A DNA stretch of 64,000 bases. Source: Chitinophagaceae bacterium. Lineage in GTDB: Bacteria; Bacteroidota; Bacteroidia; Chitinophagales; Chitinophagaceae. Within the stretch, counting starts at the first letter, position 1; each line of letters starts with the position of its first letter. The stretch lies in assembly GCA_947381435.1 (NCBI GenBank), contig CANCVE010000006.1:1-64000 (forward strand), in the 5' to 3' direction. A program made the translations under genes and the position numbers. Under the pieces are notes generated by a model. It was not told the origin of the DNA. It made no database searches and worked only from the letters and a program-made list of their open reading frames with translations. This document shows, piece by piece, positions 1 to 64,000 of this stretch.

Positions 1-88
1 AACTGCAAGATGCCTCTACGCAAGTTATATAACTTGGAAACAGTAACCCTAATTTTTTACTTAAAGCGAAGCGTTTCCTTACTGAACA

Positions 89-155
89 CTATGTGGCTAT
101 GTGACTATGTGGTATATTTTATCCAATTAATTTTAGTGCGTTTGCCCTGGGCAAA
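89..155. other. Upstream region with octamer repeat and small dyad
   Basis: The first 237 bases hold no gene. Three tandem octamers (CTATGTGG, CTATGTGA, CTATGTGG) lie at 89-112, and a 7-bp dyad (TTTGCCC-T-GGGCAAA) lies at 141-155, about 80 bases before the hydrolase start. The dyad could be an operator, but nothing else supports that. Confidence 0.4.
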
Positions 156-237
156 ATCTAATTTTAAATACTAAATGCATTCTTGAATTGATTAAGTAAT
201 CTAGTTGATAACCGATAAACTTAATATATTGCAGTTT

Positions 238-1086
238 ATGCAAAAGACGCCCCACCTTATTCGCCGTATCTGCACTATTACTGTGTTATACTTTTTGGCA
301 TTTACAAGCACCAACACTTACAGCCAAATAGATACTGCCTTATTTGGAAAGAATGATTTAGTAGGGAAATACTATTCGATAAGAGGAATAAAGATGTATG
401 TAGAGGTTTATGGCACTGGAAAACCTTTGTTGATGATTCATGGGAATGGAGGTTCTATTAAGTCTTTCAAAAGTAATATCAGCTTCTTTGCTCAGCGCTA
501 CCAAGTAATTGCATTGGATAGTAGGGCGCAGGGAAGATCGATGGATAAAGCTGATTCTTTAAGCTTTGAAATGATGGCAGATGATGAAGCTGCACTGCTT
601 GATGAACTACATATTGACTCCTGTTTGGTGCTTGGATGGAGCGACGGAGGCATTAATGCCTTACTGTTGGCAATGCGCCATCCGAAAAAGGTGCTAAAAC
701 TGGCTGTAACAGGTGCAAACTTATGGCCGGACTCTACAGGTATAAACCCAGGCTACTGGCGTAAAGAGAAAAAGGAATTTGATAATACCAACCCAACTTT
801 ATTTACGACTGAAAAACAAAAAGCACATTGGAAACTGTTTTTGCTTGACTGGCTTCAACCGAATATTCCCCTTAGTAGTCTTAAAGCTATTTACTGTCCA
901 GCATTAATAATTGGTGGCGACCATGACCTAATTCCGGTAGAACATACAGTACAGATTTATAAAAATATTCCAAATGCCTATTTGTGGATACTGCCCAATT
1001 CAGGACATGGAACACTTAAAGAACATACCGAAGACTTTAACAAGCTGGTAGATGACTTCTTTACTAAACCTTTTAAGAGGCGGTGA
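238..1086 (+). CDS. Secreted alpha/beta-hydrolase (copy 1)
   Basis: This 282-residue protein has an N-terminal hydrophobic signal segment (about residues 10-30, ending TNTYSQ) followed by a single alpha/beta-hydrolase fold. The oxyanion region HGNGGS is near residue 68, the nucleophile elbow GWSDGG puts the catalytic serine at about S135, the acid lies in GGDHD (D228 or D230), and the histidine is H257 in NSGHGT. I start it at the ATG at 238; a longer frame uses a TTG at 205 that adds no signal-like sequence. The substrate is unknown. It could be an esterase that removes acyl groups from glycans, or a dienelactone- or haloperoxidase-like hydrolase. It converges on the GH95 gene. A paralogue at 19765-20583 shares roughly three quarters of its residues by eye, so the two bracket the sigma-SusCD block. 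Confidence 0.85.
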   Translation: MQKTPHLIRRICTITVLYFLAFTSTNTYSQIDTALFGKNDLVGKYYSIRGIKMYVEVYGTGKPLLMIHGNGGSIKSFKSNISFFAQRYQVIALDSRAQGRSMDKADSLSFEMMADDEAALLDELHIDSCLVLGWSDGGINALLLAMRHPKKVLKLAVTGANLWPDSTGINPGYWRKEKKEFDNTNPTLFTTEKQKAHWKLFLLDWLQPNIPLSSLKAIYCPALIIGGDHDLIPVEHTVQIYKNIPNAYLWILPNSGHGTLKEHTEDFNKLVDDFFTKPFKRR

Positions 1087-1181
1087 TAGTTAGTTGTTGG
1101 TTGTTTCGACATTATGACTGGCAACTTTCTGCTCATCCCACCTTCAGTTTTAGAATAAATATTCCTAATAGTCACTAACAA

Positions 1182-3587
1182 CTATTTCTTCATTACCTTA
1201 TAACTCTTTCCTTTTTCTGAATTAAAAGATACAATATAACCAATACTTGCTTTTTTAGAATTAACACCCAATCCCTCAATCTCAATAGGTTCATTGGTTC
1301 TTATTATACAGAGTCCTCCATTTCTAGACAAAATAGTTGCATATGTAAGCTTCTGCATATCCCAATTGATGCCTATTACAAAATTCCCCCTCCCTACTAT
1401 TCCGTTAATGCTACCAGATTGCCACGCTGAAGGCAAAGCTGGCAATAGATACAACTCGTTATTCTGGCTTTGCAATAACATTTCAGTTATGCCCGCTGTA
1501 CCCGCAAAGTTGCCATCTATCTGAAAAGGAGGATGCGCATCAAACAAGTTATCATAAGCACCACTGCCACCCAACTCTGCCCTATGCAATAAGTTTCTAA
1601 ATAACAGATGTGCATGGTTGCCATCTAGCAGTCTTGCCCACATATTCACTTTCCAAGCAAGACTCCAACCTGTGCCACCATCACCTCGTTGTTCAAGGGT
1701 TTTCTTTGCAGCAGCAGTCAGTTCGGGCGTGGTGAAAGGAGATATTTCGTGGGCAGGGTGCAAGGCATATAAGTGGGAAGTGTGGCGATGATGCGGATCT
1801 ACATCGTCAAAGTCCTTGTACCATTCTTGCAAATTACCCTTTTTTCCTATCTGATAAGGAAGAAGTTTAGCAAGGGCTTGATTCAAAGAATCGGCAAACT
1901 GTGCATCAATACCCAATACCTTTTCTGCATCGATGGTGTTGTGAAAAAGGTCTTTAATTATGCCCATATCCATAGTAGTGGCAATGGACAAACCAGACTT
2001 CTTGCCATTATCTAGAAAAACATTTTCGGGAGAAGTGGCAGGAGATGTAACCAATCGACCACTGCTATCCATCACCATCCAACCAAGGGTAAACCGAGCG
2101 GCATCCTTAAGAATAGGATAATATTCTTTCAAAAACACCTTATCACCTGTATATAAATAGTGTTCCCATATATGCCGACTCAACCAATTGCCCCCCATTG
2201 CCCAGTTTGCCCATCGTGGATCACCCACTTTATTCCCAACAGCATTGGTTATTCCCCAAATATCTGCGTTGTGGTGCAGCACAAAGCCGTGTATATGGTA
2301 GTAATCCCAAGCAGTTTTAGTACCTGTATGGTGTAGTGCTTTCATTAGTCCCCATAAAGGTTCATTTAGTTCTGTTAGGTTAGCACATTCTGCCGCCCAA
2401 TAGTTCATCTGTAGGTTGATGTTGGTGGTGTAGCCGCTACTCCAAGGAGGATATAATTCCTTGTTCCATATCCCTTGTAAGTTAGCCGGAACATTGGGCG
2501 TACCCGAAGCAGAGATGAGTAAATAGCGACCATACTGGTAATATAATGCTTCCAATCCAGCATCTTCTCCTCCATTTGAATAAGCATCTAAGCGTTTATC
2601 GGTAGGCAATTGAGCATTGCTTTCATCTTTTCCTAACTGAATAGTAACCCTATTAAAAAAATGATGATAGTAAGCAAGATGCTCCTTTCTAATAGTGTTA
2701 TAACCGTGGACAACAGCTTGATTTAGGTAAGTAGTTGCTAGCAAATGTTCATCTTTCCCTTCGCTTACCGGACATTTATTATATCCATTAAAGCTAGTTG
2801 CAGCAGTAAGATACACCACTATTTCTGTTGCCTTACTGATAGTAATAACGTCTTTATCTGTAGAAGAACTACCACCAGTTTGGGTTGCTTTAACCTGAAT
2901 TTCAAAACGCATTCCATCGCAGCCAGTACTATCTTCTGTATTCCCTTTTCCTTTATTGGCAGGCGCTTTTCCTTTTAGGATGATAAGATTATCTGCAATA
3001 GATAGGTTCTTCTTTAATAAACTCTTTGCATATAACTGTAAGGAAAGCTGATTAGGTTTACTAGCCGTAAGCTTGATGATGATGCAGTTTTCGGCCTTTG
3101 CAGCAAAGACTTCTCTTGTGTACTCAACCCCTTCAATGGTGAATTTGGTGGTTGTAGTGGCATCGGAAATATTTAGGTCGCGATAGTAATTGGTATAATT
3201 AGTATCAGACAGCACTTGCTTTATAACCAAATCGCCCAATGGCTGATAGGAAGCAGAGGGTGGCCCTTGGAGGCGTTTAGCAAAATAGGTTGCGGTATCA
3301 TAATCGCCCTTTAGCAAAGCGTCTCTAAGTGGTTTCAGGTTGGTATAAGCGGATGTATCCTTTATGGGTTTAAGGGGGCCGCCTGTCCATAAGGAAGCTT
3401 CATTTAGCTGAATTAATTCCTTATCAACACCACCAAATACCATCCCCCCAAGGGTACCATTGCCAATGGGTAAAGCTTGCGTCCACTTAGTAGCTGGTTG
3501 GTTGTACCATAGTTTGAGGTTAGATTGACCATTGGCAAAAGAGATTGCAGCGAGGCAACTGAGTAATAAACAAGTATATTTCTTCAT
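1182..3587 (-). CDS. GH95 glycoside hydrolase (alpha-L-fucosidase/galactosidase type)
   Basis: This 801-residue protein has a signal peptide (cleavage after about FANGQ, residue 21) and the full length of GH95 enzymes. The N-terminal beta-sandwich starts with LPIGNGTLGG (about residues 39-48) and NEASLWTGGP. The (alpha/alpha)6 domain keeps the residues that act in characterised GH95 enzymes: the N-x-N pair N389/N391 before QMNYW, the acid E521 in SPEN, and D691 in FQIDGNF. The family cleaves terminal alpha-L-fucose or alpha-L-galactose; which of these applies cannot be read from sequence. It is the last gene of the long leftward sigma-SusCD block, 42 bases after the SGNH esterase, and probably acts in the periplasm. 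Confidence 0.9.
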   Translation of the reverse strand: MKKYTCLLLSCLAAISFANGQSNLKLWYNQPATKWTQALPIGNGTLGGMVFGGVDKELIQLNEASLWTGGPLKPIKDTSAYTNLKPLRDALLKGDYDTATYFAKRLQGPPSASYQPLGDLVIKQVLSDTNYTNYYRDLNISDATTTTKFTIEGVEYTREVFAAKAENCIIIKLTASKPNQLSLQLYAKSLLKKNLSIADNLIILKGKAPANKGKGNTEDSTGCDGMRFEIQVKATQTGGSSSTDKDVITISKATEIVVYLTAATSFNGYNKCPVSEGKDEHLLATTYLNQAVVHGYNTIRKEHLAYYHHFFNRVTIQLGKDESNAQLPTDKRLDAYSNGGEDAGLEALYYQYGRYLLISASGTPNVPANLQGIWNKELYPPWSSGYTTNINLQMNYWAAECANLTELNEPLWGLMKALHHTGTKTAWDYYHIHGFVLHHNADIWGITNAVGNKVGDPRWANWAMGGNWLSRHIWEHYLYTGDKVFLKEYYPILKDAARFTLGWMVMDSSGRLVTSPATSPENVFLDNGKKSGLSIATTMDMGIIKDLFHNTIDAEKVLGIDAQFADSLNQALAKLLPYQIGKKGNLQEWYKDFDDVDPHHRHTSHLYALHPAHEISPFTTPELTAAAKKTLEQRGDGGTGWSLAWKVNMWARLLDGNHAHLLFRNLLHRAELGGSGAYDNLFDAHPPFQIDGNFAGTAGITEMLLQSQNNELYLLPALPSAWQSGSINGIVGRGNFVIGINWDMQKLTYATILSRNGGLCIIRTNEPIEIEGLGVNSKKASIGYIVSFNSEKGKSYKVMKK

Positions 3588-3588
3588 A

Positions 3589-3616
3589 AAAGTTGTTAGT
3601 TAAAAGTCGAAAGTTG
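3589..3616. repeat. Short heptamer tract between GH95 and esterase genes
   Basis: The gap between the two genes is built from 7-base units (AAAGTTG, TTAGTTA, AAAGTCG, AAAGTTG). It is the shortest of three heptamer tracts that fill gaps in this operon; the others are at 6970-7025 and 9584-9688. Confidence 0.55.
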
Positions 3617-3629
3617 TATTGGTTTAAGT

Positions 3630-4856
3630 TTATTTCTTCTTCTTCTCTTCAATAGTTTCTTTGAGTGATTTAGCTACTGCCTCAGCCATTAAGGAGATTC
3701 CTTTGTTGTTGAAATGTAATCCATCTACATAATAGCTTTTATATGCAGTGTCTTTCATTACAGCTCCTGCAACATCACAAATACGTATATGATTAGATTG
3801 CATCATGGAATCTGCAATACGGTTCACTTCTGCAGTTTTATCAATTCCTGTTTCTTTATCGTACAAAGGCGTTGTTCTAACCCAGATAAGCTTCGCCTTG
3901 GTAGCCTTTAATCTTTCTACCACCTTTTGCAAATTTGCCCTATAGGTAGCCATAGAATTCTTTGTATCATGGATACCAAAATTGAACGTTATGATATCCC
4001 AAGGTTTCTTACCAAGCCAACTATCCAAATATTTAACCCCAGCAGTAGCAGGGCCACAATTGGCAGGTGCACGATGCAAATTGGCAACCCCCACTAACCT
4101 TTTACGCGTGGAATCAGTATAACTGCGTGAAATGGAATCTCCTATCAAAAGAATTCGTGCTAACGAAAGTTCATCCTGCACAAAGCCCCAATCACCAGGT
4201 TCTGTCAAAGAATATTTGCCTTTATTTCGATCTCTTACATAGTGAGGAAAATAGAAAGAGCCAAGGTGTTGCTGTAACAACATTTCCCATTCAAACTGTT
4301 CTTCGGGCAAAGTGGCTACCCAAGACTTATACTTAGTAATTTCCCATTCTTTGAGTCCATTCCAAATATCTTCCTTCTTGGTTATGGTTGTTTCAGGCAG
4401 CTTTACTTTAAGGTTTTTTAATGGCAAACCAAAAGTCTGAATAAGTGAAGCCTCGGTAGCAGCATAATCATCATAAGTAAGTTCTGCATCTGTCCAATTG
4501 ACCATATTGGCAGAATCGGCACCATACATGGCTTGCACTTGCTTTTTGTCTAAATCGACACCTATACTAATCAGGTAATTATGCTTCGGCTTAGTGGGTG
4601 CTAAAAATTGCTTGCCCCCAGCATATAATCCCAATGTTCCATCAGGATTTAAAGAAAGTCGTACTACTTTTTTCCCATTCAACCCATTCAAATAGAACCA
4701 ATAAATAGAATCCTTTTTAGTAGGAGTTTGAACCTCAAAGCTGATAGATAGAAAACCTTCCTTTACCGTTCTATCCAAAAACGTTCTTACAACTTGCGCA
4801 TTTACCCCAAACGAAAACAGCAGTAAAATGGCAACCAAACGAAGACTTCTATTCAT
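3630..4856 (-). CDS. SGNH/GDSL-family esterase with N-terminal accessory domain
   Basis: The protein has 408 residues and a signal peptide ending near VNAQ (residue 21). Residues of about 25-150 form a beta-rich domain of the kind that often precedes SGNH esterases. The catalytic domain starts at about residue 233 with LLIGDS (nucleophile S241), has block III as NFGIHD (N292), and ends with DGLHF (D378, H381). Relatives are carbohydrate acetyl-esterases, so removal of acetyl groups from pectin or hemicellulose is the likely role. It sits between GH95 and the first beta-helix gene in one leftward operon. The C-terminus is a lysine-rich tail (KKKK) after helix-like sequence. Confidence 0.85.
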   Translation of the reverse strand: MNRSLRLVAILLLFSFGVNAQVVRTFLDRTVKEGFLSISFEVQTPTKKDSIYWFYLNGLNGKKVVRLSLNPDGTLGLYAGGKQFLAPTKPKHNYLISIGVDLDKKQVQAMYGADSANMVNWTDAELTYDDYAATEASLIQTFGLPLKNLKVKLPETTITKKEDIWNGLKEWEITKYKSWVATLPEEQFEWEMLLQQHLGSFYFPHYVRDRNKGKYSLTEPGDWGFVQDELSLARILLIGDSISRSYTDSTRKRLVGVANLHRAPANCGPATAGVKYLDSWLGKKPWDIITFNFGIHDTKNSMATYRANLQKVVERLKATKAKLIWVRTTPLYDKETGIDKTAEVNRIADSMMQSNHIRICDVAGAVMKDTAYKSYYVDGLHFNNKGISLMAEAVAKSLKETIEEKKKK

Positions 4857-4899
4857 AAATTTCTTTTTTTAAATAATGTGGTGATGATATAGAACTCAC

Positions 4900-6876
4900 T
4901 TAATACATGTTCCAATCGTAATTCAATGTGAAATCTCTAGCAGAATAATAGGAGCCGTTTGTGTTATTCTGTATGTTCATAAATGCGTTATAGTTATTGT
5001 AAGTATTGGTGGCATTGTAGTATCCACCCACCCCAACATCCATATTATTCGAACAAGTATTATTAAACAAAGTATTATTGATGGTTGCCTTAGTAGCTGC
5101 CGCCGCATTTAGCATTATACCACGGTTATTGGATGAACAACTATTACAAACCAACAAGTTTTGGGAGGAATTGGCATTATTTACATTCAGATTATACAAC
5201 TCAACACCTGCTGTGGCATTACTATTTAACGTATTTGCCATTACTAAATGTCCATTTGCCCCTTCTTCTATAAACACGCCATTACGCTTATTATTGTTGC
5301 AAATGTTTTTAATTAAAATTGCTTTAGTACTAAATGCATCTAAGTCTATCCCGTCTTTTACACTAGAAGAAACATTGTTTTCTAATGCAAACAAACGGCT
5401 AGAAGCAAGACTCCATATTCCTCTAAAGCCACAATTACTTAGGGTACAACCCTGTATGTAGGTAGGAACTGTACTATTTTGTTTAAATATCCCCTGAGTG
5501 GCACTATTAGAAATGGAGACGGCATCTACAACAGCATTGGCTGAACCAGAAATGTAAACCAACCCTTTTGTACCATTAGTAGTTTGTCCGTCGATGGTTC
5601 CCCCAGAAAACGAAGAAGTAAGGCTACCGCTAAAGTTTACCATTGTGCCACAACTCACATTTCCATTGAAAGTGCCGTTGAGAAGGATGCATTCATCTTC
5701 TTTAACCAGAAAAGAATCGGTACTGCTTTCTGCTGTGAAAGTGCCACTCAAATGCGCAACAATTACCGCATTGGGCTGACTACCATGAATCATATCCATC
5801 ACACAACGCAACATTCCTAAGCTAAGGGAGCCAATATTAATATCATACCTTCCCTTCCCAATTTTGATAAGGTCATTGTGCATATTGCTTTTTAACGGTG
5901 GATTAAAATAAGTACATCCAGAAACATTGCCCTCCGTGGAAGTGATACCGATGTTGCAAAACAACTGATTGCTAGTACCGCCGCCCTGCACTTCGGTTGT
6001 GTTATTGCTGTTATTGTAGTAAATGCGTGCCTTGGTACTATTTACTATTAATCCTACATTGTTATTGTTAATGGTATTATGAGAAACAAAAGTTTCTAGC
6101 GATGTTCCTACTAGGTTAATACCTGTTGTGCAATTAGAAATAGAATTATAGGTAATGGCTTCATATTGCGAGCTATCAACAATAGCCGTAGCACATTGGG
6201 TAATAGTATTATTGGCAACAACCGAATTATTACCATTGATGGCAATGCCAATACCATTACTCTGTAGGGCATTATCTGTGCAAACAAAATGGAATACATT
6301 TCTGTAGGCAATGGCATAGGTGGTACAATTAGAGATATTGCAACGCGTAACAGAACCTGCATCTGCATAAACACTTTGCCCATTTCCACTGTAGGAAACG
6401 CCTCCATTGGTACAGTTTTTAATCGTTAAGTTATCAATGTGCGTCTTACCACAAGTATTGATTTCGATGGCTTTTAGGTTAGCATTATTTCCATCTAACA
6501 ACCCACCTCCTGTAGAACCAATGCTTACATATTGGTCATTACTTACACTTATCATAGCAGTAGCGGTTGTGGAATTGTCGGCTAAGATGGTTGCATTATT
6601 CAAGAACAATAAAGTGTAGCTACTCAATTTCAAAGGGGCATCGGCTACCGTGAACGTTCCAGAAAGAGTAATGCGAAGGATGTTATTGGGATAAGTATTT
6701 CTTGCATTGTCAATAGCCGATTGTACTGAACTCAGAGAGGTACTACTGAAAGACAGGTTAGTAATTGCTTCTGATGGGCTATGAATAAAACTCATAGTAG
6801 GTGGCGTAAATAGCGTCTGCCCATAAATAAATATGGGCAGAAAGAAATATACTATCCAAACAATCTGTCTCTTCAT
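4900..6876 (-). CDS. Parallel beta-helix protein, paralogue 1, without sorting domain
   Basis: The 658-residue protein has a signal peptide ending IFIYGQ (about residue 20). It then has two related modules, each opening with an 'xAI/VMD...LSGTF...LLFLNNATI/ILLNGTF' block (about residues 50-100 and 350-410) and continuing into Asn/Gly-rich right-handed beta-helix coils. The sequence NGVFIEEGANG near residue 560 is shared with both downstream-numbered paralogues (7030 and 9694). It stops at NWNMY exactly where the other two run on into an FN3-like and T9SS sorting region, so it is about 190 residues shorter. No remains of that tail fit in the 43-base gap that follows. Polysaccharide lyase, hydrolase or binding function are all possible; I cannot see a known catalytic set. 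Confidence 0.8.
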   Translation of the reverse strand: MKRQIVWIVYFFLPIFIYGQTLFTPPTMSFIHSPSEAITNLSFSSTSLSSVQSAIDNARNTYPNNILRITLSGTFTVADAPLKLSSYTLLFLNNATILADNSTTATAMISVSNDQYVSIGSTGGGLLDGNNANLKAIEINTCGKTHIDNLTIKNCTNGGVSYSGNGQSVYADAGSVTRCNISNCTTYAIAYRNVFHFVCTDNALQSNGIGIAINGNNSVVANNTITQCATAIVDSSQYEAITYNSISNCTTGINLVGTSLETFVSHNTINNNNVGLIVNSTKARIYYNNSNNTTEVQGGGTSNQLFCNIGITSTEGNVSGCTYFNPPLKSNMHNDLIKIGKGRYDINIGSLSLGMLRCVMDMIHGSQPNAVIVAHLSGTFTAESSTDSFLVKEDECILLNGTFNGNVSCGTMVNFSGSLTSSFSGGTIDGQTTNGTKGLVYISGSANAVVDAVSISNSATQGIFKQNSTVPTYIQGCTLSNCGFRGIWSLASSRLFALENNVSSSVKDGIDLDAFSTKAILIKNICNNNKRNGVFIEEGANGHLVMANTLNSNATAGVELYNLNVNNANSSQNLLVCNSCSSNNRGIMLNAAAATKATINNTLFNNTCSNNMDVGVGGYYNATNTYNNYNAFMNIQNNTNGSYYSARDFTLNYDWNMY

Positions 6877-6969
6877 TGCGCAATCTTTATTTGTTTGTTT
6901 TGAATTTTGATTTTAATTATTTGCTATTCACTTCTGTGAAAACAAGTAATTAAATATTTATCTAAATTC

Positions 6970-7025
6970 TAACTAATCACTTTCAACTTTTGACTTACGA
7001 CTCACGACTTACGACTTTTAACTTA
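6970..7025. repeat. Heptamer tract, eight 7-bp units around ACT
   Basis: Eight consecutive 7-base units lie here (TAACTAA, TCACTTT, CAACTTT, TGACTTA, CGACTCA, CGACTTA, CGACTTT, TAACTTA). ACT is fixed at positions 3-5 of every unit. The tract runs up to the stop codon of the gene at 7030 and lies about 95 bases before the start of the beta-helix gene read from 6876. Confidence 0.75.
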
Positions 7026-7029
7026 AAAC

Positions 7030-9570
7030 CTAGTACCTCGATATATACACTTTCTTCATACAGTCGCCAAAGGCAGTCTTTCCGTAAAGGATGTAAGTGC
7101 CCGTTAGAATGTTGGGTACTTTAATTACTTGCATAAAGTCTGTAGCACCATTAGTAGTAAAATCTTCTTTATACAACTGCGTCCCATTTAGATCGAACAA
7201 CTGAATATTGATGGCATTGAAGCTTTTCTTCGCATATACATTTACTTGAAACGACCAATTCTTTAGGTTAGTAAATTGAATATCGAAAGCAGTATCGACC
7301 CTGTTTTCTACCGGGATGATGTTTGAATAATAGACGTTTCCTTTAGTATCAACAGTCTTTATTTTGTAGAACACAATCCCCCTTGGTGCCGTAGAATCTG
7401 TGAAAGAATATTTCTGTTTAGATGTAGACATTCCTACCGCTTTTACTGTTGCCACCGTAGCATATTTGTTCATGGTTAATGAGCGTTCTACTTCAAAATT
7501 CTTTGCTTGGTTTTCAGCAAGTGTTCCCCAATTTAATGTAATCCCATTGGCCGTTGCTTTGGCAACCACCGCAGTAAGCTCTGCAGGTAGCGTAGTATTG
7601 GAAGCAAGACAGTTCCAAACAGTATTTTCTTCCATTTTAACCCTATCCGAAAAAGAACCAATGGCATTATTGCTTACCAAATTCATTGCATTGTAATTGT
7701 TGGTCGTTTTTGGTCCACCATAATAACCACCAATACCTGCATCAAGGTTGTTGGTGCAAACATTATTAAACATCGTATTATCACTTGTAGACTTTTCTTC
7801 ACTAGCTGCATTCACCTGAATGCCACGATTGTTCCAACGGCAAAGATTATTAGCCACCAGGTTACGAGAACTATGTTTATTGTTTACCTCTAAGTTAAAG
7901 AATGCAACACCTGTGCTATTGCTATCGAGGGTGTTGTTTAGCACAATATGTCCATTTGCACCTTCCTCAATAAATACCCCATGCCTTCTATTGTTGCAAC
8001 TATAATTGTTCATCACTACAGAGTTGGTGGTGTAAGCATCTAAGTCTATCCCATCCATCAAACCCTTTGTAGCCCTGTTTTCAAAGGCAAATAACCTGTC
8101 GGCAGCCAATTGCCAGATACCTCTACTGCCAAATTCCACCGTGCAACCTCTTATGTAAGTAGGAGAATGGCTATTGCGTTTGGTGATGCCTTGGTGCTTA
8201 CTATTTATTACCCGTACACTATCCAAAATAACGTTGGCTGCACCTGTAATGTACACCAACGAAGCATCGCCATTTGTACCGTTTCCATCAATAGTACCAC
8301 CAGAAAAAGAAGAAGTGATGCTACCTTGAAAGCAAACTAATTTGCCTACACTCCCAGTGCCATTGATAATTCCATTTAGTAGGATACACTCATTATCCAA
8401 CACTTTTAGCGAATCAGTTTCGCCAGAAGTAGTGAATGTACCGTTTAAATGAACCACCAAAATATCGTTTACATGTGCCTTATGTGCTTTATCGATGATA
8501 GATCTAACATCTTTTAATAGAGTATCTTTTATGTTAATATCCCATCTACCAATACCGAGTTTGATGAGGTCGTTGTGCATATTGCCCACTAATGGCGGAT
8601 TGAAATAATCGCAGCCTGCATTGTTTCCTTCTGTAATGGAGATACCTTTATTGGCATACAATTGATTGGCAGAACCTTTACCCAAAACCTCAATACGGTT
8701 ATCGCAGTCGTTGTTGTAAACCCTAGCTTTAATACTATTTAGGTTGAAGCCTACACCATTATTCTTCACAATATTATTCCCAACAAAAGTTTCCAAGCAA
8801 GTACTATCCAACTGAACTGCCGTGCCACAGTTGGAAATACTATTGTAGGCAATGGCATCATATTGGGCTAAAGACCTGATGCCAGTTTTGCAATAGCGTA
8901 TTTTATTGTTAACGATAGCTGCATTATCTGCATTTAGGTAAATGCCCCTGATTGCATTTGTTATTTCATTATCCTCACAAATAAAGTTGAATGAATTCTC
9001 GATGGTGATGCCTACTTCACCACAATCCTTGATGGCGCATCGAGTAATGGAACCTGCATCTGCATACTCCTTCATTCCTCTGCCAAAGTAAACTAAACCT
9101 CCATCCTTACAACCTTTAATGGTTAAGTTATCAATGTGGGTCTTACCAGAATTACCAACACCAATAGCCGTAATCTTTTTATTATTACCATCCAAAACCC
9201 CACCACCAGTAGAACTGATAGAAATATACTGAGCATCTTCTATAGATAATAACACTTTGGCAGTGGCATCATTCCCTGCTTTGATGGTTGCATTATTAAG
9301 GAATAATATTGTTTTGTTTGCCAATTTCAGCGGTGCTTTAGTAACCATAAAACTGCCAGTAAGTGTAACCCTCAAAATGTCACTTTGGGTATGGGCTTTA
9401 TCGATGGCAGCTTGTACTTCCTCAATCGACTTATTCTTAAATTCAATATCAGTCACGGTTTCCCCTGCCCTTTGGATGAATGACATTTTGGGCAGCTTAT
9501 AAATACTTTGTGAAAAGCCCAATAAGGGCAACAGCGAAACTCCTACTACTAATAACTTTTTTATCATCAT
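7030..9570 (-). CDS. Parallel beta-helix protein, paralogue 2, T9SS-sorted
   Basis: The protein has 846 residues and starts at a double ATG; the signal peptide ends LLGFSQ. It has the same two-module beta-helix as its neighbours (modules start near residues 45 and 350) with HGVFIEEGANG near residue 555. After about residue 655 comes an FN3-like domain (LPAELTAV...NFEVERS) and a C-terminal T9SS-type sorting domain ending in FGDCMKKVYISRY, so it is probably displayed at the cell surface or secreted. Position between SusD and the esterase suggests it acts on, or binds, the glycan imported by this SusCD pair. No known catalytic motif is visible, so the exact role is open. Confidence 0.85.
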   Translation of the reverse strand: MMIKKLLVVGVSLLPLLGFSQSIYKLPKMSFIQRAGETVTDIEFKNKSIEEVQAAIDKAHTQSDILRVTLTGSFMVTKAPLKLANKTILFLNNATIKAGNDATAKVLLSIEDAQYISISSTGGGVLDGNNKKITAIGVGNSGKTHIDNLTIKGCKDGGLVYFGRGMKEYADAGSITRCAIKDCGEVGITIENSFNFICEDNEITNAIRGIYLNADNAAIVNNKIRYCKTGIRSLAQYDAIAYNSISNCGTAVQLDSTCLETFVGNNIVKNNGVGFNLNSIKARVYNNDCDNRIEVLGKGSANQLYANKGISITEGNNAGCDYFNPPLVGNMHNDLIKLGIGRWDINIKDTLLKDVRSIIDKAHKAHVNDILVVHLNGTFTTSGETDSLKVLDNECILLNGIINGTGSVGKLVCFQGSITSSFSGGTIDGNGTNGDASLVYITGAANVILDSVRVINSKHQGITKRNSHSPTYIRGCTVEFGSRGIWQLAADRLFAFENRATKGLMDGIDLDAYTTNSVVMNNYSCNNRRHGVFIEEGANGHIVLNNTLDSNSTGVAFFNLEVNNKHSSRNLVANNLCRWNNRGIQVNAASEEKSTSDNTMFNNVCTNNLDAGIGGYYGGPKTTNNYNAMNLVSNNAIGSFSDRVKMEENTVWNCLASNTTLPAELTAVVAKATANGITLNWGTLAENQAKNFEVERSLTMNKYATVATVKAVGMSTSKQKYSFTDSTAPRGIVFYKIKTVDTKGNVYYSNIIPVENRVDTAFDIQFTNLKNWSFQVNVYAKKSFNAINIQLFDLNGTQLYKEDFTTNGATDFMQVIKVPNILTGTYILYGKTAFGDCMKKVYISRY

Positions 9571-9583
9571 TGTTTATTTATGT

Positions 9584-9688
9584 GGTTACCGGTTACAAGT
9601 TACTAGTTACTGGTTACTAGTAACTGGTTACAGGTTACAGGTACTTGAAACTAGAAACCGGCAACCGGCATCCTGCAACCTGCATCCT
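9584..9688. repeat. Heptamer tract, about 15 units (GGTTACA/AGTTACT type)
   Basis: The whole gap between two beta-helix genes is made of 7-base units: GGTTACC, GGTTACA, AGTTACT twice, GGTTACT, AGTAACT, GGTTACA twice, then drifting through GAAACCG and GCAACCG to GCATCCT and GCAACCT. It begins 14 bases upstream of the start codon at 9570 and ends 6 bases short of the stop at 9694. Confidence 0.9.
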
Positions 9689-9693
9689 TTAAC

Positions 9694-12225
9694 TTATTTA
9701 AGTATAACTTCCTTTGCAACACTACCCTTATCCGTTTTTACGGAAAGAATATATACGCCTTTACTAAACGAAGGAAGTTGAATAGTTTTACTGAATTGCA
9801 ACGAATGAAGGTTGATGTATTCAGCACCACAAATTCTTTTTCCTTTCAAATCATACAGTTCCACCCCTACCCTTTCAAAAACATCTTTGCTTACTATTTC
9901 CACAGTCAACAACTGATTCGTAGGTTGAAAACATTTTACTTTAATATCATTTGTTGGTTTAAACGTACAACCTTCTATTGTAGAATAAGTAACTTTCCCA
10001 TCAATTCGGATGGCTTTTATTCTGTAGTAATTATCGCCAATGAAAGGATTTGTATCAAGATAAACGTAAGTATCCTTTACTGATGAAGCAACTTCTCCAA
10101 TCTTATAAAAACTCATTCCATCATTTGACCTTTCTATTTGATACAAACCAATGTTTTCAGTAGTAGCAATACCCCAATTAAGCTGAATGGCATTCCCTAC
10201 TTCTTTTCCATTGAATGAAATGAAATTAATAGGTAACAACTTGGGGTTGGCAAGCATATTCCAAACATAGTTATTAGTAAAATTTGCCTTGCTATAAAAC
10301 GAACCATTAGTATTGTTTTGAAGTAGATTCAAGGCTGTATAATTATTGTATGCTGTTGTGCCATTATAAAAACCACCAATACCAACATCGGTATTATTGG
10401 TGCAAACATTATTGAAGATGTTGTTATCGATGGTTGCTCTATCAGCCGATAAAGCACTTACTGAAATACCCCTATTGTTGTTGGTACAAACATTTTCTGC
10501 CACCAAGCATTTAGAAGAATATTGGTTACCTACTTCTAAATTATAAAACTGGATTCCTATATATGTATTCCCTGTAAGCGTATTTCCCTGTACAATGTGC
10601 AGATTTGCCCCTTCTTCTATAAACACCCCATTGCGCTGATTTCCTGATGCATAGTTGTTCATTAGAACAGAATTTGAGGAAAACGCATCGAGGTCAATTC
10701 CATCTTTCACACCATTCAAAACAGTGTTGCCCACCGCAAAAAGCCTACTACCTGCTACTTCCCAAATACACCTTCCGTTACAATTGTTTATAGTGCATGC
10801 CCTGATATATGTTGGAGAAAAGCTGTTTCTTTTCGTAATTCCCTGCGATGCGGTATTAAGAAGCGTAATACTATCCAGAATTACGTTGGCAGTTCCGGTA
10901 ATAAATAGGGCTGCGTTTTTACCATCAATTCCATTACAATCAATAGTGCCTCCAGAAAATGAAGAGGTAATGCCACCCCCGAAATAGAGTACCGTGCCAC
11001 AAGAATCTTTTCCATTGATGGTGCCGTTCAATAAATAACATTCATCATCGAGAACTAGTAATGAATCGGAAGCAGAAGTAGTTATAAAAGTTCCATTTAA
11101 ATGTATAACCAACACATCTGTTGGGTATAAATTGTGAAATTTATCAACGATACTCCTTACTGATTTCAGGCTGGTATCCTTAATGGTAATGTCTTGCCTT
11201 CCCATCCCAAACTTCACCACATTATTATGCTGATTGCCGATAGTGGGGGGATTAAAATATATGCAACCACTATTGCTTCCATCAATTTTATTTACGCCCA
11301 AATTGCCAAAAAGGTAGTTATTACTTCCACTGCCCGCCACGTTTGCCGTGTTTTTACAGTCGTTATAATAGATTCTATCCTTTGTACTATTGATTAATAA
11401 ACCGATGGTGTTACTACGAATTTTATTATAAGAAACGAGGGTTTCGGTAGAGGCGGTAGTCAAATTGATGCCTGTTGTGCAGCTATCAACGGTATTAAAA
11501 GTGATGGCTTCAAATTGCGAAACAGACTCTAATCCAGTGGTGCATTTGATAATCGTGTTGTTTGTGATAGCTGCATAATTTCCATTAACATGAATGCCCA
11601 ATGTGGTGTTTTTAATACTGTTATCAGTGCAGACAAAATTGAACGCATTATTGAATGAAATGCCTACCGCACCACAGTTGGCAATGGTGCAACGAGTTAC
11701 TGAGCCAGCATCTGCATACACATTTGCCCCACGACCAACATAGTAAACACCTCCTTTTTTACAGTTCTGAATGGTTAATCCGTCAATATGGATTTTGCCA
11801 GAGGTTGTTGCGTTGATGCCAATGATAGTATGATTCCCCCCATCCAAAATGGCTGTGCCTGCGGCAAAAATAGACACCATTGTGTCGTTTGGAACGGCTA
11901 TTAAGGAAGTGGCAGTGGTATTATTATCCGCCAAAACATTTGCATAATTCATGACCAGTAACATCTTACTTGATAAGGTAATGGGCATATTTTTAATGAG
12001 CAAACTTCCTGAAACAGTTAATCTGATTATGTTATTGGGATATTTTAAGCGGGTATTGTTAATGGCTAATTGAAGAGAATCGACAGGTGTATTATTAAAC
12101 GAAAGGTCTATTATTTTTTCGGAAGGTTTTTCTATGAAAGTAGCAATTGGGGTAGTAAAAAAGGATTGGGCATCACTTAAAAAAGGGATTATAACAATGA
12201 GCAATAAAATATATAATTTGTTCAC
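9694..12225 (-). CDS. Parallel beta-helix protein, paralogue 3, T9SS-sorted
   Basis: About 843 residues. No ATG is available: I start at the GTG at 12225 (then NKLYILLLIVIIPFL, signal ending SDAQ); a TTG nine bases upstream is the alternative. The two beta-helix modules, NGVFIEEGANLH near residue 555, an FN3-like domain (LPINFISFNG...YQIERS) and a T9SS sorting tail (FSKGVYILSVKTDKG) match paralogue 2. It is the first gene after SusD, separated by the 21-bp repeat array at 12273-12503. It may be a surface lyase, hydrolase or glycan-binding protein of the locus; family assignment needs a profile search. Confidence 0.85.
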   Translation of the reverse strand: MNKLYILLLIVIIPFLSDAQSFFTTPIATFIEKPSEKIIDLSFNNTPVDSLQLAINNTRLKYPNNIIRLTVSGSLLIKNMPITLSSKMLLVMNYANVLADNNTTATSLIAVPNDTMVSIFAAGTAILDGGNHTIIGINATTSGKIHIDGLTIQNCKKGGVYYVGRGANVYADAGSVTRCTIANCGAVGISFNNAFNFVCTDNSIKNTTLGIHVNGNYAAITNNTIIKCTTGLESVSQFEAITFNTVDSCTTGINLTTASTETLVSYNKIRSNTIGLLINSTKDRIYYNDCKNTANVAGSGSNNYLFGNLGVNKIDGSNSGCIYFNPPTIGNQHNNVVKFGMGRQDITIKDTSLKSVRSIVDKFHNLYPTDVLVIHLNGTFITTSASDSLLVLDDECYLLNGTINGKDSCGTVLYFGGGITSSFSGGTIDCNGIDGKNAALFITGTANVILDSITLLNTASQGITKRNSFSPTYIRACTINNCNGRCIWEVAGSRLFAVGNTVLNGVKDGIDLDAFSSNSVLMNNYASGNQRNGVFIEEGANLHIVQGNTLTGNTYIGIQFYNLEVGNQYSSKCLVAENVCTNNNRGISVSALSADRATIDNNIFNNVCTNNTDVGIGGFYNGTTAYNNYTALNLLQNNTNGSFYSKANFTNNYVWNMLANPKLLPINFISFNGKEVGNAIQLNWGIATTENIGLYQIERSNDGMSFYKIGEVASSVKDTYVYLDTNPFIGDNYYRIKAIRIDGKVTYSTIEGCTFKPTNDIKVKCFQPTNQLLTVEIVSKDVFERVGVELYDLKGKRICGAEYINLHSLQFSKTIQLPSFSKGVYILSVKTDKGSVAKEVILK

Positions 12226-12272
12226 TCGTATCAATTTTGTTGGAACATGCTTCTTTCCAATTTAAACTCACA

Positions 12273-12503
12273 GCCCATAATATCACATCTAATCTTCCCA
12301 ATATGAGACGTCATCTTCCCAATATGAGACGTCATCTTCCCAATATGAGGCGTCTTCTTACCAATATGAGACGTCATCTTACCAATATGAGACGTCATCT
12401 TACCAATATGAGACGTCATCTTACCAATTCGAGATGTCGTTTTACCAATTCGAGACGTCGTTTTACCAATTCGAGACTTCGTTTTAAAAGTTTGAGATTT
12501 ATT
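12273..12503. repeat. Array A: 21-bp tandem repeat, about 10-11 units
   Basis: Units recur every 21 bases; the core is CCAATATGAGACGTCATCTT with a GACGTC palindrome. Nine good units run from 12294 to 12482; the flanking unit on each side is degenerate. The last three good units shift together to AATTCGAGACGTCGTTTTAC, so the array has two sub-families. It begins about 40 bases upstream of the beta-helix gene start and ends about 55 bases past the SusD stop. Because 21 is a multiple of 3, open frames run through it on both strands (heptapeptides like HIGKMTS and NMRRHLP); I regard these as by-products. Confidence 0.95.
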
Positions 12504-12557
12504 ATTCCATTTTTAAACCTTAAACAATCTCACATTAACTCTAAACTAACAACTAAC

Positions 12558-14264
12558 CTACCACCCATTGTTCTGAGTGAGTTTTGTGTTTAAATCTCTT
12601 TGTGATTGTGGGATTGGGAATAGTAAATATTTGCTATTGAAAGGTACAATACTCATTGGATCTACTCTTCCGGCACTCCAGTTCTTCGCTACTTTATCAT
12701 ATACAGGTAACCCTTGAGGTAAAGTAGGTAAAAATGTTTTAAACTGATATTCGTACATGGTCGATGAGCCATCATACCCTTTCATACGTACCAAATCGAA
12801 CCAACGCTTGCCTTCACCAATAAACTCTAATCCTCTTTCATCAAAAATTTTCTTACGAAAATCATCTTGAGATAATCCAGCCTCCACATCAAGGGGTAGT
12901 GCACTTGGTGTAGTTAGCCCCGTATTCCTTGCTCTTGCCCTCAATTTATTAATATCTGCCAAAGCAGTAACATCTGGATCACCAAGATATTCATTTCGCG
13001 CCTCTGCCCTTATTAAATAAATCTCTGCCAAACGAAGTACAAAGAAATCATTTTCATGATCCGATGCATCAAGTCCTTTGGGGTCTCTAAACTTATTTAT
13101 GTAAGGAAATTGACTAGGGAAAGAATCATTTTTAGTAGCAGAAATGGAAGGATAAGACACATACTTTGTACCAGAAGTTGGGGTAATATTCCAACTGGTC
13201 AAAAAGGTTGTTTTAGCTCGGTAATCATTAACATAATCGCCCGAAGTACAATAATCGTAAAACCAAGGATGCACTTTGTAGCTACCACTACCTGCACCCA
13301 AACCGCCTACTACAGCCTTAGTCTGATTGCCAGTAACGCCACCCATAGTTGGCGGCATAAAACGTACGGGATATTCTGAACCTTGCGAATTGCTTGAACT
13401 TACCAATCTATCTCTGGTAAACCTAATGCCATAAATAACTTCCGAACCATAAACATTCGACTCATTTTCTACATTCCATAGGTCGGCATAATTTGGCACC
13501 AACTTATATCCCCCGCTATTAATAACTACAGTGGCGCAACTATCGGCAGTTTTATAAAAAGCGGATGCATTTTTCCCCCTTTTTTCCAAATCATTACCAT
13601 AAGTAAGATAAGCCAGAGATTGCAATGCTTGAGTGGCACCTTTGTTGGTTAGCCCAATGCCATCGGGTTTATTTTTATAATCGAGGAGACTTGCCGCACG
13701 TTTTAAATCAGAAAAGATGAGTGCATAAACCGAATCAACAGGATCTCTTTTTACATAAAAATTAGTAGTGTTGCTTGTAGGCTGTGTTCGGATAGGAATG
13801 GCTCCATATAAACGAACAAGATCAAAATAGCATATAGCCCTAAAAAACCTAATTTCTCCCTCTTCCCTAACCTTCAAAACAGAATCAGAACCAGAAGTTG
13901 TTTGGATAGAAGGCAGCTTTGATAGGAGGTAATTATAATTATTTATGTTGGCATAGTATGCACCATAAACTGCCGAAACAGAAGAAGAGGTAGCATCATA
14001 AATTTTGTTAGCATAAACCTGAAACTCAGTAGAAGTTGAGCCCATATCGTCGGCCGCTAGTTCTAAAATCTTCAATAACTCTTTCTTGTATAAGTCTGTA
14101 CCCTGAAAATTGCCATAATTGCCTTGTATCAATTTCAGTACATCGGCTGTATTGCTTACAGAATTATTCAGGGTCTGCGTGTCATATAGTTTTTCGTCTA
14201 AGCTTTTGTTACACCCTACCAACGAAAGTGATAACAGACCAAAGAAGTATATAAACTTTTTCAT
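12558..14264 (-). CDS. SusD/RagB-family glycan-binding outer-membrane lipoprotein
   Basis: The protein has 568 residues. The start is set at the ATG at 14264 because MKKFIYFFGLLSLSLVGC gives a proper lipoprotein signal with Cys18; a frame 69 bases longer adds nothing signal-like. The N-terminal alpha-helical TPR-type half contains the typical 'REEGEIRFFRAICYFDLVRLYG' region (about residues 130-150). The C-terminal RagB/SusD half has LRLAEIYLIRAEARN and FDERGLEFIGEGKRWFDLVRM. SusD proteins bind oligosaccharide on the cell surface and close over the SusC channel. It follows SusC by 69 bases, the standard order. Confidence 0.95.
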   Translation of the reverse strand: MKKFIYFFGLLSLSLVGCNKSLDEKLYDTQTLNNSVSNTADVLKLIQGNYGNFQGTDLYKKELLKILELAADDMGSTSTEFQVYANKIYDATSSSVSAVYGAYYANINNYNYLLSKLPSIQTTSGSDSVLKVREEGEIRFFRAICYFDLVRLYGAIPIRTQPTSNTTNFYVKRDPVDSVYALIFSDLKRAASLLDYKNKPDGIGLTNKGATQALQSLAYLTYGNDLEKRGKNASAFYKTADSCATVVINSGGYKLVPNYADLWNVENESNVYGSEVIYGIRFTRDRLVSSSNSQGSEYPVRFMPPTMGGVTGNQTKAVVGGLGAGSGSYKVHPWFYDYCTSGDYVNDYRAKTTFLTSWNITPTSGTKYVSYPSISATKNDSFPSQFPYINKFRDPKGLDASDHENDFFVLRLAEIYLIRAEARNEYLGDPDVTALADINKLRARARNTGLTTPSALPLDVEAGLSQDDFRKKIFDERGLEFIGEGKRWFDLVRMKGYDGSSTMYEYQFKTFLPTLPQGLPVYDKVAKNWSAGRVDPMSIVPFNSKYLLFPIPQSQRDLNTKLTQNNGW

Positions 14265-14333
14265 TGTGCAAATATGAAATTGTGATAAAAAAATATGCGT
14301 AATAATATTATTTAATCTTAAAAACTGAAACAA

Positions 14334-17300
14334 TTAAAGTCCCACATTTACCCCAAAGGAATACGTTTTGTATTGAGGGATAGTACCATAATCAACGCCT
14401 TGATTAATAGCATTTAAACCAAAGCCACTAACTTCTGGATCGAACCCTTTGTATTTAGTAATCACAAAAAGGTTGGTAGCATTTACAAACAGTTTAAGTG
14501 AGTTTAGGTATTTAATCTTTTTAACATTGACGTTGTAGGAAAGATTTACATTCTTTAACCTAATAAATGAGCCATCTTCTATTAGTCGGTCACTTACACG
14601 TTTATCAAACAAAGAACCAGTTGTTTTTGCCCTAGGATAATAGTTGCTTGTGCCTTCCCCTTTCCAACGGCCATCCCAAACTTCTTGTCGCAAGTTTCCT
14701 GAGGTACTATAAACTAATCCGTCACTGTAATATCTATTAAGATTTAATATAGATTGACCAATCTTTCCCATGATGAAGAAACTTAATTCTAGTGATTTGT
14801 AGCTGAATGTATTGGTAATGCCGAAGATGTATTTAGGATTTGGATTACCTAAAATGGTTCTGTCATCAGCATCTATTTTGCCATCGCCATTCAAGTCTGC
14901 ATATTTTATATCGCCGGGGGCAGGATTTACTGCATCCGTTGGGCTTTTAGCTATTTCAGTTTTGTTTTGGTAAATACCAATGGTGCGATAGCCATAAAAA
15001 GAACCAATTGCATTACCCGGCACAGCAATAGTCCCGTATTGGTCGAGCGCTGTAGGGAGCAAAGTACTTCCGTTTATTTGACCATTCTCTCCTAAATTGA
15101 TTACTTTATTTTGATTGAAAGCAATATTTGCTGCTATCTTCCATCCAATTTTTTTCGTAATGGCAAATCGAGCATTGGCTTCAATTTCAATACCACTGTT
15201 TTCTATTTTCCCCAAATTGGTGGGATACGAAGAAAACCCAACATCTGAAGGAATTGGCAAGTCTAACAATAAATCAGTAGTCGTCTTTTTATAATAATCA
15301 ACCGTTAGTTGGTATTTGTCTTTTAAGAAGGCAATATCAAAACCTACATCAAACTGACCCGTCTTTTCCCAATGAAGGTTAGGATTAGCAAAAGAGTTCA
15401 TGTATACACCACCCACTATTGTATCATAACCTGTACCTGCCCTACTTGGTATAAGCAATGCTTGGGTGGAACCTACGCCAATGTTTTGATTGCCCGAAAA
15501 ACCATAGCTTGTCCTGATTTTAGCATTGGAGATAAAGCCAGCTTTGTTCATGAATTGTTCTTTATAAATGTTCCAACCAAGGGCAACAGAAGGAAAAAAA
15601 TCCCATTTATGACCAGCGGCTAATCTAGAAGAACCATCTGTTCTACCAGTAAGGGTCAGTAGGTACTTATCATTAATGGTATAGTTTACCCTAGCCAAAT
15701 AAGATTGCAGATACCATTGTTGGTATTTTGTTACTGGCAAACTCACAATATTTGAAGCGTACGCAAACCCGTCTGCACCAAGATTGTCATTGGGAAAACC
15801 TTTAGCACTCATGCCACTAGAACTCGATTCCCAACTTTGCGATGTATAACCAGCCACTGCATTCAAGCGATGTCCTGCATGTAACAATTTTGTATATGTA
15901 AGGGTATATTCAGTAAGATAATTAACGTTTTTATTATCTACTTTGTATGCCTGTCCGCCTACTAAATCTCCCGTGGTTGTTCCTCTACCAGAATAATTGG
16001 AACTCTTGTTATTATTCTGATTAATACTCCCACTTACTTTTAATTTTAATTCATTTGGAATGATACTGTACTCGCCAAATAAATTAACCAATACCAATGA
16101 CCCAGATGTTTTACTAACAGAATTTGCCACTACTGAAACTGGATTGTTTTGCAGAGCGATATTTATTTCACCATCTGGTGTAAAAGGATTACCCAATGGT
16201 GATGATCTAAGGGCAGTAGTAACAACCGACCCTCCTTGCACAGGATGATTAGTAGATTGTAAGCCCTGCCTATTATCAGATAAATTTAGTTTTGAAGTAA
16301 TGCCTATCTTAAAATTATTCGAACATTGTCTGTCCAGGTTAAAGGATACCCCTTCCTTTCTAAAATAAGTATTTCTTACCACGCCAATAATGTCTGTATA
16401 GTTAGCACCAATGGCATACTTAGTACGATCATCTCCACCGGATAATGAAAGCTGATGATCTTGAGAGGAAGACTTAGCAAAAACCATGTCTTGCCAAAAA
16501 ATATTGGTAAGGCTATCTATTTGTCCAAGTCTATATCTGCTATACATCCCTTTGGTACTATCCGAGTTGTAAGTTGCTTCGTTTGCGTAGGTAGCAAAGT
16601 CTTTAGAGTTTAGCATATTGATCCGCTTAGGCAATTGCGAAGCATCATTTCTGTAAGCATAAGACAGCCTATCCTTCCCTGTTTTTCCCCTTTTGGTAGT
16701 TACCATCACCACCCCATTGGCACCTCTAGAACCAAATATGGCTGTAGAAGATGCATCCTTTAATATTTCAATAGACTCTATATCGTTAGGATTCAGGTTA
16801 GCCAACGCATTTGTTGGTTGCTGCTGACTAGTAAAATAGTCGGCACCTGTTTTTGCATTAACTGTATTGTTATCAGACTCAATGGGCACACCATCTATAA
16901 CAATTAAGGGCTGATTAGCCCCTAATGAATTTGTTCCCCTTATGTTAAAAACGATTCCAGAACCAGGGTCACCAGAAGTTTGCGTTATGTTTACGCCCGC
17001 CGCTTTTCCTTGTAATAATTGTTCGAAAGAACTAGAAGTTTGTTGAGCAGCATTTTCTAGTTTTACCTTAGAAACAGATCCAGTAAGGTCACTCTTTTTA
17101 ATTGTCCCATAACCTACTACCACCACATCGTCCAATGCTTTAGAAATAGAAGTAAGTGAAACATTGGAAATAGCGCTATTGCTAACAGAAACTTCTATTG
17201 GTTCAAAACCAGTAAAACTAAAAACCAAGCTTGCCTTATTATTGGTTACTTTTATTTTAAACTCGCCTTTTGCATCACTAGCTACTGCATTTGGTTTACC

Positions 17301-17744
17301 TTTTTCTATGATAGTAACCCCTTGCATGGTTTCGCCTTTTTCGTTCTTTACCACGCCCCTAATTACGTTTCCCTCTTGCGTAGGTTTAATTTCTTCAGTG
17401 AGTTTATCAGTCTTAGGTTTATCGTTAATCTTATACAATATAATCCTATCTCCCACCAATTGATAGCCTATCTTATAACTCTTTTCTAAGTCTTGTAAAA
17501 AGTCAACAACCTTTTTGTTTGTAGCATTATACGCAATAACTTGTTCTGTATTGATGACGCTAGAGCTAAAGGAGATGTTTACATGTGTTTGTTTCTGCAC
17601 ATCAGCGATGAGAGCCTTTAATTTCACCTTGTTATTGTTGAAGGTGAAGGTTTTGTCGAGACTAGATTGTGCATGTAAACTATTGTTGGTAGCACTAGCT
17701 ATACACAAAAGAACAAACATGAAACAAGGAAGAAATTTTTTCAC
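14334..17744 (-). CDS. SusC/RagA-family TonB-dependent outer-membrane transporter
   Basis: The 1136-residue protein begins with GTG (KKFLPCFMFVLLCIASA signal, cleaved near HAQ). An STN (secretin/TonB short N-terminal) domain lies at about residues 30-105. A carboxypeptidase-regulatory-like beta-sandwich follows (IRGVVKNEKGETMQGVTI, about 128-205). Then come the plug with VVVVGYGTIKKSDLTGSVS and the beta-barrel to the C-terminus. The STN domain means it can signal through FecR, which fits the anti-sigma and sigma genes just upstream. It imports oligosaccharides made by surface enzymes, together with the SusD partner. Confidence 0.95.
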   Translation of the reverse strand: MKKFLPCFMFVLLCIASATNNSLHAQSSLDKTFTFNNNKVKLKALIADVQKQTHVNISFSSSVINTEQVIAYNATNKKVVDFLQDLEKSYKIGYQLVGDRIILYKINDKPKTDKLTEEIKPTQEGNVIRGVVKNEKGETMQGVTIIEKGKPNAVASDAKGEFKIKVTNNKASLVFSFTGFEPIEVSVSNSAISNVSLTSISKALDDVVVVGYGTIKKSDLTGSVSKVKLENAAQQTSSSFEQLLQGKAAGVNITQTSGDPGSGIVFNIRGTNSLGANQPLIVIDGVPIESDNNTVNAKTGADYFTSQQQPTNALANLNPNDIESIEILKDASSTAIFGSRGANGVVMVTTKRGKTGKDRLSYAYRNDASQLPKRINMLNSKDFATYANEATYNSDSTKGMYSRYRLGQIDSLTNIFWQDMVFAKSSSQDHQLSLSGGDDRTKYAIGANYTDIIGVVRNTYFRKEGVSFNLDRQCSNNFKIGITSKLNLSDNRQGLQSTNHPVQGGSVVTTALRSSPLGNPFTPDGEINIALQNNPVSVVANSVSKTSGSLVLVNLFGEYSIIPNELKLKVSGSINQNNNKSSNYSGRGTTTGDLVGGQAYKVDNKNVNYLTEYTLTYTKLLHAGHRLNAVAGYTSQSWESSSSGMSAKGFPNDNLGADGFAYASNIVSLPVTKYQQWYLQSYLARVNYTINDKYLLTLTGRTDGSSRLAAGHKWDFFPSVALGWNIYKEQFMNKAGFISNAKIRTSYGFSGNQNIGVGSTQALLIPSRAGTGYDTIVGGVYMNSFANPNLHWEKTGQFDVGFDIAFLKDKYQLTVDYYKKTTTDLLLDLPIPSDVGFSSYPTNLGKIENSGIEIEANARFAITKKIGWKIAANIAFNQNKVINLGENGQINGSTLLPTALDQYGTIAVPGNAIGSFYGYRTIGIYQNKTEIAKSPTDAVNPAPGDIKYADLNGDGKIDADDRTILGNPNPKYIFGITNTFSYKSLELSFFIMGKIGQSILNLNRYYSDGLVYSTSGNLRQEVWDGRWKGEGTSNYYPRAKTTGSLFDKRVSDRLIEDGSFIRLKNVNLSYNVNVKKIKYLNSLKLFVNATNLFVITKYKGFDPEVSGFGLNAINQGVDYGTIPQYKTYSFGVNVGL

Positions 17745-17861
17745 GGCAAATAATATTTAGCAACCTAAAGTTGCATTTAGAAAGAAAAAATATTAATAAA
17801 TATTAGTTAACAAGTAATCATTATCAGATTGAGTATGTAGCGAAATGCAATAGGACATTTA

Positions 17862-18947
17862 CTAATCACAACCATTGCCTTTAATCAATATCTTAGTACC
17901 ATTCACTTCAAATGAAGAGTTGGTGGCAATACATATTGACTTTAAAACAGAAAATAAATCAATATTAGATATATCACCAGAGAAAGAACAGTTGTATAGA
18001 TTGGTACTTTCTACAACTATATCAATCCCATAATAAGATTGTAATTTTATAAAAATACTTCTAAGCTTTTCCTGATCAAATACTAACACTTCTTTTGTGT
18101 TCACAACTGCGGTATCATTTGGCAGAATCCTTTCAGGCTTTTCTACAATTCTATTTTCAAATAAATGCAAATTAAGATTGTAGACCGCTTTCTGGTTGGG
18201 GGTAAGTATTGTTGAAGCCTTATTGGTTCTTTCTGTTATAGACAACAATTTCTCGTTCTCAAACACTTGAACTTTACCTGTTTTTACAGCAACTTCTACA
18301 TTTCCAGTTTTTTTATTGGTGTTGATAGTAAAACTCGTTCCTAATACCTTGGTAACGATGTTATTATAATACACCATAAAAGGCTTCACAGGATTCTTTG
18401 TTACCTGAAAAAAAGCTTCCCCTTCTAAATAGACATCTCTAGTTTCGCCTGCAAATATTCTGCTGTAATGAATGGAACTATTGGGTGCTAAAGTTACTTT
18501 CGATCCATCGCTCAACACTACCAATTGTTGTTCATTTTTAGTATTAGCAACGGTAATGGTATATTTTGGAATGATAGCTGCAAATTGTTTTTTGGAGCCA
18601 TCGTTTGTAGATTGATAAAACAAAGAAGCCAAACCAATAATTGCAATTACGCTTGCTGCGGCAATCCAACGATATATTGTTGGGATTGTCCTTTTAGTTG
18701 GCAGCATCTTTTTCACGTTCTTTTCAGCCTCATAAATATTTCTGATAATATCATGTGCTATGTGTGGTGGCAAATCGGCAACATCGCTTTCATTCTCTAA
18801 CCTCAGGTCAGACAATACAGCTTTGTCCAAAACATGATCATACCGAGATGAATCTATCATTTCAAACAACTCGTCATGCTCTTCAATAGAGACATTATTA
18901 GCTTTATAAAGCCCTAAAAGATATTTGAAACGTTCTTCGTTCATCAT
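17862..18947 (-). CDS. FecR-family anti-sigma factor
   Basis: The 361-residue protein has an N-terminal cytoplasmic sigma-binding part (about 1-90) and a single membrane helix (IYRWIAAASVIAIIGLASLFY, about 91-111). The periplasmic FecR domain includes LSDGSKVTLAPNSSIHY and the GEAFFQVTKNPVKPFMV stretch. A C-terminal STN-like segment (LRSIFIKLQSYYGIDIVVE) is typical of Bacteroidota FecR. It lies 79 bases after the sigma gene and 117 bases before SusC, and should hold the sigma factor until SusC signals that ligand is present. Confidence 0.92.
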   Translation of the reverse strand: MMNEERFKYLLGLYKANNVSIEEHDELFEMIDSSRYDHVLDKAVLSDLRLENESDVADLPPHIAHDIIRNIYEAEKNVKKMLPTKRTIPTIYRWIAAASVIAIIGLASLFYQSTNDGSKKQFAAIIPKYTITVANTKNEQQLVVLSDGSKVTLAPNSSIHYSRIFAGETRDVYLEGEAFFQVTKNPVKPFMVYYNNIVTKVLGTSFTINTNKKTGNVEVAVKTGKVQVFENEKLLSITERTNKASTILTPNQKAVYNLNLHLFENRIVEKPERILPNDTAVVNTKEVLVFDQEKLRSIFIKLQSYYGIDIVVESTNLYNCSFSGDISNIDLFSVLKSICIATNSSFEVNGTKILIKGNGCD

Positions 18948-19026
18948 ATTTAAAAACAGGCTTACAAACCTGTAATATTCATATACACTTAAGTATACTT
19001 TGTGGAGTACAAAGAAGAAATAAAAT

Positions 19027-19641
19027 TTAAAAAATTATTGAAACAATTGCTACTGAAAGAATAATTCCTTTCGCTGCAAGCACTTTTTTGATATGAAGTA
19101 GTGCCCTTGATATATGTGTTTTTACAGTAAGTGGAGACAATTCTAGCTTCTCTCCTATTTGTATGTAAGTTAAGTTTTCATTTCTGGATAATAGATAGGC
19201 CTTCTTCTGTTGTTCTGGCAAAGTATTTATCGCTGCATTTAATATGGAAGCATATTCTACATCCTGCACCCAATTTTCAGTAATATTCGATTTACTTTCG
19301 GTAATGTAGGGTAGTTCATTCATTACCTTCCATTCATTACTCACCTTTTTCAATCGGTTAATGATGTTATTCTTTGCTACAGTATGTAACCAAGCTTCAA
19401 TGGGTTGATTGGGTTTTAAGGTATTTCGTGATAGCCATAGTTTCAAGAACACGTCTTGCACAACTTCCTGAGCCAATATAGGAGACTTTAAAAATCTTGT
19501 TGCTGTTTTATAAATCCTGTTTCTGTGCCTATCATACAAAAGCTGAAAGGCATATTCGCTGTCTTCGGCAAGCAGCGCCACAAGTTTACTCTCTTCATAT
19601 TTACTTTGATCTAGCAATCTATTATTTTTTTCAGTGGTCAA
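19027..19641 (-). CDS. ECF (sigma-70 family) RNA polymerase sigma factor
   Basis: The 204-residue protein has region 2 at about residues 25-95 (YAFQLLYDRHRNRIYKTA, then EVVQDVFLKLW). Region 4 is at about 130-185 (LPEQQKKAYLLSRNENLTY, then IGEKLELSPLTVKTHISRAL). The only in-frame start is a TTG at 19641; an in-frame stop lies three codons upstream. The last 15 residues are hydrophobic (GIILSVAIVSIIF), a tail often seen in Bacteroidota PUL sigma factors. It heads the leftward block and presumably transcribes SusC onward. Confidence 0.93.
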   Translation of the reverse strand: MTTEKNNRLLDQSKYEESKLVALLAEDSEYAFQLLYDRHRNRIYKTATRFLKSPILAQEVVQDVFLKLWLSRNTLKPNQPIEAWLHTVAKNNIINRLKKVSNEWKVMNELPYITESKSNITENWVQDVEYASILNAAINTLPEQQKKAYLLSRNENLTYIQIGEKLELSPLTVKTHISRALLHIKKVLAAKGIILSVAIVSIIF

Positions 19642-19764
19642 AGATGGCTATTAAATTCCATAATGTTAAATAGAGACCTTATTATTGTTAAAAAAAAATT
19701 GAGTTAAGGGGTAAATAACGATTATCTGACCTTTAGAAAGGAGAATTTTATTAAAAATAGTTAT

Positions 19765-20583
19765 CTATCGCTTATAAAAAGGTGTGGAGAAAAATAAATC
19801 TACCTGACTGTTAAAATCGTCTTTATGTTCTTTCAAGGTGCCATGTCCAGAATTGGGGAGGATCCACAGAAATGCATTAGGTATGTTTTTATAAATCTGC
19901 ACCGTGTGTTCTACAGGTATCAGGTCGTGATCGCCCCCAATTATCAAGGACGGACACTTGATAGCTTTTAAACTTTTTAAGGAAATATTCGGCTGCACCC
20001 AGTCCAACATAAACAGCTTCCATTCATTCTTTTCTTTTTGGGTGGTAAACTTAGCCGGATTAGTCGTATCAAATCTTTTCTTTTCGGAACGCCAATAACC
20101 AGGGTTAATACCTGTGGAATCTGGCCACAGGTTTGCGCCCGTTGCTGCTAGTTTAATCACTTTTTTGGGATGGCGCATGGCCAACAGTAACGCATTTATG
20201 CCACCATCGCTCCATCCAACAATATAGGCAGAATCAATGTGCAAGGCATCCAAAAAGGCAGCTTCGTCGTCGGCCATCATTTCAAAACTTAATGAGTCCT
20301 TATAGTCTATTGTTTTCCCTTGCGCTCTGCTATCCAAAACAATCACTTTGTACTTTTGGGCAAAGTAAGCAATGTTATTTTTGAACGATTTGATACTTCC
20401 TCCATTACCATGAATCATTAATAATGGCTGACCATTTCCATATACTTCGCAGTACATTTTTATTCCCCTTACATTACAGTATTCCCCCGAAACAGAATCA
20501 TTCCCGAATACTACCGAAGTTTGAGAGAAGCAATTGTTTACCAATAAGAAGGAAACCAGTAAATGCAATAAACCTTGTTTCAT
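19765..20583 (-). CDS. Secreted alpha/beta-hydrolase (copy 2)
   Basis: The 272-residue protein has a signal peptide (LLVSFLLVNNCFSQ) and the same hydrolase fold as the gene at 238: HGNGGS, GWSDGG with serine about S125, GGDHDLIP and NSGHGTL. Long stretches are identical to copy 1, for example SLSFEMMADDEAA and ANLWPDSTGINPGYWR; overall identity is roughly 75-80% by eye. It lies downstream of nothing in its own strand and ends 123 bases before the sigma start, so it may be transcribed separately. Substrate unknown; esterase activity on the target glycan is a guess from context. Confidence 0.85.
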   Translation of the reverse strand: MKQGLLHLLVSFLLVNNCFSQTSVVFGNDSVSGEYCNVRGIKMYCEVYGNGQPLLMIHGNGGSIKSFKNNIAYFAQKYKVIVLDSRAQGKTIDYKDSLSFEMMADDEAAFLDALHIDSAYIVGWSDGGINALLLAMRHPKKVIKLAATGANLWPDSTGINPGYWRSEKKRFDTTNPAKFTTQKEKNEWKLFMLDWVQPNISLKSLKAIKCPSLIIGGDHDLIPVEHTVQIYKNIPNAFLWILPNSGHGTLKEHKDDFNSQVDLFFSTPFYKR

Positions 20584-20738
20584 AAACTAGTATTTAAATG
20601 GTAAAACTAAAAGTAAATTTTAAAACTATAGAGTTTTAAGATTTATTCAAACATCTTTTCCAACAAACAGTTTTAAACTTTCTTAGCATCTAATTATCAA
20701 TCTTCTTCTATTATTGCAATCTAAACAACCTCCCAATC

Positions 20739-23429
20739 ATGAAATTTGTTTGCTTTTTCATTCTTTCAACCATGTTAGTTCTTTCTGTTAATGCCCAGAA
20801 GAATCAACCCCAAAACAAAACCTACAAACTATGTTACGACGCACCTGCACCAAATAGAGGGGCTGATTGGACAAAAGTGCAAGCTGGAGGAAAACCGTAT
20901 GATGCAGACTGGGAAAACTGGTCGCTGCCAATAGGAAATGGGAGGCTTGGTGCCAGCATATTTGGTAGAACAGACACAGAAAGGATTCAAATAACAGAGA
21001 ATACTTTGGCTAATAAAAGTCTTTACAAGTTGGGAGGTCTAACCAATTTTGCAGAGATTTATTTGGACATTAATCATAAAAATCCTACTAATTATCAAAG
21101 AGGGCTTTCAATAAGTGATGCCATTTCTTTCACCAAATACAAACAAGATGGTGTGGAATATACTCGCGAGTGTTTTGCAAGTTATCCCGACAAAGTATTA
21201 GTGATAAAGCTAAAAGCTAGTGCAAAAGGCAAACTTTCATTTGCAGTACGCCCAGTAATTCCTTATTTAAAAAATATAGATACTACTAAAGATGGAGATT
21301 ATAGAACAGGGATTGTATCTGCAAAAGGCGATTTGATTACCCTTTCGGGTAAGATGGGTTTTTATAACATAGCCTACGAAGGGCAATTGAAGGTGACCAA
21401 CTTTGGGGGAACTGAAAAAGCAATTAATGATGCGAATGGTTGTAATGGAAAAATAGAAATTGCCAATGCAGATAGCGCCATCATATTAGTTGCTGTAGGT
21501 ACCAATTACCAATTAGAAAGCAAAGTATTTACCGAACTTGATCCTACTAAAAAACTAAATGGAAACCCATTACCTCATGAAAAAATATTAAACATTATAG
21601 CTGCTGCCAGCAAAAAAAGCTACCAACAATTATTGCAAACGCATCTAGCAGATTACCATACTTTCTTCAAGAGAGCACAATTTGATTTGGGTGGCGTTGA
21701 ATCAACTATTCCTACCGACAAGTTATTGGCAAACTATAAAACCGGTAATCATAACCCATACTTAGAAGAACTTTACTTTCAATTTGGCAGGTATTTATTG
21801 ATTTCTTCTTCGCGCAAAGGAACAATGCCTGCTAATCTTCAAGGCATTTGGAGTCAGTATGATGTATCGCCATGGACATCAGGCTATTGGCATAACGTAA
21901 ATGTGCAGATGAACTATTGGCCTGCTTTTAATACCAACCTAGCAGAAATGTTTACGGCTTATGTAGACTACAATAAGGCTTTTAGAGAGGAAGCGAATAA
22001 GAAAGCCACAGAGTACTTAACGGCTAATAACCCTACTGCATTATCTACCTTAGCCGATGGAAATGGATGGACTATAGGTACAGGTGCTAGTGCTTATAGC
22101 ATTATGGGGCCAGGCGGACATTCGGGTCCAGGAACAGGTGGGTTTACTACTAAACTGTTCTGGGAACAATATGATTTTACCAGAGACATGAATGCCTTAA
22201 AGATTACAGACTATCCTGCTATACTAGGAATGGGCAAGTTTTTGAGTAAAGTTGTAAAGCCTACTAGCGATGGATTATTATTAGCAAATCCTTCGGCATC
22301 GCCTGAACAGAAAGTTAATGGAAAGAATTATGAAACAGTAGGCTGTGCATTCGACCAAGAAATGATTTACGAAAACCACCACGATTTGTTAGTAATGGCG
22401 AAATTGTTGGGCGACAATGACCCAATTATCAAAACAGTTGAGAGTCAGATTGGCAAGTTAGACCCTGTTCAAGTGGGTTGGTCTGGGCAAATAAAAGAAT
22501 ACAGAGAAGAGAACAAGTATGGTGATATTGGAGAATACAAGCACAGGCATATCTCTAATTTGGTGGGGCTTTATCCGGGAACCATCATCAATTCTAATAC
22601 GCCGGCTTGGATAGATGCAGCCAAAGTTACCCTGACTGAAAGAGGCGATTTCTCTAAAGGTTGGGCAATAGCGCACCGTTTAAATTTGTGGGCAAGGGCA
22701 AAAGAAGGCGATAGGGCTTATACCTTGTTCACCAATCTATTGTCAACCTGTACAAAGGATAATTTGTGGGACACGCATCCCCCATTTCAGATAGATGGCA
22801 ACTTTGGAGGTACTGCCGGCATTGCCGAAATGTTATTGCAAAGCCATGAAGGGTACATTGCTCCATTGCCCGCTTTACCTACTAATTGGAAAGCAGGAAG
22901 TTATAAGGGTTTAGTAGCTAGGGGCAACTTTGAAGTTTCTGCCTTTTGGAACAATGGACAAGCAACGGCATTCGAAATAAAAGCAAGAGTGGGTGGTTTA
23001 TGCCGAATATATTATCCCAACATTAGTAAAGCCTCCTTTGTGAATGCTGCTGGTACAAAACTTCAATTCACCAAAGAAAGTACAGATTTAATCAGTATGC
23101 AAACAACCAAAGGCGCAACTATTAAGATTACTTCCATACCTACGTTTGATAACATTACGCCCCCCGATACATTGATTGCAAAACAAATGAATGACAGTAC
23201 CGTAGAATTATCTTGGGGTGCTGTGACGAAGACGGCTTCCTTTAAAATTTATAAAGCTGTTGGTAATTCGCCTACTTATGAACTGGTTATTGCGGGAGAA
23301 AAGGGGGATGCTTACAGATTTAAAGCACCTAACATTGCCCAAGTAGGCAGGTGTACATTCAAAATTACCAAGGTAGGTAAAGATGGAAGGGAGAGTGTGG
23401 GTAGGTTGGCATACATAAACAACCAATAG
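20739..23429 (+). CDS. GH95 glycoside hydrolase with C-terminal FN3-like domain
   Basis: The 896-residue protein has a signal peptide ending SVNAQ (residue 20). GH95 marks are LPIGNGRLGASIFG (about 63-76), the N-x-N pair N386/N388 before VQMNYW, E523 in SPEQ, the HRHISNLVGLYPG loop, and D686 in PPFQIDGNFGG. Compared with the GH95 at 1182 it is divergent, has a longer insertion (about 440-470, Gly-rich) and adds a C-terminal beta-sandwich (from about residue 810, DSTVELSWGAV) of FN3 type. The different pocket surroundings suggest another linkage or sugar, such as L-galactose rather than L-fucose, but this is not decidable here. Confidence 0.88.
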   Translation: MKFVCFFILSTMLVLSVNAQKNQPQNKTYKLCYDAPAPNRGADWTKVQAGGKPYDADWENWSLPIGNGRLGASIFGRTDTERIQITENTLANKSLYKLGGLTNFAEIYLDINHKNPTNYQRGLSISDAISFTKYKQDGVEYTRECFASYPDKVLVIKLKASAKGKLSFAVRPVIPYLKNIDTTKDGDYRTGIVSAKGDLITLSGKMGFYNIAYEGQLKVTNFGGTEKAINDANGCNGKIEIANADSAIILVAVGTNYQLESKVFTELDPTKKLNGNPLPHEKILNIIAAASKKSYQQLLQTHLADYHTFFKRAQFDLGGVESTIPTDKLLANYKTGNHNPYLEELYFQFGRYLLISSSRKGTMPANLQGIWSQYDVSPWTSGYWHNVNVQMNYWPAFNTNLAEMFTAYVDYNKAFREEANKKATEYLTANNPTALSTLADGNGWTIGTGASAYSIMGPGGHSGPGTGGFTTKLFWEQYDFTRDMNALKITDYPAILGMGKFLSKVVKPTSDGLLLANPSASPEQKVNGKNYETVGCAFDQEMIYENHHDLLVMAKLLGDNDPIIKTVESQIGKLDPVQVGWSGQIKEYREENKYGDIGEYKHRHISNLVGLYPGTIINSNTPAWIDAAKVTLTERGDFSKGWAIAHRLNLWARAKEGDRAYTLFTNLLSTCTKDNLWDTHPPFQIDGNFGGTAGIAEMLLQSHEGYIAPLPALPTNWKAGSYKGLVARGNFEVSAFWNNGQATAFEIKARVGGLCRIYYPNISKASFVNAAGTKLQFTKESTDLISMQTTKGATIKITSIPTFDNITPPDTLIAKQMNDSTVELSWGAVTKTASFKIYKAVGNSPTYELVIAGEKGDAYRFKAPNIAQVGRCTFKITKVGKDGRESVGRLAYINNQ

Positions 23430-23463
23430 TAGATGATGATTGTGTTTTAAGTATATACTGCAA

Positions 23464-23524
23464 TATTAGAGTTTATGTCAGTCAGTTTAATTACCCTGTA
23501 ATTAAACTGACACAAACTCTAATA
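23464..23524. terminator. Large bidirectional hairpin terminator
   Basis: The left arm starts TATTAGAGTTT and the right arm ends AAACTCTAATA. The inner arms CAGTTTAATTA and TAATTAAACTG close on a 5-base loop. Only one mismatch and a 4-base CAGT duplication interrupt the stem. It lies 35 bases after the GH95 stop and reaches the end of the broken GH43 frame, so it can serve both converging strands. Confidence 0.8.
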
Positions 23525-23935
23525 AGTATTGTTTGCAAAAGCTGCATCTGGTGCCCAAAGTTGTCTACCTGCCCAAGGTATATTTTTTATGTGCAAAGCA
23601 ACGCCATTATCGGTCACTTTTCCACCTATTGAATCCATTGAAAGCACATGAAAATCCATCATATTAAAATGGTCACCGTTATCATTTTCAGCAATTCCTG
23701 TAGCAGTATCATGAGATGGATAAATGTAAATTTTATTGTTAAACACATGCGCAGAAGGGTCGGCGGTATAAATGTGAGATACCAAGGGTTGTGAAATTGG
23801 CTTTAATTTCTGGGCAATTACGTTTGTACAAATGCACAATGTAATTCCAAATAAAAGTGTTTATAATGCATTTGTCAATGTAAGAAACAACCCAGTGTAA
23901 ATGACTGCGAACAAACATTTTCTAACACCATTCAT
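23519..23935 (-). pseudogene. GH43-family gene remnant (N-terminal fragment with internal stop)
   Basis: The open part (to 23839) encodes HIYTADPSAHVFNNKIYIY and SHD, the N-terminal strand of a GH43 arabinofuranosidase/xylosidase-type beta-propeller, then WAGRQLWAPDAAF before stopping at 23519. Family members have roughly 300 or more residues; only about 105 remain. Reading upstream in the same frame, the natural ATG is at 23935 (MNGVRKCLFAV) and the leader is cut by an in-frame TAA at 23861-23863. Removing that stop gives one continuous leader ending NVIAQ. Both the nonsense codon and the missing 3' two thirds show a dead gene. The DNA past the break is the terminator shared with GH95. Confidence 0.85.
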
Positions 23936-24172
23936 AGAAAGGAAATGAGAATGAGAAGAATATTTTTTTTTCATACAACTATTAATTAAAATAAAAAATT
24001 AAGGTTTTGCTTGGCAAATTTCTTTTTTCATGTTCAAGCAAAATCAAATAACACCTAGAAACTAGGCTGTTGACAAGTAAGAAAGACTGAAAGTATTTAT
24101 ATCTACTGATTCGGGCGTAAATTATTTTTCAGTTTTTTTAAGATAATAATCTTTGCTGTTCAATGCGAAGGA

Positions 24173-25048
24173 TTAGTGTATTAGTCCTACTTTTCGAAAG
24201 CTATTTGGGGTACTTAAATTTTTTGACTTGAAGAGTCGGTTAAAATATTGTTCCGACTCGAATCCAGTCATAAAAGCTATTTCTTTTGCTGATAAATTAG
24301 TTTCTTTCAATAATTTCCTTGCCTTTGTTAGTCTAAGTTCTATAAGATATTGTGCAGGCGAAAACCCTGTTACATCCTTGAATCGTTTTCTAAATAACGA
24401 GTAGCCAATATTCATTTCTTTTGCCACCTGTTTCATATCCAACAACTCGTTTAGATGGTCTTGCATATACAATATTGCTTTTGATACAGCATTTGTTGAG
24501 GAAGTTTCCTTCTCATGTTCGCGGGCCAATTTATATTGTATCAACCCCATTATGTTTGCGGCAATTCCTTCTATCAAAGGAGTACTGTTCTGCCAGTCTT
24601 GGTAAGCCAGGTTGGTTAGTTTGATAAACAAATCATGTAAATCTGCCGATGACTCAAAGCAATAGTGCTCATGCCCAAAAGCTTCAATATTTTCCAATAC
24701 GGCTATTGCATAGTTACCTTGTATTCCAATCCAATATTCATCCCATCCGGTTGTAGGGTTGGGTTTATACCGATGCCATCTATCAGGATATAACAAAAGC
24801 AATGTTCCTCCACTAATGGAAGTCGAGTTAGTAGTCTCCGTTTCGAACAAACCTCCTCCTCTAGCTATAAATACAAGCTGATATTCTTGCAATCTTCTTC
24901 CTTTTTCCCAACTAAATATATATTCTTCTGGGTGAATGTTTTGAGGGTAGTCATTTGCTTCATTATAACTGTTATACCCACAATTTAGTATCTGTAAAAA
25001 CTGATTGTTCTGCTGTGGAATCAGCCAATATTTATTAAAGTTATTCAT
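24173..25048 (-). CDS. AraC-family transcriptional regulator
   Basis: The 291-residue protein has an N-terminal cupin-like sugar-sensing domain (about residues 35-135, including GGGLFETE and LLLYPDRWHRYKPN). The C-terminal double helix-turn-helix spans about 185-285 (LLDMKQVAKEMNIGYSLFRK, then LSAKEIAFMTGFESEQYFNR). It diverges from the isomerase gene with 95 bases between the starts, so it probably controls that gene and perhaps the neighbouring GH95 in response to a released monosaccharide. Confidence 0.92.
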   Translation of the reverse strand: MNNFNKYWLIPQQNNQFLQILNCGYNSYNEANDYPQNIHPEEYIFSWEKGRRLQEYQLVFIARGGGLFETETTNSTSISGGTLLLLYPDRWHRYKPNPTTGWDEYWIGIQGNYAIAVLENIEAFGHEHYCFESSADLHDLFIKLTNLAYQDWQNSTPLIEGIAANIMGLIQYKLAREHEKETSSTNAVSKAILYMQDHLNELLDMKQVAKEMNIGYSLFRKRFKDVTGFSPAQYLIELRLTKARKLLKETNLSAKEIAFMTGFESEQYFNRLFKSKNLSTPNSFRKVGLIH

Positions 25049-25143
25049 TTGTCATTTTGTGCAATAATACTATCACTTTAAACAATAAAATATTTTCTTG
25101 TAGATATGCATAATGTGCAATTTTGCCATCAAATGATTGTTAT

Positions 25144-26571
25144 ATGAAAAATAAGCTTAAAGTTGGTTATTTCGGGATTGGATTAGATGCCTATTGGCCA
25201 CAATTCCCACAGTTACTTCCCACCCTTCTACAACACATCGATACTGTGGTTAACAAACTATCTATCTACGATGTAGAGATAGTTAATCTCGGCATGATCG
25301 ACACCCCCGAAAAAGCCTTCGAGGCAGGTCATCGTTTTAGAGAAGCAGATGTAGATCTATTGTTGCTTCATGTAACTACTTATGCCGTTTCTGGAACCGT
25401 GCTTCCAGTAGTTCTTCGTTCTAAAGTGCCGGTTATTATCTTGAATATCTCACCAAAGAAGGCAATCGATTACAAATCCTTCAATCAATTGGGCAATCGT
25501 ACCGAGATGACTGGCAAGTGGCTAGAATACTGTTCTGCGTGCCCTGTGCCTGAGATTGCGAATGCTTTTAAAAGATGTGGAGTACGTTTCTTTCAGATTA
25601 CAGGCGTATTGGAAGATGATGCTTATTTATGGGAGGAGTTGGGCGAATGGATAGAAGCTGCTAAGGTGGCCAATACGATGTTTCATAACAGAATGGGCTT
25701 AATGGGGCATTACTATAATGGTATGCTTGATATATATACAGACCTTACGGCCGTGTATGCCACTTTTGGAGGACACTTAGAAATAGTAGAACTGGATGAC
25801 CTTACCGAGATTAGACACACTGTTACTGAAAAAGAAATTGAGGAGAGGGTAGCTCATTTTTACCAAGTGTTTGATGTGCAGGATGATTGTAGCATAGATG
25901 AACTTAAAAGGGCAGCAAAAACTTCTGTTGCGCTTGATAAGATGGTAGACAAGTACAAACTAAATTCTCTAGCTTATTATTACATGGGTAATGGTGTGCC
26001 AGAAAACGAGGATACTGCCACTTCGGTTATTCTTGGTAACTCTTTATTAACTGCTAGGAATGTTCCGGTGGCGGGAGAATATGAGGTGAAGAATGTATTG
26101 GCAATGAAGATATTGGATTCTTTTGGCATTGGAGGTTCCTTTTCGGAGTATTATGCACTTGATTTTAATGACGACATCGTTCTTTTTGGGCATGATGGCC
26201 CCGGACATATTGCTATTGCCGAAGGGAAAACAAAAGTGAAGCCATTGCAAGTTTATCATGGTAAAATAGGTAAGGGATTATCGGTAGAGATGAGTGTAAA
26301 ACATGGTGCTGTAACTCTTTTGTCAGTTGTAGAGGATGGCAAGGGTAAGTTTAAGTTGTTGGTGGCAGAAGGTGAATCGGTTGCTGGGCCTATACTAGAA
26401 ATAGGCAATACAAATAGCCGCTACAAGTTTAGTATTGGTGCAAGAAAATTTGTAGAGCTTTGGAACGAACAAGGTCCTGCACATCATTGTGCCATTGGCG
26501 TTGGACATATCAGTAATAAGCTTATTAAACTAGCCAAACTATTAGAAATAGAAGTAGTTAAGGTGTGCTAA
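25144..26571 (+). CDS. L-arabinose/L-fucose isomerase-family protein
   Basis: The 475-residue cytoplasmic protein starts at ATG 25144 (MKNKLKVGYFGIGL); a TTG 21 bases upstream only adds PSNDCY. The N-terminal Rossmann-like part contains VDLLLLHVTTYAVSGTVLPV, the central part GHYYNGMLDIYTDL, and the C-terminal part FGHDGPGHIA and GPAHHCAIGVGHI, the histidine-rich metal site pattern of the L-arabinose/L-fucose isomerase superfamily. It is divergent from classical AraA and shorter than FucI. It could isomerise L-fucose, L-rhamnose-like or L-arabinose sugars freed by the GH95, GH106 or GH43 enzymes. The AraC neighbour fits sugar control. Confidence 0.8.
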   Translation: MKNKLKVGYFGIGLDAYWPQFPQLLPTLLQHIDTVVNKLSIYDVEIVNLGMIDTPEKAFEAGHRFREADVDLLLLHVTTYAVSGTVLPVVLRSKVPVIILNISPKKAIDYKSFNQLGNRTEMTGKWLEYCSACPVPEIANAFKRCGVRFFQITGVLEDDAYLWEELGEWIEAAKVANTMFHNRMGLMGHYYNGMLDIYTDLTAVYATFGGHLEIVELDDLTEIRHTVTEKEIEERVAHFYQVFDVQDDCSIDELKRAAKTSVALDKMVDKYKLNSLAYYYMGNGVPENEDTATSVILGNSLLTARNVPVAGEYEVKNVLAMKILDSFGIGGSFSEYYALDFNDDIVLFGHDGPGHIAIAEGKTKVKPLQVYHGKIGKGLSVEMSVKHGAVTLLSVVEDGKGKFKLLVAEGESVAGPILEIGNTNSRYKFSIGARKFVELWNEQGPAHHCAIGVGHISNKLIKLAKLLEIEVVKVC

Positions 26572-26583
26572 TTAATATTGCTT

Positions 26584-26901
26584 ATGAAGGTCAGCTTAAA
26601 AAGTATGTTACAAAGTTCTGTAAGCATTTTAAAAGTAAAACTCGGAACCAGAGTGATAATCTTATTTGATAATCTTATTTCTTATTTTCTAGGGTTATTT
26701 CAAAGTAAAAAACGCAATATTGAACAAATGGGAGAATCCGTTAAAGACAGTGATTATTATGCTATGCAGCATTTTATTTCGGATGCTCCATGGGATTCCA
26801 GAGATATAATGAATCAAGTATCCCAAGAAGTAAATACGCTATTACAGGCAGAGAAGAATAAATATCCCGTTTGTCTGCCAGTTCGAGATGCACTTCGCTA
26901 A
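26584..26901 (+). pseudogene. IS701-type transposase remnant (N-terminal piece)
   Basis: About 105 residues remain of a transposase. The stretch YFLGLFQSKKRNIEQMGESV, then DSDYYAMQHFISDAPWDSRD, matches the N-terminal pattern of IS701-type DDE transposases, which run to about 350 or more residues. The reading frame ends at 26901 after LPVRDALR and no DDE catalytic part follows. I see no clear terminal inverted repeats. It starts 12 bases after the isomerase stop, so an old insertion and deletion probably reshaped this boundary. Confidence 0.75.
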
Positions 26902-26979
26902 CATCATCGAACAGCAACAACCCGACTAGCTGAATCTGAGTTTGTTCCGTCCAAAGCCATTTTTGTGTTGCAAGCAGTT

Positions 26980-27477
26980 TTATCCTATGATAAGTAACAA
27001 CAGTTGATTGTCATTTTGAACTTTTCCCAAATTATCATGCAAAAGTTTTATAGCATCAAGTGTCAACTTTGCTGTTTCCTCATCCCCCTCCTCTGAAAAG
27101 TCTTGATTAAACTTTTGTATCTCAGTCAATGAAAACAAGTCTGGCTTGAGTTGTAATAAAAACGAAGTCTTTTGAGTGTTGGTAAATATGAAATGTGAAT
27201 TACCTCTTTTGTCAACAAGTTCCTTTGCGATGCTGTCATATTGGTTTGTCAGCAAGTCAACATTCTTTTCCTCATGAAGATAAACTAGTAGGTTGGCGTA
27301 AACATAACCAGAACCATCAAGTTTTTTTAATTCTGTCGCATTATTGGCTAAAAATTCCCAATAATTGTCGGTCACTTTTTTACTAAAAAATCCTTTCTTG
27401 ACAATGATTTCAGCGTTTTTGCTTAATTCGTCAAGTTTGGTTGTGTCTAGTATATAAAAGGATGCTATTGCAGACAT
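26980..27477 (-). CDS. Hypothetical protein, 165 residues
   Basis: I do not recognise this gene. From the ATG at 27477 it encodes MSAIASFYILDTTKLDELSK and then a soluble, helix-rich, charged protein of 165 residues with no signal peptide. A TTG at 27516 would extend it by 13 residues. Size, acidic stretches (DFSEEGDEETAK) and the setting beside a transposase remnant resemble cargo genes such as stand-alone immunity proteins, but nothing proves that. Confidence 0.6.
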   Translation of the reverse strand: MSAIASFYILDTTKLDELSKNAEIIVKKGFFSKKVTDNYWEFLANNATELKKLDGSGYVYANLLVYLHEEKNVDLLTNQYDSIAKELVDKRGNSHFIFTNTQKTSFLLQLKPDLFSLTEIQKFNQDFSEEGDEETAKLTLDAIKLLHDNLGKVQNDNQLLLLIIG

Positions 27478-27563
27478 AAAAAAATTCTTTTGTTGTAAAT
27501 AATGAAGGGTGACCAAAAATTAGTTGACACTATTATATACGAGCTACAAATCTCATTTTTCCC

Positions 27564-27620
27564 ACCGCGTATATTTAGATAACATCTTGATTGTTATGCT
27601 TCTAATTAAATACACGCGGT
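27564..27620. repeat. Imperfect 14-bp inverted repeat with inner stem
   Basis: ACCGCGTATATTTA at 27564-27577 pairs with TAAATACACGCGGT at 27607-27620 (13 of 14). Between them ATAAC and GTTAT form an inner stem. It may be a small miniature transposable element or a structured non-coding remnant; no flanking duplication is clear. The next 235 bases (27621-27855) show no gene. Confidence 0.55.
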
Positions 27621-27855
27621 AGTGTTACAGTAGCGCAAATACAAATCTAAGGGAATTTGTTTCCTAATTTTCAAACATAAGATTATTAATAGTAAGCATA
27701 GGCAACATTTTAAAAGTTATCCATCCAAAAGTAAAGTTCATTTATCCTCTAATCAGTATTATCTATCCCAATCCCATAACTCATTTTCCCTTCCCCAATC
27801 ATCTCATTATCAGTCCAATAAAACTCTTTATAAGCTACAATTATCTCAATACATT

Positions 27856-28122
27856 ATAAATGAACGCGTTTAGTGTCATCAGACTTCGTTGATGACACTA
27901 AACGCGTTCATTTATGCCATCTAACGAAGTCTGATGACATTAAATGGACACATTTAACCCATCTAACGAAGTCTGATGACACTAAATGAAAGCGTTTACC
28001 TCGTGTAACGAAGTCTGATGATAGTAAATGAAAGCATTTAGTGTCATCAGACTTCGTTGATGACGTTAAATGTGTTTTTAGCCCCATATATCGAGATTTG
28101 ATAGCACCAAATGGGTTTATTA
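27856..28122. repeat. Array B: 42-bp repeats with a perfect 25-bp inverted repeat
   Basis: The array opens with a perfect inverted repeat, arms 27856-27880 and 27891-27915 around the 10-base loop AGACTTCGTT. It is followed by units starting TAACGAAGTCTGATGACA at 27922, 27964 and 28006 (spacing exactly 42), then a second, imperfect hairpin near 28034-28067 with the core again in the opposite orientation. A worn unit starts near 28089 (TATCGAGATTTGATAGCACC). Forty-two is twice the 21-bp period of other arrays here. It sits in the gap between the leftward hypothetical gene and GH106. Confidence 0.93.
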
Positions 28123-28517
28123 GATACTGATTCTTGGTCTTTTAGAGGTAATTAAAAATACAATTAACAATAACCTTAGGTAACTCTCGTTTGTTTATAA
28201 AGATTGCCGATCCTTTTTATGCGGCATTGTTTGCATTTAAACTGCACCTTTCTTTGGTTAAAGCCTATAGCCTATAACGTATGGAAAGCACAAGGTGGCA
28301 CACAAAAGGGGCTTAGTTACTTTGTTTGATTTGTTGATAAAACAAAACCTTCTTTCATTTGGTATTTCCTTGTTAACTTAATGGTAAAGCCCTTGAGTAA
28401 TAACCACAGTTCTCCCCATTATTTTTTTAAGTATTGTTTAAACTTCTCTCTCTTTATATGTCAGATAAAACGCCATTGCCAACGTGTAACTTAATTAGGA
28501 ATAAGAATTGTTTGTTT
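28123..28517. other. Gene-free leader before GH106
   Basis: About 395 bases with no gene, repeat or clear hairpin. It must hold the GH106 promoter, but no clean TAnnTTTG element stands out. A frame running in from 28434 has no signal peptide until the ATG at 28518. Confidence 0.5.
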
Positions 28518-31508
28518 ATGAAATATTTTAGTTTGTCTATTATATATGCTTTGATTGTTACCACATGTTTCAGTCAATCCAAAACTAATGAATCAACTAT
28601 TGAATCTGCGTTTCTTAATCCACCAAAGGAAGCGCGTCCATTGAGCTATTGGTTTTGGATGGGGTCTAACTTTTCTAAAAGAGGCATCACCAAAGATTTT
28701 GAAGCGATGAAGGATATGGGCGTTGGTGGAGGAATTGTAACTAATCTAACTTCATCTGTTGAAGAATCGCACATGCCTACCCTAAATCTTCCTTGGCCTG
28801 AACAAACCTACAGAAGCCCTGCTTATTGGGAGGCACTAAGATTCTCGGCATCGGAAGCTAAAAGACTTGGATTGGAAATAGGCATTCACAATGCTGTAGG
28901 ATATTCCACCACTGGTGGCCCTTGGATTACAGAAGAAAAAGGTATGCAGCGATTGATATACAGTAAGATAAGAGTGGATGGAGGACGCCAAATAACCCAA
29001 AAGATACCGATTCCTGATTTGCCTTTATATAATGGAAGGGGTGCTACACCGAATGATAAAAAAGCAAGTATTTACTCAGACATTTCTGTTTTGGCTGTTC
29101 CAGATTCCACTAATCTAACCATTAAAAGTGTACTTGATATCTCAAACAAAATGGATAAAGATGGTAACCTCGACTGGGCATCGCCTGTTGGCAAATGGAC
29201 TGTTTATCGTATTTGTTATGCTCCTACCATGTCTAAGCCACATCCTGTGCCTGAAGAATTATTTGGAAAGACTTTGGAAGTTAATAAGATGGACAAGAAA
29301 AGCAATGAGTTTCATTGGCATTCGGTGATTGACCCAATTAAGAAAAATCTAGGGGAATATTTTGGACAATCTTTCAATATCATGCACGTTGACAGTTATG
29401 AATCGGGTAACCAAAACTGGACTGAAGCCTTTAAACCTGAGTTTATTGCCATGAAGGGGTACGATCCTACGCCTTGGTTGGTTATGGGAACAGTTATTAC
29501 AAATATCAATAAGGGGAATCAAAACGTAGTAAATAGTGAAGCTGAAACTAAGAAGTTTGAATGGGATTTTAAGGATGTGGTAAACAACCTATATTTTAAG
29601 AATGGATGGGAAGTGGCTAAGAAAATCATTAATAATTCTAATTTGAAGTTTAGTTGGGAACCTTATTATGGACCTTGGAGTATTGCTCAAGGCGCTGCTT
29701 TCGCAGATTTTCCAATGGGGGAGTTCTGGGCAACCAATAAATCTAAAAGTGCTAATCCTCAAATTCCTGCAGCTGCAAGGGCGGCGGGTATTAATGTAAT
29801 AGGAGCAGAAGCATTTACTTGCAGACCAGAGTCGAGTAAATGGACAGAGACACCGGCTACCTTAAAGTTTTCTGCTGATTATGCTTTTGCAACTGGCATC
29901 AACCGATTTGTTTTGCACCAATGGGTTCACCAACCTTTTGATGATAAATACCAGCCCGGAATGGATATGGGATGGTGGGGAACACACTTTAGCCGTCACC
30001 AAACTTGGTTTGAACCTGGAAAAGCATTCATAAAATATCTAACTAGAACATCTTCTTTATTGCAGTTTGGAGAACAAGTAGCGGATGTTTTATATTATGA
30101 GGACTTAAAGAACAATAATGGGGATTTGATTTCTCAAGATGATTTTCTAAAGGGTAAAATAACAGTTAGTAATGGCAATATTGTACTTCCTTCTGGAAGA
30201 TCTTATAAGTATATGGTTTTCCCCACTAAAACAGAAATGTTGCCTGAAGTTGCCCTTAAAATAAAGGCAATAGTAGCTAGTGGAGCAACGATTGTAGCAC
30301 CTAAACCAATAGAATCACCAAGCTTACAGAATGCACCCACTTGTAACGATGTTGTAAAACAAATAGCCGATGAAGTTTGGGGCAATAAACCAATTAATAA
30401 ATACGGAAAAGGTATTATTGTAACTGATGTAAAAGCAGAAGGAGCCGATAATATAGCCAGTATAAATCTTCCTAAAGATGTGGATATTAAAGATACATCA
30501 GTAAGTGCTGCAACTAGGTTATTACACCGTCGTTCTAAGGATACTGACTTATATTTCTTGGTAAATTCCAGTCAAAAGGAACAACATTATACTGCTTCAT
30601 TCAATATAACTGGAAAGCAGCCCGAGTTTTGGCAAGCAGAAGATGGTTCTACTACCGATGCTCCTTTATGGTATGAAAAAGATGGCAGAACCTTTGTTTC
30701 CATTAAGCTAAAAAGAGAGCAATCCGTGTTTGTTGTTTTTAAAAAGAAAGCAAGTAATAACAACCACCCAATATCTGTTTCTGTAAAGGACACGCTCAAT
30801 AATTGGTCGGTTATCAATGATAACAACGGCAAACCTGCCTTTTGTTCTTCTACTTCTGGCGCTGCAGAAGTTGTTTATTCGTCTGGAAAAAAGAGAACTA
30901 TAAACACTGTTGCAAAATCACCAATGGAATTGAATACAGATTGGAATGTTTCTTTTGCGCCTAAATTAGATAGTGTGTTCAAATTATCCTTCCCTACCCT
31001 ATCAGACTTTAGCTTGAGTGATAATGAACAGGTAAAATACTTTTCAGGTACTGCTACCTATACCAAAAACATACAATTGAACAATACTTTTATTCAAGCC
31101 AATCAGCGAATAAAACTCGATTTAGGAGTAATGAATAATCAATTGGCAGATATCACGATTAATGGAAAGAAGTTGGGCATAATTTGGTATGCACCATATA
31201 TTATTGATGTGACGGATTACCTTCAGTTGGGTAATAATGAATTAAAGATTGCTGTAACAAATACGTGGGCTAACAGGATTATTGCGGATGAAAAAGAGCC
31301 CGCCGACTTTGAGTGGGGTGCTGAAAGACCTGGAATGGGTCAACCAATGAAGGCTTATCCTGATTGGTTTATAAAAAATACACCGAGGCCCTCAAAAGGA
31401 AGGAAGACATTTTCTATCTGGCATTATCACAAAAAAGATAGCAAACTTTTACCTAGCGGGTTGATTGGCCCTGTGGTGTTGAAAAGAGAAGATATGGTGG
31501 CACTGTAA
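28518..31508 (+). CDS. GH106-type alpha-L-rhamnosidase
   Basis: The 996-residue protein has a signal peptide (MKYFSLSIIYALIVTTCFSQ). Family marks are PLSYWFWMGSNFSKRGITKD (about 37-56), GGGIVTN, the GLEIGIHNAVGYSTTGGPWI active-site strand (about 115), MHVDSYESGNQNW (about 295), WEPYYGPW and GAEAFTCRPESSKWTETP (about 440). This is the (beta/alpha)8 arrangement of GH106. A C-terminal jelly-roll carbohydrate-binding-like domain is at about 850-950 (LDLGVMNNQLADITINGK). GH106 enzymes remove alpha-L-rhamnose from rhamnogalacturonan. The start at 28518 was chosen for the signal peptide. Paired with the PL9 gene downstream, on the same strand, it supports a pectin role for the locus. Confidence 0.88.
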   Translation: MKYFSLSIIYALIVTTCFSQSKTNESTIESAFLNPPKEARPLSYWFWMGSNFSKRGITKDFEAMKDMGVGGGIVTNLTSSVEESHMPTLNLPWPEQTYRSPAYWEALRFSASEAKRLGLEIGIHNAVGYSTTGGPWITEEKGMQRLIYSKIRVDGGRQITQKIPIPDLPLYNGRGATPNDKKASIYSDISVLAVPDSTNLTIKSVLDISNKMDKDGNLDWASPVGKWTVYRICYAPTMSKPHPVPEELFGKTLEVNKMDKKSNEFHWHSVIDPIKKNLGEYFGQSFNIMHVDSYESGNQNWTEAFKPEFIAMKGYDPTPWLVMGTVITNINKGNQNVVNSEAETKKFEWDFKDVVNNLYFKNGWEVAKKIINNSNLKFSWEPYYGPWSIAQGAAFADFPMGEFWATNKSKSANPQIPAAARAAGINVIGAEAFTCRPESSKWTETPATLKFSADYAFATGINRFVLHQWVHQPFDDKYQPGMDMGWWGTHFSRHQTWFEPGKAFIKYLTRTSSLLQFGEQVADVLYYEDLKNNNGDLISQDDFLKGKITVSNGNIVLPSGRSYKYMVFPTKTEMLPEVALKIKAIVASGATIVAPKPIESPSLQNAPTCNDVVKQIADEVWGNKPINKYGKGIIVTDVKAEGADNIASINLPKDVDIKDTSVSAATRLLHRRSKDTDLYFLVNSSQKEQHYTASFNITGKQPEFWQAEDGSTTDAPLWYEKDGRTFVSIKLKREQSVFVVFKKKASNNNHPISVSVKDTLNNWSVINDNNGKPAFCSSTSGAAEVVYSSGKKRTINTVAKSPMELNTDWNVSFAPKLDSVFKLSFPTLSDFSLSDNEQVKYFSGTATYTKNIQLNNTFIQANQRIKLDLGVMNNQLADITINGKKLGIIWYAPYIIDVTDYLQLGNNELKIAVTNTWANRIIADEKEPADFEWGAERPGMGQPMKAYPDWFIKNTPRPSKGRKTFSIWHYHKKDSKLLPSGLIGPVVLKREDMVAL

Positions 31509-31529
31509 GGCTACAATTTCCAGCTCAAT

Positions 31530-31603
31530 AAGAAAGGTTTTTAGGTGCCTGTTTTAATATCACTCAACTAATTGTTTTATAAAACAAACTATTAACCTTT
31601 CTT
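31530..31603. terminator. Hairpin with inner 16-bp palindrome after GH106
   Basis: Outer arms AAGAAAGGTT (31530-31539) and AACCTTTCTT (31594-31603) enclose a perfect palindrome TTGTTTTATAAAACAA (31572-31587). It lies 22 bases after the GH106 stop and could terminate it. Confidence 0.45.
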
Positions 31604-31678
31604 ACAATCTACATTCAAAAAGTGTATTTATCCCAATAAGTCTCATTATCGAATTAGTGTAAAAGAAACTAATCTTTA

Positions 31679-31686
31679 TATTTTTG
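31679..31686 (+). promoter_or_regulatory. Possible Bacteroidota -7 promoter element (TATTTTTG)
   Basis: TATTTTTG fits the Bacteroidota housekeeping -7 consensus TAnnTTTG exactly and lies 42 bases before the PL9 start. No good -33 TTG is seen at the expected spacing, so this is tentative. Confidence 0.35.
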
Positions 31687-31727
31687 AGGTTTAAGGTATC
31701 TAAAAATATATTAAATAAGATTGCTAA

Positions 31728-34589
31728 ATGAAATACAACACATTAATCACACTATCACAACAAATTAAGCAGGTATTTTACAAAACCAATTGCCATGTGC
31801 TAGCTTTTGCCTTTTTAATTGTTTTTGGCAGTTGCAAATTGAATGCAGCGGTATATTATGCTTCTCCTACTGGTACAGGAACGGGAACTTTAGCTTCCCC
31901 ATGTAATCTTATAACGGGTATTGGTAAACTTACTAGGGCAGGGGATACACTATACCTAAGAGGAGGTGTTTATAACCTTACGGCTAAAGTATCTATCAGC
32001 AAAAGTGGCACTGCAAAAGCCAGAATTGCTATTATGGCTTATCCTGGTGAGAAACCTATTTTAGATTTCAGTTCAGTACCATACAGCAAATCAAATCCTG
32101 GCATTTCGGTTAGTAGTACGTCTAACTATTTGCATATAAAAGGTTTGGTAATTAGGTACGCCGGCGATACTGGTATGATAAATAATGGCAGTAATTGTAT
32201 TATTGAAAACTGTGAGTTTTATGGCAATTGCGATACTGGTTTAACACACAGAACTGGTGGAAATAATTTGATACTTAACTGCGATTCTCACGACAATTTC
32301 GATTATCAAAGTGGTGGTATTACGCTTGCCAACTTTGGTGGTAATGCTGATGGTTTTGCAGACAAACTATACACCAATACAAATCCGAATACATACGATG
32401 GTTGCCGCTCTTGGAATAACGCTGATGATGGATGGGACTTTTATCAAAAGCAAGGAAGTACGTATATAAAGAATTGTATTTGTTATAAAAATGGTCCTTC
32501 TTCTTTCAATATGGCAAATCACCCTCGATATCAAGTAGATAAAGCTTGGTTTGATCAGTTTCCATTAACTGTAAAGAGTGTGAGAGGAACTAATGATTTG
32601 ATTAATTTGGCTACCTATAAAAACTATGGTAATGGTAATGGATTTAAACTTGGGGGCAATTTTACGGCACATGATGTAACTGTTACTCGTAGTCTTTCTA
32701 TAGGAAATACCGTTAGAGGATTTGATCAAAACAATAACTATGGTGTAATGACCATTTACAATAACTCCAGCTATCAAAATGGATTCAATTTCAGGTTTAG
32801 TTCTAGTAGTGGAGGCACGTTAGTAATTAAGAATTGTGTTTCGCTTAGCTCATTAGGTTCTAATGATTTCTCTAGCAAAACAGTTACTAACGAAAATAAC
32901 AGTTGGAATACCACTGGCGTAACCACAAATAGTGGCGACTTTGTAAGTTTGGACACCTCTTTAATACTTGCTGCGCGTAATGCTGATGGAAGCTTTACCA
33001 CTACGTTTATGAATTTAATAGCTGGAAGCGATTTAATTGATGCCGGTTTGGATGTTGGTTTACCTTATGCAGGAAAGCATCCAGATTTAGGGTATTATGA
33101 GAAGGGTATTATTGATCAATTTCCTCCAGCATTAACTGCACAAAATACAAGTCAAACAGTAACATTAGGAAGTGCAATTGCTACCATTAAGTATACATGG
33201 TCTGGTGGAGCTACGGGCGTTATTACAACCAATATTCCAAAATGGATGAAAACAACACTCGATACCATAAATAAAACATTAACCTTACAAGGTACACCTT
33301 CGGCTCTAGGAAGCTACACATTTACAGTTACTTCTGTAGGTGGTGCAGGTTCTCCAGTAGTTATCAATGGGTCAGTGTTTGTAACATCTTCTACTGGCAA
33401 GAAAATAGCTTACTTTACTACTTTGCCAATTTCTGCGGCTGATACAGCTATTTACAATAAACTAACTTCAAACCCTAGCTTTTCAATTACCCCTGTTGAC
33501 GCTACATCTACAACGATAGACTATACAGGCTATGATGCAATTGTAATGAGTTCTGTTCCAGGCTCTACAGCAGCAGGTTTCCCGGCTTTGGAAGCTGTAG
33601 ACAAACCAAAATTGCTACTAAAGCCATTCATCCTAAAAACTACTGCTTGGAATTGGATAAACACAACTAACGCCGTTAATACCAGTGACACAAGTGTAAC
33701 TATTATTGATACTACTCACCCTATATTTTCTGGATTAACGTTTACAGGTACTGCCAATAATCAATTGCAATTATTTTCAACACTCAATACAAATGCAGTA
33801 ACAGGCATAACTAATGCTAGCTGGATTGCTACTCCGGCTATAACGGTATTAGGCAATGCTATCGGAAATTCTACTACTAATAGTGTTGTAGAAATACCTG
33901 TTGGCACCAATATGAATGGAACCACAACTACAAAACGGTTTATTATGATTGGGCTAAGCGAAAATTCAACAGCTAATTTAAATACAACAGGAAAGCAGTT
34001 AATAGAAAATTCTTTATACTATATACTTGGGCTTAGTGTTCCGCTTCCAATAGATTTTAAAAGTGTGCATGTTAGTGCTAATAATGGGTTTGCTAAAGTA
34101 TCTTGGAAAGTGGGTGTAGAAGCAAATATTAAGCAATACAAAGTGCAAAGATCTGCAAATGGAGTTGATTTCACTACAATTGCAAACCTAGAATCTAAGG
34201 GTATTAGTGACTATGCTTATGATGATAATTTGCCATTAAATGGGAAGTACTTTTATAGAATAATAGCAGAAGAAAAATCGGGTAAAGCACTTTATAGCCC
34301 AGTTGTAACACTAGAAAAGTTTCAAGAAAATGTAGGAATAACTATTTTAAACAATCCAACGGTAGATAAAAAGATTCAACTACAATTAAAAAATGTAGCT
34401 AAAGGAAAAGTGGTAGCACGGCTCTTTAATAGTGCAATGAAAGAAGTGTTTACTACAAACTTTAATTATGATGGAGGATTAGCACTAAGAACTTTAAATA
34501 TTCCTACTTCAGCAGCTTCGGGAATGTATGTTATACAAGTTACGGTAAGTTGTGGACAAACATATTGTAAGTGGGTAATTGTAAAATAG
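31728..34589 (+). CDS. PL9-type pectate/rhamnogalacturonan lyase with T9SS sorting domain
   Basis: The 953-residue protein has a signal region to about residue 41. The right-handed beta-helix (about 42-460) has PL9 features: D208 in NADGFADK, the calcium-binding set D233, D234, D237 in NNADDGWDFY, and lysine K307 in GNGFKLGG as the likely base. Then come a putative Ig-like domain (about 465-565), a Rossmann-like domain of unknown role (about 565-780, KKIAYFTTLPISAADTAIYN), an FN3-like domain (LPIDFKSVHV) and a C-terminal T9SS sorting domain (ASGMYVIQVTVSCGQ). It cleaves galacturonan or rhamnogalacturonan backbone by beta-elimination, probably at the cell surface. Confidence 0.88.
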   Translation: MKYNTLITLSQQIKQVFYKTNCHVLAFAFLIVFGSCKLNAAVYYASPTGTGTGTLASPCNLITGIGKLTRAGDTLYLRGGVYNLTAKVSISKSGTAKARIAIMAYPGEKPILDFSSVPYSKSNPGISVSSTSNYLHIKGLVIRYAGDTGMINNGSNCIIENCEFYGNCDTGLTHRTGGNNLILNCDSHDNFDYQSGGITLANFGGNADGFADKLYTNTNPNTYDGCRSWNNADDGWDFYQKQGSTYIKNCICYKNGPSSFNMANHPRYQVDKAWFDQFPLTVKSVRGTNDLINLATYKNYGNGNGFKLGGNFTAHDVTVTRSLSIGNTVRGFDQNNNYGVMTIYNNSSYQNGFNFRFSSSSGGTLVIKNCVSLSSLGSNDFSSKTVTNENNSWNTTGVTTNSGDFVSLDTSLILAARNADGSFTTTFMNLIAGSDLIDAGLDVGLPYAGKHPDLGYYEKGIIDQFPPALTAQNTSQTVTLGSAIATIKYTWSGGATGVITTNIPKWMKTTLDTINKTLTLQGTPSALGSYTFTVTSVGGAGSPVVINGSVFVTSSTGKKIAYFTTLPISAADTAIYNKLTSNPSFSITPVDATSTTIDYTGYDAIVMSSVPGSTAAGFPALEAVDKPKLLLKPFILKTTAWNWINTTNAVNTSDTSVTIIDTTHPIFSGLTFTGTANNQLQLFSTLNTNAVTGITNASWIATPAITVLGNAIGNSTTNSVVEIPVGTNMNGTTTTKRFIMIGLSENSTANLNTTGKQLIENSLYYILGLSVPLPIDFKSVHVSANNGFAKVSWKVGVEANIKQYKVQRSANGVDFTTIANLESKGISDYAYDDNLPLNGKYFYRIIAEEKSGKALYSPVVTLEKFQENVGITILNNPTVDKKIQLQLKNVAKGKVVARLFNSAMKEVFTTNFNYDGGLALRTLNIPTSAASGMYVIQVTVSCGQTYCKWVIVK

Positions 34590-34621
34590 AAGTTACATAG
34601 ATTATAAATGTTGGTTTTGTA

Positions 34622-34666
34622 ATAAGTAAACGAGGCTGGTCTTTGAGACCTACCTCGTTTACTTAT
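34622..34666. terminator. Perfect 14-bp bidirectional hairpin terminator
   Basis: ATAAGTAAACGAGG at 34622-34635 pairs exactly with CCTCGTTTACTTAT at 34653-34666. Inside it GGTC and GACC can pair around a 5-base loop. It sits between two converging genes (PL9 and the 1541-residue lyase), 33 and 75 bases from their stops. Confidence 0.85.
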
Positions 34667-34740
34667 AGCAACTTCGATTAACAAATTACAGTTACAATAT
34701 ACTGATGATAATATAAAAAAACATTTGCCCACATTTGCCC

Positions 34741-37700
34741 TTACTCCTTGCCAAAATCGTATAGCCTTTTTACTTCATTAGCATCCAAAAGACGATCAAA
34801 CAACTGCACACTGTTCACAATTGCTTTATGACCAACAAAGAAGTCGAGGGCATCTGTTGCGATGTCTTTAGAGCCGATACCTTTTGCAACTTGCTCGCCA
34901 TTTAGGTATAGTCCAGATTCATTTTCATTTATACTAAATACTACAAACTGCCACTTTCCAGCTTCTACTTTTCCACCAGAAATCTTACTCGGTCCTGCAC
35001 GCAATGTACCGTTGCTTATCTCGCAAGAGACTGTCTTATAGCTCTTTCCAAAGGCAGTATATCCTTCTTTGCTGAATACTTTGCCATTCTTCTCGTCTGT
35101 TTTAAACCACACCGCAACCGTTAATGCATTCTCACGCATCTTTAAATCGTACAACTTAAAAGCAGCCTTTATAGCTGGACGAGACACATTTACATCTACC
35201 AATCTTGCTGTTTCTGTTTCTATTGCCTGAGAGGATAAAGCCTTGTTACTATGCATTCCTGCTGCTAAAGATGAGGTAGGCGCAACCCATATTTTGTAGG
35301 AAGCATCTACAGGATAATCGCCCATAATACCATCCCATTTACTAAAATCGAATTTACCCAAGGTGCCTGATTCTGGAATCTTAACCAACTTAACGTCCAT
35401 CTTAGCTGGCAGGGTTAAGACTTTTCCATTAGCAAATATGGAAGCATTGATGGTGGTCGTTTTTGATAAAGTAAATGGTGCTGTAAATGTAAGCGAGCTT
35501 GCACTTGGCACTGAACCATCTAATGTGTAGTGTATCTCTACCTTCTTATCTCCCTTAAAGTCTAAACTAAACTTAGTTGGATTGTAGATTTCATACAAAG
35601 TGAGTGCAGTAGGTTTTCCTTCGGGAAGGATAGAAACCAAAGATGGTCTTGACAGATTATTGCCATTCAAGTCAACAGCCTGTCCATCCGGGAATACCAC
35701 TTTACAAGTAGGTTCACTAGGGCCATAACGTAGTGAGATGGTATGCCAGCCTTGCCCTAAATCTTCCTTTCCATTTAAGTTACGACCATAAACACCACGT
35801 TGTGCAATGATGGAATTATCTATCCTCACCTGATTTTGACAAGTAGCTTGCAACGCTCCCAATGGACCAGATTCCCCATTACGCATAGGCAATTTAAAGG
35901 TATAAGTGCCGTTAATTGGGGCATAGAAATAACCATTATATACCCTAACCGTATTGCGGCTACTAGTAGCTTCCATACTATTAGTTCGCTCACTATGAAT
36001 GGGTGTTGCAGATTCTATATCCAAGAAGTCATTATCTCGACGCTTGCCACTACGATCATAAATAGCTAAATCAAGACCTGATTCTAACAAAGGAACATTT
36101 GGCAAAGCAGCTAAGGATTTAGTGGCTGATGAAGTACTGATAGCATTATTACTTGCATTCTCAGACAATAGTTCATCAACCTTTACTGCTTGGTATTCAC
36201 CACCATTAATGCCATAAGTAACTTCCAACGGCATGGGGTCTAGACTATTAATATTCCAGAACAATGGATCACAAACTACTAAGTTCAGGTAATGCCAACC
36301 CATATCCAAAGAAGCTTCCCCCTTGCGGTGCGCTTGGTTTTGATAGAATACACCTGTTGCTTCTATCACCGTTTGTTTGCCAATGTCAAACAACACGGGG
36401 CCACATGAATTTACATCAAACGTATAAACACCCTTCTCTTTTGCATAGAAATAACCACTAAAGCGATAGAAGCCCTTGCATTGTTCCTCTAATGGATGGG
36501 TGGGTGTAACCTCAGGCAATTCAAAACCATTCGTTTGCTTGGTTATAATTGGCTTCTCCTTGCTAACATTAGGCATCATAACTCTTTTGGCATCGAAGAA
36601 GCCTTTGTCGTTATACAACTTTGTATTTATTTCATATACCCTAGCTAACAAAGCTCCCTTTGTTCCTTTTGGTTCTTGTGAGAGTCCCTTTTCAGCAAGG
36701 GTAGCTATGAACTTAGCAGTAAATGTTTCACTCTCTTGCGCACCTGCCTCCCATGTTGGGTCTATCGTTTTTGCTTTAAGAGTGCAACTGTTCTTAACCA
36801 CAATATCCCTTTCATACAAAGGAGAAGTAGCAGTTGGTTCTGTGCCATCCAATGTGTAATGAATTTGTGCAGGGGCAGCTACTCGTTGCAATTGCACATT
36901 CAGGCTATCACAAACCAAATAGGAAGGCACTTTATCAGCATTGCGGGTATAACGTAAATCATTCTGATTAAAGGTTTCTCCTCTTACAATCAAGTTGGGT
37001 CGTGCTAGCTTAGCTACACTAGTTGCTGCTTCCTTGCCATTTCTTTTTAGTTCGAATACGGTGCGTCCACCATCGGTAGTACTGAAATTATAGACGTCCT
37101 TCTGGTTCTTAAACTCTACTGTCAACTGCGTTCTATCCCTGTTCCACAAAGTTTTAGGCACTTCCTCTCCATATTTATATGGATACACCAATACCTTAAA
37201 CTCAGGTGACACCGCCCTTGCAGGAATAGTTACCAACGCATAGCCCTCAAACTTTTCTAGCTTAGGTACCGGGAAACCATAATCTGTTTTCCTCCACAAT
37301 ACGCGTATCAAACACAATGGGTCGCCTTTCTTCAATATTAATTTACCTGTCTTGGCATCTTTGGCAATATCCCCTTTTGCCAACACAATATCATTCATCC
37401 GATTATCGGAAGGCTCTGTATTCTGAAACTGTACTTCGGGCGTAGCTACATCAGCCAATACCGCATCTACTGGCACAGATATATTCCAATCGAATTGGTG
37501 CAACTGGTTATCTTTCTTGGCATCATCAATTACCAATACGTAAGGATTATCCCCTTTGGCAAACTGCACAGTCCGATAGGCTTGCTCCATCGTATTCCAC
37601 GGTCTGTATCCTTCTACCAACCTTGTTTCTGCACTCCACGGACCATAATCGGTGTGTGCAAAGCCATCAGTATAACGAACAGTTCCCGGATGGAAAGCAA

Positions 37701-39366
37701 CCTGTATGTTCCTGTCTAAATCGAAGTTGCCTTCTGCAAACGGGACATAATAAGGAATCTTTGCAGAAGGAAACGCCAATGGATGCACCTGCATACTCTT
37801 ATAAAAGGAGTATCCATTCTTGCCATCTCCCACAGCAACTACACCCGTTGGGGTTTCGTGAATGCCCAACCAAGTGCCGGGTGCAGGTGGCCAATGGCAA
37901 CCCTTACCATCAACAGTAAGCATATTCTGCAAGAACGTAGCTTTGGTAGCCAACATATTATTATCCTGAATCCAGTTTACCCCATCTTTCCAGAGGGTAA
38001 GCCTGTTGTTTTCAGAACCTTCATGTCCGCCATAAAAGAAATCTTGCTTACATACAAATCCCACATGCAAATCTTCTTTCTTCCAGCTATTACGCACCTC
38101 CACATAACCACGCATACTATCCTGCCAAGTAGTAGGAAGGTGCAAGCGATTGATATTTTCCTGATCCGTCCAATCAATCTTTTTACCATTATTCACCAAG
38201 CCATCATCGGCATACAACAACAACAATTCATTGCAGATGCCCACTGGGTTAGGCCATTTTGCATTGGGATCTGTGAGGAAAGGATGAGTGGAAAAAGTGG
38301 ACTGATACAAGAAATCTATATATTCATCTTTGGGATGGTAGTAGTGCATCATCCAGATAACATGGAAAGCAGAAGCACGCATCTCATCACGGATATGCCA
38401 AACGCCATCTTCCCAACGGATGGCTGCCCTAAAGAAGTTCATCTTCGCTTGCAAATGGTCATGCATCAACAGGTTTCTTTGTCTCAACCCAACAGCAGTA
38501 AATGCTGCAACATTCAGCCATCCTTTAATAGATTCATAACACATCCCATCCTTATCCAAATACCAACTCAACATGGCGTTTGCCTTGTGACAAGCGAGGT
38601 CAAACAGCTTTTGGTCGAACCCTTTCTGACCTTCTATTAACAACATCAGCCGTATATACTCCATCCCAAAACCCTCATGATTATTAATCATCTCATGGTC
38701 GGGAACAATCATAAAATTGGAGATACGATGCTTGCAGATACGCCCAATAATATCATTGGCAGATTGTTGTTCTTCGGGTGTCATCCAATCGTGCAGGTAA
38801 TCATAATCCAACAAATCCCATATCTCACTCGGTGGGTCGGGGTTGCCAGAAGCCACCACAGAACGCTCTGCAGACCAAAGATTATCCCTATCCACTTGCT
38901 TATCCAACGCCGTAATCTTTGGATCGAGGCTTTTAATCTTAGCCACCAACTCCTTTGCCAACTGCTTCCCAAGTGTATTATCCTTGGTGACCAATGCATA
39001 AAAGGCACTTTTACTGATGGTTACTCGCTGCCACATACTCCTGAAAGCTAGGGGGGCTTTATCGCCCAAGGCTACCTTGTTTCGGATAGCATCTACATCT
39101 TTTGGGGTAAGCAGCACACGAGGATAAACACCTGGAGCAGGTACTTCAGAGAGCCGGCTCTTATCAAACGTGGGGTCATTATATGTCAACTTTACCTCTG
39201 GTGATTTTGGCCAGAAGTTATTATTAATTGCGTCTTCGTAAGGAAGTGTACCTCTAGGTTTCCAAGTAGGCTCTTGGTAATATACCCTTTCTTTTTCCTG
39301 AGAAAAAGATTGAAAAGAAAGAGCAACTAAAATGGTTGTTACTATTAGAAATCTGTTACACATCAA
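34741..39366 (-). CDS. Multidomain heparinase II/III-type polysaccharide lyase
   Basis: The 1541-residue protein has a signal peptide ending SFSQ (residue 23). The (alpha/alpha) toroid (about 70-430) contains NNHEGFGMEYIRLML and CYESIKGWLNVAAF. The following beta-sandwich begins FFYGGHEGSENNRLTLWKDG (about 470-490), a pattern of heparinase II/III-fold lyases. The C-terminal half is modular: a chitobiase-C-type domain near 838 (IHYTLDGTEPTATSP), two PA14-like domains near 965 and 1145 (FSGYFYAKEKGVYTFDV), a second chitobiase-C domain near 1279, and a LamG/concanavalin domain from about 1400. Only part of this is needed for catalysis; the rest probably binds glycan. Substrate is uncertain, a uronic-acid polymer. 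Confidence 0.8.
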   Translation of the reverse strand: MMCNRFLIVTTILVALSFQSFSQEKERVYYQEPTWKPRGTLPYEDAINNNFWPKSPEVKLTYNDPTFDKSRLSEVPAPGVYPRVLLTPKDVDAIRNKVALGDKAPLAFRSMWQRVTISKSAFYALVTKDNTLGKQLAKELVAKIKSLDPKITALDKQVDRDNLWSAERSVVASGNPDPPSEIWDLLDYDYLHDWMTPEEQQSANDIIGRICKHRISNFMIVPDHEMINNHEGFGMEYIRLMLLIEGQKGFDQKLFDLACHKANAMLSWYLDKDGMCYESIKGWLNVAAFTAVGLRQRNLLMHDHLQAKMNFFRAAIRWEDGVWHIRDEMRASAFHVIWMMHYYHPKDEYIDFLYQSTFSTHPFLTDPNAKWPNPVGICNELLLLYADDGLVNNGKKIDWTDQENINRLHLPTTWQDSMRGYVEVRNSWKKEDLHVGFVCKQDFFYGGHEGSENNRLTLWKDGVNWIQDNNMLATKATFLQNMLTVDGKGCHWPPAPGTWLGIHETPTGVVAVGDGKNGYSFYKSMQVHPLAFPSAKIPYYVPFAEGNFDLDRNIQVAFHPGTVRYTDGFAHTDYGPWSAETRLVEGYRPWNTMEQAYRTVQFAKGDNPYVLVIDDAKKDNQLHQFDWNISVPVDAVLADVATPEVQFQNTEPSDNRMNDIVLAKGDIAKDAKTGKLILKKGDPLCLIRVLWRKTDYGFPVPKLEKFEGYALVTIPARAVSPEFKVLVYPYKYGEEVPKTLWNRDRTQLTVEFKNQKDVYNFSTTDGGRTVFELKRNGKEAATSVAKLARPNLIVRGETFNQNDLRYTRNADKVPSYLVCDSLNVQLQRVAAPAQIHYTLDGTEPTATSPLYERDIVVKNSCTLKAKTIDPTWEAGAQESETFTAKFIATLAEKGLSQEPKGTKGALLARVYEINTKLYNDKGFFDAKRVMMPNVSKEKPIITKQTNGFELPEVTPTHPLEEQCKGFYRFSGYFYAKEKGVYTFDVNSCGPVLFDIGKQTVIEATGVFYQNQAHRKGEASLDMGWHYLNLVVCDPLFWNINSLDPMPLEVTYGINGGEYQAVKVDELLSENASNNAISTSSATKSLAALPNVPLLESGLDLAIYDRSGKRRDNDFLDIESATPIHSERTNSMEATSSRNTVRVYNGYFYAPINGTYTFKLPMRNGESGPLGALQATCQNQVRIDNSIIAQRGVYGRNLNGKEDLGQGWHTISLRYGPSEPTCKVVFPDGQAVDLNGNNLSRPSLVSILPEGKPTALTLYEIYNPTKFSLDFKGDKKVEIHYTLDGSVPSASSLTFTAPFTLSKTTTINASIFANGKVLTLPAKMDVKLVKIPESGTLGKFDFSKWDGIMGDYPVDASYKIWVAPTSSLAAGMHSNKALSSQAIETETARLVDVNVSRPAIKAAFKLYDLKMRENALTVAVWFKTDEKNGKVFSKEGYTAFGKSYKTVSCEISNGTLRAGPSKISGGKVEAGKWQFVVFSINENESGLYLNGEQVAKGIGSKDIATDALDFFVGHKAIVNSVQLFDRLLDANEVKRLYDFGKE

Positions 39367-39438
39367 CTATCTATTTTTATCTAATTAATTAAAAAAATCC
39401 ATTATTAGGTTGTTGGTACCCATTTGTATGAAGCAAGT

Positions 39439-39660
39439 TTAGGTATTAAAGCTTGTATTACATGTATTACAGCTTCTATTACATGTAATGAAAGCGCAAT
39501 TACATGTAATACAACTCCTAGTACATGTCTTGTGAGAGTTTGTACATGTACAAGAGCTCCAATTTCATGTATTGCAAGTGTAATTACATGTAATACAACC
39601 CCTATTACATGTATTACAGGCGTTATTACATGTAATACAAGCTTTAGTGGGTGTAATAAA
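39439..39660. repeat. Array C: 21-bp tandem repeat with 12-bp palindrome, about 10 units
   Basis: ACATGT cores recur at 39460, 39481, 39502, 39523, 39544, 39565 (as TCATGT), 39586, 39607, 39628 and 39649 (worn), always 21 bases apart. The best units carry the perfect palindrome ATTACATGTAAT. A degenerate unit precedes them. The array lies about 75 bases upstream of the start of the 1541-residue lyase gene. It has open frames by chance of its 3-fold period (peptides like ITCNTTP). Confidence 0.95.
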
Positions 39661-39765
39661 AGTAGAGTTAGTACTCTATTTCCTGCTGAAAACATTATTA
39701 AGTTGTTGTTTATTTCAGTTGTGTTTAATCTAGTGTCAGTTTACATAAACAATTCGGTTGAGTCA

Positions 39766-41907
39766 TTATTTCCTATCCAATATTGCTTGATTCAAAGATT
39801 GACTTCCATCACCATTGCTGAACCTATTTATTTCTTCATCCGTTGGTAATTTCTTTCTGTATTCATCCAGATACAAACCAATCTTATCCATTGGTATGGC
39901 TTTAAATTCTGGCAAATCTTTAAATACTTGTGAAGTAGGTTTCAACCTAAAATCCATTTTAGCCATTGCCTCAAATCCCGGGTCTGTAGAATAAGCCATA
40001 TTCCTACCATTGGCTACTGTCGAATCTTTTTTTACCTCCTTTCCATCTGCTGCAACAAACTTATACTCGATTGGAATACGACAGTTGACAGACACATTAT
40101 TCTTCCAATTATTTTCGACAGAATCACGGGTCACAAATTCAAACCCTAGTCCGCAGTTTATAGCAATATTGTTGTAACAATCCAACGGATAAGAAGTCTT
40201 TGGCATAGAACCATGCTTGAACAAATAAGCTGTTCCCCTCTTTCCTCCCCTACTGTTCAATGCCAGCACATTTCCATAAACATGCATATTGAAATGGTCG
40301 TGGTCAAAATAGATACCATCACCATCATCGCTGTTGTGAATAAAATTATATGCAAATGTATTGTTGCCAGAACGGGTATAAAGGTCATAACTGTAAAATG
40401 CACCCAAATCATTCGACACAGTACACATTCTAAAAATCTCATTATACTCAAATACGTTATCCCAACTACCATAGATAATACCTCCATGAGGCGTATCATG
40501 AATCAGGTTATGCGCCACATAATTACCCACACAGGTATGGTGTCCACCACCACCTCCGCCAGTAAAACCAGCATTAACGGCAGGGGTGTAAATATGAACC
40601 AACTGACTAAAATTGTATATATGGTTATTCACAATCCGATGCCCCGCAGGGATACGAGGTGATACCGATTCGTCGCCACCTGCAAGCCAAACACCCCCTT
40701 CGCCTAGGTTATACAAATCGCAACTTTGAACAGTATGATTGGTACCACCATCAATCTTAACTCCGTATTTATTTACGTTTCTAATGGTACAACCAGCAAT
40801 AGTATTGTTACTGCCCCCTTCGATAGAGATGGCCTCGTTCACACTTTGCTCAATAGTAATTCCCTTGATAGTGATGTTAGAAGCGTCCTTCATGGCTATT
40901 ACCGCTCCTTTGCTATCGGCAATAGCAATAGAACATTGATTAATATCTTTTGGCGGATAGAAATACAGTTTGTTATCCTTAAAATCAACTGCCCATTCAC
41001 CAACAATATCTATTTCTTCCAATAGATTTAGTAACCAATATTGTTCTTTTCCATTTCCTTCAGGACGAGTATATTTATTGCCAATCCCTCCAGGCACAGG
41101 CTTCTTAAGTGTAATGGTTTTGGCAAGCGTGTCAATAGAGGCAATTCTTGCGCACTCGTTCTGCCAAGGTATTCGCCAATAGCCTTTTATCCAAACACCT
41201 CTATCTAATTGACCTACCCAATTTGCTGCACGATTGTCCCTATACTCAAATATTCCCGGCCTTGGAGGTCGTTTTTCCTTACTGCCCGCCGCATAAAAAT
41301 TTGCCCAATCTTCATTCTTTGCTTCTTGTCCGCCACCATTCACAATCACCTTTTTCATTGCCATATACCCCTTGTTAGGATAACGAGAAAGCGGCATTCT
41401 TTCTCCATTTGCAAAGAATCCTAAGATTCCACCATCATCATTAAAAATGTCGGGCAATATGTTGGTATGATTCAAATTAAGCTCTGATAAATCAAGTGCG
41501 TATATCTTGCCCCTCAAAGAAGGTGCAATCCTGTCAAGTGTAGTTTTATCTTTTACAAGTTTAAACTTTGAGGAGGGGATATTTATTGTTCCGTCAAATA
41601 CTACCTTTTCATTGGCAGCCGCAGTATAAACCACCGGCATTTCCTTAGTGCCACCATCTTCTTTAGTCAATTCAAGAGGACTTGTGAAGCGATAAGTTCC
41701 TCCCTTTATTACAACAGTTGCACCCATTTTAGCATGATCTATCTTCCTAATTACATCCCTTGCTTTTTGGACAGTTGCAAAGGGTTTCGTTTTACTGCCG
41801 TTGTTGTTATCCAATCCGGTAGGCGAAACATAATAGGTTGGTGAGTTCTGGGCATAAATAGCCGCATTAATCAACACATTTAGCAAGAAGAGGGTGTACA
41901 CTTTCAT
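39766..41907 (-). CDS. GH141-like right-handed beta-helix protein
   Basis: The 713-residue protein has a signal peptide ending NAAIYAQ (about residue 20). It opens with YYVSPTGLDNNNGSKTKPFA and QKARDVI, then KGGTYRF, the entry of the family containing GH141 enzymes. RGVWIKGYWRIPWQNE (about 220-235) and GGIGNKYTRPEGNGKEQYW (about 275) follow. The central beta-helix has AHNLIHDTPHGGIIYG and LGAFYSYDLYTRSGNN. No T9SS tail is present, unlike its relative at 57156. GH141 members are alpha-L-fucosidases or xylanases; which applies cannot be seen. It lies after the esterase in a leftward group. Confidence 0.78.
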   Translation of the reverse strand: MKVYTLFLLNVLINAAIYAQNSPTYYVSPTGLDNNNGSKTKPFATVQKARDVIRKIDHAKMGATVVIKGGTYRFTSPLELTKEDGGTKEMPVVYTAAANEKVVFDGTINIPSSKFKLVKDKTTLDRIAPSLRGKIYALDLSELNLNHTNILPDIFNDDGGILGFFANGERMPLSRYPNKGYMAMKKVIVNGGGQEAKNEDWANFYAAGSKEKRPPRPGIFEYRDNRAANWVGQLDRGVWIKGYWRIPWQNECARIASIDTLAKTITLKKPVPGGIGNKYTRPEGNGKEQYWLLNLLEEIDIVGEWAVDFKDNKLYFYPPKDINQCSIAIADSKGAVIAMKDASNITIKGITIEQSVNEAISIEGGSNNTIAGCTIRNVNKYGVKIDGGTNHTVQSCDLYNLGEGGVWLAGGDESVSPRIPAGHRIVNNHIYNFSQLVHIYTPAVNAGFTGGGGGGHHTCVGNYVAHNLIHDTPHGGIIYGSWDNVFEYNEIFRMCTVSNDLGAFYSYDLYTRSGNNTFAYNFIHNSDDGDGIYFDHDHFNMHVYGNVLALNSRGGKRGTAYLFKHGSMPKTSYPLDCYNNIAINCGLGFEFVTRDSVENNWKNNVSVNCRIPIEYKFVAADGKEVKKDSTVANGRNMAYSTDPGFEAMAKMDFRLKPTSQVFKDLPEFKAIPMDKIGLYLDEYRKKLPTDEEINRFSNGDGSQSLNQAILDRK

Positions 41908-42042
41908 AATATAATTTTATCATTCATTTTTATTAATTGACCAATCAGACAATGGGCTTTAAATAAGTTGTTGGTTAAGAACACATTCAACGTTTATAAA
42001 GCTATAAATCCAAAACAGATACTTTTAAGCTCACTCTATGAA

Positions 42043-42109
42043 GAGTTGGGTTCAAAATGCCCACTTTAAACCCAACTCCTCATGGTTTAAGCGTCAAACC
42101 ATGAGGAGT
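42043..42109. terminator. Two overlapping, mutually exclusive hairpins
   Basis: ACTCCTCATGGTTT (42075-42088) pairs exactly with 42096-42109 around a 7-base loop. GAGTTGGGTT (42043-42052) pairs exactly with 42069-42078. The two stems share 42075-42078, so only one can form fully. They lie just past the esterase stop (42122) and before the GH141-like start. Terminator is the simplest reading; attenuation is possible. Confidence 0.7.
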
Positions 42110-42121
42110 GACCTTTTATTC

Positions 42122-43813
42122 CTATCTATTAACTAAAATTATCCTTTCCACTGGCATTGCTGTCTGCACCAAAGGGGCTATTCCCCTCCCCCATTGCCAA
42201 GCAACCACCGTAATTTTTATTGGATAGTTTGCCCTTACAGGAAGGCTATCCAATATAAGTGTATTGCCCTTCATACTTGCTGGCCCCTCTTTTACATAAT
42301 AATAAACAGGCAACCCAGCAGACGAAGTAGCATTCAATTTTATTTCTTTCGTATTTCCACTAATCGCCGCTATCTCAGGAAAATCAATTGTCTGTGGTGC
42401 GCCTTGGGTATTTTTCTCTGGGAACTTTATTTGTGCTGGCTGCTCGGCATATTTGTATGTTTCATCACCATCTTTATAGGCCATCACCTGAATATTTGAG
42501 CAGAAACGACTAGTACCAAAATGATCGAAATGGATACGAAAACTATCATCAGCTAATTGCTCGCCACCACCGCCCCAGCCGCCAATAAGGCTAAACTTTA
42601 TTTTGCCCTTGTTGCTATGTGAAAGCGGAATGCCCGAACCCGCCACCCCTTCTGGTGTTTGGGTAAGGAAGCCAGCCTTTACACCAAAAGTAATTCCATC
42701 TGCAGAGGGCTGAAAAGCCAATTCATTAATCCATGAGGCAGGAACGGGTTTATCATATTGATTAAAACAAACCCGCTGCTCTTTTTTTCCACCATATAAT
42801 GCAGGAAATGCATCCACAGCCTTTGCCATTTCTTCGTCCAAATGCCAAAAGGCAAGGGTGTTATCTCCTTTAAAATCTTTAAATAAAATTGGACCAAAGC
42901 GATTATTATCCATGATATGAATATCTGTGAGCCATCCTTTGGTTTCATCGAGCGTATTGAGTACCACTGGATTAATAGTAGAAGAATTTTCCGCAGGGAT
43001 ACGGTAATGTGCAGCTTTCTGAATAAACATAGCACATAGTTTAGCCAATTTATCATCAAAATTAAAATGCCCGACACCAGGCTGAACCACCTCACAAACA
43101 AGAGAATGGTTATACTTTGCTCGTAAATCTAACAAATCCCCTCGCAACCAACGCCAGTGTTTGTCCAATGGTTCCAATGGATTAGCCCACGATTCATACT
43201 CTCCAGAAACAGCCATCACTGGTATGCCTTCTATTCTTGCTTTTGGATCATAATCGGGTGGGTTTACCATGGCTGCTGCATGTAGTGTCAATATTCCAAA
43301 AACCCGTTGGGGCTTGCAATAGGCGATGCTATATGCACCATTTGCCCCACCAGAATGACCAATTGTGAACAATGGCGCAGTAGCCACTTCGGTATATCCA
43401 GACACGGCCGCCAAATCATCCAATACCTTTTGTATTTGGGCAAAGGTGTTACCACCTTCCTTGTAATTAAACTGTGTAAACGGCCCTCTAAAAACCAATA
43501 CTATACCTATACTTTCCTTTGTGCACGCCTCCCTTATTTGTTTATTAGCACAAAAAAGGTCTTCTAATATAACCTGATTGGCAAAAATAAGTCCCCTCAC
43601 CTGCTTACAGTTTGGCGGCACCCATAGGAACGCCCTTGATTCTTTGTCTTTTCCATTAAGCGCTACAGACCATTGATAGATGGCAGCTTGGGTATAAGGC
43701 TCTCTCTTTTCATGTGACGGTGCTACTATGGGAGTGATTTGTGCATAGGTGCTAGTAAATGAAGCGGCAAAATAGACTATTGCCCCTAAACAAATCAGTA
43801 CCCAATTTTTCAT
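42122..43813 (-). CDS. Secreted alpha/beta-hydrolase, probable carbohydrate esterase
   Basis: The 563-residue protein has a signal peptide ending STYAQ (residue 25). The alpha/beta-hydrolase domain (about 60-275) has nucleophile motif GHSGG with Ser154, and a likely catalytic histidine in PGVGHFNFDD. The second half is a beta-rich domain (about 290-563). Esterases of this style remove acetyl, methyl or feruloyl groups from plant polysaccharides, but the exact activity cannot be told. It ends at the overlapping hairpins and precedes the GH141-like gene. Confidence 0.78.
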   Translation of the reverse strand: MKNWVLICLGAIVYFAASFTSTYAQITPIVAPSHEKREPYTQAAIYQWSVALNGKDKESRAFLWVPPNCKQVRGLIFANQVILEDLFCANKQIREACTKESIGIVLVFRGPFTQFNYKEGGNTFAQIQKVLDDLAAVSGYTEVATAPLFTIGHSGGANGAYSIAYCKPQRVFGILTLHAAAMVNPPDYDPKARIEGIPVMAVSGEYESWANPLEPLDKHWRWLRGDLLDLRAKYNHSLVCEVVQPGVGHFNFDDKLAKLCAMFIQKAAHYRIPAENSSTINPVVLNTLDETKGWLTDIHIMDNNRFGPILFKDFKGDNTLAFWHLDEEMAKAVDAFPALYGGKKEQRVCFNQYDKPVPASWINELAFQPSADGITFGVKAGFLTQTPEGVAGSGIPLSHSNKGKIKFSLIGGWGGGGEQLADDSFRIHFDHFGTSRFCSNIQVMAYKDGDETYKYAEQPAQIKFPEKNTQGAPQTIDFPEIAAISGNTKEIKLNATSSAGLPVYYYVKEGPASMKGNTLILDSLPVRANYPIKITVVAWQWGRGIAPLVQTAMPVERIILVNR

Positions 43814-44030
43814 AGTGTTTACAATATTTAAATAATTACTTTGTCAACCTTATTGAAACCAAACATTGCTTTATTCATAAAACAATCCCCCGAAGCCATT
43901 ATTAGACAAGGGGGGATATGTTTAATTCGTTATGTTGGTTACTATAATTACAACCAAAACTCTAAGCTATAGCGGAGAAAAACTTTAAAAGCAACGAACC
44001 TTTTTAATCATTACAAATAATCAATGTTCT

Positions 44031-44279
44031 TTAGTTGAGCTTTAATGCTGAATTCTTTTTAGATGCATAAGCAATTCCACTTGCCGCTAAAATCAAACTC
44101 ATGCCGCCATCAAAAGGAACAACAGGACCACCATCTCCACTCGGACCATTGCCGGGAGAACCTGGTCCACCAATACCTGGATCGTCGGCAGGGCTTTGTG
44201 CATTAACGGTTGTATTTACACAGAGGCTAAGCATTAAAGCTAAACCAAATATCCCCAGTCTTTTTGCTATTGTAAGCAT
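44031..44279 (-). CDS. Small secreted protein with PID-CTERM-like tail
   Basis: The 82-residue protein has a signal peptide (GIFGLALMLSLCVNTTVNAQ), a short Gly/Pro/Asp-rich linker (GGPGSPGNGPSGDGGP), the motif VPFDGG, a hydrophobic segment (MSLILAASGIAYA) and a basic end (SKKNSALKLN). This resembles the small Bacteroidota proteins with a PID-CTERM-type putative sorting tail. It has essentially no body between signal and tail. It lies downstream of the giant T9SS protein and is separated from it by array D. Confidence 0.75.
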   Translation of the reverse strand: MLTIAKRLGIFGLALMLSLCVNTTVNAQSPADDPGIGGPGSPGNGPSGDGGPVVPFDGGMSLILAASGIAYASKKNSALKLN

Positions 44280-44341
44280 TGTAATTATTATTAATGTTGA
44301 TTAAAAATGACTGTATCAATAATTCCATAGCCCAAATTGAA

Positions 44342-44512
44342 GATAAAAACGACTTCTTTGAAGGGCTAAAAGAACACTTTCAAGAGCTAAAAAAACACTT
44401 TCAAGAGCTGAAAGAACTCTTTCAAGAGCTGAAAGAACACTTTGAAGAGCTAAAAGAACTCTTTGAAGAGCTGAAAGAACTCTTTGAAGAGTCCAATGTT
44501 CTCAGTGGAGCG
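44342..44512. repeat. Array D: 21-bp tandem repeat, 7 clear units plus worn ends
   Basis: Unit core CTTTCAAGAGCTGAAAGAAC; the GCT recurs at 44365, 44386, 44407, 44428, 44449 and 44470, and a worn GTC at 44491, each 21 bases apart. Arms CTTTCA and TGAAAG, and AAAGA and TCTTT, give every unit a dyad. It is about 63 bases upstream of the small protein start. On the plus strand it is open from an ATG at 44294 and reads as heptads of ELKELFQ type (95 residues), discussed in the findings. Confidence 0.95.
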
Positions 44513-44630
44513 TTCAATGAACCACTTTTGTTGCCTTTTCTATCTTCTAAAAAGAACTTCCAGTTGTTAAAGCCGGGTTGACAACTCTTGCTAGTTATCA
44601 ACCCAATACTATAACGTGCCTCTCACTTAT

Positions 44631-47600
44631 CTAAGGTTGAACTGATAAATTTGATTGATAAACAGCCTGACCATTTGCATCTCTTACAGTTACACTATAA
44701 GTTCCTGCTGCTATGGTACTGTTAACTGTCAATGCATGACTACCGTTGCCACCTGCATGGCTGATAGCAACTTCTTGAACTCTTTGTCCTAATACATTAT
44801 TAATAACAACGGTATAATTACCAGCCGCTACATTAGTCAAACTAACATTTACCACTTTCGTTCCCTTCAAAGGATTAGGGTAAAGGCTGTAAGACGGTAA
44901 ACGGTTATCGGAAGACACTTTAACAATGTTACTATAGCTAACTGTTCCTACTTCGCTAATTGCCTTGATACGATAGTAATTGGTTGCGGCACTGATGTTA
45001 TTATCAGAAGTATTATAGCTAGCTATAGATGTATTCTTTGCATTTACCTGACCAATCTTAACGAAGCTCTTAGCATCGGTAGATTTCTCTACTTCAAATC
45101 TAGAAACTCCCTTCTCTCCTACTGTGTTCCAACTGACATTGGCAATCTTATTGTTTAAAGTTGCAGTTGCTACTATGCTGTTTACTGCCAAGGTGGTTGC
45201 TTTGAAAACAATGCTGAACCTGTTTGAATAAGTTGCAGCTATCGAAGTATCTACTGTAAAATTAATTGTATCTATACCAGTTGATAACGACTTGATAACA
45301 CCTCTATAGCTATCTTTCAACATTGGCACGAATCCATTAATTTCATATACACTTGCATTAATTACCAATTTATAGTTCTTACCACTCAACTTACTCAAGG
45401 CAATCGGCAATACATCACTAGCGGTGGCTGGTAATCTACCATCAATACTCAAGTTTTTACCCTTATCAGAGATGAACAAATTATCGTTTGCACCCGTAAA
45501 CTTTAACGCATCTTGTGGTCCATAAAAGGTATTACCGAAGCTAGCTGCAAAAGCAATAGCTGCTCCATCCTTACGGGCATAAAAAGTAACACTATCCTCT
45601 TTCATTAAAGAAAGATAAATCTTACTCATTGGTTTACTTACCCCAAAAACAGAAGTCTTAGTAGAATTTACAGCTTTACAATTTTCTGTAAACACAACAC
45701 TTGGGCTTGCTGAACTACTCTGTACAAAGAACGCTTGGCCCGGTTGTATGTAACCCGCTGCATTATTTGTAGTTCCGTTAAATGAACCTGGATATGTTGA
45801 ACCTCCTACAGTTGCACTACCAGTAATAGCATTGAAAGCAATATACTTACCAGAAGCACTAGCCGTAGGATCGAGATACCAATAGCTACCATTTACATTG
45901 CTCGAGTTACCAAACACTGTGTTTGTATTTCCTGTTTGTGTTCCAGTTACACCAGTTCCCCAAAGTACTGGACATACATAAGGATTAGCAATCATACTGA
46001 ATCCATTTGTAGTTGAAGCAGTAAGACCATTTGTAGAAAGCAAAGTTGCTGCACTTCCATTAACTGTAGCTGTAACACCACTAGGATCGTAAGTTACATC
46101 GCCATAAACAAGGTTTCCAGTGGCTCGAAGTTTGGTATCATTTACCATTCTTAACCCAATATTATAATAGTCAACAATTGGTGTAGTAGCCAAATTAAAA
46201 CTTCTATCACCTCTAACCAGTACCCTATATCCACTAAAGGCATCTAGTGTAGTGGTTTTAGTATTGGCAATGGCGTTAAACCCAGCATTATATGCAGAGC
46301 CATTAGTATAACTATACGCAGAAACATTGCCGTTAATACTGTAATCTAAACCATTGGCATCTGGTGCAGGTTGTGAGTTGTAGAAACCACCAGAATTGGC
46401 ATGTAACGCTGTTGTACCTGTTATAAAGATTCCTGACCCACTAGTTAATGAACCGTTTTCTTGCCAGTTTAAGAACATGCTTCCCGCATTATAAACTTCA
46501 GGAGCAATATCACGATAGCCACGGAAACCAGCAGGTATAAATCGTTCTACCTGAACAGTACCTTGTAATGATCCCAAAACCTTGTCAACAATTGCAGTAT
46601 TTGAAATAGAAGTTGATTTTAAAATAAGTCTATTTGTACCTGTATTAAAGTTTCCGTTCGAAATAGTTAAAACCCCTGTAAGAGATTGTGCTCCTCCAGT
46701 GATAGTAGCCCCTAAACTATTGTTCAGAGTCAGATTAGTTATTGATCCATTTCCAGAGATCGTTTGAGCAGCAGTACCTACTAAATTGGTATTACCAGTA
46801 CTAGTAATTGAGCTATTGTTTGTAAGAGTACTAAATAAATTGGTAGTACCAGAACCTGTAATTGTGCCATTGTTTGTAAGTGCTCCAACTAAATTAAATG
46901 TTCCATTATTTGTAACTGTACCTCCAGAATTTACTGTCATAGTAGTAGGAGAATAGAATGTCTTACCGGAAGGAATAGTCACTTTACCGTTGTAGGCACC
47001 ATTATTCAAGTTAAATACTGGATAGAATGACAAGCTACTTGAAGTTGAACTTGTTGCTGCTGATGAAATAGTAATTGAACCAGTACCGATTGTACTGATA
47101 GTAGCACCAGTTGGAATTCCAGAGCCAATAACAATCATTCCAATATCCAACCCAGTTGTTGGACATGTAACAGTGGTACTAGCAGAAACTAGTGTAGCAC
47201 TAACATTCAATACAGGTGATAATGATCCTGATAGATTAATGTTATTACCAATTGAAGCTGCAGAGGTAGTATGGTTAATAGTAAGATTACCAGGAATTGT
47301 AATTGTACCTCCACTTGCAAATGCTATATTATTAGTTGTCCTTGTACCTCCAATACTTAAGCTGTAATAATTAAAGACAGGGATAGTCTGTGTATTAGAA
47401 TTACTGAAAGTAATTGTTCCTGCAGTTACACCAGTAGTGTTATTCGGTGTAAATATGTTCTGCACAGTCATACCGCTACCTGCTTGCATGTTAGTGTTAG
47501 TGCCAAATGATACATTATAGAATCTCATGTTTGCACAAGCAGGTAAAACCTGATTTGTACCAGTAAAATTGACTGTTGTTAAAGTAGCTAGCACGAAATT

Positions 47601-50600
47601 ATTAGTTGGTGACATTCTGAATGTTCCTGAAATATTAAACACTGCAGTGGAAGATGAACCGCCAATTCCATCCAATTGTATCGAGTGACCAGTTACTCCA
47701 TTATCAACGTCTAAGTTATAGTAAGTACCAGGAACTAAACGGTTATTTATCGGACCTCCATAAACAACGCTTCCTCCCCATGTCTTATTTGCAGGATATT
47801 GATAACCTCCTGCACCATTACTCATAGTCAATAATGTCCCTTGTATTCCACTTGGATTAATAGTGGATGCAGAAGCAATACCAAAAGTTGAGATATTTAA
47901 GGTATGACCACTACCAATTAACAAGGCACCATTAACTGTAATTACACCACTTGTCGTATTTGTTCCACTTGTACCGGCACTATTCAATGTGCCATTGTAA
48001 GTACCTGCCATCACTGTCTGTGTACCAGATGCGTTGTTATAAGTAACTCCAAAATTCCAAGTTCTGCCTGTTGGTATCGGTGTAGAAGTAGTATTTTGTG
48101 TTTTAAGCGTACCAGTTCCAGTACCACCACCGTTTGAAGTAGTGAGTGAAGAACCTGTTAATTGATTGCTAACCAAATCTAAAGTAGCACCATCATTTAT
48201 TTGTAAAGAGGTATTGACTAATAATGCTCCAGCAGCTGTAGAAATGATTCCATTACTGTTTGCAACAATTAAGTTGGTAAACGTAAATGCAGGAACACTT
48301 TGGGCAGAGCTGCCATTAAAGCTAAATGTATTGCTAGTAACTACATAAGAACCCGATGTAAGTGTACCCGGAGTAAATGTTCCAGCTACACTTATAGTTC
48401 CACCACTTATCAATGTTACATTACTACCAGTTCTTGCAGCAACAGTAAGGTTATTGTAAGCGCCTGCCACTACCGTCTGAGCACCTGTTCCAGTATAATT
48501 TACGGAACCAGCCCAAGTTACTCCAGAAGGTATTGGGGTAGTAGAATTTGCACCTGCAAGTAATGTTCCTGAACCCAACTGTTGAGTCATTGCACCACTT
48601 AGGATATTAGTTCCCATATCTAATGTTGATCCAGATGCTATGGTCAATTGACCATTTACTGTTAAAGCCCCTGGCGCAGTATTAGATGAAGCATTGTTGA
48701 TAGTCAGATTATAATATGTACTAGAAACAGGTGTAGGTATTGTTTGAGCAATAGTGCCATTAAACACTACGGTTCCAGCAGAAGCAGTTAGTGTTCCTGT
48801 GTTTGTAAATGTGCCCTTAATAGTCAAAGTTCCGCCAGAGGCCATAGAAATTGATCCTGCATTGGTTAGTGCAGTATTAACAGTTAATGAACCTGATGCA
48901 CCATAAGTAATACTCGAACCACTCACCACAGTCACATTAGTAGGCGTTTTGGTAACTGTACCATTAATGGTAATTGCATGTCTTACAAACACATTTGCAC
49001 TTGCTACAGGCACAACATTTCCCAACCATGTAGTAGTAGTATTCCAATCAGATGCTGCATTGGTAACATAACCAAGTACTGTAAATGAAGTATTATCTGA
49101 TTGTGCACCATCAGTAACTACCAAATTACCTGACGCAGCACTTGCTGCAGGAACTTTGGCTGTTAATTGAGTCGTTGTATGTGTAAGAACGGTTGCGGCG
49201 GCTCCGTTGATAGTAACGGTAGTACTACCTGTAAAACCATTTCCGTTGATAGTTATTGTTTGTCCATAATAACCAGTTGCTGTAGCCTGTCCTGCGAATG
49301 TAGGGCTTGAAGCGGCAACTGCTCCTAATGAAACACCAGGTATTAAACCTACTGCAAAGTATTGTGTAGCACCAGTACCTATTGTTGCAGTACTAGTTAC
49401 TGTACCAGAGGAAGATGAACCTCCTTTACTAGTATAAGTTCCACCTGTGCTACGTGCTACTACACTACTATTAGCTACAGAAGCACTTGTTAACGCTACG
49501 TTTCCAACTCCGGTGTAATTACCAGTTGTATTTAACGACCAATATTCGCCGTTCACTGCAGATAAAGTACCATCTACACCTCCGGTGCTTCCAGCATCAA
49601 AAGCCTCAACTTTTGCCGAAACTGTACCACTACCTGTAGTAGGGTTAACTAAAGCAAATTTCAAGTACGTTCCATTCTTACCAACAGGGTAAGTATAAGT
49701 AGCCGCACTTGAGAAATTAGAAGGCAAATTCCATTTCAATGGCCCTTCTACATACGAGCTGCTATTACCGCCACTTACGCCACTATTTGAAGTGTTGGTT
49801 ATGGTTAGTAAATTAGAACTTGTACTTGTTAGTACACCATTTGTAAGTGTGAGAATATTACTAACGCTAACAGGACTACTTAAGGTAACACCTGCAGCAT
49901 CATTAACTTGCAAATTATAGAAAGTTTCTGGGGTTGTAATTGAAGACGCTGAACTACCTCCAAATATTACTGTATTCGAACCAGGTGTAAATGCTCCGTT
50001 ATTTGCCCAGTTACCATTTACTTGTATATCACCTCCCAAAGCAAGTGTACCATTCGTTATAGTCAAATCTCCAACTACAGTTCTTAATATACCAGGGGTA
50101 GTAACTGTTCCACTTACAGCGTCAATCGTAACTGTTTGAGGAACACCGCTTCCCAATGTACCACCTGCTATCCACTCATTACCAACTGTTGCAGTGGCCT
50201 TGTAAACTAATGAAGAAGTACCAGAATAAACTGGAGAAGCAGTAACACTTCCACCATTTATTTGCAAAACACCGTTTTGAGTAAGCCCACCAGTATTTGT
50301 GTAAGTTGATCCTAATGATAGGGTTGCACCATTACTAATAGTAGCTAATCCACTAGCTGTAGTAGCAGCATTAATATTCAGTGTACCACTAGTAACGTTT
50401 AGTATTTGATGCGTAAATGGTGAGGAAATAGTAGAACTGCCACTACCATTTAAATTTAATGTGTTACCTGATGTGGTAAAACTAACTGCACCAGTTTGAC
50501 TAGTACTAAAAAAACCAGCTACATTTATTGTTCCGCTAGGTAAAGTAATAATTGGGGTTCCAGACCTTGTTCCAGCAATTGTTAGATTATTGTAATTGAA

Positions 50601-53600
50601 TAACAATACACTTTGCGCACCTGTACCATTATAGCTAATTGTACTTCCTGTTGTTACAAGAGCAGCAGGTGAAGTGTAGGTAGCCGAATTGGTAAAGGTT
50701 CCAGCAATCCCTATTGTACCACTACTTGCCAATGTAACGTTACCACTCCTACTAGTACCACTAATAGTCAGGTTATTGTAGTTGAAGGCAGGAACAGTTT
50801 GTGCATGTGTACCGGTAAAGTTAATTGTACCTTGTGTAGCACCTGCTACACCATTTGTATTAAAATTATTCTGAATAGAAACTGAACCAGTAGGGAAGGT
50901 AGTTCCTGTTCCTAGTGTTAGATTATAGAAATTGGTATTACCAGGTACAGATTGACTGCTACCATTGAATATTACAGTTGTAAAATTCGGAGTAGAAATT
51001 GAACTACTAGCGTTGTTTAAAGTAACAGTTCCATTGAATGTATAAGTAGCACTAGAGTTGGCTACATTATCCATTACAATGCCATTATTAATACCAAAGT
51101 CTAAATTCACATTATTAAAAGTACCCGGAGTAATACGCGTATTGTTTGTGGTAGGGGCATAATACTCTAAAGTACCTCCCCAAGTAAGGTTAGCAGGGAA
51201 AGGATACTGATAAGCAGTGGTGCTGTTGGTACCGCTACGTATAGTTCCATTAGTAGATGATGTATTCAATGTACCAGTGGAAAAAATACCTGTAGTAGCC
51301 AAATCAAGTGTTGCACCAGAATTTACTATCAAAGTACCGCCACCACTATTGTTACCCATATAAACTTGTCCACCGTTTAATAAGAATGTTCCGCTATTAA
51401 TATTTAAGGTACCACTACAAGCCCTTCCAGAATTATTCACACTTGTTATGGTGTTACCACTACCTGCATCTACAGTTACATTAGGTGGTATGCCTAATCC
51501 TACTGAAGGAATGGCAACTACCGATGCTGTAGTAGTACTAGTACCTGTAACTGTACAACCCGTAGTAGTATAACCAGATCCTCCTGAAGTTACAGTTACA
51601 CCAAAAACACCCAAACTAGCAGTTGCAGATGTTAATGAACCTCCACCTCCAGTTACATTAACGGTAGGAACAGAGGTGTATCCAGAACCATTGCTCGTAA
51701 CTGAAATGCTTAATACCCCAGCTTTTATATAAGCTACGGCTGTAGCACCAGAACCGCCGCCGCCTGTAATGCTTACAGATGGTATACTTGTGTAGCCCGA
51801 AGAACCTACTACGGCAATTGTTGCTACACCCAAACTTGCAGTAGCAGTTAAACCTGTACCACCAGTGCCAGTAATGGTTGGTACGGAGGTATAGCCACTA
51901 CCAGGAGCAAGTATTGATATGGTATTGATGGCACCAGTTCTAAAGTTTGCCCATTCGTTTCCTACTGTTCTAGGTCCAGCCTTGTACACCAATGTAGCAC
52001 TGCTACCATAAGTAGGCGCTGAACTAAGTGAACTAGTTGTAGTATTTAAAACTAAGTTGTTATTGATTGTTGGAGAACTTGGCGTAGAAGAAACGGTTAA
52101 AGTACCATTGAGTGTAATATTATAAAATGAAGGTGTAGTTCCAGTAATAGTACCTGTACCACCAAATATAACAGTACCAACTCCAGCTGTAAACGTGCCT
52201 GAATTTGCAAAGCTAGCACCACTTGATAGTGTTAGTGTACCACCCGAAGTTTGATTGATAGTACCACTATTACTTAATGAAGTTGTAATGGTTATAGAAC
52301 CAGATGCACCAAAAGTAAGACTACTGCCCGATTGTACAGTAAGCGTACCAGGATTGTTGGTAGCTGTAGCAGCTAAAGTAACCGCATTATTTACTGCAAC
52401 TGTTGCCCCGCTTGATGGCACATTACCACCTAACCAAGTTGAACCTGTATTCCAATCTGTAGAAGCGTTAGAAACAAAACCTGTAACTGTAAATGCAGAT
52501 GATTTTGGTGTTACACCATCAGTTATTACAACATTACCACTCAATGCAGCATCAGAAGGAACATTTACTGTAATTAATGTTGATGATTGAGATACAAAAG
52601 ATGCAGCCGCAATACTTGCAGAACCATTAACTGTCAAAGAAGTAACAGTATTTAACCCCGAACCATTAATGCTGATTGTTTGTCCATAATAAGCTGCTGC
52701 CAATCCTCCATTTTGAAATGAGTAGGCAGACGTTGGTACTATGGAAGTGATACCATAAGCCTGTGGCAAAATACCTAAAGCAAAAAATTGATTTGAAGAA
52801 GTAATTGGTGAACTACTCATTAAAACAGAATTGCTTAGAGCGCCTGCTCCTATTGAAGAATAAGTACCAGCTTGAGTACCAGATGTTCCAATAGTATTAT
52901 TGTTAGATCCTGAAGCTGTTGCACTTGATAGTGCAATATTATCAGCACCACTAAAACTGCCAGTATAAGCTAAACTCCAGTATTCAGAAGTGTTTATAGA
53001 AGCTAAAGATGCATCTATTGAACCTCCAGTTAGAGATTGAAACGCAGTAGCAGTTATTGTTGTTGCAGAACCTCCAGTTGTTGGATTAACTAAACTAAGT
53101 CCATAATAATAATCAGTTCCACCAGTAAATAATCCTATAGGAAATACTAATGTAGAGGGCGTACTATAGCTTGCCGGCAAACTCCACCTGAATGGTCCAT
53201 TTATGTAAGATGTAGTGCTTGCAGTAGAAACTGTAGCACCAGATGACGCAATTAATATATTAGTAGCAGTTGTTGTTACTCGTCCAGAGGTGAGTGTCAA
53301 TGTTCCTGCTACAGTAACTGGCATACTCAATGTAACACCAGCACTATTAGCAATTGTAAGGTTATTCACACCACCAGGGTTTGGATAAGTAAAGTTATTT
53401 ATGGTTTGTGCAGAGGTACCTGAATAAACTACAGTAGCAGAAGCATTAGAAGCATTGATGCTTCCTGCGGCAATACCACTTGTAATGTTTACTGCTCCCT
53501 TCAAGGTAAGTGTATTAGCTCCAACTGTAAGCACTGTAGTACCATTGCCAAATGAAAGTGTACCACCAATCGTAGCATCCCCACCTAATGTTACACCTGC

Positions 53601-56297
53601 TGTATTTGTAAGTGTAACAGCCCCATACGTTGCAGTTGGCATTGTTTGAGCCCCAGAACCTAAAAATTGTACAGACCCTGTATTGCTTGCTCCAGAATAA
53701 TCTAAACTTGAAGTTATTGGTGTTGTTGAGGTTGACGTAGTACTTATAGTACCACCATTTGAAACCGCAGCAGTTGATAGCGTAAAGGCACCTAAAGCTA
53801 AAGTACCACCAGAAGTAGTAGTTAGCGTACCAGTAACTGTAAGGTTGGCATCATTGGTTAATGAACCAGATGCATTTAAAGTAGTAAGGTTGGTATAAGA
53901 TGTTGCACTAACTATATGTCCAGATGTACCAGCATACTGCACTATACCAGGCCAAGCCTTACCAGTTGGTAGTGGAGTGGTGCCTGTATTTGAAGTTTTA
54001 ATGATACCAGAATTAGTTAATGGAGATAGAGTTCCAGCAGTGTTTTCCGATATAGTGAAAGTACTTGCATTTAGCTGACCACCAGCATTATTAACCACAA
54101 GACCATCTAGTGATACATTCGAACCCAAGGTATAAGTGAAAGCACCATTTACTGTAAGCGTGCCTATCTTTCCAGTTGTTCCTAGAATTTCATTACCTGA
54201 TGTTACAGCACTATTAATAATTACCGCAACCCTATCTGTAGATGCAGACCCAAATACAGGTGCTGCAGATAACGAGCCTGCTCCGCGACTTATAGTTGCT
54301 CCATTATTTAATGTGATTGTAGCAGAACTATTGTTCAATGTCCCTGCTTTTAAAAATAACGAATTGCCATTTTTTATTGTAATTGCTCCAGTTAGAGCCA
54401 AGGTACCTGTAGCACTGTCTGTGAAATCTTTTAAATTTGTACCAGCACCTGTAATTTCAAAGGAAGCTGTCGTTGTTGACGAATTGAAATAATTAAGGCT
54501 AATAGGACTGCCTGACCAAGTAGGACTGTTTGTATTAAAACCTCCGGTACCTGTTGCTGTTTGAGAGAAATATGAAACAATTACAGGATTTGTTCCATCA
54601 CCAATGGTCAAGCCTGTACCATTGAACGCACTTCCATTTGTAAAAGTTAAACGTTTTAAAACATTAACCTTGCTAGAGCCATTAACGGTTACTGTGAACA
54701 CAGTAGTGGAACCTCCTGTTAATTCCAAGCTGTCTATATTTATCACACTACTAGTATTTGAATTTATAAAAGCAATCTGATTTCCTGTAACCGACCTTGC
54801 TAGCTGTAATTTCCCACCTGTAGAAACCAAATTGACTGTAGTTGCAACGGCTGCTGAAGAGTTTATTGCATTACCACCGCCAAATGAATAAACATTTCCA
54901 CCATCATCAATCTGATTGGTGTATGGCCCACCTGATGCAGGGCTAACTGTTAGTGTACCTGCGAATGTGATTTTCTTATTAGTACATGTTCCAAATTTTA
55001 TACTACAATTAGCAAGTCTTCCAATGGCTATATTTGTTAAACTACAGGCATTCGCATTAGAAGTTGGGAAATTAAGAGTTTGTACACTACCCACATTTAC
55101 AGAACCATTAAATTGAATGCTACCGCCAGTGAATACAGAGGTAGTTGATGGGCCGACACCTCCGCTCAACGTACCTCCAGAGGTAACTAAAGTACCTGTG
55201 TTGCCAGATGTTGATGTACTTGTAGCGTTAAAAAAAAGAGAACGAGCATTTAATGCCAAATTACCAGATGTTTTCAAGTCAAGTTGCCCATTTACCTGAA
55301 AGTTCATATTTGCAGCTAAAAGAATATTTGCTCCGTTTGAAATATCCATATTACCAACACTCAATGTACTACCATTATTTGTTAGGGCAATGGCATTTAC
55401 TAAGTTTGCAGTAAAACTACCACCAGTACCACCAGCTACGGTCACTGTTGGTGCACTTGTATATCCACATCCACCTTGTGAAATAGTAAAAGCTTGTGCT
55501 GTAGTGCTTTGAGCACCAGCAGCAGTATTACTTGCAGTGGCTGCAATACCTGCAAAAGTAAAGACAGCATTACCCCCTGTTGCGTTAACGGAGCCTCCAA
55601 AATGAGTTGGTGCTACAGTACCACCAGTAGTTCCTGAACTAATTGTATAAAGATACCCCCCATTAGAAACCTGCTGACCAGTAGTGTAAGTGGTACCGGT
55701 TACCCAAGCAGTACCAATTGTTGTAGAAGTTATTGTATATCCACTACCTGCAGAACTTACACTAATATAGCCTAATGAAGATTTCGTAGCTGTACCATCC
55801 ATCACAATTTTCCCTGTACCTGAATGTACAGTAACACCACCTGTATTGGCGGCAGCTAAAGATCCTTTTATAATAAATGTATTACCACCATCAGCCAAAG
55901 TACAGCTCGCGGACAATGCCACATCGTTGTTTACAGTCAAGGTTGCACTGTTACTGCTAAAGGTCACAGTAGTAGCAGTTGAAGCTTTTTGGTTGATGTA
56001 TAAATACCCAATAGTTTCAGTAGAAAGATTAGAGATAGTAATAGCAGAGGCTGTAACTGCGCTACCAACATTATTTCCATCAATTACCAAAATATCATTT
56101 GTTGCTGGAGTTCTGGTTGTACCAGTACCTCCTCTCGTTGTACTCCATGTAGAACCGGTATAACTACCACTAGCCCCACCTACCCAGAAGTACGTTGTTT
56201 GTGCATGTAGCAATGCAGTAAAGCAAAGCATAACCACCAACAACGAAATTTTGCCTAACCTAGAGGCACTAGTCTTTTTTGAGAAACTCTGTTTCAT
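44631..56297 (-). CDS. Giant T9SS-secreted beta-strand repeat protein with two IPT/TIG domains
   Basis: About 3888 residues from the ATG at 56297, chosen because MKQSFSKKTSASRLGKISLL leads into a clean signal peptide (LLHAQ); the frame opens further upstream without signal-like sequence. Most is Thr/Ser/Gly/Asn-rich beta-strand repeat. IPT/TIG domains lie near residues 1200 and 2340 (YYGQTISINGSGL and YYGQTITINGNGF). Each is followed by a related module (DWNTGSTWLGGNVPSSGA and DWNTTTTWLGNVVP). A cluster of SGYTSVPTVNVTGG-type repeats lies near 1470-1620. The C-terminus has an FN3-like domain (residues near 3760) and a T9SS sorting domain (LYPNPLKGTKVVNVSLTN). It is probably a surface adhesin or matrix protein; no catalytic motif is visible. 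Confidence 0.88.
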   Translation of the reverse strand: MKQSFSKKTSASRLGKISLLVVMLCFTALLHAQTTYFWVGGASGSYTGSTWSTTRGGTGTTRTPATNDILVIDGNNVGSAVTASAITISNLSTETIGYLYINQKASTATTVTFSSNSATLTVNNDVALSASCTLADGGNTFIIKGSLAAANTGGVTVHSGTGKIVMDGTATKSSLGYISVSSAGSGYTITSTTIGTAWVTGTTYTTGQQVSNGGYLYTISSGTTGGTVAPTHFGGSVNATGGNAVFTFAGIAATASNTAAGAQSTTAQAFTISQGGCGYTSAPTVTVAGGTGGSFTANLVNAIALTNNGSTLSVGNMDISNGANILLAANMNFQVNGQLDLKTSGNLALNARSLFFNATSTSTSGNTGTLVTSGGTLSGGVGPSTTSVFTGGSIQFNGSVNVGSVQTLNFPTSNANACSLTNIAIGRLANCSIKFGTCTNKKITFAGTLTVSPASGGPYTNQIDDGGNVYSFGGGNAINSSAAVATTVNLVSTGGKLQLARSVTGNQIAFINSNTSSVINIDSLELTGGSTTVFTVTVNGSSKVNVLKRLTFTNGSAFNGTGLTIGDGTNPVIVSYFSQTATGTGGFNTNSPTWSGSPISLNYFNSSTTTASFEITGAGTNLKDFTDSATGTLALTGAITIKNGNSLFLKAGTLNNSSATITLNNGATISRGAGSLSAAPVFGSASTDRVAVIINSAVTSGNEILGTTGKIGTLTVNGAFTYTLGSNVSLDGLVVNNAGGQLNASTFTISENTAGTLSPLTNSGIIKTSNTGTTPLPTGKAWPGIVQYAGTSGHIVSATSYTNLTTLNASGSLTNDANLTVTGTLTTTSGGTLALGAFTLSTAAVSNGGTISTTSTSTTPITSSLDYSGASNTGSVQFLGSGAQTMPTATYGAVTLTNTAGVTLGGDATIGGTLSFGNGTTVLTVGANTLTLKGAVNITSGIAAGSINASNASATVVYSGTSAQTINNFTYPNPGGVNNLTIANSAGVTLSMPVTVAGTLTLTSGRVTTTATNILIASSGATVSTASTTSYINGPFRWSLPASYSTPSTLVFPIGLFTGGTDYYYGLSLVNPTTGGSATTITATAFQSLTGGSIDASLASINTSEYWSLAYTGSFSGADNIALSSATASGSNNNTIGTSGTQAGTYSSIGAGALSNSVLMSSSPITSSNQFFALGILPQAYGITSIVPTSAYSFQNGGLAAAYYGQTISINGSGLNTVTSLTVNGSASIAAASFVSQSSTLITVNVPSDAALSGNVVITDGVTPKSSAFTVTGFVSNASTDWNTGSTWLGGNVPSSGATVAVNNAVTLAATATNNPGTLTVQSGSSLTFGASGSITITTSLSNSGTINQTSGGTLTLSSGASFANSGTFTAGVGTVIFGGTGTITGTTPSFYNITLNGTLTVSSTPSSPTINNNLVLNTTTSSLSSAPTYGSSATLVYKAGPRTVGNEWANFRTGAINTISILAPGSGYTSVPTITGTGGTGLTATASLGVATIAVVGSSGYTSIPSVSITGGGGSGATAVAYIKAGVLSISVTSNGSGYTSVPTVNVTGGGGSLTSATASLGVFGVTVTSGGSGYTTTGCTVTGTSTTTASVVAIPSVGLGIPPNVTVDAGSGNTITSVNNSGRACSGTLNINSGTFLLNGGQVYMGNNSGGGTLIVNSGATLDLATTGIFSTGTLNTSSTNGTIRSGTNSTTAYQYPFPANLTWGGTLEYYAPTTNNTRITPGTFNNVNLDFGINNGIVMDNVANSSATYTFNGTVTLNNASSSISTPNFTTVIFNGSSQSVPGNTNFYNLTLGTGTTFPTGSVSIQNNFNTNGVAGATQGTINFTGTHAQTVPAFNYNNLTISGTSRSGNVTLASSGTIGIAGTFTNSATYTSPAALVTTGSTISYNGTGAQSVLLFNYNNLTIAGTRSGTPIITLPSGTINVAGFFSTSQTGAVSFTTSGNTLNLNGSGSSTISSPFTHQILNVTSGTLNINAATTASGLATISNGATLSLGSTYTNTGGLTQNGVLQINGGSVTASPVYSGTSSLVYKATATVGNEWIAGGTLGSGVPQTVTIDAVSGTVTTPGILRTVVGDLTITNGTLALGGDIQVNGNWANNGAFTPGSNTVIFGGSSASSITTPETFYNLQVNDAAGVTLSSPVSVSNILTLTNGVLTSTSSNLLTITNTSNSGVSGGNSSSYVEGPLKWNLPSNFSSAATYTYPVGKNGTYLKFALVNPTTGSGTVSAKVEAFDAGSTGGVDGTLSAVNGEYWSLNTTGNYTGVGNVALTSASVANSSVVARSTGGTYTSKGGSSSSGTVTSTATIGTGATQYFAVGLIPGVSLGAVAASSPTFAGQATATGYYGQTITINGNGFTGSTTVTINGAAATVLTHTTTQLTAKVPAASAASGNLVVTDGAQSDNTSFTVLGYVTNAASDWNTTTTWLGNVVPVASANVFVRHAITINGTVTKTPTNVTVVSGSSITYGASGSLTVNTALTNAGSISMASGGTLTIKGTFTNTGTLTASAGTVVFNGTIAQTIPTPVSSTYYNLTINNASSNTAPGALTVNGQLTIASGSTLDMGTNILSGAMTQQLGSGTLLAGANSTTPIPSGVTWAGSVNYTGTGAQTVVAGAYNNLTVAARTGSNVTLISGGTISVAGTFTPGTLTSGSYVVTSNTFSFNGSSAQSVPAFTFTNLIVANSNGIISTAAGALLVNTSLQINDGATLDLVSNQLTGSSLTTSNGGGTGTGTLKTQNTTSTPIPTGRTWNFGVTYNNASGTQTVMAGTYNGTLNSAGTSGTNTTSGVITVNGALLIGSGHTLNISTFGIASASTINPSGIQGTLLTMSNGAGGYQYPANKTWGGSVVYGGPINNRLVPGTYYNLDVDNGVTGHSIQLDGIGGSSSTAVFNISGTFRMSPTNNFVLATLTTVNFTGTNQVLPACANMRFYNVSFGTNTNMQAGSGMTVQNIFTPNNTTGVTAGTITFSNSNTQTIPVFNYYSLSIGGTRTTNNIAFASGGTITIPGNLTINHTTSAASIGNNINLSGSLSPVLNVSATLVSASTTVTCPTTGLDIGMIVIGSGIPTGATISTIGTGSITISSAATSSTSSSLSFYPVFNLNNGAYNGKVTIPSGKTFYSPTTMTVNSGGTVTNNGTFNLVGALTNNGTITGSGTTNLFSTLTNNSSITSTGNTNLVGTAAQTISGNGSITNLTLNNSLGATITGGAQSLTGVLTISNGNFNTGTNRLILKSTSISNTAIVDKVLGSLQGTVQVERFIPAGFRGYRDIAPEVYNAGSMFLNWQENGSLTSGSGIFITGTTALHANSGGFYNSQPAPDANGLDYSINGNVSAYSYTNGSAYNAGFNAIANTKTTTLDAFSGYRVLVRGDRSFNLATTPIVDYYNIGLRMVNDTKLRATGNLVYGDVTYDPSGVTATVNGSAATLLSTNGLTASTTNGFSMIANPYVCPVLWGTGVTGTQTGNTNTVFGNSSNVNGSYWYLDPTASASGKYIAFNAITGSATVGGSTYPGSFNGTTNNAAGYIQPGQAFFVQSSSASPSVVFTENCKAVNSTKTSVFGVSKPMSKIYLSLMKEDSVTFYARKDGAAIAFAASFGNTFYGPQDALKFTGANDNLFISDKGKNLSIDGRLPATASDVLPIALSKLSGKNYKLVINASVYEINGFVPMLKDSYRGVIKSLSTGIDTINFTVDTSIAATYSNRFSIVFKATTLAVNSIVATATLNNKIANVSWNTVGEKGVSRFEVEKSTDAKSFVKIGQVNAKNTSIASYNTSDNNISAATNYYRIKAISEVGTVSYSNIVKVSSDNRLPSYSLYPNPLKGTKVVNVSLTNVAAGNYTVVINNVLGQRVQEVAISHAGGNGSHALTVNSTIAAGTYSVTVRDANGQAVYQSNLSVQP

Positions 56298-56690
56298 ACT
56301 GCTTTTTTTAGAAAACGAAAACGGTAAAGAAGAATGGAGGTTATCCCTCATAAATTTTGAAATTGTTGTTACAATCGTATACATAGCAAGCGTGTGTTCG
56401 TTATAAACATTAAATACCGATGCAAAGTTACCAAACACTATGCTGCATCCACTTGTTCGGATGTTGCAACTAATTGTCTTTTTCGTTCAATAACGGTCAA
56501 TTGGGTATATTCCAGTATTTAGCACTACATCACTTCTTTCAACAGATGTTGGTCATTGTTATGAAATAACATTTTCTATATCTCCTTTCCTTTTTCTTAA
56601 AGAACAAGCGGTACCATGTTTATTACGTGCCTATGAAAACCTATGTGTTGAATCTTTTTTTACTTGTCTACAAGTCCAATAACTCGAAAC
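56298..56690. other. Divergent intergenic region before array E
   Basis: About 390 bases between the start of the giant gene and array E, with no gene and no clear hairpin. It should hold the giant gene's promoter and leader. Confidence 0.5.
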
Positions 56691-57050
56691 ATTAATGGCA
56701 AACCTAGTAGACTCAGATGGCAAACCAAGTAGATTCCGATGGCAAACCGAGTAGACACGAATGCCAAACTAAGTAGACACAGATGGCAAAGAGAGTAGAC
56801 ACGATGGCAAACAATGTAGACGTCGATGGCAAAGGGAGTAGACGCTGATGGCAAAGGGAGTAGACGTCGATGGCAAAGAGAGTAGACGCGAATGGCAAAG
56901 GGAGTAGACGCGAATGGCAAAGAGAGTAGACGCGAATGGCAAAGAGAGTAGACGCGACTGGCAAAGGGAGTAGACGTGAATGGCAAACCGAGTAGACATC
57001 GATGGCAAAGAGAATAGACGCGAATGGCAAACAGAGTAGACATTAATATG
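56691..57050. repeat. Array E: 22-bp tandem repeat, about 16 units
   Basis: GGCA cores recur at 56697, 56719, 56741 and so on to 57026, with 22-base spacing everywhere except one 21-base step at 56785-56806. The consensus is ATGGCAAAGAGAGTAGACGC followed by GA, with GACGTC in some copies. Units in the middle are most alike and the edges (56697-56763) are more worn. As 22 is not a multiple of 3, open frames change at every unit and are not coding. The array lies between divergent genes, about 105 bases upstream of the GH141-like start and about 395 upstream of the giant gene. Confidence 0.95.
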
Positions 57051-57155
57051 AAAGATTCAGACTGTCAATTGCAACACTGGGTTTGTATTGAATGGCCTAA
57101 AATCCTTTTCTTCGAGGTTTAATAAATTGAATAAAACATTACATTCAACATTGCC

Positions 57156-60100
57156 ATGTTTAAATACCTGCGTACTTGCTTAATTCAACCTATCTATTTT
57201 TTATTGTTGACCGTTGTATTGATAATTGGTGTTACCAATAAAACAATTGCTCAAGGAGTAAACATTTATGCATCTACCATTGGTGTAGATACGGGTAATG
57301 GCACAAGCCTTTCTACTGCTGTAAACATAAAAAGAGCATCTCTTATTGCCAAAAACTACACAAAAGATACGGTTACTATATTGCTAACAGATGGTATTTA
57401 CTCTACCTTATCGCTTGATAGTACAAATAGCAGGAGCTCAACTACCCCAGTTATTTACAAAGCAATCAATCGTGGCAAAGCCATTTTCGAACCTATCATC
57501 AACCTCAGCACCACCGCCTTTCAACCTATTCCAGATAGCATCAAAAGCAGGATTATTGACAGTGCAGCAAAGGATAAAGTGAAACAGTTACCGCTTGCGG
57601 CCTTGAAACTAAAGAACATGAACACTTGGCCTAATAGCTTTGGAGTAGCCAACTTAAATGCCCCCAAATTTTACAACAATGGAGTGGTTTTGCCCATGTC
57701 GCGTTACCCTAAGGATAGCAACATGACCATGAAAAAGGTTTTGTCAAACGGTACAGGAGGCAAGTTGCCAGGTGGAACGTTTATGTTTCGAAATAACCGA
57801 TGTAAATATTGGGTCAAAGAAATAAATGATGCAGGTTTATACCTCAGTGGTGCTTGGCGTGTACCTTGGCAGATTGATGTGGTTAAAACTCAACTGATAG
57901 ATACAATAGGAGATAGCATTCAACAGGTAGTGGGTGTTTCGGGAGGCATTGGCGACAAATATTCCCGCCCTGCCGGCAATGGAAAGGAACCTTATTGGGC
58001 AATAAACTTGGTGGAAGAAATAAGTATGCCGGGCGAATGGAGTATAAATTTCCGAACAAAAATGCTCTATATGTGGTTGCCCGACAGTGCTGCAATCCAA
58101 GTGGCAAGCGACCCGACACTATCAGCCATTAGTCTTTCTGGTGTAAACAACACTTCATTTATAGGCGTTAGCATTATTGGTGGAGCAGGCGACGGTTTCA
58201 CTTTGGTTAATTGCAGCAACATCAAAATTGGCGGGTGTGAAATAGCCAATTGTTCTGGAAATGCTATTACCATTACAGGAGGTAAAAACTGTACAGTACA
58301 AAGTTGCACCATCCATTCTATAGGTGGTGCGGGGGTAAAGATTGCATCTGCCAACTATAATTCCGACCAAAAGAATGTAACACTTTGCAACCATCAGGTA
58401 ATTAATAACCACATCTACACAGTTGGTGTAGAGAAGCAAGTGTATTATCCTTCCATCGATATTTCTACTAGCATTGGGGCTTATGTAGCTCATAACTTAC
58501 TAAATGATGCACCGCAGATTTGCATTTATTTTGGAGGTAACAGTAACATAATCGAATATAATGAAGCCTATAATGTGGCTAACAAATATGGCGGTGCCTC
58601 TGCATTTTACCGAACAGGAAACTTTGCCGATAGGGGCAATAAGGTTAGGTATAACTACATTCATGAAAGTCCGTTGAGTGGTGGTGTATCGGAAGACAAT
58701 TGGGGTTCGGGAGATAGTATTTACTACAACATCATCGCCAATACTTTTCTCGGTACTAATAACAACGGAGGATTTGCCGATGTTTTTGCCAATAATATCT
58801 ATATAAACAATGTACCCGCACACTCTAGTGCTATTGAGCGGGATACAACAGCCAATTACAAAAAGTTTTATTCCAACCTACAAACCATCTACAATAGTAG
58901 TGTTGCTTACAGGGCAGCCTACCCAGATGCAGCCGCCATGCTAGATACGGTAAACAAGGCAAATAAAGCTTTCAAATCTTTGCAATGGAATCAATTTAAT
59001 TGCAACGTACTAATCAATAACTCTCAGGTGTTTTGGGGCATTAAAGACACTGCATTCTTCGATACCAATGGTACACAAAAAACAAGTTCTACCCTTGCTA
59101 CCGCACCTGCATTTAAGAATTATGGCACCGTGGTGCATGACAATTATAAGATAAACGGAAGACTTACAAATTCAATTTCTCCTTTCCGTATTGACAGTTT
59201 AAAAAGTGTTGCTGCCTTTAATAAGACCTGTGGTAAGAATTGGCATATAAACAGAATTGGTTTGTATATAGACGAATACAGACCTGAAGTAGATAGCAAT
59301 TTCACAAAGGATGTTTGTCCCAAGATTACTTGGCAAAAGAATAGTATCTATAATGATACGGCTATTGTTACTGCCATCATCATGAATCCAAATATTGCAA
59401 ACTGTATATCATCCTGGCAGTTTTACTTGGATAGTGCGGCAGTAACTCCACTTAGCAGTACAACTACAAGTATTTCTTATGATACTCTTCTGTTGAAGGC
59501 TGTCTTTACGGGGTTAACAGAGGGCAATCATTCTGTAAGTTTAACCATTTTCGATACCCCAAACTGGAAATACAACTCAGGGCTAGATACTTTTACTGTT
59601 AGTCAAACACTGCCAATTGATTTTACTTCATTAACCGGAAACGTGGATGACTGTACTGTAAACCTACATTGGCACTCTAAAAATGAGAACAATATTAATA
59701 ACTATGAAGTACAGCAAAGTATTGACGGCAAAGCCTTTGAAACCATAAAAACAATTCTACCCAAAAAGAAGCAACCTAATAATGGCTATGAAATTGCTTT
59801 AAACCAATTGGCAGCCCCTATGTCGTATTTCCGCTTAAAAATAACTGACATGGAAGGAGATATTCGTTACAGTAATGTCGTTTCAATAAAGGCAAACTGC
59901 TCAGATTTAACATCATTAACAGCTTATCCTAATCCTGCTAATTCCGTTTTGAACGTTAATTATACTACAAATAAGAACATTCAAAATGGATTAATAGTGT
60001 TAACTGATGTAAACGGCAAACAGATTATCAATCTACCAAGTTCTTTTAATAAAGGAAAAAATGAAATGAGTATAAATTTGAAGTCTATCCCTTTTGGTAC

Positions 60101-60167
60101 TTATTTATTGTTGCTAAAGGACTCAAATGGAATATTGGCACAGAAAACAATCGTGAAAACGAGGTAA
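57156..60167 (+). CDS. GH141-like beta-helix protein with T9SS sorting domain
   Basis: The 1003-residue protein has a signal peptide ending NKTIAQ (about residue 33). It shares landmarks with the protein at 39766: LPMSRYPKDSNMTMKKV, LSGAWRVPWQIDVV, SGGIGDKYSRPAGNGKEPYW and VAHNLLNDAPQ. It then adds a beta-sandwich (about 720-820), an FN3-like domain (LPIDFTSLTG) and a T9SS tail (AYPNPANSVLNVNYTT). So it is a surface or released version of the GH141-like fold, probably acting before import, while the other stays periplasmic. GH3 follows 97 bases later on the same strand. Confidence 0.8.
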   Translation: MFKYLRTCLIQPIYFLLLTVVLIIGVTNKTIAQGVNIYASTIGVDTGNGTSLSTAVNIKRASLIAKNYTKDTVTILLTDGIYSTLSLDSTNSRSSTTPVIYKAINRGKAIFEPIINLSTTAFQPIPDSIKSRIIDSAAKDKVKQLPLAALKLKNMNTWPNSFGVANLNAPKFYNNGVVLPMSRYPKDSNMTMKKVLSNGTGGKLPGGTFMFRNNRCKYWVKEINDAGLYLSGAWRVPWQIDVVKTQLIDTIGDSIQQVVGVSGGIGDKYSRPAGNGKEPYWAINLVEEISMPGEWSINFRTKMLYMWLPDSAAIQVASDPTLSAISLSGVNNTSFIGVSIIGGAGDGFTLVNCSNIKIGGCEIANCSGNAITITGGKNCTVQSCTIHSIGGAGVKIASANYNSDQKNVTLCNHQVINNHIYTVGVEKQVYYPSIDISTSIGAYVAHNLLNDAPQICIYFGGNSNIIEYNEAYNVANKYGGASAFYRTGNFADRGNKVRYNYIHESPLSGGVSEDNWGSGDSIYYNIIANTFLGTNNNGGFADVFANNIYINNVPAHSSAIERDTTANYKKFYSNLQTIYNSSVAYRAAYPDAAAMLDTVNKANKAFKSLQWNQFNCNVLINNSQVFWGIKDTAFFDTNGTQKTSSTLATAPAFKNYGTVVHDNYKINGRLTNSISPFRIDSLKSVAAFNKTCGKNWHINRIGLYIDEYRPEVDSNFTKDVCPKITWQKNSIYNDTAIVTAIIMNPNIANCISSWQFYLDSAAVTPLSSTTTSISYDTLLLKAVFTGLTEGNHSVSLTIFDTPNWKYNSGLDTFTVSQTLPIDFTSLTGNVDDCTVNLHWHSKNENNINNYEVQQSIDGKAFETIKTILPKKKQPNNGYEIALNQLAAPMSYFRLKITDMEGDIRYSNVVSIKANCSDLTSLTAYPNPANSVLNVNYTTNKNIQNGLIVLTDVNGKQIINLPSSFNKGKNEMSINLKSIPFGTYLLLLKDSNGILAQKTIVKTR

Positions 60168-60264
60168 TTGATAATTGATTTCAATAATCTTAGTGTACTT
60201 TGTTTTTTCCTTGTGTCCTTTGTGGTAAAGAAGTTGAGTAAGAATAATGTTTAATTAAAGAATA

Positions 60265-62493
60265 ATGATGAAAAAAAACGCTTGCATCAGTTTAGCTGTT
60301 ATGCTATCAATCAGTTTCAGTCTATCGGCACAGAACGATAGTACAAAAAATAAGTTGTACACCTTTCAGAATACTTCCCTCACTTTTGAACAAAGGGCTA
60401 CCGAATTAGTAAAGCAGCTAACCCTACAAGAGAAGCTGGCATTGATGCAAAACGATGCAAAGCCCGTTGATAGGCTAGGTATTCCTGCCTATAATTGGTG
60501 GAACGAATGTTTACATGGTGTGGCACGCGATGGAATTGCTACCGTATTTCCGCAGGCAATTGGGTTTGCTGCCACTTGGAATCCTAACTTAATTTTTAAA
60601 GTGGCAGACGCTATCTCAACAGAAGCTCGTGCAAAGCATGAAGAACATGTTAGAAAAGGTGAACGTAAAATTTACCAAGGACTAACCATGTGGACGCCCA
60701 ACATCAACATATTCCGAGATCCTCGTTGGGGGCGCGGACAAGAGACTTATGGTGAAGATCCTTTTTTAACAGCCCGAACAGGGGTTTCATTCGTAAAGGG
60801 TTTGCAAGGTAATGACCCTAAATACTTTAAAGTAATTGCAACTGCCAAACATTATGCAGTGCATAGCGGTAGCGAACATAACCGTCACATATTTGATGCC
60901 GTTGTTAGTAAAGCCGACATGTTTGACACCTACCTACCCGCCTTCGAAAGTCTGGTAAAGGAAGGAAAGGTTTATAGCATCATGGGTGCTTACAATAGAG
61001 TAAATGGTGCCCCTGCCTGTGCTAGTAACTACTTACTAGATTCGGTTCTCCGCAAAAAATGGGGTTTCAAGGGTTATGTGGTTTCTGATTGTGGGGCAAT
61101 TGGCGACATATTTAGAAACCATCATTATGCCAAATCACAACCAGAAGCTTCTGCCCTAGCCGTAAAAGCAGGATGCGACCTTACCTGTGGAGGCGAATAC
61201 TTGAGCATGGAGAAGGCCGTGGCTAATGGTACAATTACAGAGAAAGAATTAGATATTTCGGTAAATAGATTAATGCTTGCTCTGTTTAAGTTGGGCATGT
61301 TTGATGATAACTCAATGGTTAGTTATAGCAAGATCCCTTTTAGCGAGAACAATACACCCGAGCATGATGCCCTTGCAAAACAAACAGCCTTAGAAAGCAT
61401 GGTATTGTTACAAAATAAAAGTAAGCTGCTACCACTCTCCCCTACTGCTTTAAGTAACGGCGGCAATAAACAAACTATTGCCATCATTGGGCCTTTTGCC
61501 AATGACAAGTACGTATTGAATGGCAATTATAATGGCACCCCCTCCTCCCCTGTTACTTTTTTGCAGGGATTGCAAAACAAATTGGGTTCATCTGCTACTA
61601 TCATTACCAATAACTTTATAAAGAAACCTGAAAAGGTATATTCTAGCGAGGCAAATAGGGATGATAGTATAGCCAAAGCGGTTTCTGCATGCAAGGATGC
61701 CGACTTAGTAATTTTTTGTGGAGGTATTGATGCAAGTGTGGAAGGCGAAGAAAGCAAGATTGATATGAAGGGTTTTTACAAGGGCGACCGTACAGATCTT
61801 AACCTACCCGAAGTGCAATTAAATGCTTTAAAGGCTTTGAAAGCGGCTGGCAAAAAGGTAATATTAGTTGTTACCAACGGTAGTGCTTTAGCCCTCAATT
61901 GGGAAAATGAAAACTTAGATGGCATTGTAGAAGCTTGGTATCCTGGTCAGCAAGGGGGAAATGCCTTAGCAGAAATATTGACGGGAGAATATAATCCAAC
62001 TGGAAGATTACCACTTACCTTTTATAAATCGGAGAAAGACTTGCCCGAATTTGAGGATTATAATATGAAAGGAAGAACCTACAAGTATTTTACAGGTACG
62101 CCGTTGTATCCTTTTGGGTATGGGTTGAGTTATGCCGATTTTAGTTTTAATAATTTAAGCTTATCTAAAAATACAGCTATCAAAAATGATTCTATAACAG
62201 TTACTGTAGACGTGAAAAACACTTCAGCTGTTGATGGCTCCGAAGTAGTAGAAGTATATGCTAGTGCCAAGAATATCACTCAGTATCGTGCTGTAAAGTC
62301 CTTGATTGGTTTTGTAAAATTACCAGTTAAAGCTGGCGAAACACAGAAGGCAACTATCAGGATAGCAGTAAACTCTTTACGCCAGTTTGATGAAAAATTG
62401 AATGATTACAAGGTTTATTCTGGTGAATACCAAATTGGAGTAGGCAAATCATCAAGTGATATTGTATTGAATGCGAAGTTGAAGGTTAACTAA
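60265..62493 (+). CDS. GH3 family beta-glycosidase (beta-xylosidase/glucosidase type)
   Basis: The 742-residue protein has a signal peptide (ISFSLSAQ). The TIM-barrel contains NWWNECLHGVARDG (about 77-90), NINIFRDPRWGRGQETYGEDP (about 146-165), AKHYAVHSG and the nucleophile D275 in YVVSDCGAIGD. The alpha/beta sandwich has GGIDASVEGEESKID and EAWYPGQQGGNALAEIL. A C-terminal FN3-like domain ends the protein. NECLHGVAR is common in the xylosidase-type branch of GH3, but glucosidase or galactosidase activity is not excluded. Two adjacent ATG codons are possible starts. Confidence 0.92.
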   Translation: MMKKNACISLAVMLSISFSLSAQNDSTKNKLYTFQNTSLTFEQRATELVKQLTLQEKLALMQNDAKPVDRLGIPAYNWWNECLHGVARDGIATVFPQAIGFAATWNPNLIFKVADAISTEARAKHEEHVRKGERKIYQGLTMWTPNINIFRDPRWGRGQETYGEDPFLTARTGVSFVKGLQGNDPKYFKVIATAKHYAVHSGSEHNRHIFDAVVSKADMFDTYLPAFESLVKEGKVYSIMGAYNRVNGAPACASNYLLDSVLRKKWGFKGYVVSDCGAIGDIFRNHHYAKSQPEASALAVKAGCDLTCGGEYLSMEKAVANGTITEKELDISVNRLMLALFKLGMFDDNSMVSYSKIPFSENNTPEHDALAKQTALESMVLLQNKSKLLPLSPTALSNGGNKQTIAIIGPFANDKYVLNGNYNGTPSSPVTFLQGLQNKLGSSATIITNNFIKKPEKVYSSEANRDDSIAKAVSACKDADLVIFCGGIDASVEGEESKIDMKGFYKGDRTDLNLPEVQLNALKALKAAGKKVILVVTNGSALALNWENENLDGIVEAWYPGQQGGNALAEILTGEYNPTGRLPLTFYKSEKDLPEFEDYNMKGRTYKYFTGTPLYPFGYGLSYADFSFNNLSLSKNTAIKNDSITVTVDVKNTSAVDGSEVVEVYASAKNITQYRAVKSLIGFVKLPVKAGETQKATIRIAVNSLRQFDEKLNDYKVYSGEYQIGVGKSSSDIVLNAKLKVN

Positions 62494-62816
62494 ACCGACA
62501 TTACATAAAATACGTTTCAAACAACTGTAGGTATGTGATGTTTTTTTAATTTATAAATTACATCCCCTATTTTCATACTAATTTTAATCTTTTGTTAGCA
62601 ATTTTTTCTCCTATGTTCGATAGTGCTTTTATTTTCTGCTAAACGCCACATCTTAAATTCCTATTTAGACATAGAGCGTTAAGGCTGCCATTAATCAAGT
62701 TTTTTATACTATTGAATTAGTTGAATCTTTTTTAATCACATCGTTTAATGATAATAGTCATAATTTTCCAAAGACCATCTATCTACTTTCGCCAAACAAC
62801 ACAATATGAGTAGTTT
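62494..62816. other. Intergenic region before transporter
   Basis: About 320 AT-rich bases with no gene. A weak palindrome AATTTATAAATT near 62555 could help terminate GH3. TACTTTCG near 62785 is one mismatch from TAnnTTTG and may serve the transporter-pflB pair. Confidence 0.4.
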
Positions 62817-63620
62817 ATGAGTTATCTGGTCCCTTCCGAAATTGCAGTTCAATTTTCCAAAAGTGCTCAACAAAAAAATGCTTTTACCAATACTAAATTA
62901 TTAGTTTATTCCTTTCTAGGTGGTTCTTACATTGCTTTGGGTGGATTATTATCCTTAGTAGTTGTTGGCGGAATGCCTGGCATAGCAGCTACCAATCCGG
63001 GTATTACCAAGTTTCTTTTTGGCTCTTTATTTCCAGTGGGACTAATATTAGTTGTGATTGGTGGCGCAGAATTATTTACTAGCGACTGTGCTGTTATTCC
63101 TTTTGGTGTGTTCCATAAACAATTACCCGTAAAAAGTATATTCAGAGTTTGGAGTATTGTCTATCTAGGCAATTTCATCGGTGCGTTGTTTGTCGCTTAT
63201 TTTATTGCCTTTCAAACAGGTATTTTAACTGCTGATTCATGGAGGAATTCAACTATAAAACTTGCAGAACATAAAATAGAAGCCTGCTTTTGGGTCACAT
63301 TTATTAAAGGCGTTGTAGCCAACTGGCTGGTATGTATGGCAGTATGGATTTCCTATTCGGCAAAGGAAATAGGTGGAAAAATACTTGCACTTTGGTTTCC
63401 AGTAATGTGTTTTGTAGTATTTGGGATGGAACATAGTGTTGCAAATATGTTCTTTTTTCCTACAGCAATGCTTTTGGGCGCTCATATCAGCATGTATCAA
63501 TTTTTAATTATCAACCTATTGCCAGCTACACTTGGAAATATTGTTGGGGGTGTTGTACTGGTAGCTTTACCTTACTGGTTCATGTTTAATCAACAGGTAA
63601 AAGAGGTAGGAATAAGTTAG
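62817..63620 (+). CDS. Formate/nitrite transporter family channel
   Basis: This 267-residue membrane protein has six hydrophobic segments of the FNT fold. Typical sequences are SFLGGSYIALGG (first helix), IGGAELFTSDC (pore region), NWLVCMAVWISYSAKEI and FGMEHSVANMFFFP, which carries the pore histidine region, then NLLPATLGNIVGGV. Family members pass formate, nitrite or related small anions. The start of pflB 66 bases downstream points to formate. Confidence 0.93.
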   Translation: MSYLVPSEIAVQFSKSAQQKNAFTNTKLLVYSFLGGSYIALGGLLSLVVVGGMPGIAATNPGITKFLFGSLFPVGLILVVIGGAELFTSDCAVIPFGVFHKQLPVKSIFRVWSIVYLGNFIGALFVAYFIAFQTGILTADSWRNSTIKLAEHKIEACFWVTFIKGVVANWLVCMAVWISYSAKEIGGKILALWFPVMCFVVFGMEHSVANMFFFPTAMLLGAHISMYQFLIINLLPATLGNIVGGVVLVALPYWFMFNQQVKEVGIS

Positions 63621-63686
63621 AATTATTGAAATTAATACTGTTGAAAAAGAGAAAAAGAGATATAATAACAATTTAAAAATACAATT

Positions 63687-64000
63687 ATGGAACACGTAAC
63701 AGAAAATCTTGTGATGGGCTTTGAACAAGGCTCATGGAACAAGCGAATTGATGTAAAAGATTTTGTAAAAAGAAACATTACCCCTTACCATGGAGATGCT
63801 GAATTTTTAGAAGAGGCAACTCCTGCCACTAAACAACTATGGAATATTTGTTTGGATGCAATGAAAAAAGAAAGAGAAAATAATGGATGCCTAGCCATAG
63901 ATGCTCAAAAGATTTCAACAATAACTAGTCATGAAGCTGGCTATATTGATATAAATCTTGAAAAAATTGTGGGCTTACAAACAGATCAATTACTAAAAAG
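63687..64000 (+). CDS. pflB: Pyruvate formate-lyase (formate C-acetyltransferase), N-terminal part
   Basis: The first 104 residues are present and the gene runs off the window. FEQGSWNKRIDVKDFVKRNI and PYHGDAEFLEEATPATKQLW, then STITSHEAGYID, match the start of PflB. The enzyme splits pyruvate with CoA to acetyl-CoA and formate in anaerobic metabolism and needs a radical-SAM activase, expected downstream. The channel upstream would export formate. Confidence 0.93.
   Translation, partial: MEHVTENLVMGFEQGSWNKRIDVKDFVKRNITPYHGDAEFLEEATPATKQLWNICLDAMKKERENNGCLAIDAQKISTITSHEAGYIDINLEKIVGLQTDQLLK

Follow-up and report, generated by a model that had tools for sequence, protein, structure and literature searches.

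The window, by which we mean the whole 64-kb stretch of DNA analysed here (contig C6:1-64000 of an assembly of 4.88 Mb in 231 contigs), covers a glycan-utilisation / T9SS region: most of the 17 neighbouring proteins scanned had matches to glycan-degradation, SusD, TonB-receptor plug, beta-helix or T9SS-sorting families. Two of the 17 gave no family match. Five tandem arrays (A to E) had been listed for this window in a first-pass annotation, and all five were confirmed as real with Tandem Repeats Finder (TRF) and a row-by-row layout of their units. The arrays and the genes beside them are listed below.

9694..12234, minus strand: beta-helix protein gene with a T9SS sorting domain (Por_Secre_tail), downstream of array A
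12292..12498, no strand: array A, 21-bp unit, 8.9 copies (TRF), degenerate units at both ends
12558..14333, minus strand: SusD-family gene, on the other side of array A
27857..28072, no strand: array B, 42-bp unit, 3.6 copies by TRF and about five in the layout
28434..31508, plus strand: GH106 rhamnosidase-family gene, downstream of array B
34741..39366, minus strand: multidomain protein gene (CHB_HEX_C, PA14 and Laminin_G_3 matches), downstream of array C
39443..39644, no strand: array C, 21-bp unit with a 42/84-bp higher order and ATTACATGTAAT-type palindromes
44355..44491, no strand: array D, 21-bp unit, 6.5 copies, called by TRF also at 42 and 63
44631..56438, minus strand: giant gene (3935 aa) with a T9SS sorting domain below the Pfam cut-off, between arrays D and E
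56694..57041, no strand: array E, 22-bp unit, 15.9 copies
57156..60167, plus strand: beta-helix protein gene with a T9SS sorting domain, on the other side of array E

The top autocorrelation lag (lags 5-99) was 21 for arrays A and D, 42 for B, 42 for C (followed by 84 and 21) and 22 for E, which is the longest array in the window. By eye, some segments of array B are inverted and array D contains the imperfect dyad CTTTCA-N5-TGAAAG; array B is strongly hairpin-forming. All five arrays sit between long ORFs, and short ORFs alone overlap A (118 aa), C (141 aa) and E (127 aa). The proposal of one array in each long gap applied to five of the seven window gaps of at least 300 bp, but the gaps at 23840-24172 and 62494-62816 contain no array (for all gap counts, ORFs of at least 100 aa were taken as genes).

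Intergenic arrays share a narrow period spectrum

To place the window in its genome, it was searched with TRF at a score of 80 together with the initial 20 kb from each of 20 further long contigs, 464 kb in all. Among the 35 intergenic arrays found, 33 have a period of 21-22, 41-43 or 64 bp: 15 lie at 21, 2 at 22, 4 at 41, 9 at 42, 2 at 43 and 1 at 64 bp, the two exceptions having periods of 14 and 71 bp. The same sample holds four coding arrays (54, 60, 87 and 156 bp). Unit lengths of 22, 41, 43 and 64 bp are not divisible by 3, which fits non-coding arrays. The annotation had asked whether periods outside the window scatter; with the window excluded, 28 of the 30 intergenic arrays of the sample still fall into the 21/42/64 class, far beyond chance, at a density of about 7 per 100 kb that would extrapolate to about 340 arrays per genome. 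Weak self-similarity of intergenic DNA from which the detected arrays had been removed still peaked at 21 and rose at 42 and 14 in this genome and in the genus. The arrays are real and widespread, and ordinary microsatellite drift does not explain them.

In the wider sample, arrays occupy 27 of the 75 gaps of at least 300 bp and none of the 51 gaps of 100-200 bp. By orientation of the flanking genes, an array was present in 17 of the 59 tandem gaps of at least 200 bp, in 10 of the 24 divergent ones (the highest share) and in 2 of the 11 convergent ones, a difference that is not significant (P 0.32; the comparison covers the 29 of 33 arrays with a called gene on each side). The annotation had placed the arrays upstream of genes for exported proteins. 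A T9SS sorting domain above the cut-off was indeed found in one gene beside A and one beside E, and one below it in the giant gene separating D from E, but gene orientation lends the idea no support. A role as a promoter or as an element of exported genes is therefore unsupported.

Many unit families, no shared motif

Clustering at 76% identity distributed 56 units over 48 families, 28 of which come from this genome. Across the 48 family representatives, the commonest 4-, 5- and 6-mers stayed within the shuffled 95% maximum, and no common protein-binding motif was found. Some 5-mers individually exceed expectation (GACAA, 11 versus 3.5). Together with periods near 21 bp or its multiples, these figures bear out the earlier view that the arrays are defined by spacing and not by sequence.

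Most families have no detectable relation to each other. Nevertheless, 15 of the 496 pairs among the 32 units of 21/22 bp reach at least 66% identity, versus 1.9 expected from shuffles, and since 8 of these pairs lie below 71%, families grade into one another. The statement that unit sequences are unrelated between arrays accordingly holds inside the window, but not beyond it: families A and E recur elsewhere in the genome and B-like arrays occur in the relative G003. The family of array A is present at five further loci of this genome (six in total, five called at 21 bp and one at 42) and that of array E at eight loci, every one with a period of 22, from which we infer that the period is inherited with the family. 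Among the relatives, the E family was found at one locus in G009 and weakly in G001, with none in four others searched; the A family gave one weak match in G007 and no match in five of the six relatives searched. Families are therefore largely species-specific, as far as these two are concerned.

Within families, matches between the 300-bp flanks are confined to pieces of about 20-45 bp, with the exception of L168/L169, a duplicated segment of 178 bp at 95% identity. One flank piece joins the E locus L161 of this genome to the G009 locus, and the two are probably the same locus in both. Array E had no match in a plasmid collection.

Occurrence and turnover in relatives

Twelve relatives from the genus were sampled with 29 stretches (394 kb), in which 14 of 22 intergenic arrays belong to the 21/42/64 class; the others have periods of 14 bp (4), 9 bp (3) and 37 bp (1). 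No arrays were found in G004, G006 and G008 (41 kb together). Arrays of 7-bp units are also present in this genus. Outside the genus, 22 genomes from other genera and families of the order were covered with 500 kb, and none of the seven intergenic arrays found there falls into the class, per-genome samples being small (four under 5 kb). Weak self-similarity at 21 and at 42 was seen in 4 of 88 gaps each in the family sample and in none of 42 gaps in the order sample. Within the samples taken, the array class is thus seen in the genus alone. One genome outside the genus, G020, has a 23-bp period in three copies, with one sequence in two stretches, which lies within the published range of 20-23 nt.

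The annotation had also proposed to compare units between strains. We compared 14 array-holding gaps of this genome with relatives, and an array of the class was present in at least one relative at seven of these (one weak), with a changed unit in six of the seven; at four no array was found in the relatives compared, and three (those of C, L059:13055 and B) were left unclassified. At the gap of array A, G005 is about 95% identical on the side of the downstream gene and 74% on the SusD side, and contains a 21-bp array whose unit agrees with that of A at 14 of 21 positions. At the D gap G005 has a degenerate 21-bp array of a different unit in the same place, and for the E gap it has a 21-bp array upstream of its relative of the giant gene, with a different far flank. 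The surroundings of L067:10913 are 93% identical to G005, with a 42-bp array here and a 21-bp array there, the unit of the latter being 90% that of L055:12130 in this genome. At L059:573, G010 has a 21-bp array of a different unit, and G005 and G007 have none; at L061:582, a weak 21-bp array of a different unit (4.3 copies) is present in G001 and no array was found at that place in G005, G010 and G007. The array at L067:1587 is conserved in G005 and sits in a dispersed element of about 550 bp. No array was found in relatives at L067:18292, L055:12130, L055:19060 (G005 only) and L061:15417 (G005 and G007), gaps for which the match itself is uncertain because homology mostly stops at the gap.

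Of the unclassified cases, the C gap coincides with a contig break in G005, and the B gap in G007 measures 345 bp and contains no array. A contig of G003 carries a B-like 42-bp array with a changed unit, and beside it a stretch of about 95 bp that is 81% identical to the left flank of B. Similar DNA occurs at several loci of G002 and G003, and array B may therefore be part of a dispersed element. Inspection by eye suggested changes on both sides of the stem in two comparisons: CTTTCA-N5-TGAAAG in D corresponds to CAGTCA-N5-TGACTG in the array D' of a relative, and TAAATG..CATTTA in B to TAAATA..TATTTA in the G003 array. These two-sided changes are suggestive only. The changed units at matching gaps, the higher-order repeats and the degenerate array ends support turnover by slippage or recombination, slippage being one of the possibilities raised in the annotation.

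Self-complementarity is in excess in about half of the arrays

Whole arrays were folded and compared with 30 column permutations that preserve the period, a z-score below -2 denoting unusual stability. By this measure 25 of 46 arrays were unusually stable on one or both strands, and none had a z-score above +2. On the plus strand, 22 of 46 arrays were unusually stable, versus 7 of 92 pseudo-arrays made from ordinary intergenic DNA (Fisher P 1e-7; controls were folded on one strand with 20 permutations, and two means were undefined because the control had no variance). Consensus units of 41-64 bp had an excess of stems over shuffles in 10 of 23 cases (P 0.05 or less); for units of 21/22 bp the figure was 3 of 24, which is not clear. 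The two strands score equally on average, as for a DNA dyad. Compensatory changes within arrays were positive in 16 of 41 arrays and negative in 9, a count for which the best register was picked on the same data.

Inside the window, the palindromic cores that had been described for A to D were borne out by strong folding in B (z about -12) and C (-6 to -10) and marginally in D (-1.9 and -1.4), but not in A, which has no more stem than chance. Both A and E fold no better than chance; A contains a 6-bp GACGTC, and E has no palindromic core.

Relation to described repeats

The annotation knew of no described system of this kind; that statement does not stand. Subirana and Messeguer (PMC8161180) describe non-coding tandem repeats of constant size and variable sequence in some bacteria, with species-specific families. 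Repeat sizes of 20-21 or 52 nt in Bacillus and of 20-23 nt in many bacterial groups are given there, together with the equation of 20-21 nt with two helical turns and proposed roles in the nucleoid or as small RNAs; prokaryote satellites are surveyed in PMC6749651. The arrays studied here belong to these constant-size, variable-sequence bacterial satellites: 33 of the 35 intergenic arrays have a unit of 20-23 nt or a multiple of it, the arrays are apparently non-coding, one genome contains several families that are equal in length but unrelated in sequence, and the two families followed into relatives are largely species-specific, with partial conservation among relatives, all as described in PMC8161180. 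The authors' detection rule of at least four regular repeats is clear for A, C, D and E; B has about five copies in the layout and 3.6 by TRF, and in several sampled arrays the 41-43-bp unit is present in fewer than four copies.

In other respects the genus departs from that description as far as it could be compared. Of the 33 arrays of the class, 17 have monomer units, and the longer units (15 of 41-43 bp and 1 of 64 bp) reach a similar number; roughly one array in two shows unusual self-complementarity, and matching gaps hold arrays with changed units. A short sequence shared within a species is reported there for many species, though not as a defining trait, whereas none was found among our 48 representatives. 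Literature searches gave no report on this genus among the matches listed.

Other repeat classes were compared as well. The tandem repeats of archaeal Borgs, as outlined in PMC9879509, resemble the arrays in evolving fast, arising independently, lying in many cases between genes and being nearly absent from host genomes; about half of them are in ORFs, however, and no single fixed unit length is described in the portion seen. Heptamer repeats of the TAACTGA type are likewise abundant intergenic direct repeats in some Bacteroidetes (PMC4679880), but have a fixed 7-mer sequence. Neither 7 nor 14 bp is among the ten strongest lags of arrays A to E, and an identity with these heptamers (STRR / TAACTGA) was rejected for want of a 7-bp unit. 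REP / BIME elements combine a conserved REP palindrome with an associated TnpA-REP transposase; units here are not conserved between families. A CRISPR array was rejected because the units abut without spacers, and neither this nor any other known RNA is indicated by Rfam, which gave no family match within the window. As to plasmid-type iterons, which are recognised by a replication initiator gene next to them, no initiator domain was found in the flanking genes scanned.

Discussion

What sets the period? The reading we favour, to which we assign about an even chance, is a satellite library in which arrays spread, homogenise and diverge while their period is inherited. It builds on what is observed: the period, the dispersal of families, the altered units at matching gaps, the higher-order structure and the lack of such arrays in the samples from outside the genus. 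In this view, a monomer of about 21 bp would be amplified head to tail, with units of 41-43 and 64 bp occurring beside it, some of them visibly dimers or trimers; slippage or unequal recombination would homogenise the array interiors, and array pieces would spread into unrelated gaps between genes, for the most part leaving their flanks behind. The narrow period would then stem mainly from descent, with substitutions outrunning indels and units of unequal length homogenising poorly, and the expected outcome of 21 ± about one base per monomer resembles the data. A length of two helical turns and the potential to form hairpins may help to keep the period there, acting via a bound protein or replication slippage. 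This reading implies no gene-specific regulation.

Several observations speak against the satellite library. The excess of self-complementarity is not predicted by descent alone, and between most families no relation was detected. Moreover, sizes near 20-23 nt are reported from many bacterial groups (PMC8161180), which descent within one genus cannot explain. Two-copy 21-bp duplications, from which arrays might be born, were absent among the ten isolated duplications, a small number, found in this genome and its relatives together. The indel-to-substitution ratio, 66/1027 (0.064) in the arrays and 16/175 (0.091) in other intergenic DNA, is not significantly lower in the arrays (P 0.26). In the 21/22-bp arrays, 14 of the 29 indels reflect the 21-bp consensus used by TRF for the 22-bp array E and 11 belong to L059:573; without these two arrays four indels remain for 438 substitutions, a figure to be read with the penalty that array detection places on indels.

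A less likely explanation, which we nevertheless take seriously, is an architectural element defined by spacing: a lineage-specific protein would polymerise on the DNA and touch it once every two (or four) helical turns, or bending would come from the phased repeats themselves, and in either form, for which our assessment is a joint one, the period would be under selection. Periods near multiples of 21 agree with this, as does the modelled curvature. In a wedge model (with the Bolshoy parameter set), curvature of 21/22-bp units is highest at the observed period and declines if unit length shifts by 2-5 bp, as any phased repeat would show, and 10 of 42 arrays are bent beyond 90% of their unit shuffles versus about 4 expected (binomial P 0.007). 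This excess is slight, however, and for units of 41-43 bp curvature is flat when unit length varies by several bp. Pure helical phasing should permit periods of about 31-32 and 52-53 bp as well, and these are absent among the 35 arrays here; furthermore, no motif is common to the units, the indel ratio gives no significant difference, and arrays are gained and lost between species.

Two readings that start from the hairpins appear improbable. In the first, hairpin-assisted slippage or template switching would directly yield 21- and 42-bp units as a mutational product devoid of function. The excess of self-complementarity, the higher-order repeats, and the inverted segments in B and palindromic units in the L067:10913 array, both seen by eye, speak for it. 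Against it stands E, the window's longest array, in which no hairpin is present; nor do isolated duplications peak at 21, three having been found in this genome (11, 13 and 42 bp) and seven in relatives (11, 18, 19, 22, 23, 44 and 84 bp), a small sample. The other, which we rate lowest, is a transcribed string of hairpins, for example a regulatory or protein-sponge RNA; the stably folding arrays and the reported transcription of 52-nt satellites in Bacillus coagulans (PMC8161180, PMC8625621) speak for it, but A and E fold at chance level, the equality of the strands is that of a DNA dyad and Rfam gave no match in the window.

To the known kind of satellite, this work adds a very clear case in one Chitinophagaceae genus, absent from the sampled neighbours. 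Also added are the 41-43- and 64-bp units, the changed units at matching gaps and the excess of self-complementarity in about half of the arrays. Satellites of constant length and free sequence are an unexplained feature of some bacteria, and with about 7 arrays per 100 kb, relatives with arrays at matching gaps and none in the sampled sister genera, the genus offers a natural test system for deciding between inheritance, mutational origin and selection of the length. On a practical note, arrays of this type sit at contig ends and generate short false ORFs. It is conceivable, though in our judgement rather unlikely, that unit length itself is selected, because a trans-acting factor of the genus (a protein or a replication process) needs or makes two-turn repeats in steps of monomers and dimers. 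Were this true, self-complementarity would be favoured while the sequence stayed free, and the several hundred arrays per genome would be interchangeable architectural sites.

Arrays at contig ends

Several arrays were located at the ends of contigs in the DNA stretches listed here (stretches carry L-numbers).

L088:1-122, array at contig end
L152:1-149, array at contig end
L047:17926-18122, array at contig end
L037:5-229, array at contig end

Given these positions, the arrays seem to have broken these assemblies, and the numbers of arrays and of copies should be taken as minimum values.

The gap holding array A

Divergence from the genus relative G005 rose abruptly across the gap at window 12234-12558: identity was ~95% on the side of the T9SS beta-helix gene (9694-12234) and 74% towards SusC/SusD. 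The gap, which holds array A, thus looks like a recombination junction. Gaps of one region, both here and in G005, carry 7-bp tandem arrays of the TGGTTAC and GACTTAC types, one of which immediately adjoins a 21-bp array matching A.

Window 9583-9688, 7-bp tandem array
Window 6986-7025, 7-bp tandem array
L032:8008-8089, 7-bp tandem array
L032:11254-11379, 7-bp tandem array

Giant gene and dispersed DNA

Read by eye, a gene for a small secreted-type protein adjoins the 3' end of the giant T9SS-type gene, inside which a 54-bp coding tandem repeat is found. The DNA of this gene pair is similar to many loci in G005 (on many contigs) and in other relatives.

Window about 44035-44279, small secreted-type protein gene (by eye)
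Window 44631-56438 (-), giant gene
Window 46776-46895, 54-bp coding tandem repeat

Three further elements had multiple copies or matching loci: a dispersed ~150-bp repeat with tens of copies in G005 at ~80% identity and a few in other species, a ~70-bp palindromic element for which G005, G010 and G001 gave matches to both strands at tens of loci, and a dispersed ~550-bp element which encloses a 41/42-bp array and has copies on three G005 contigs.

L067:12796-12948 and L055:18711-18842 (genome under study), ~150-bp repeat
L059:11626-11701 and L059:16011-16076 (genome under study), ~70-bp palindromic element
L067:1281-1884 (genome under study), L131, L132 and L133, ~550-bp element

Window 27778-28089, comprising array B and part of its left flank, is similar to DNA at several loci of G002 (several contigs) and G003 (contig C256, stretch L150), and a dispersed element may therefore include array B.
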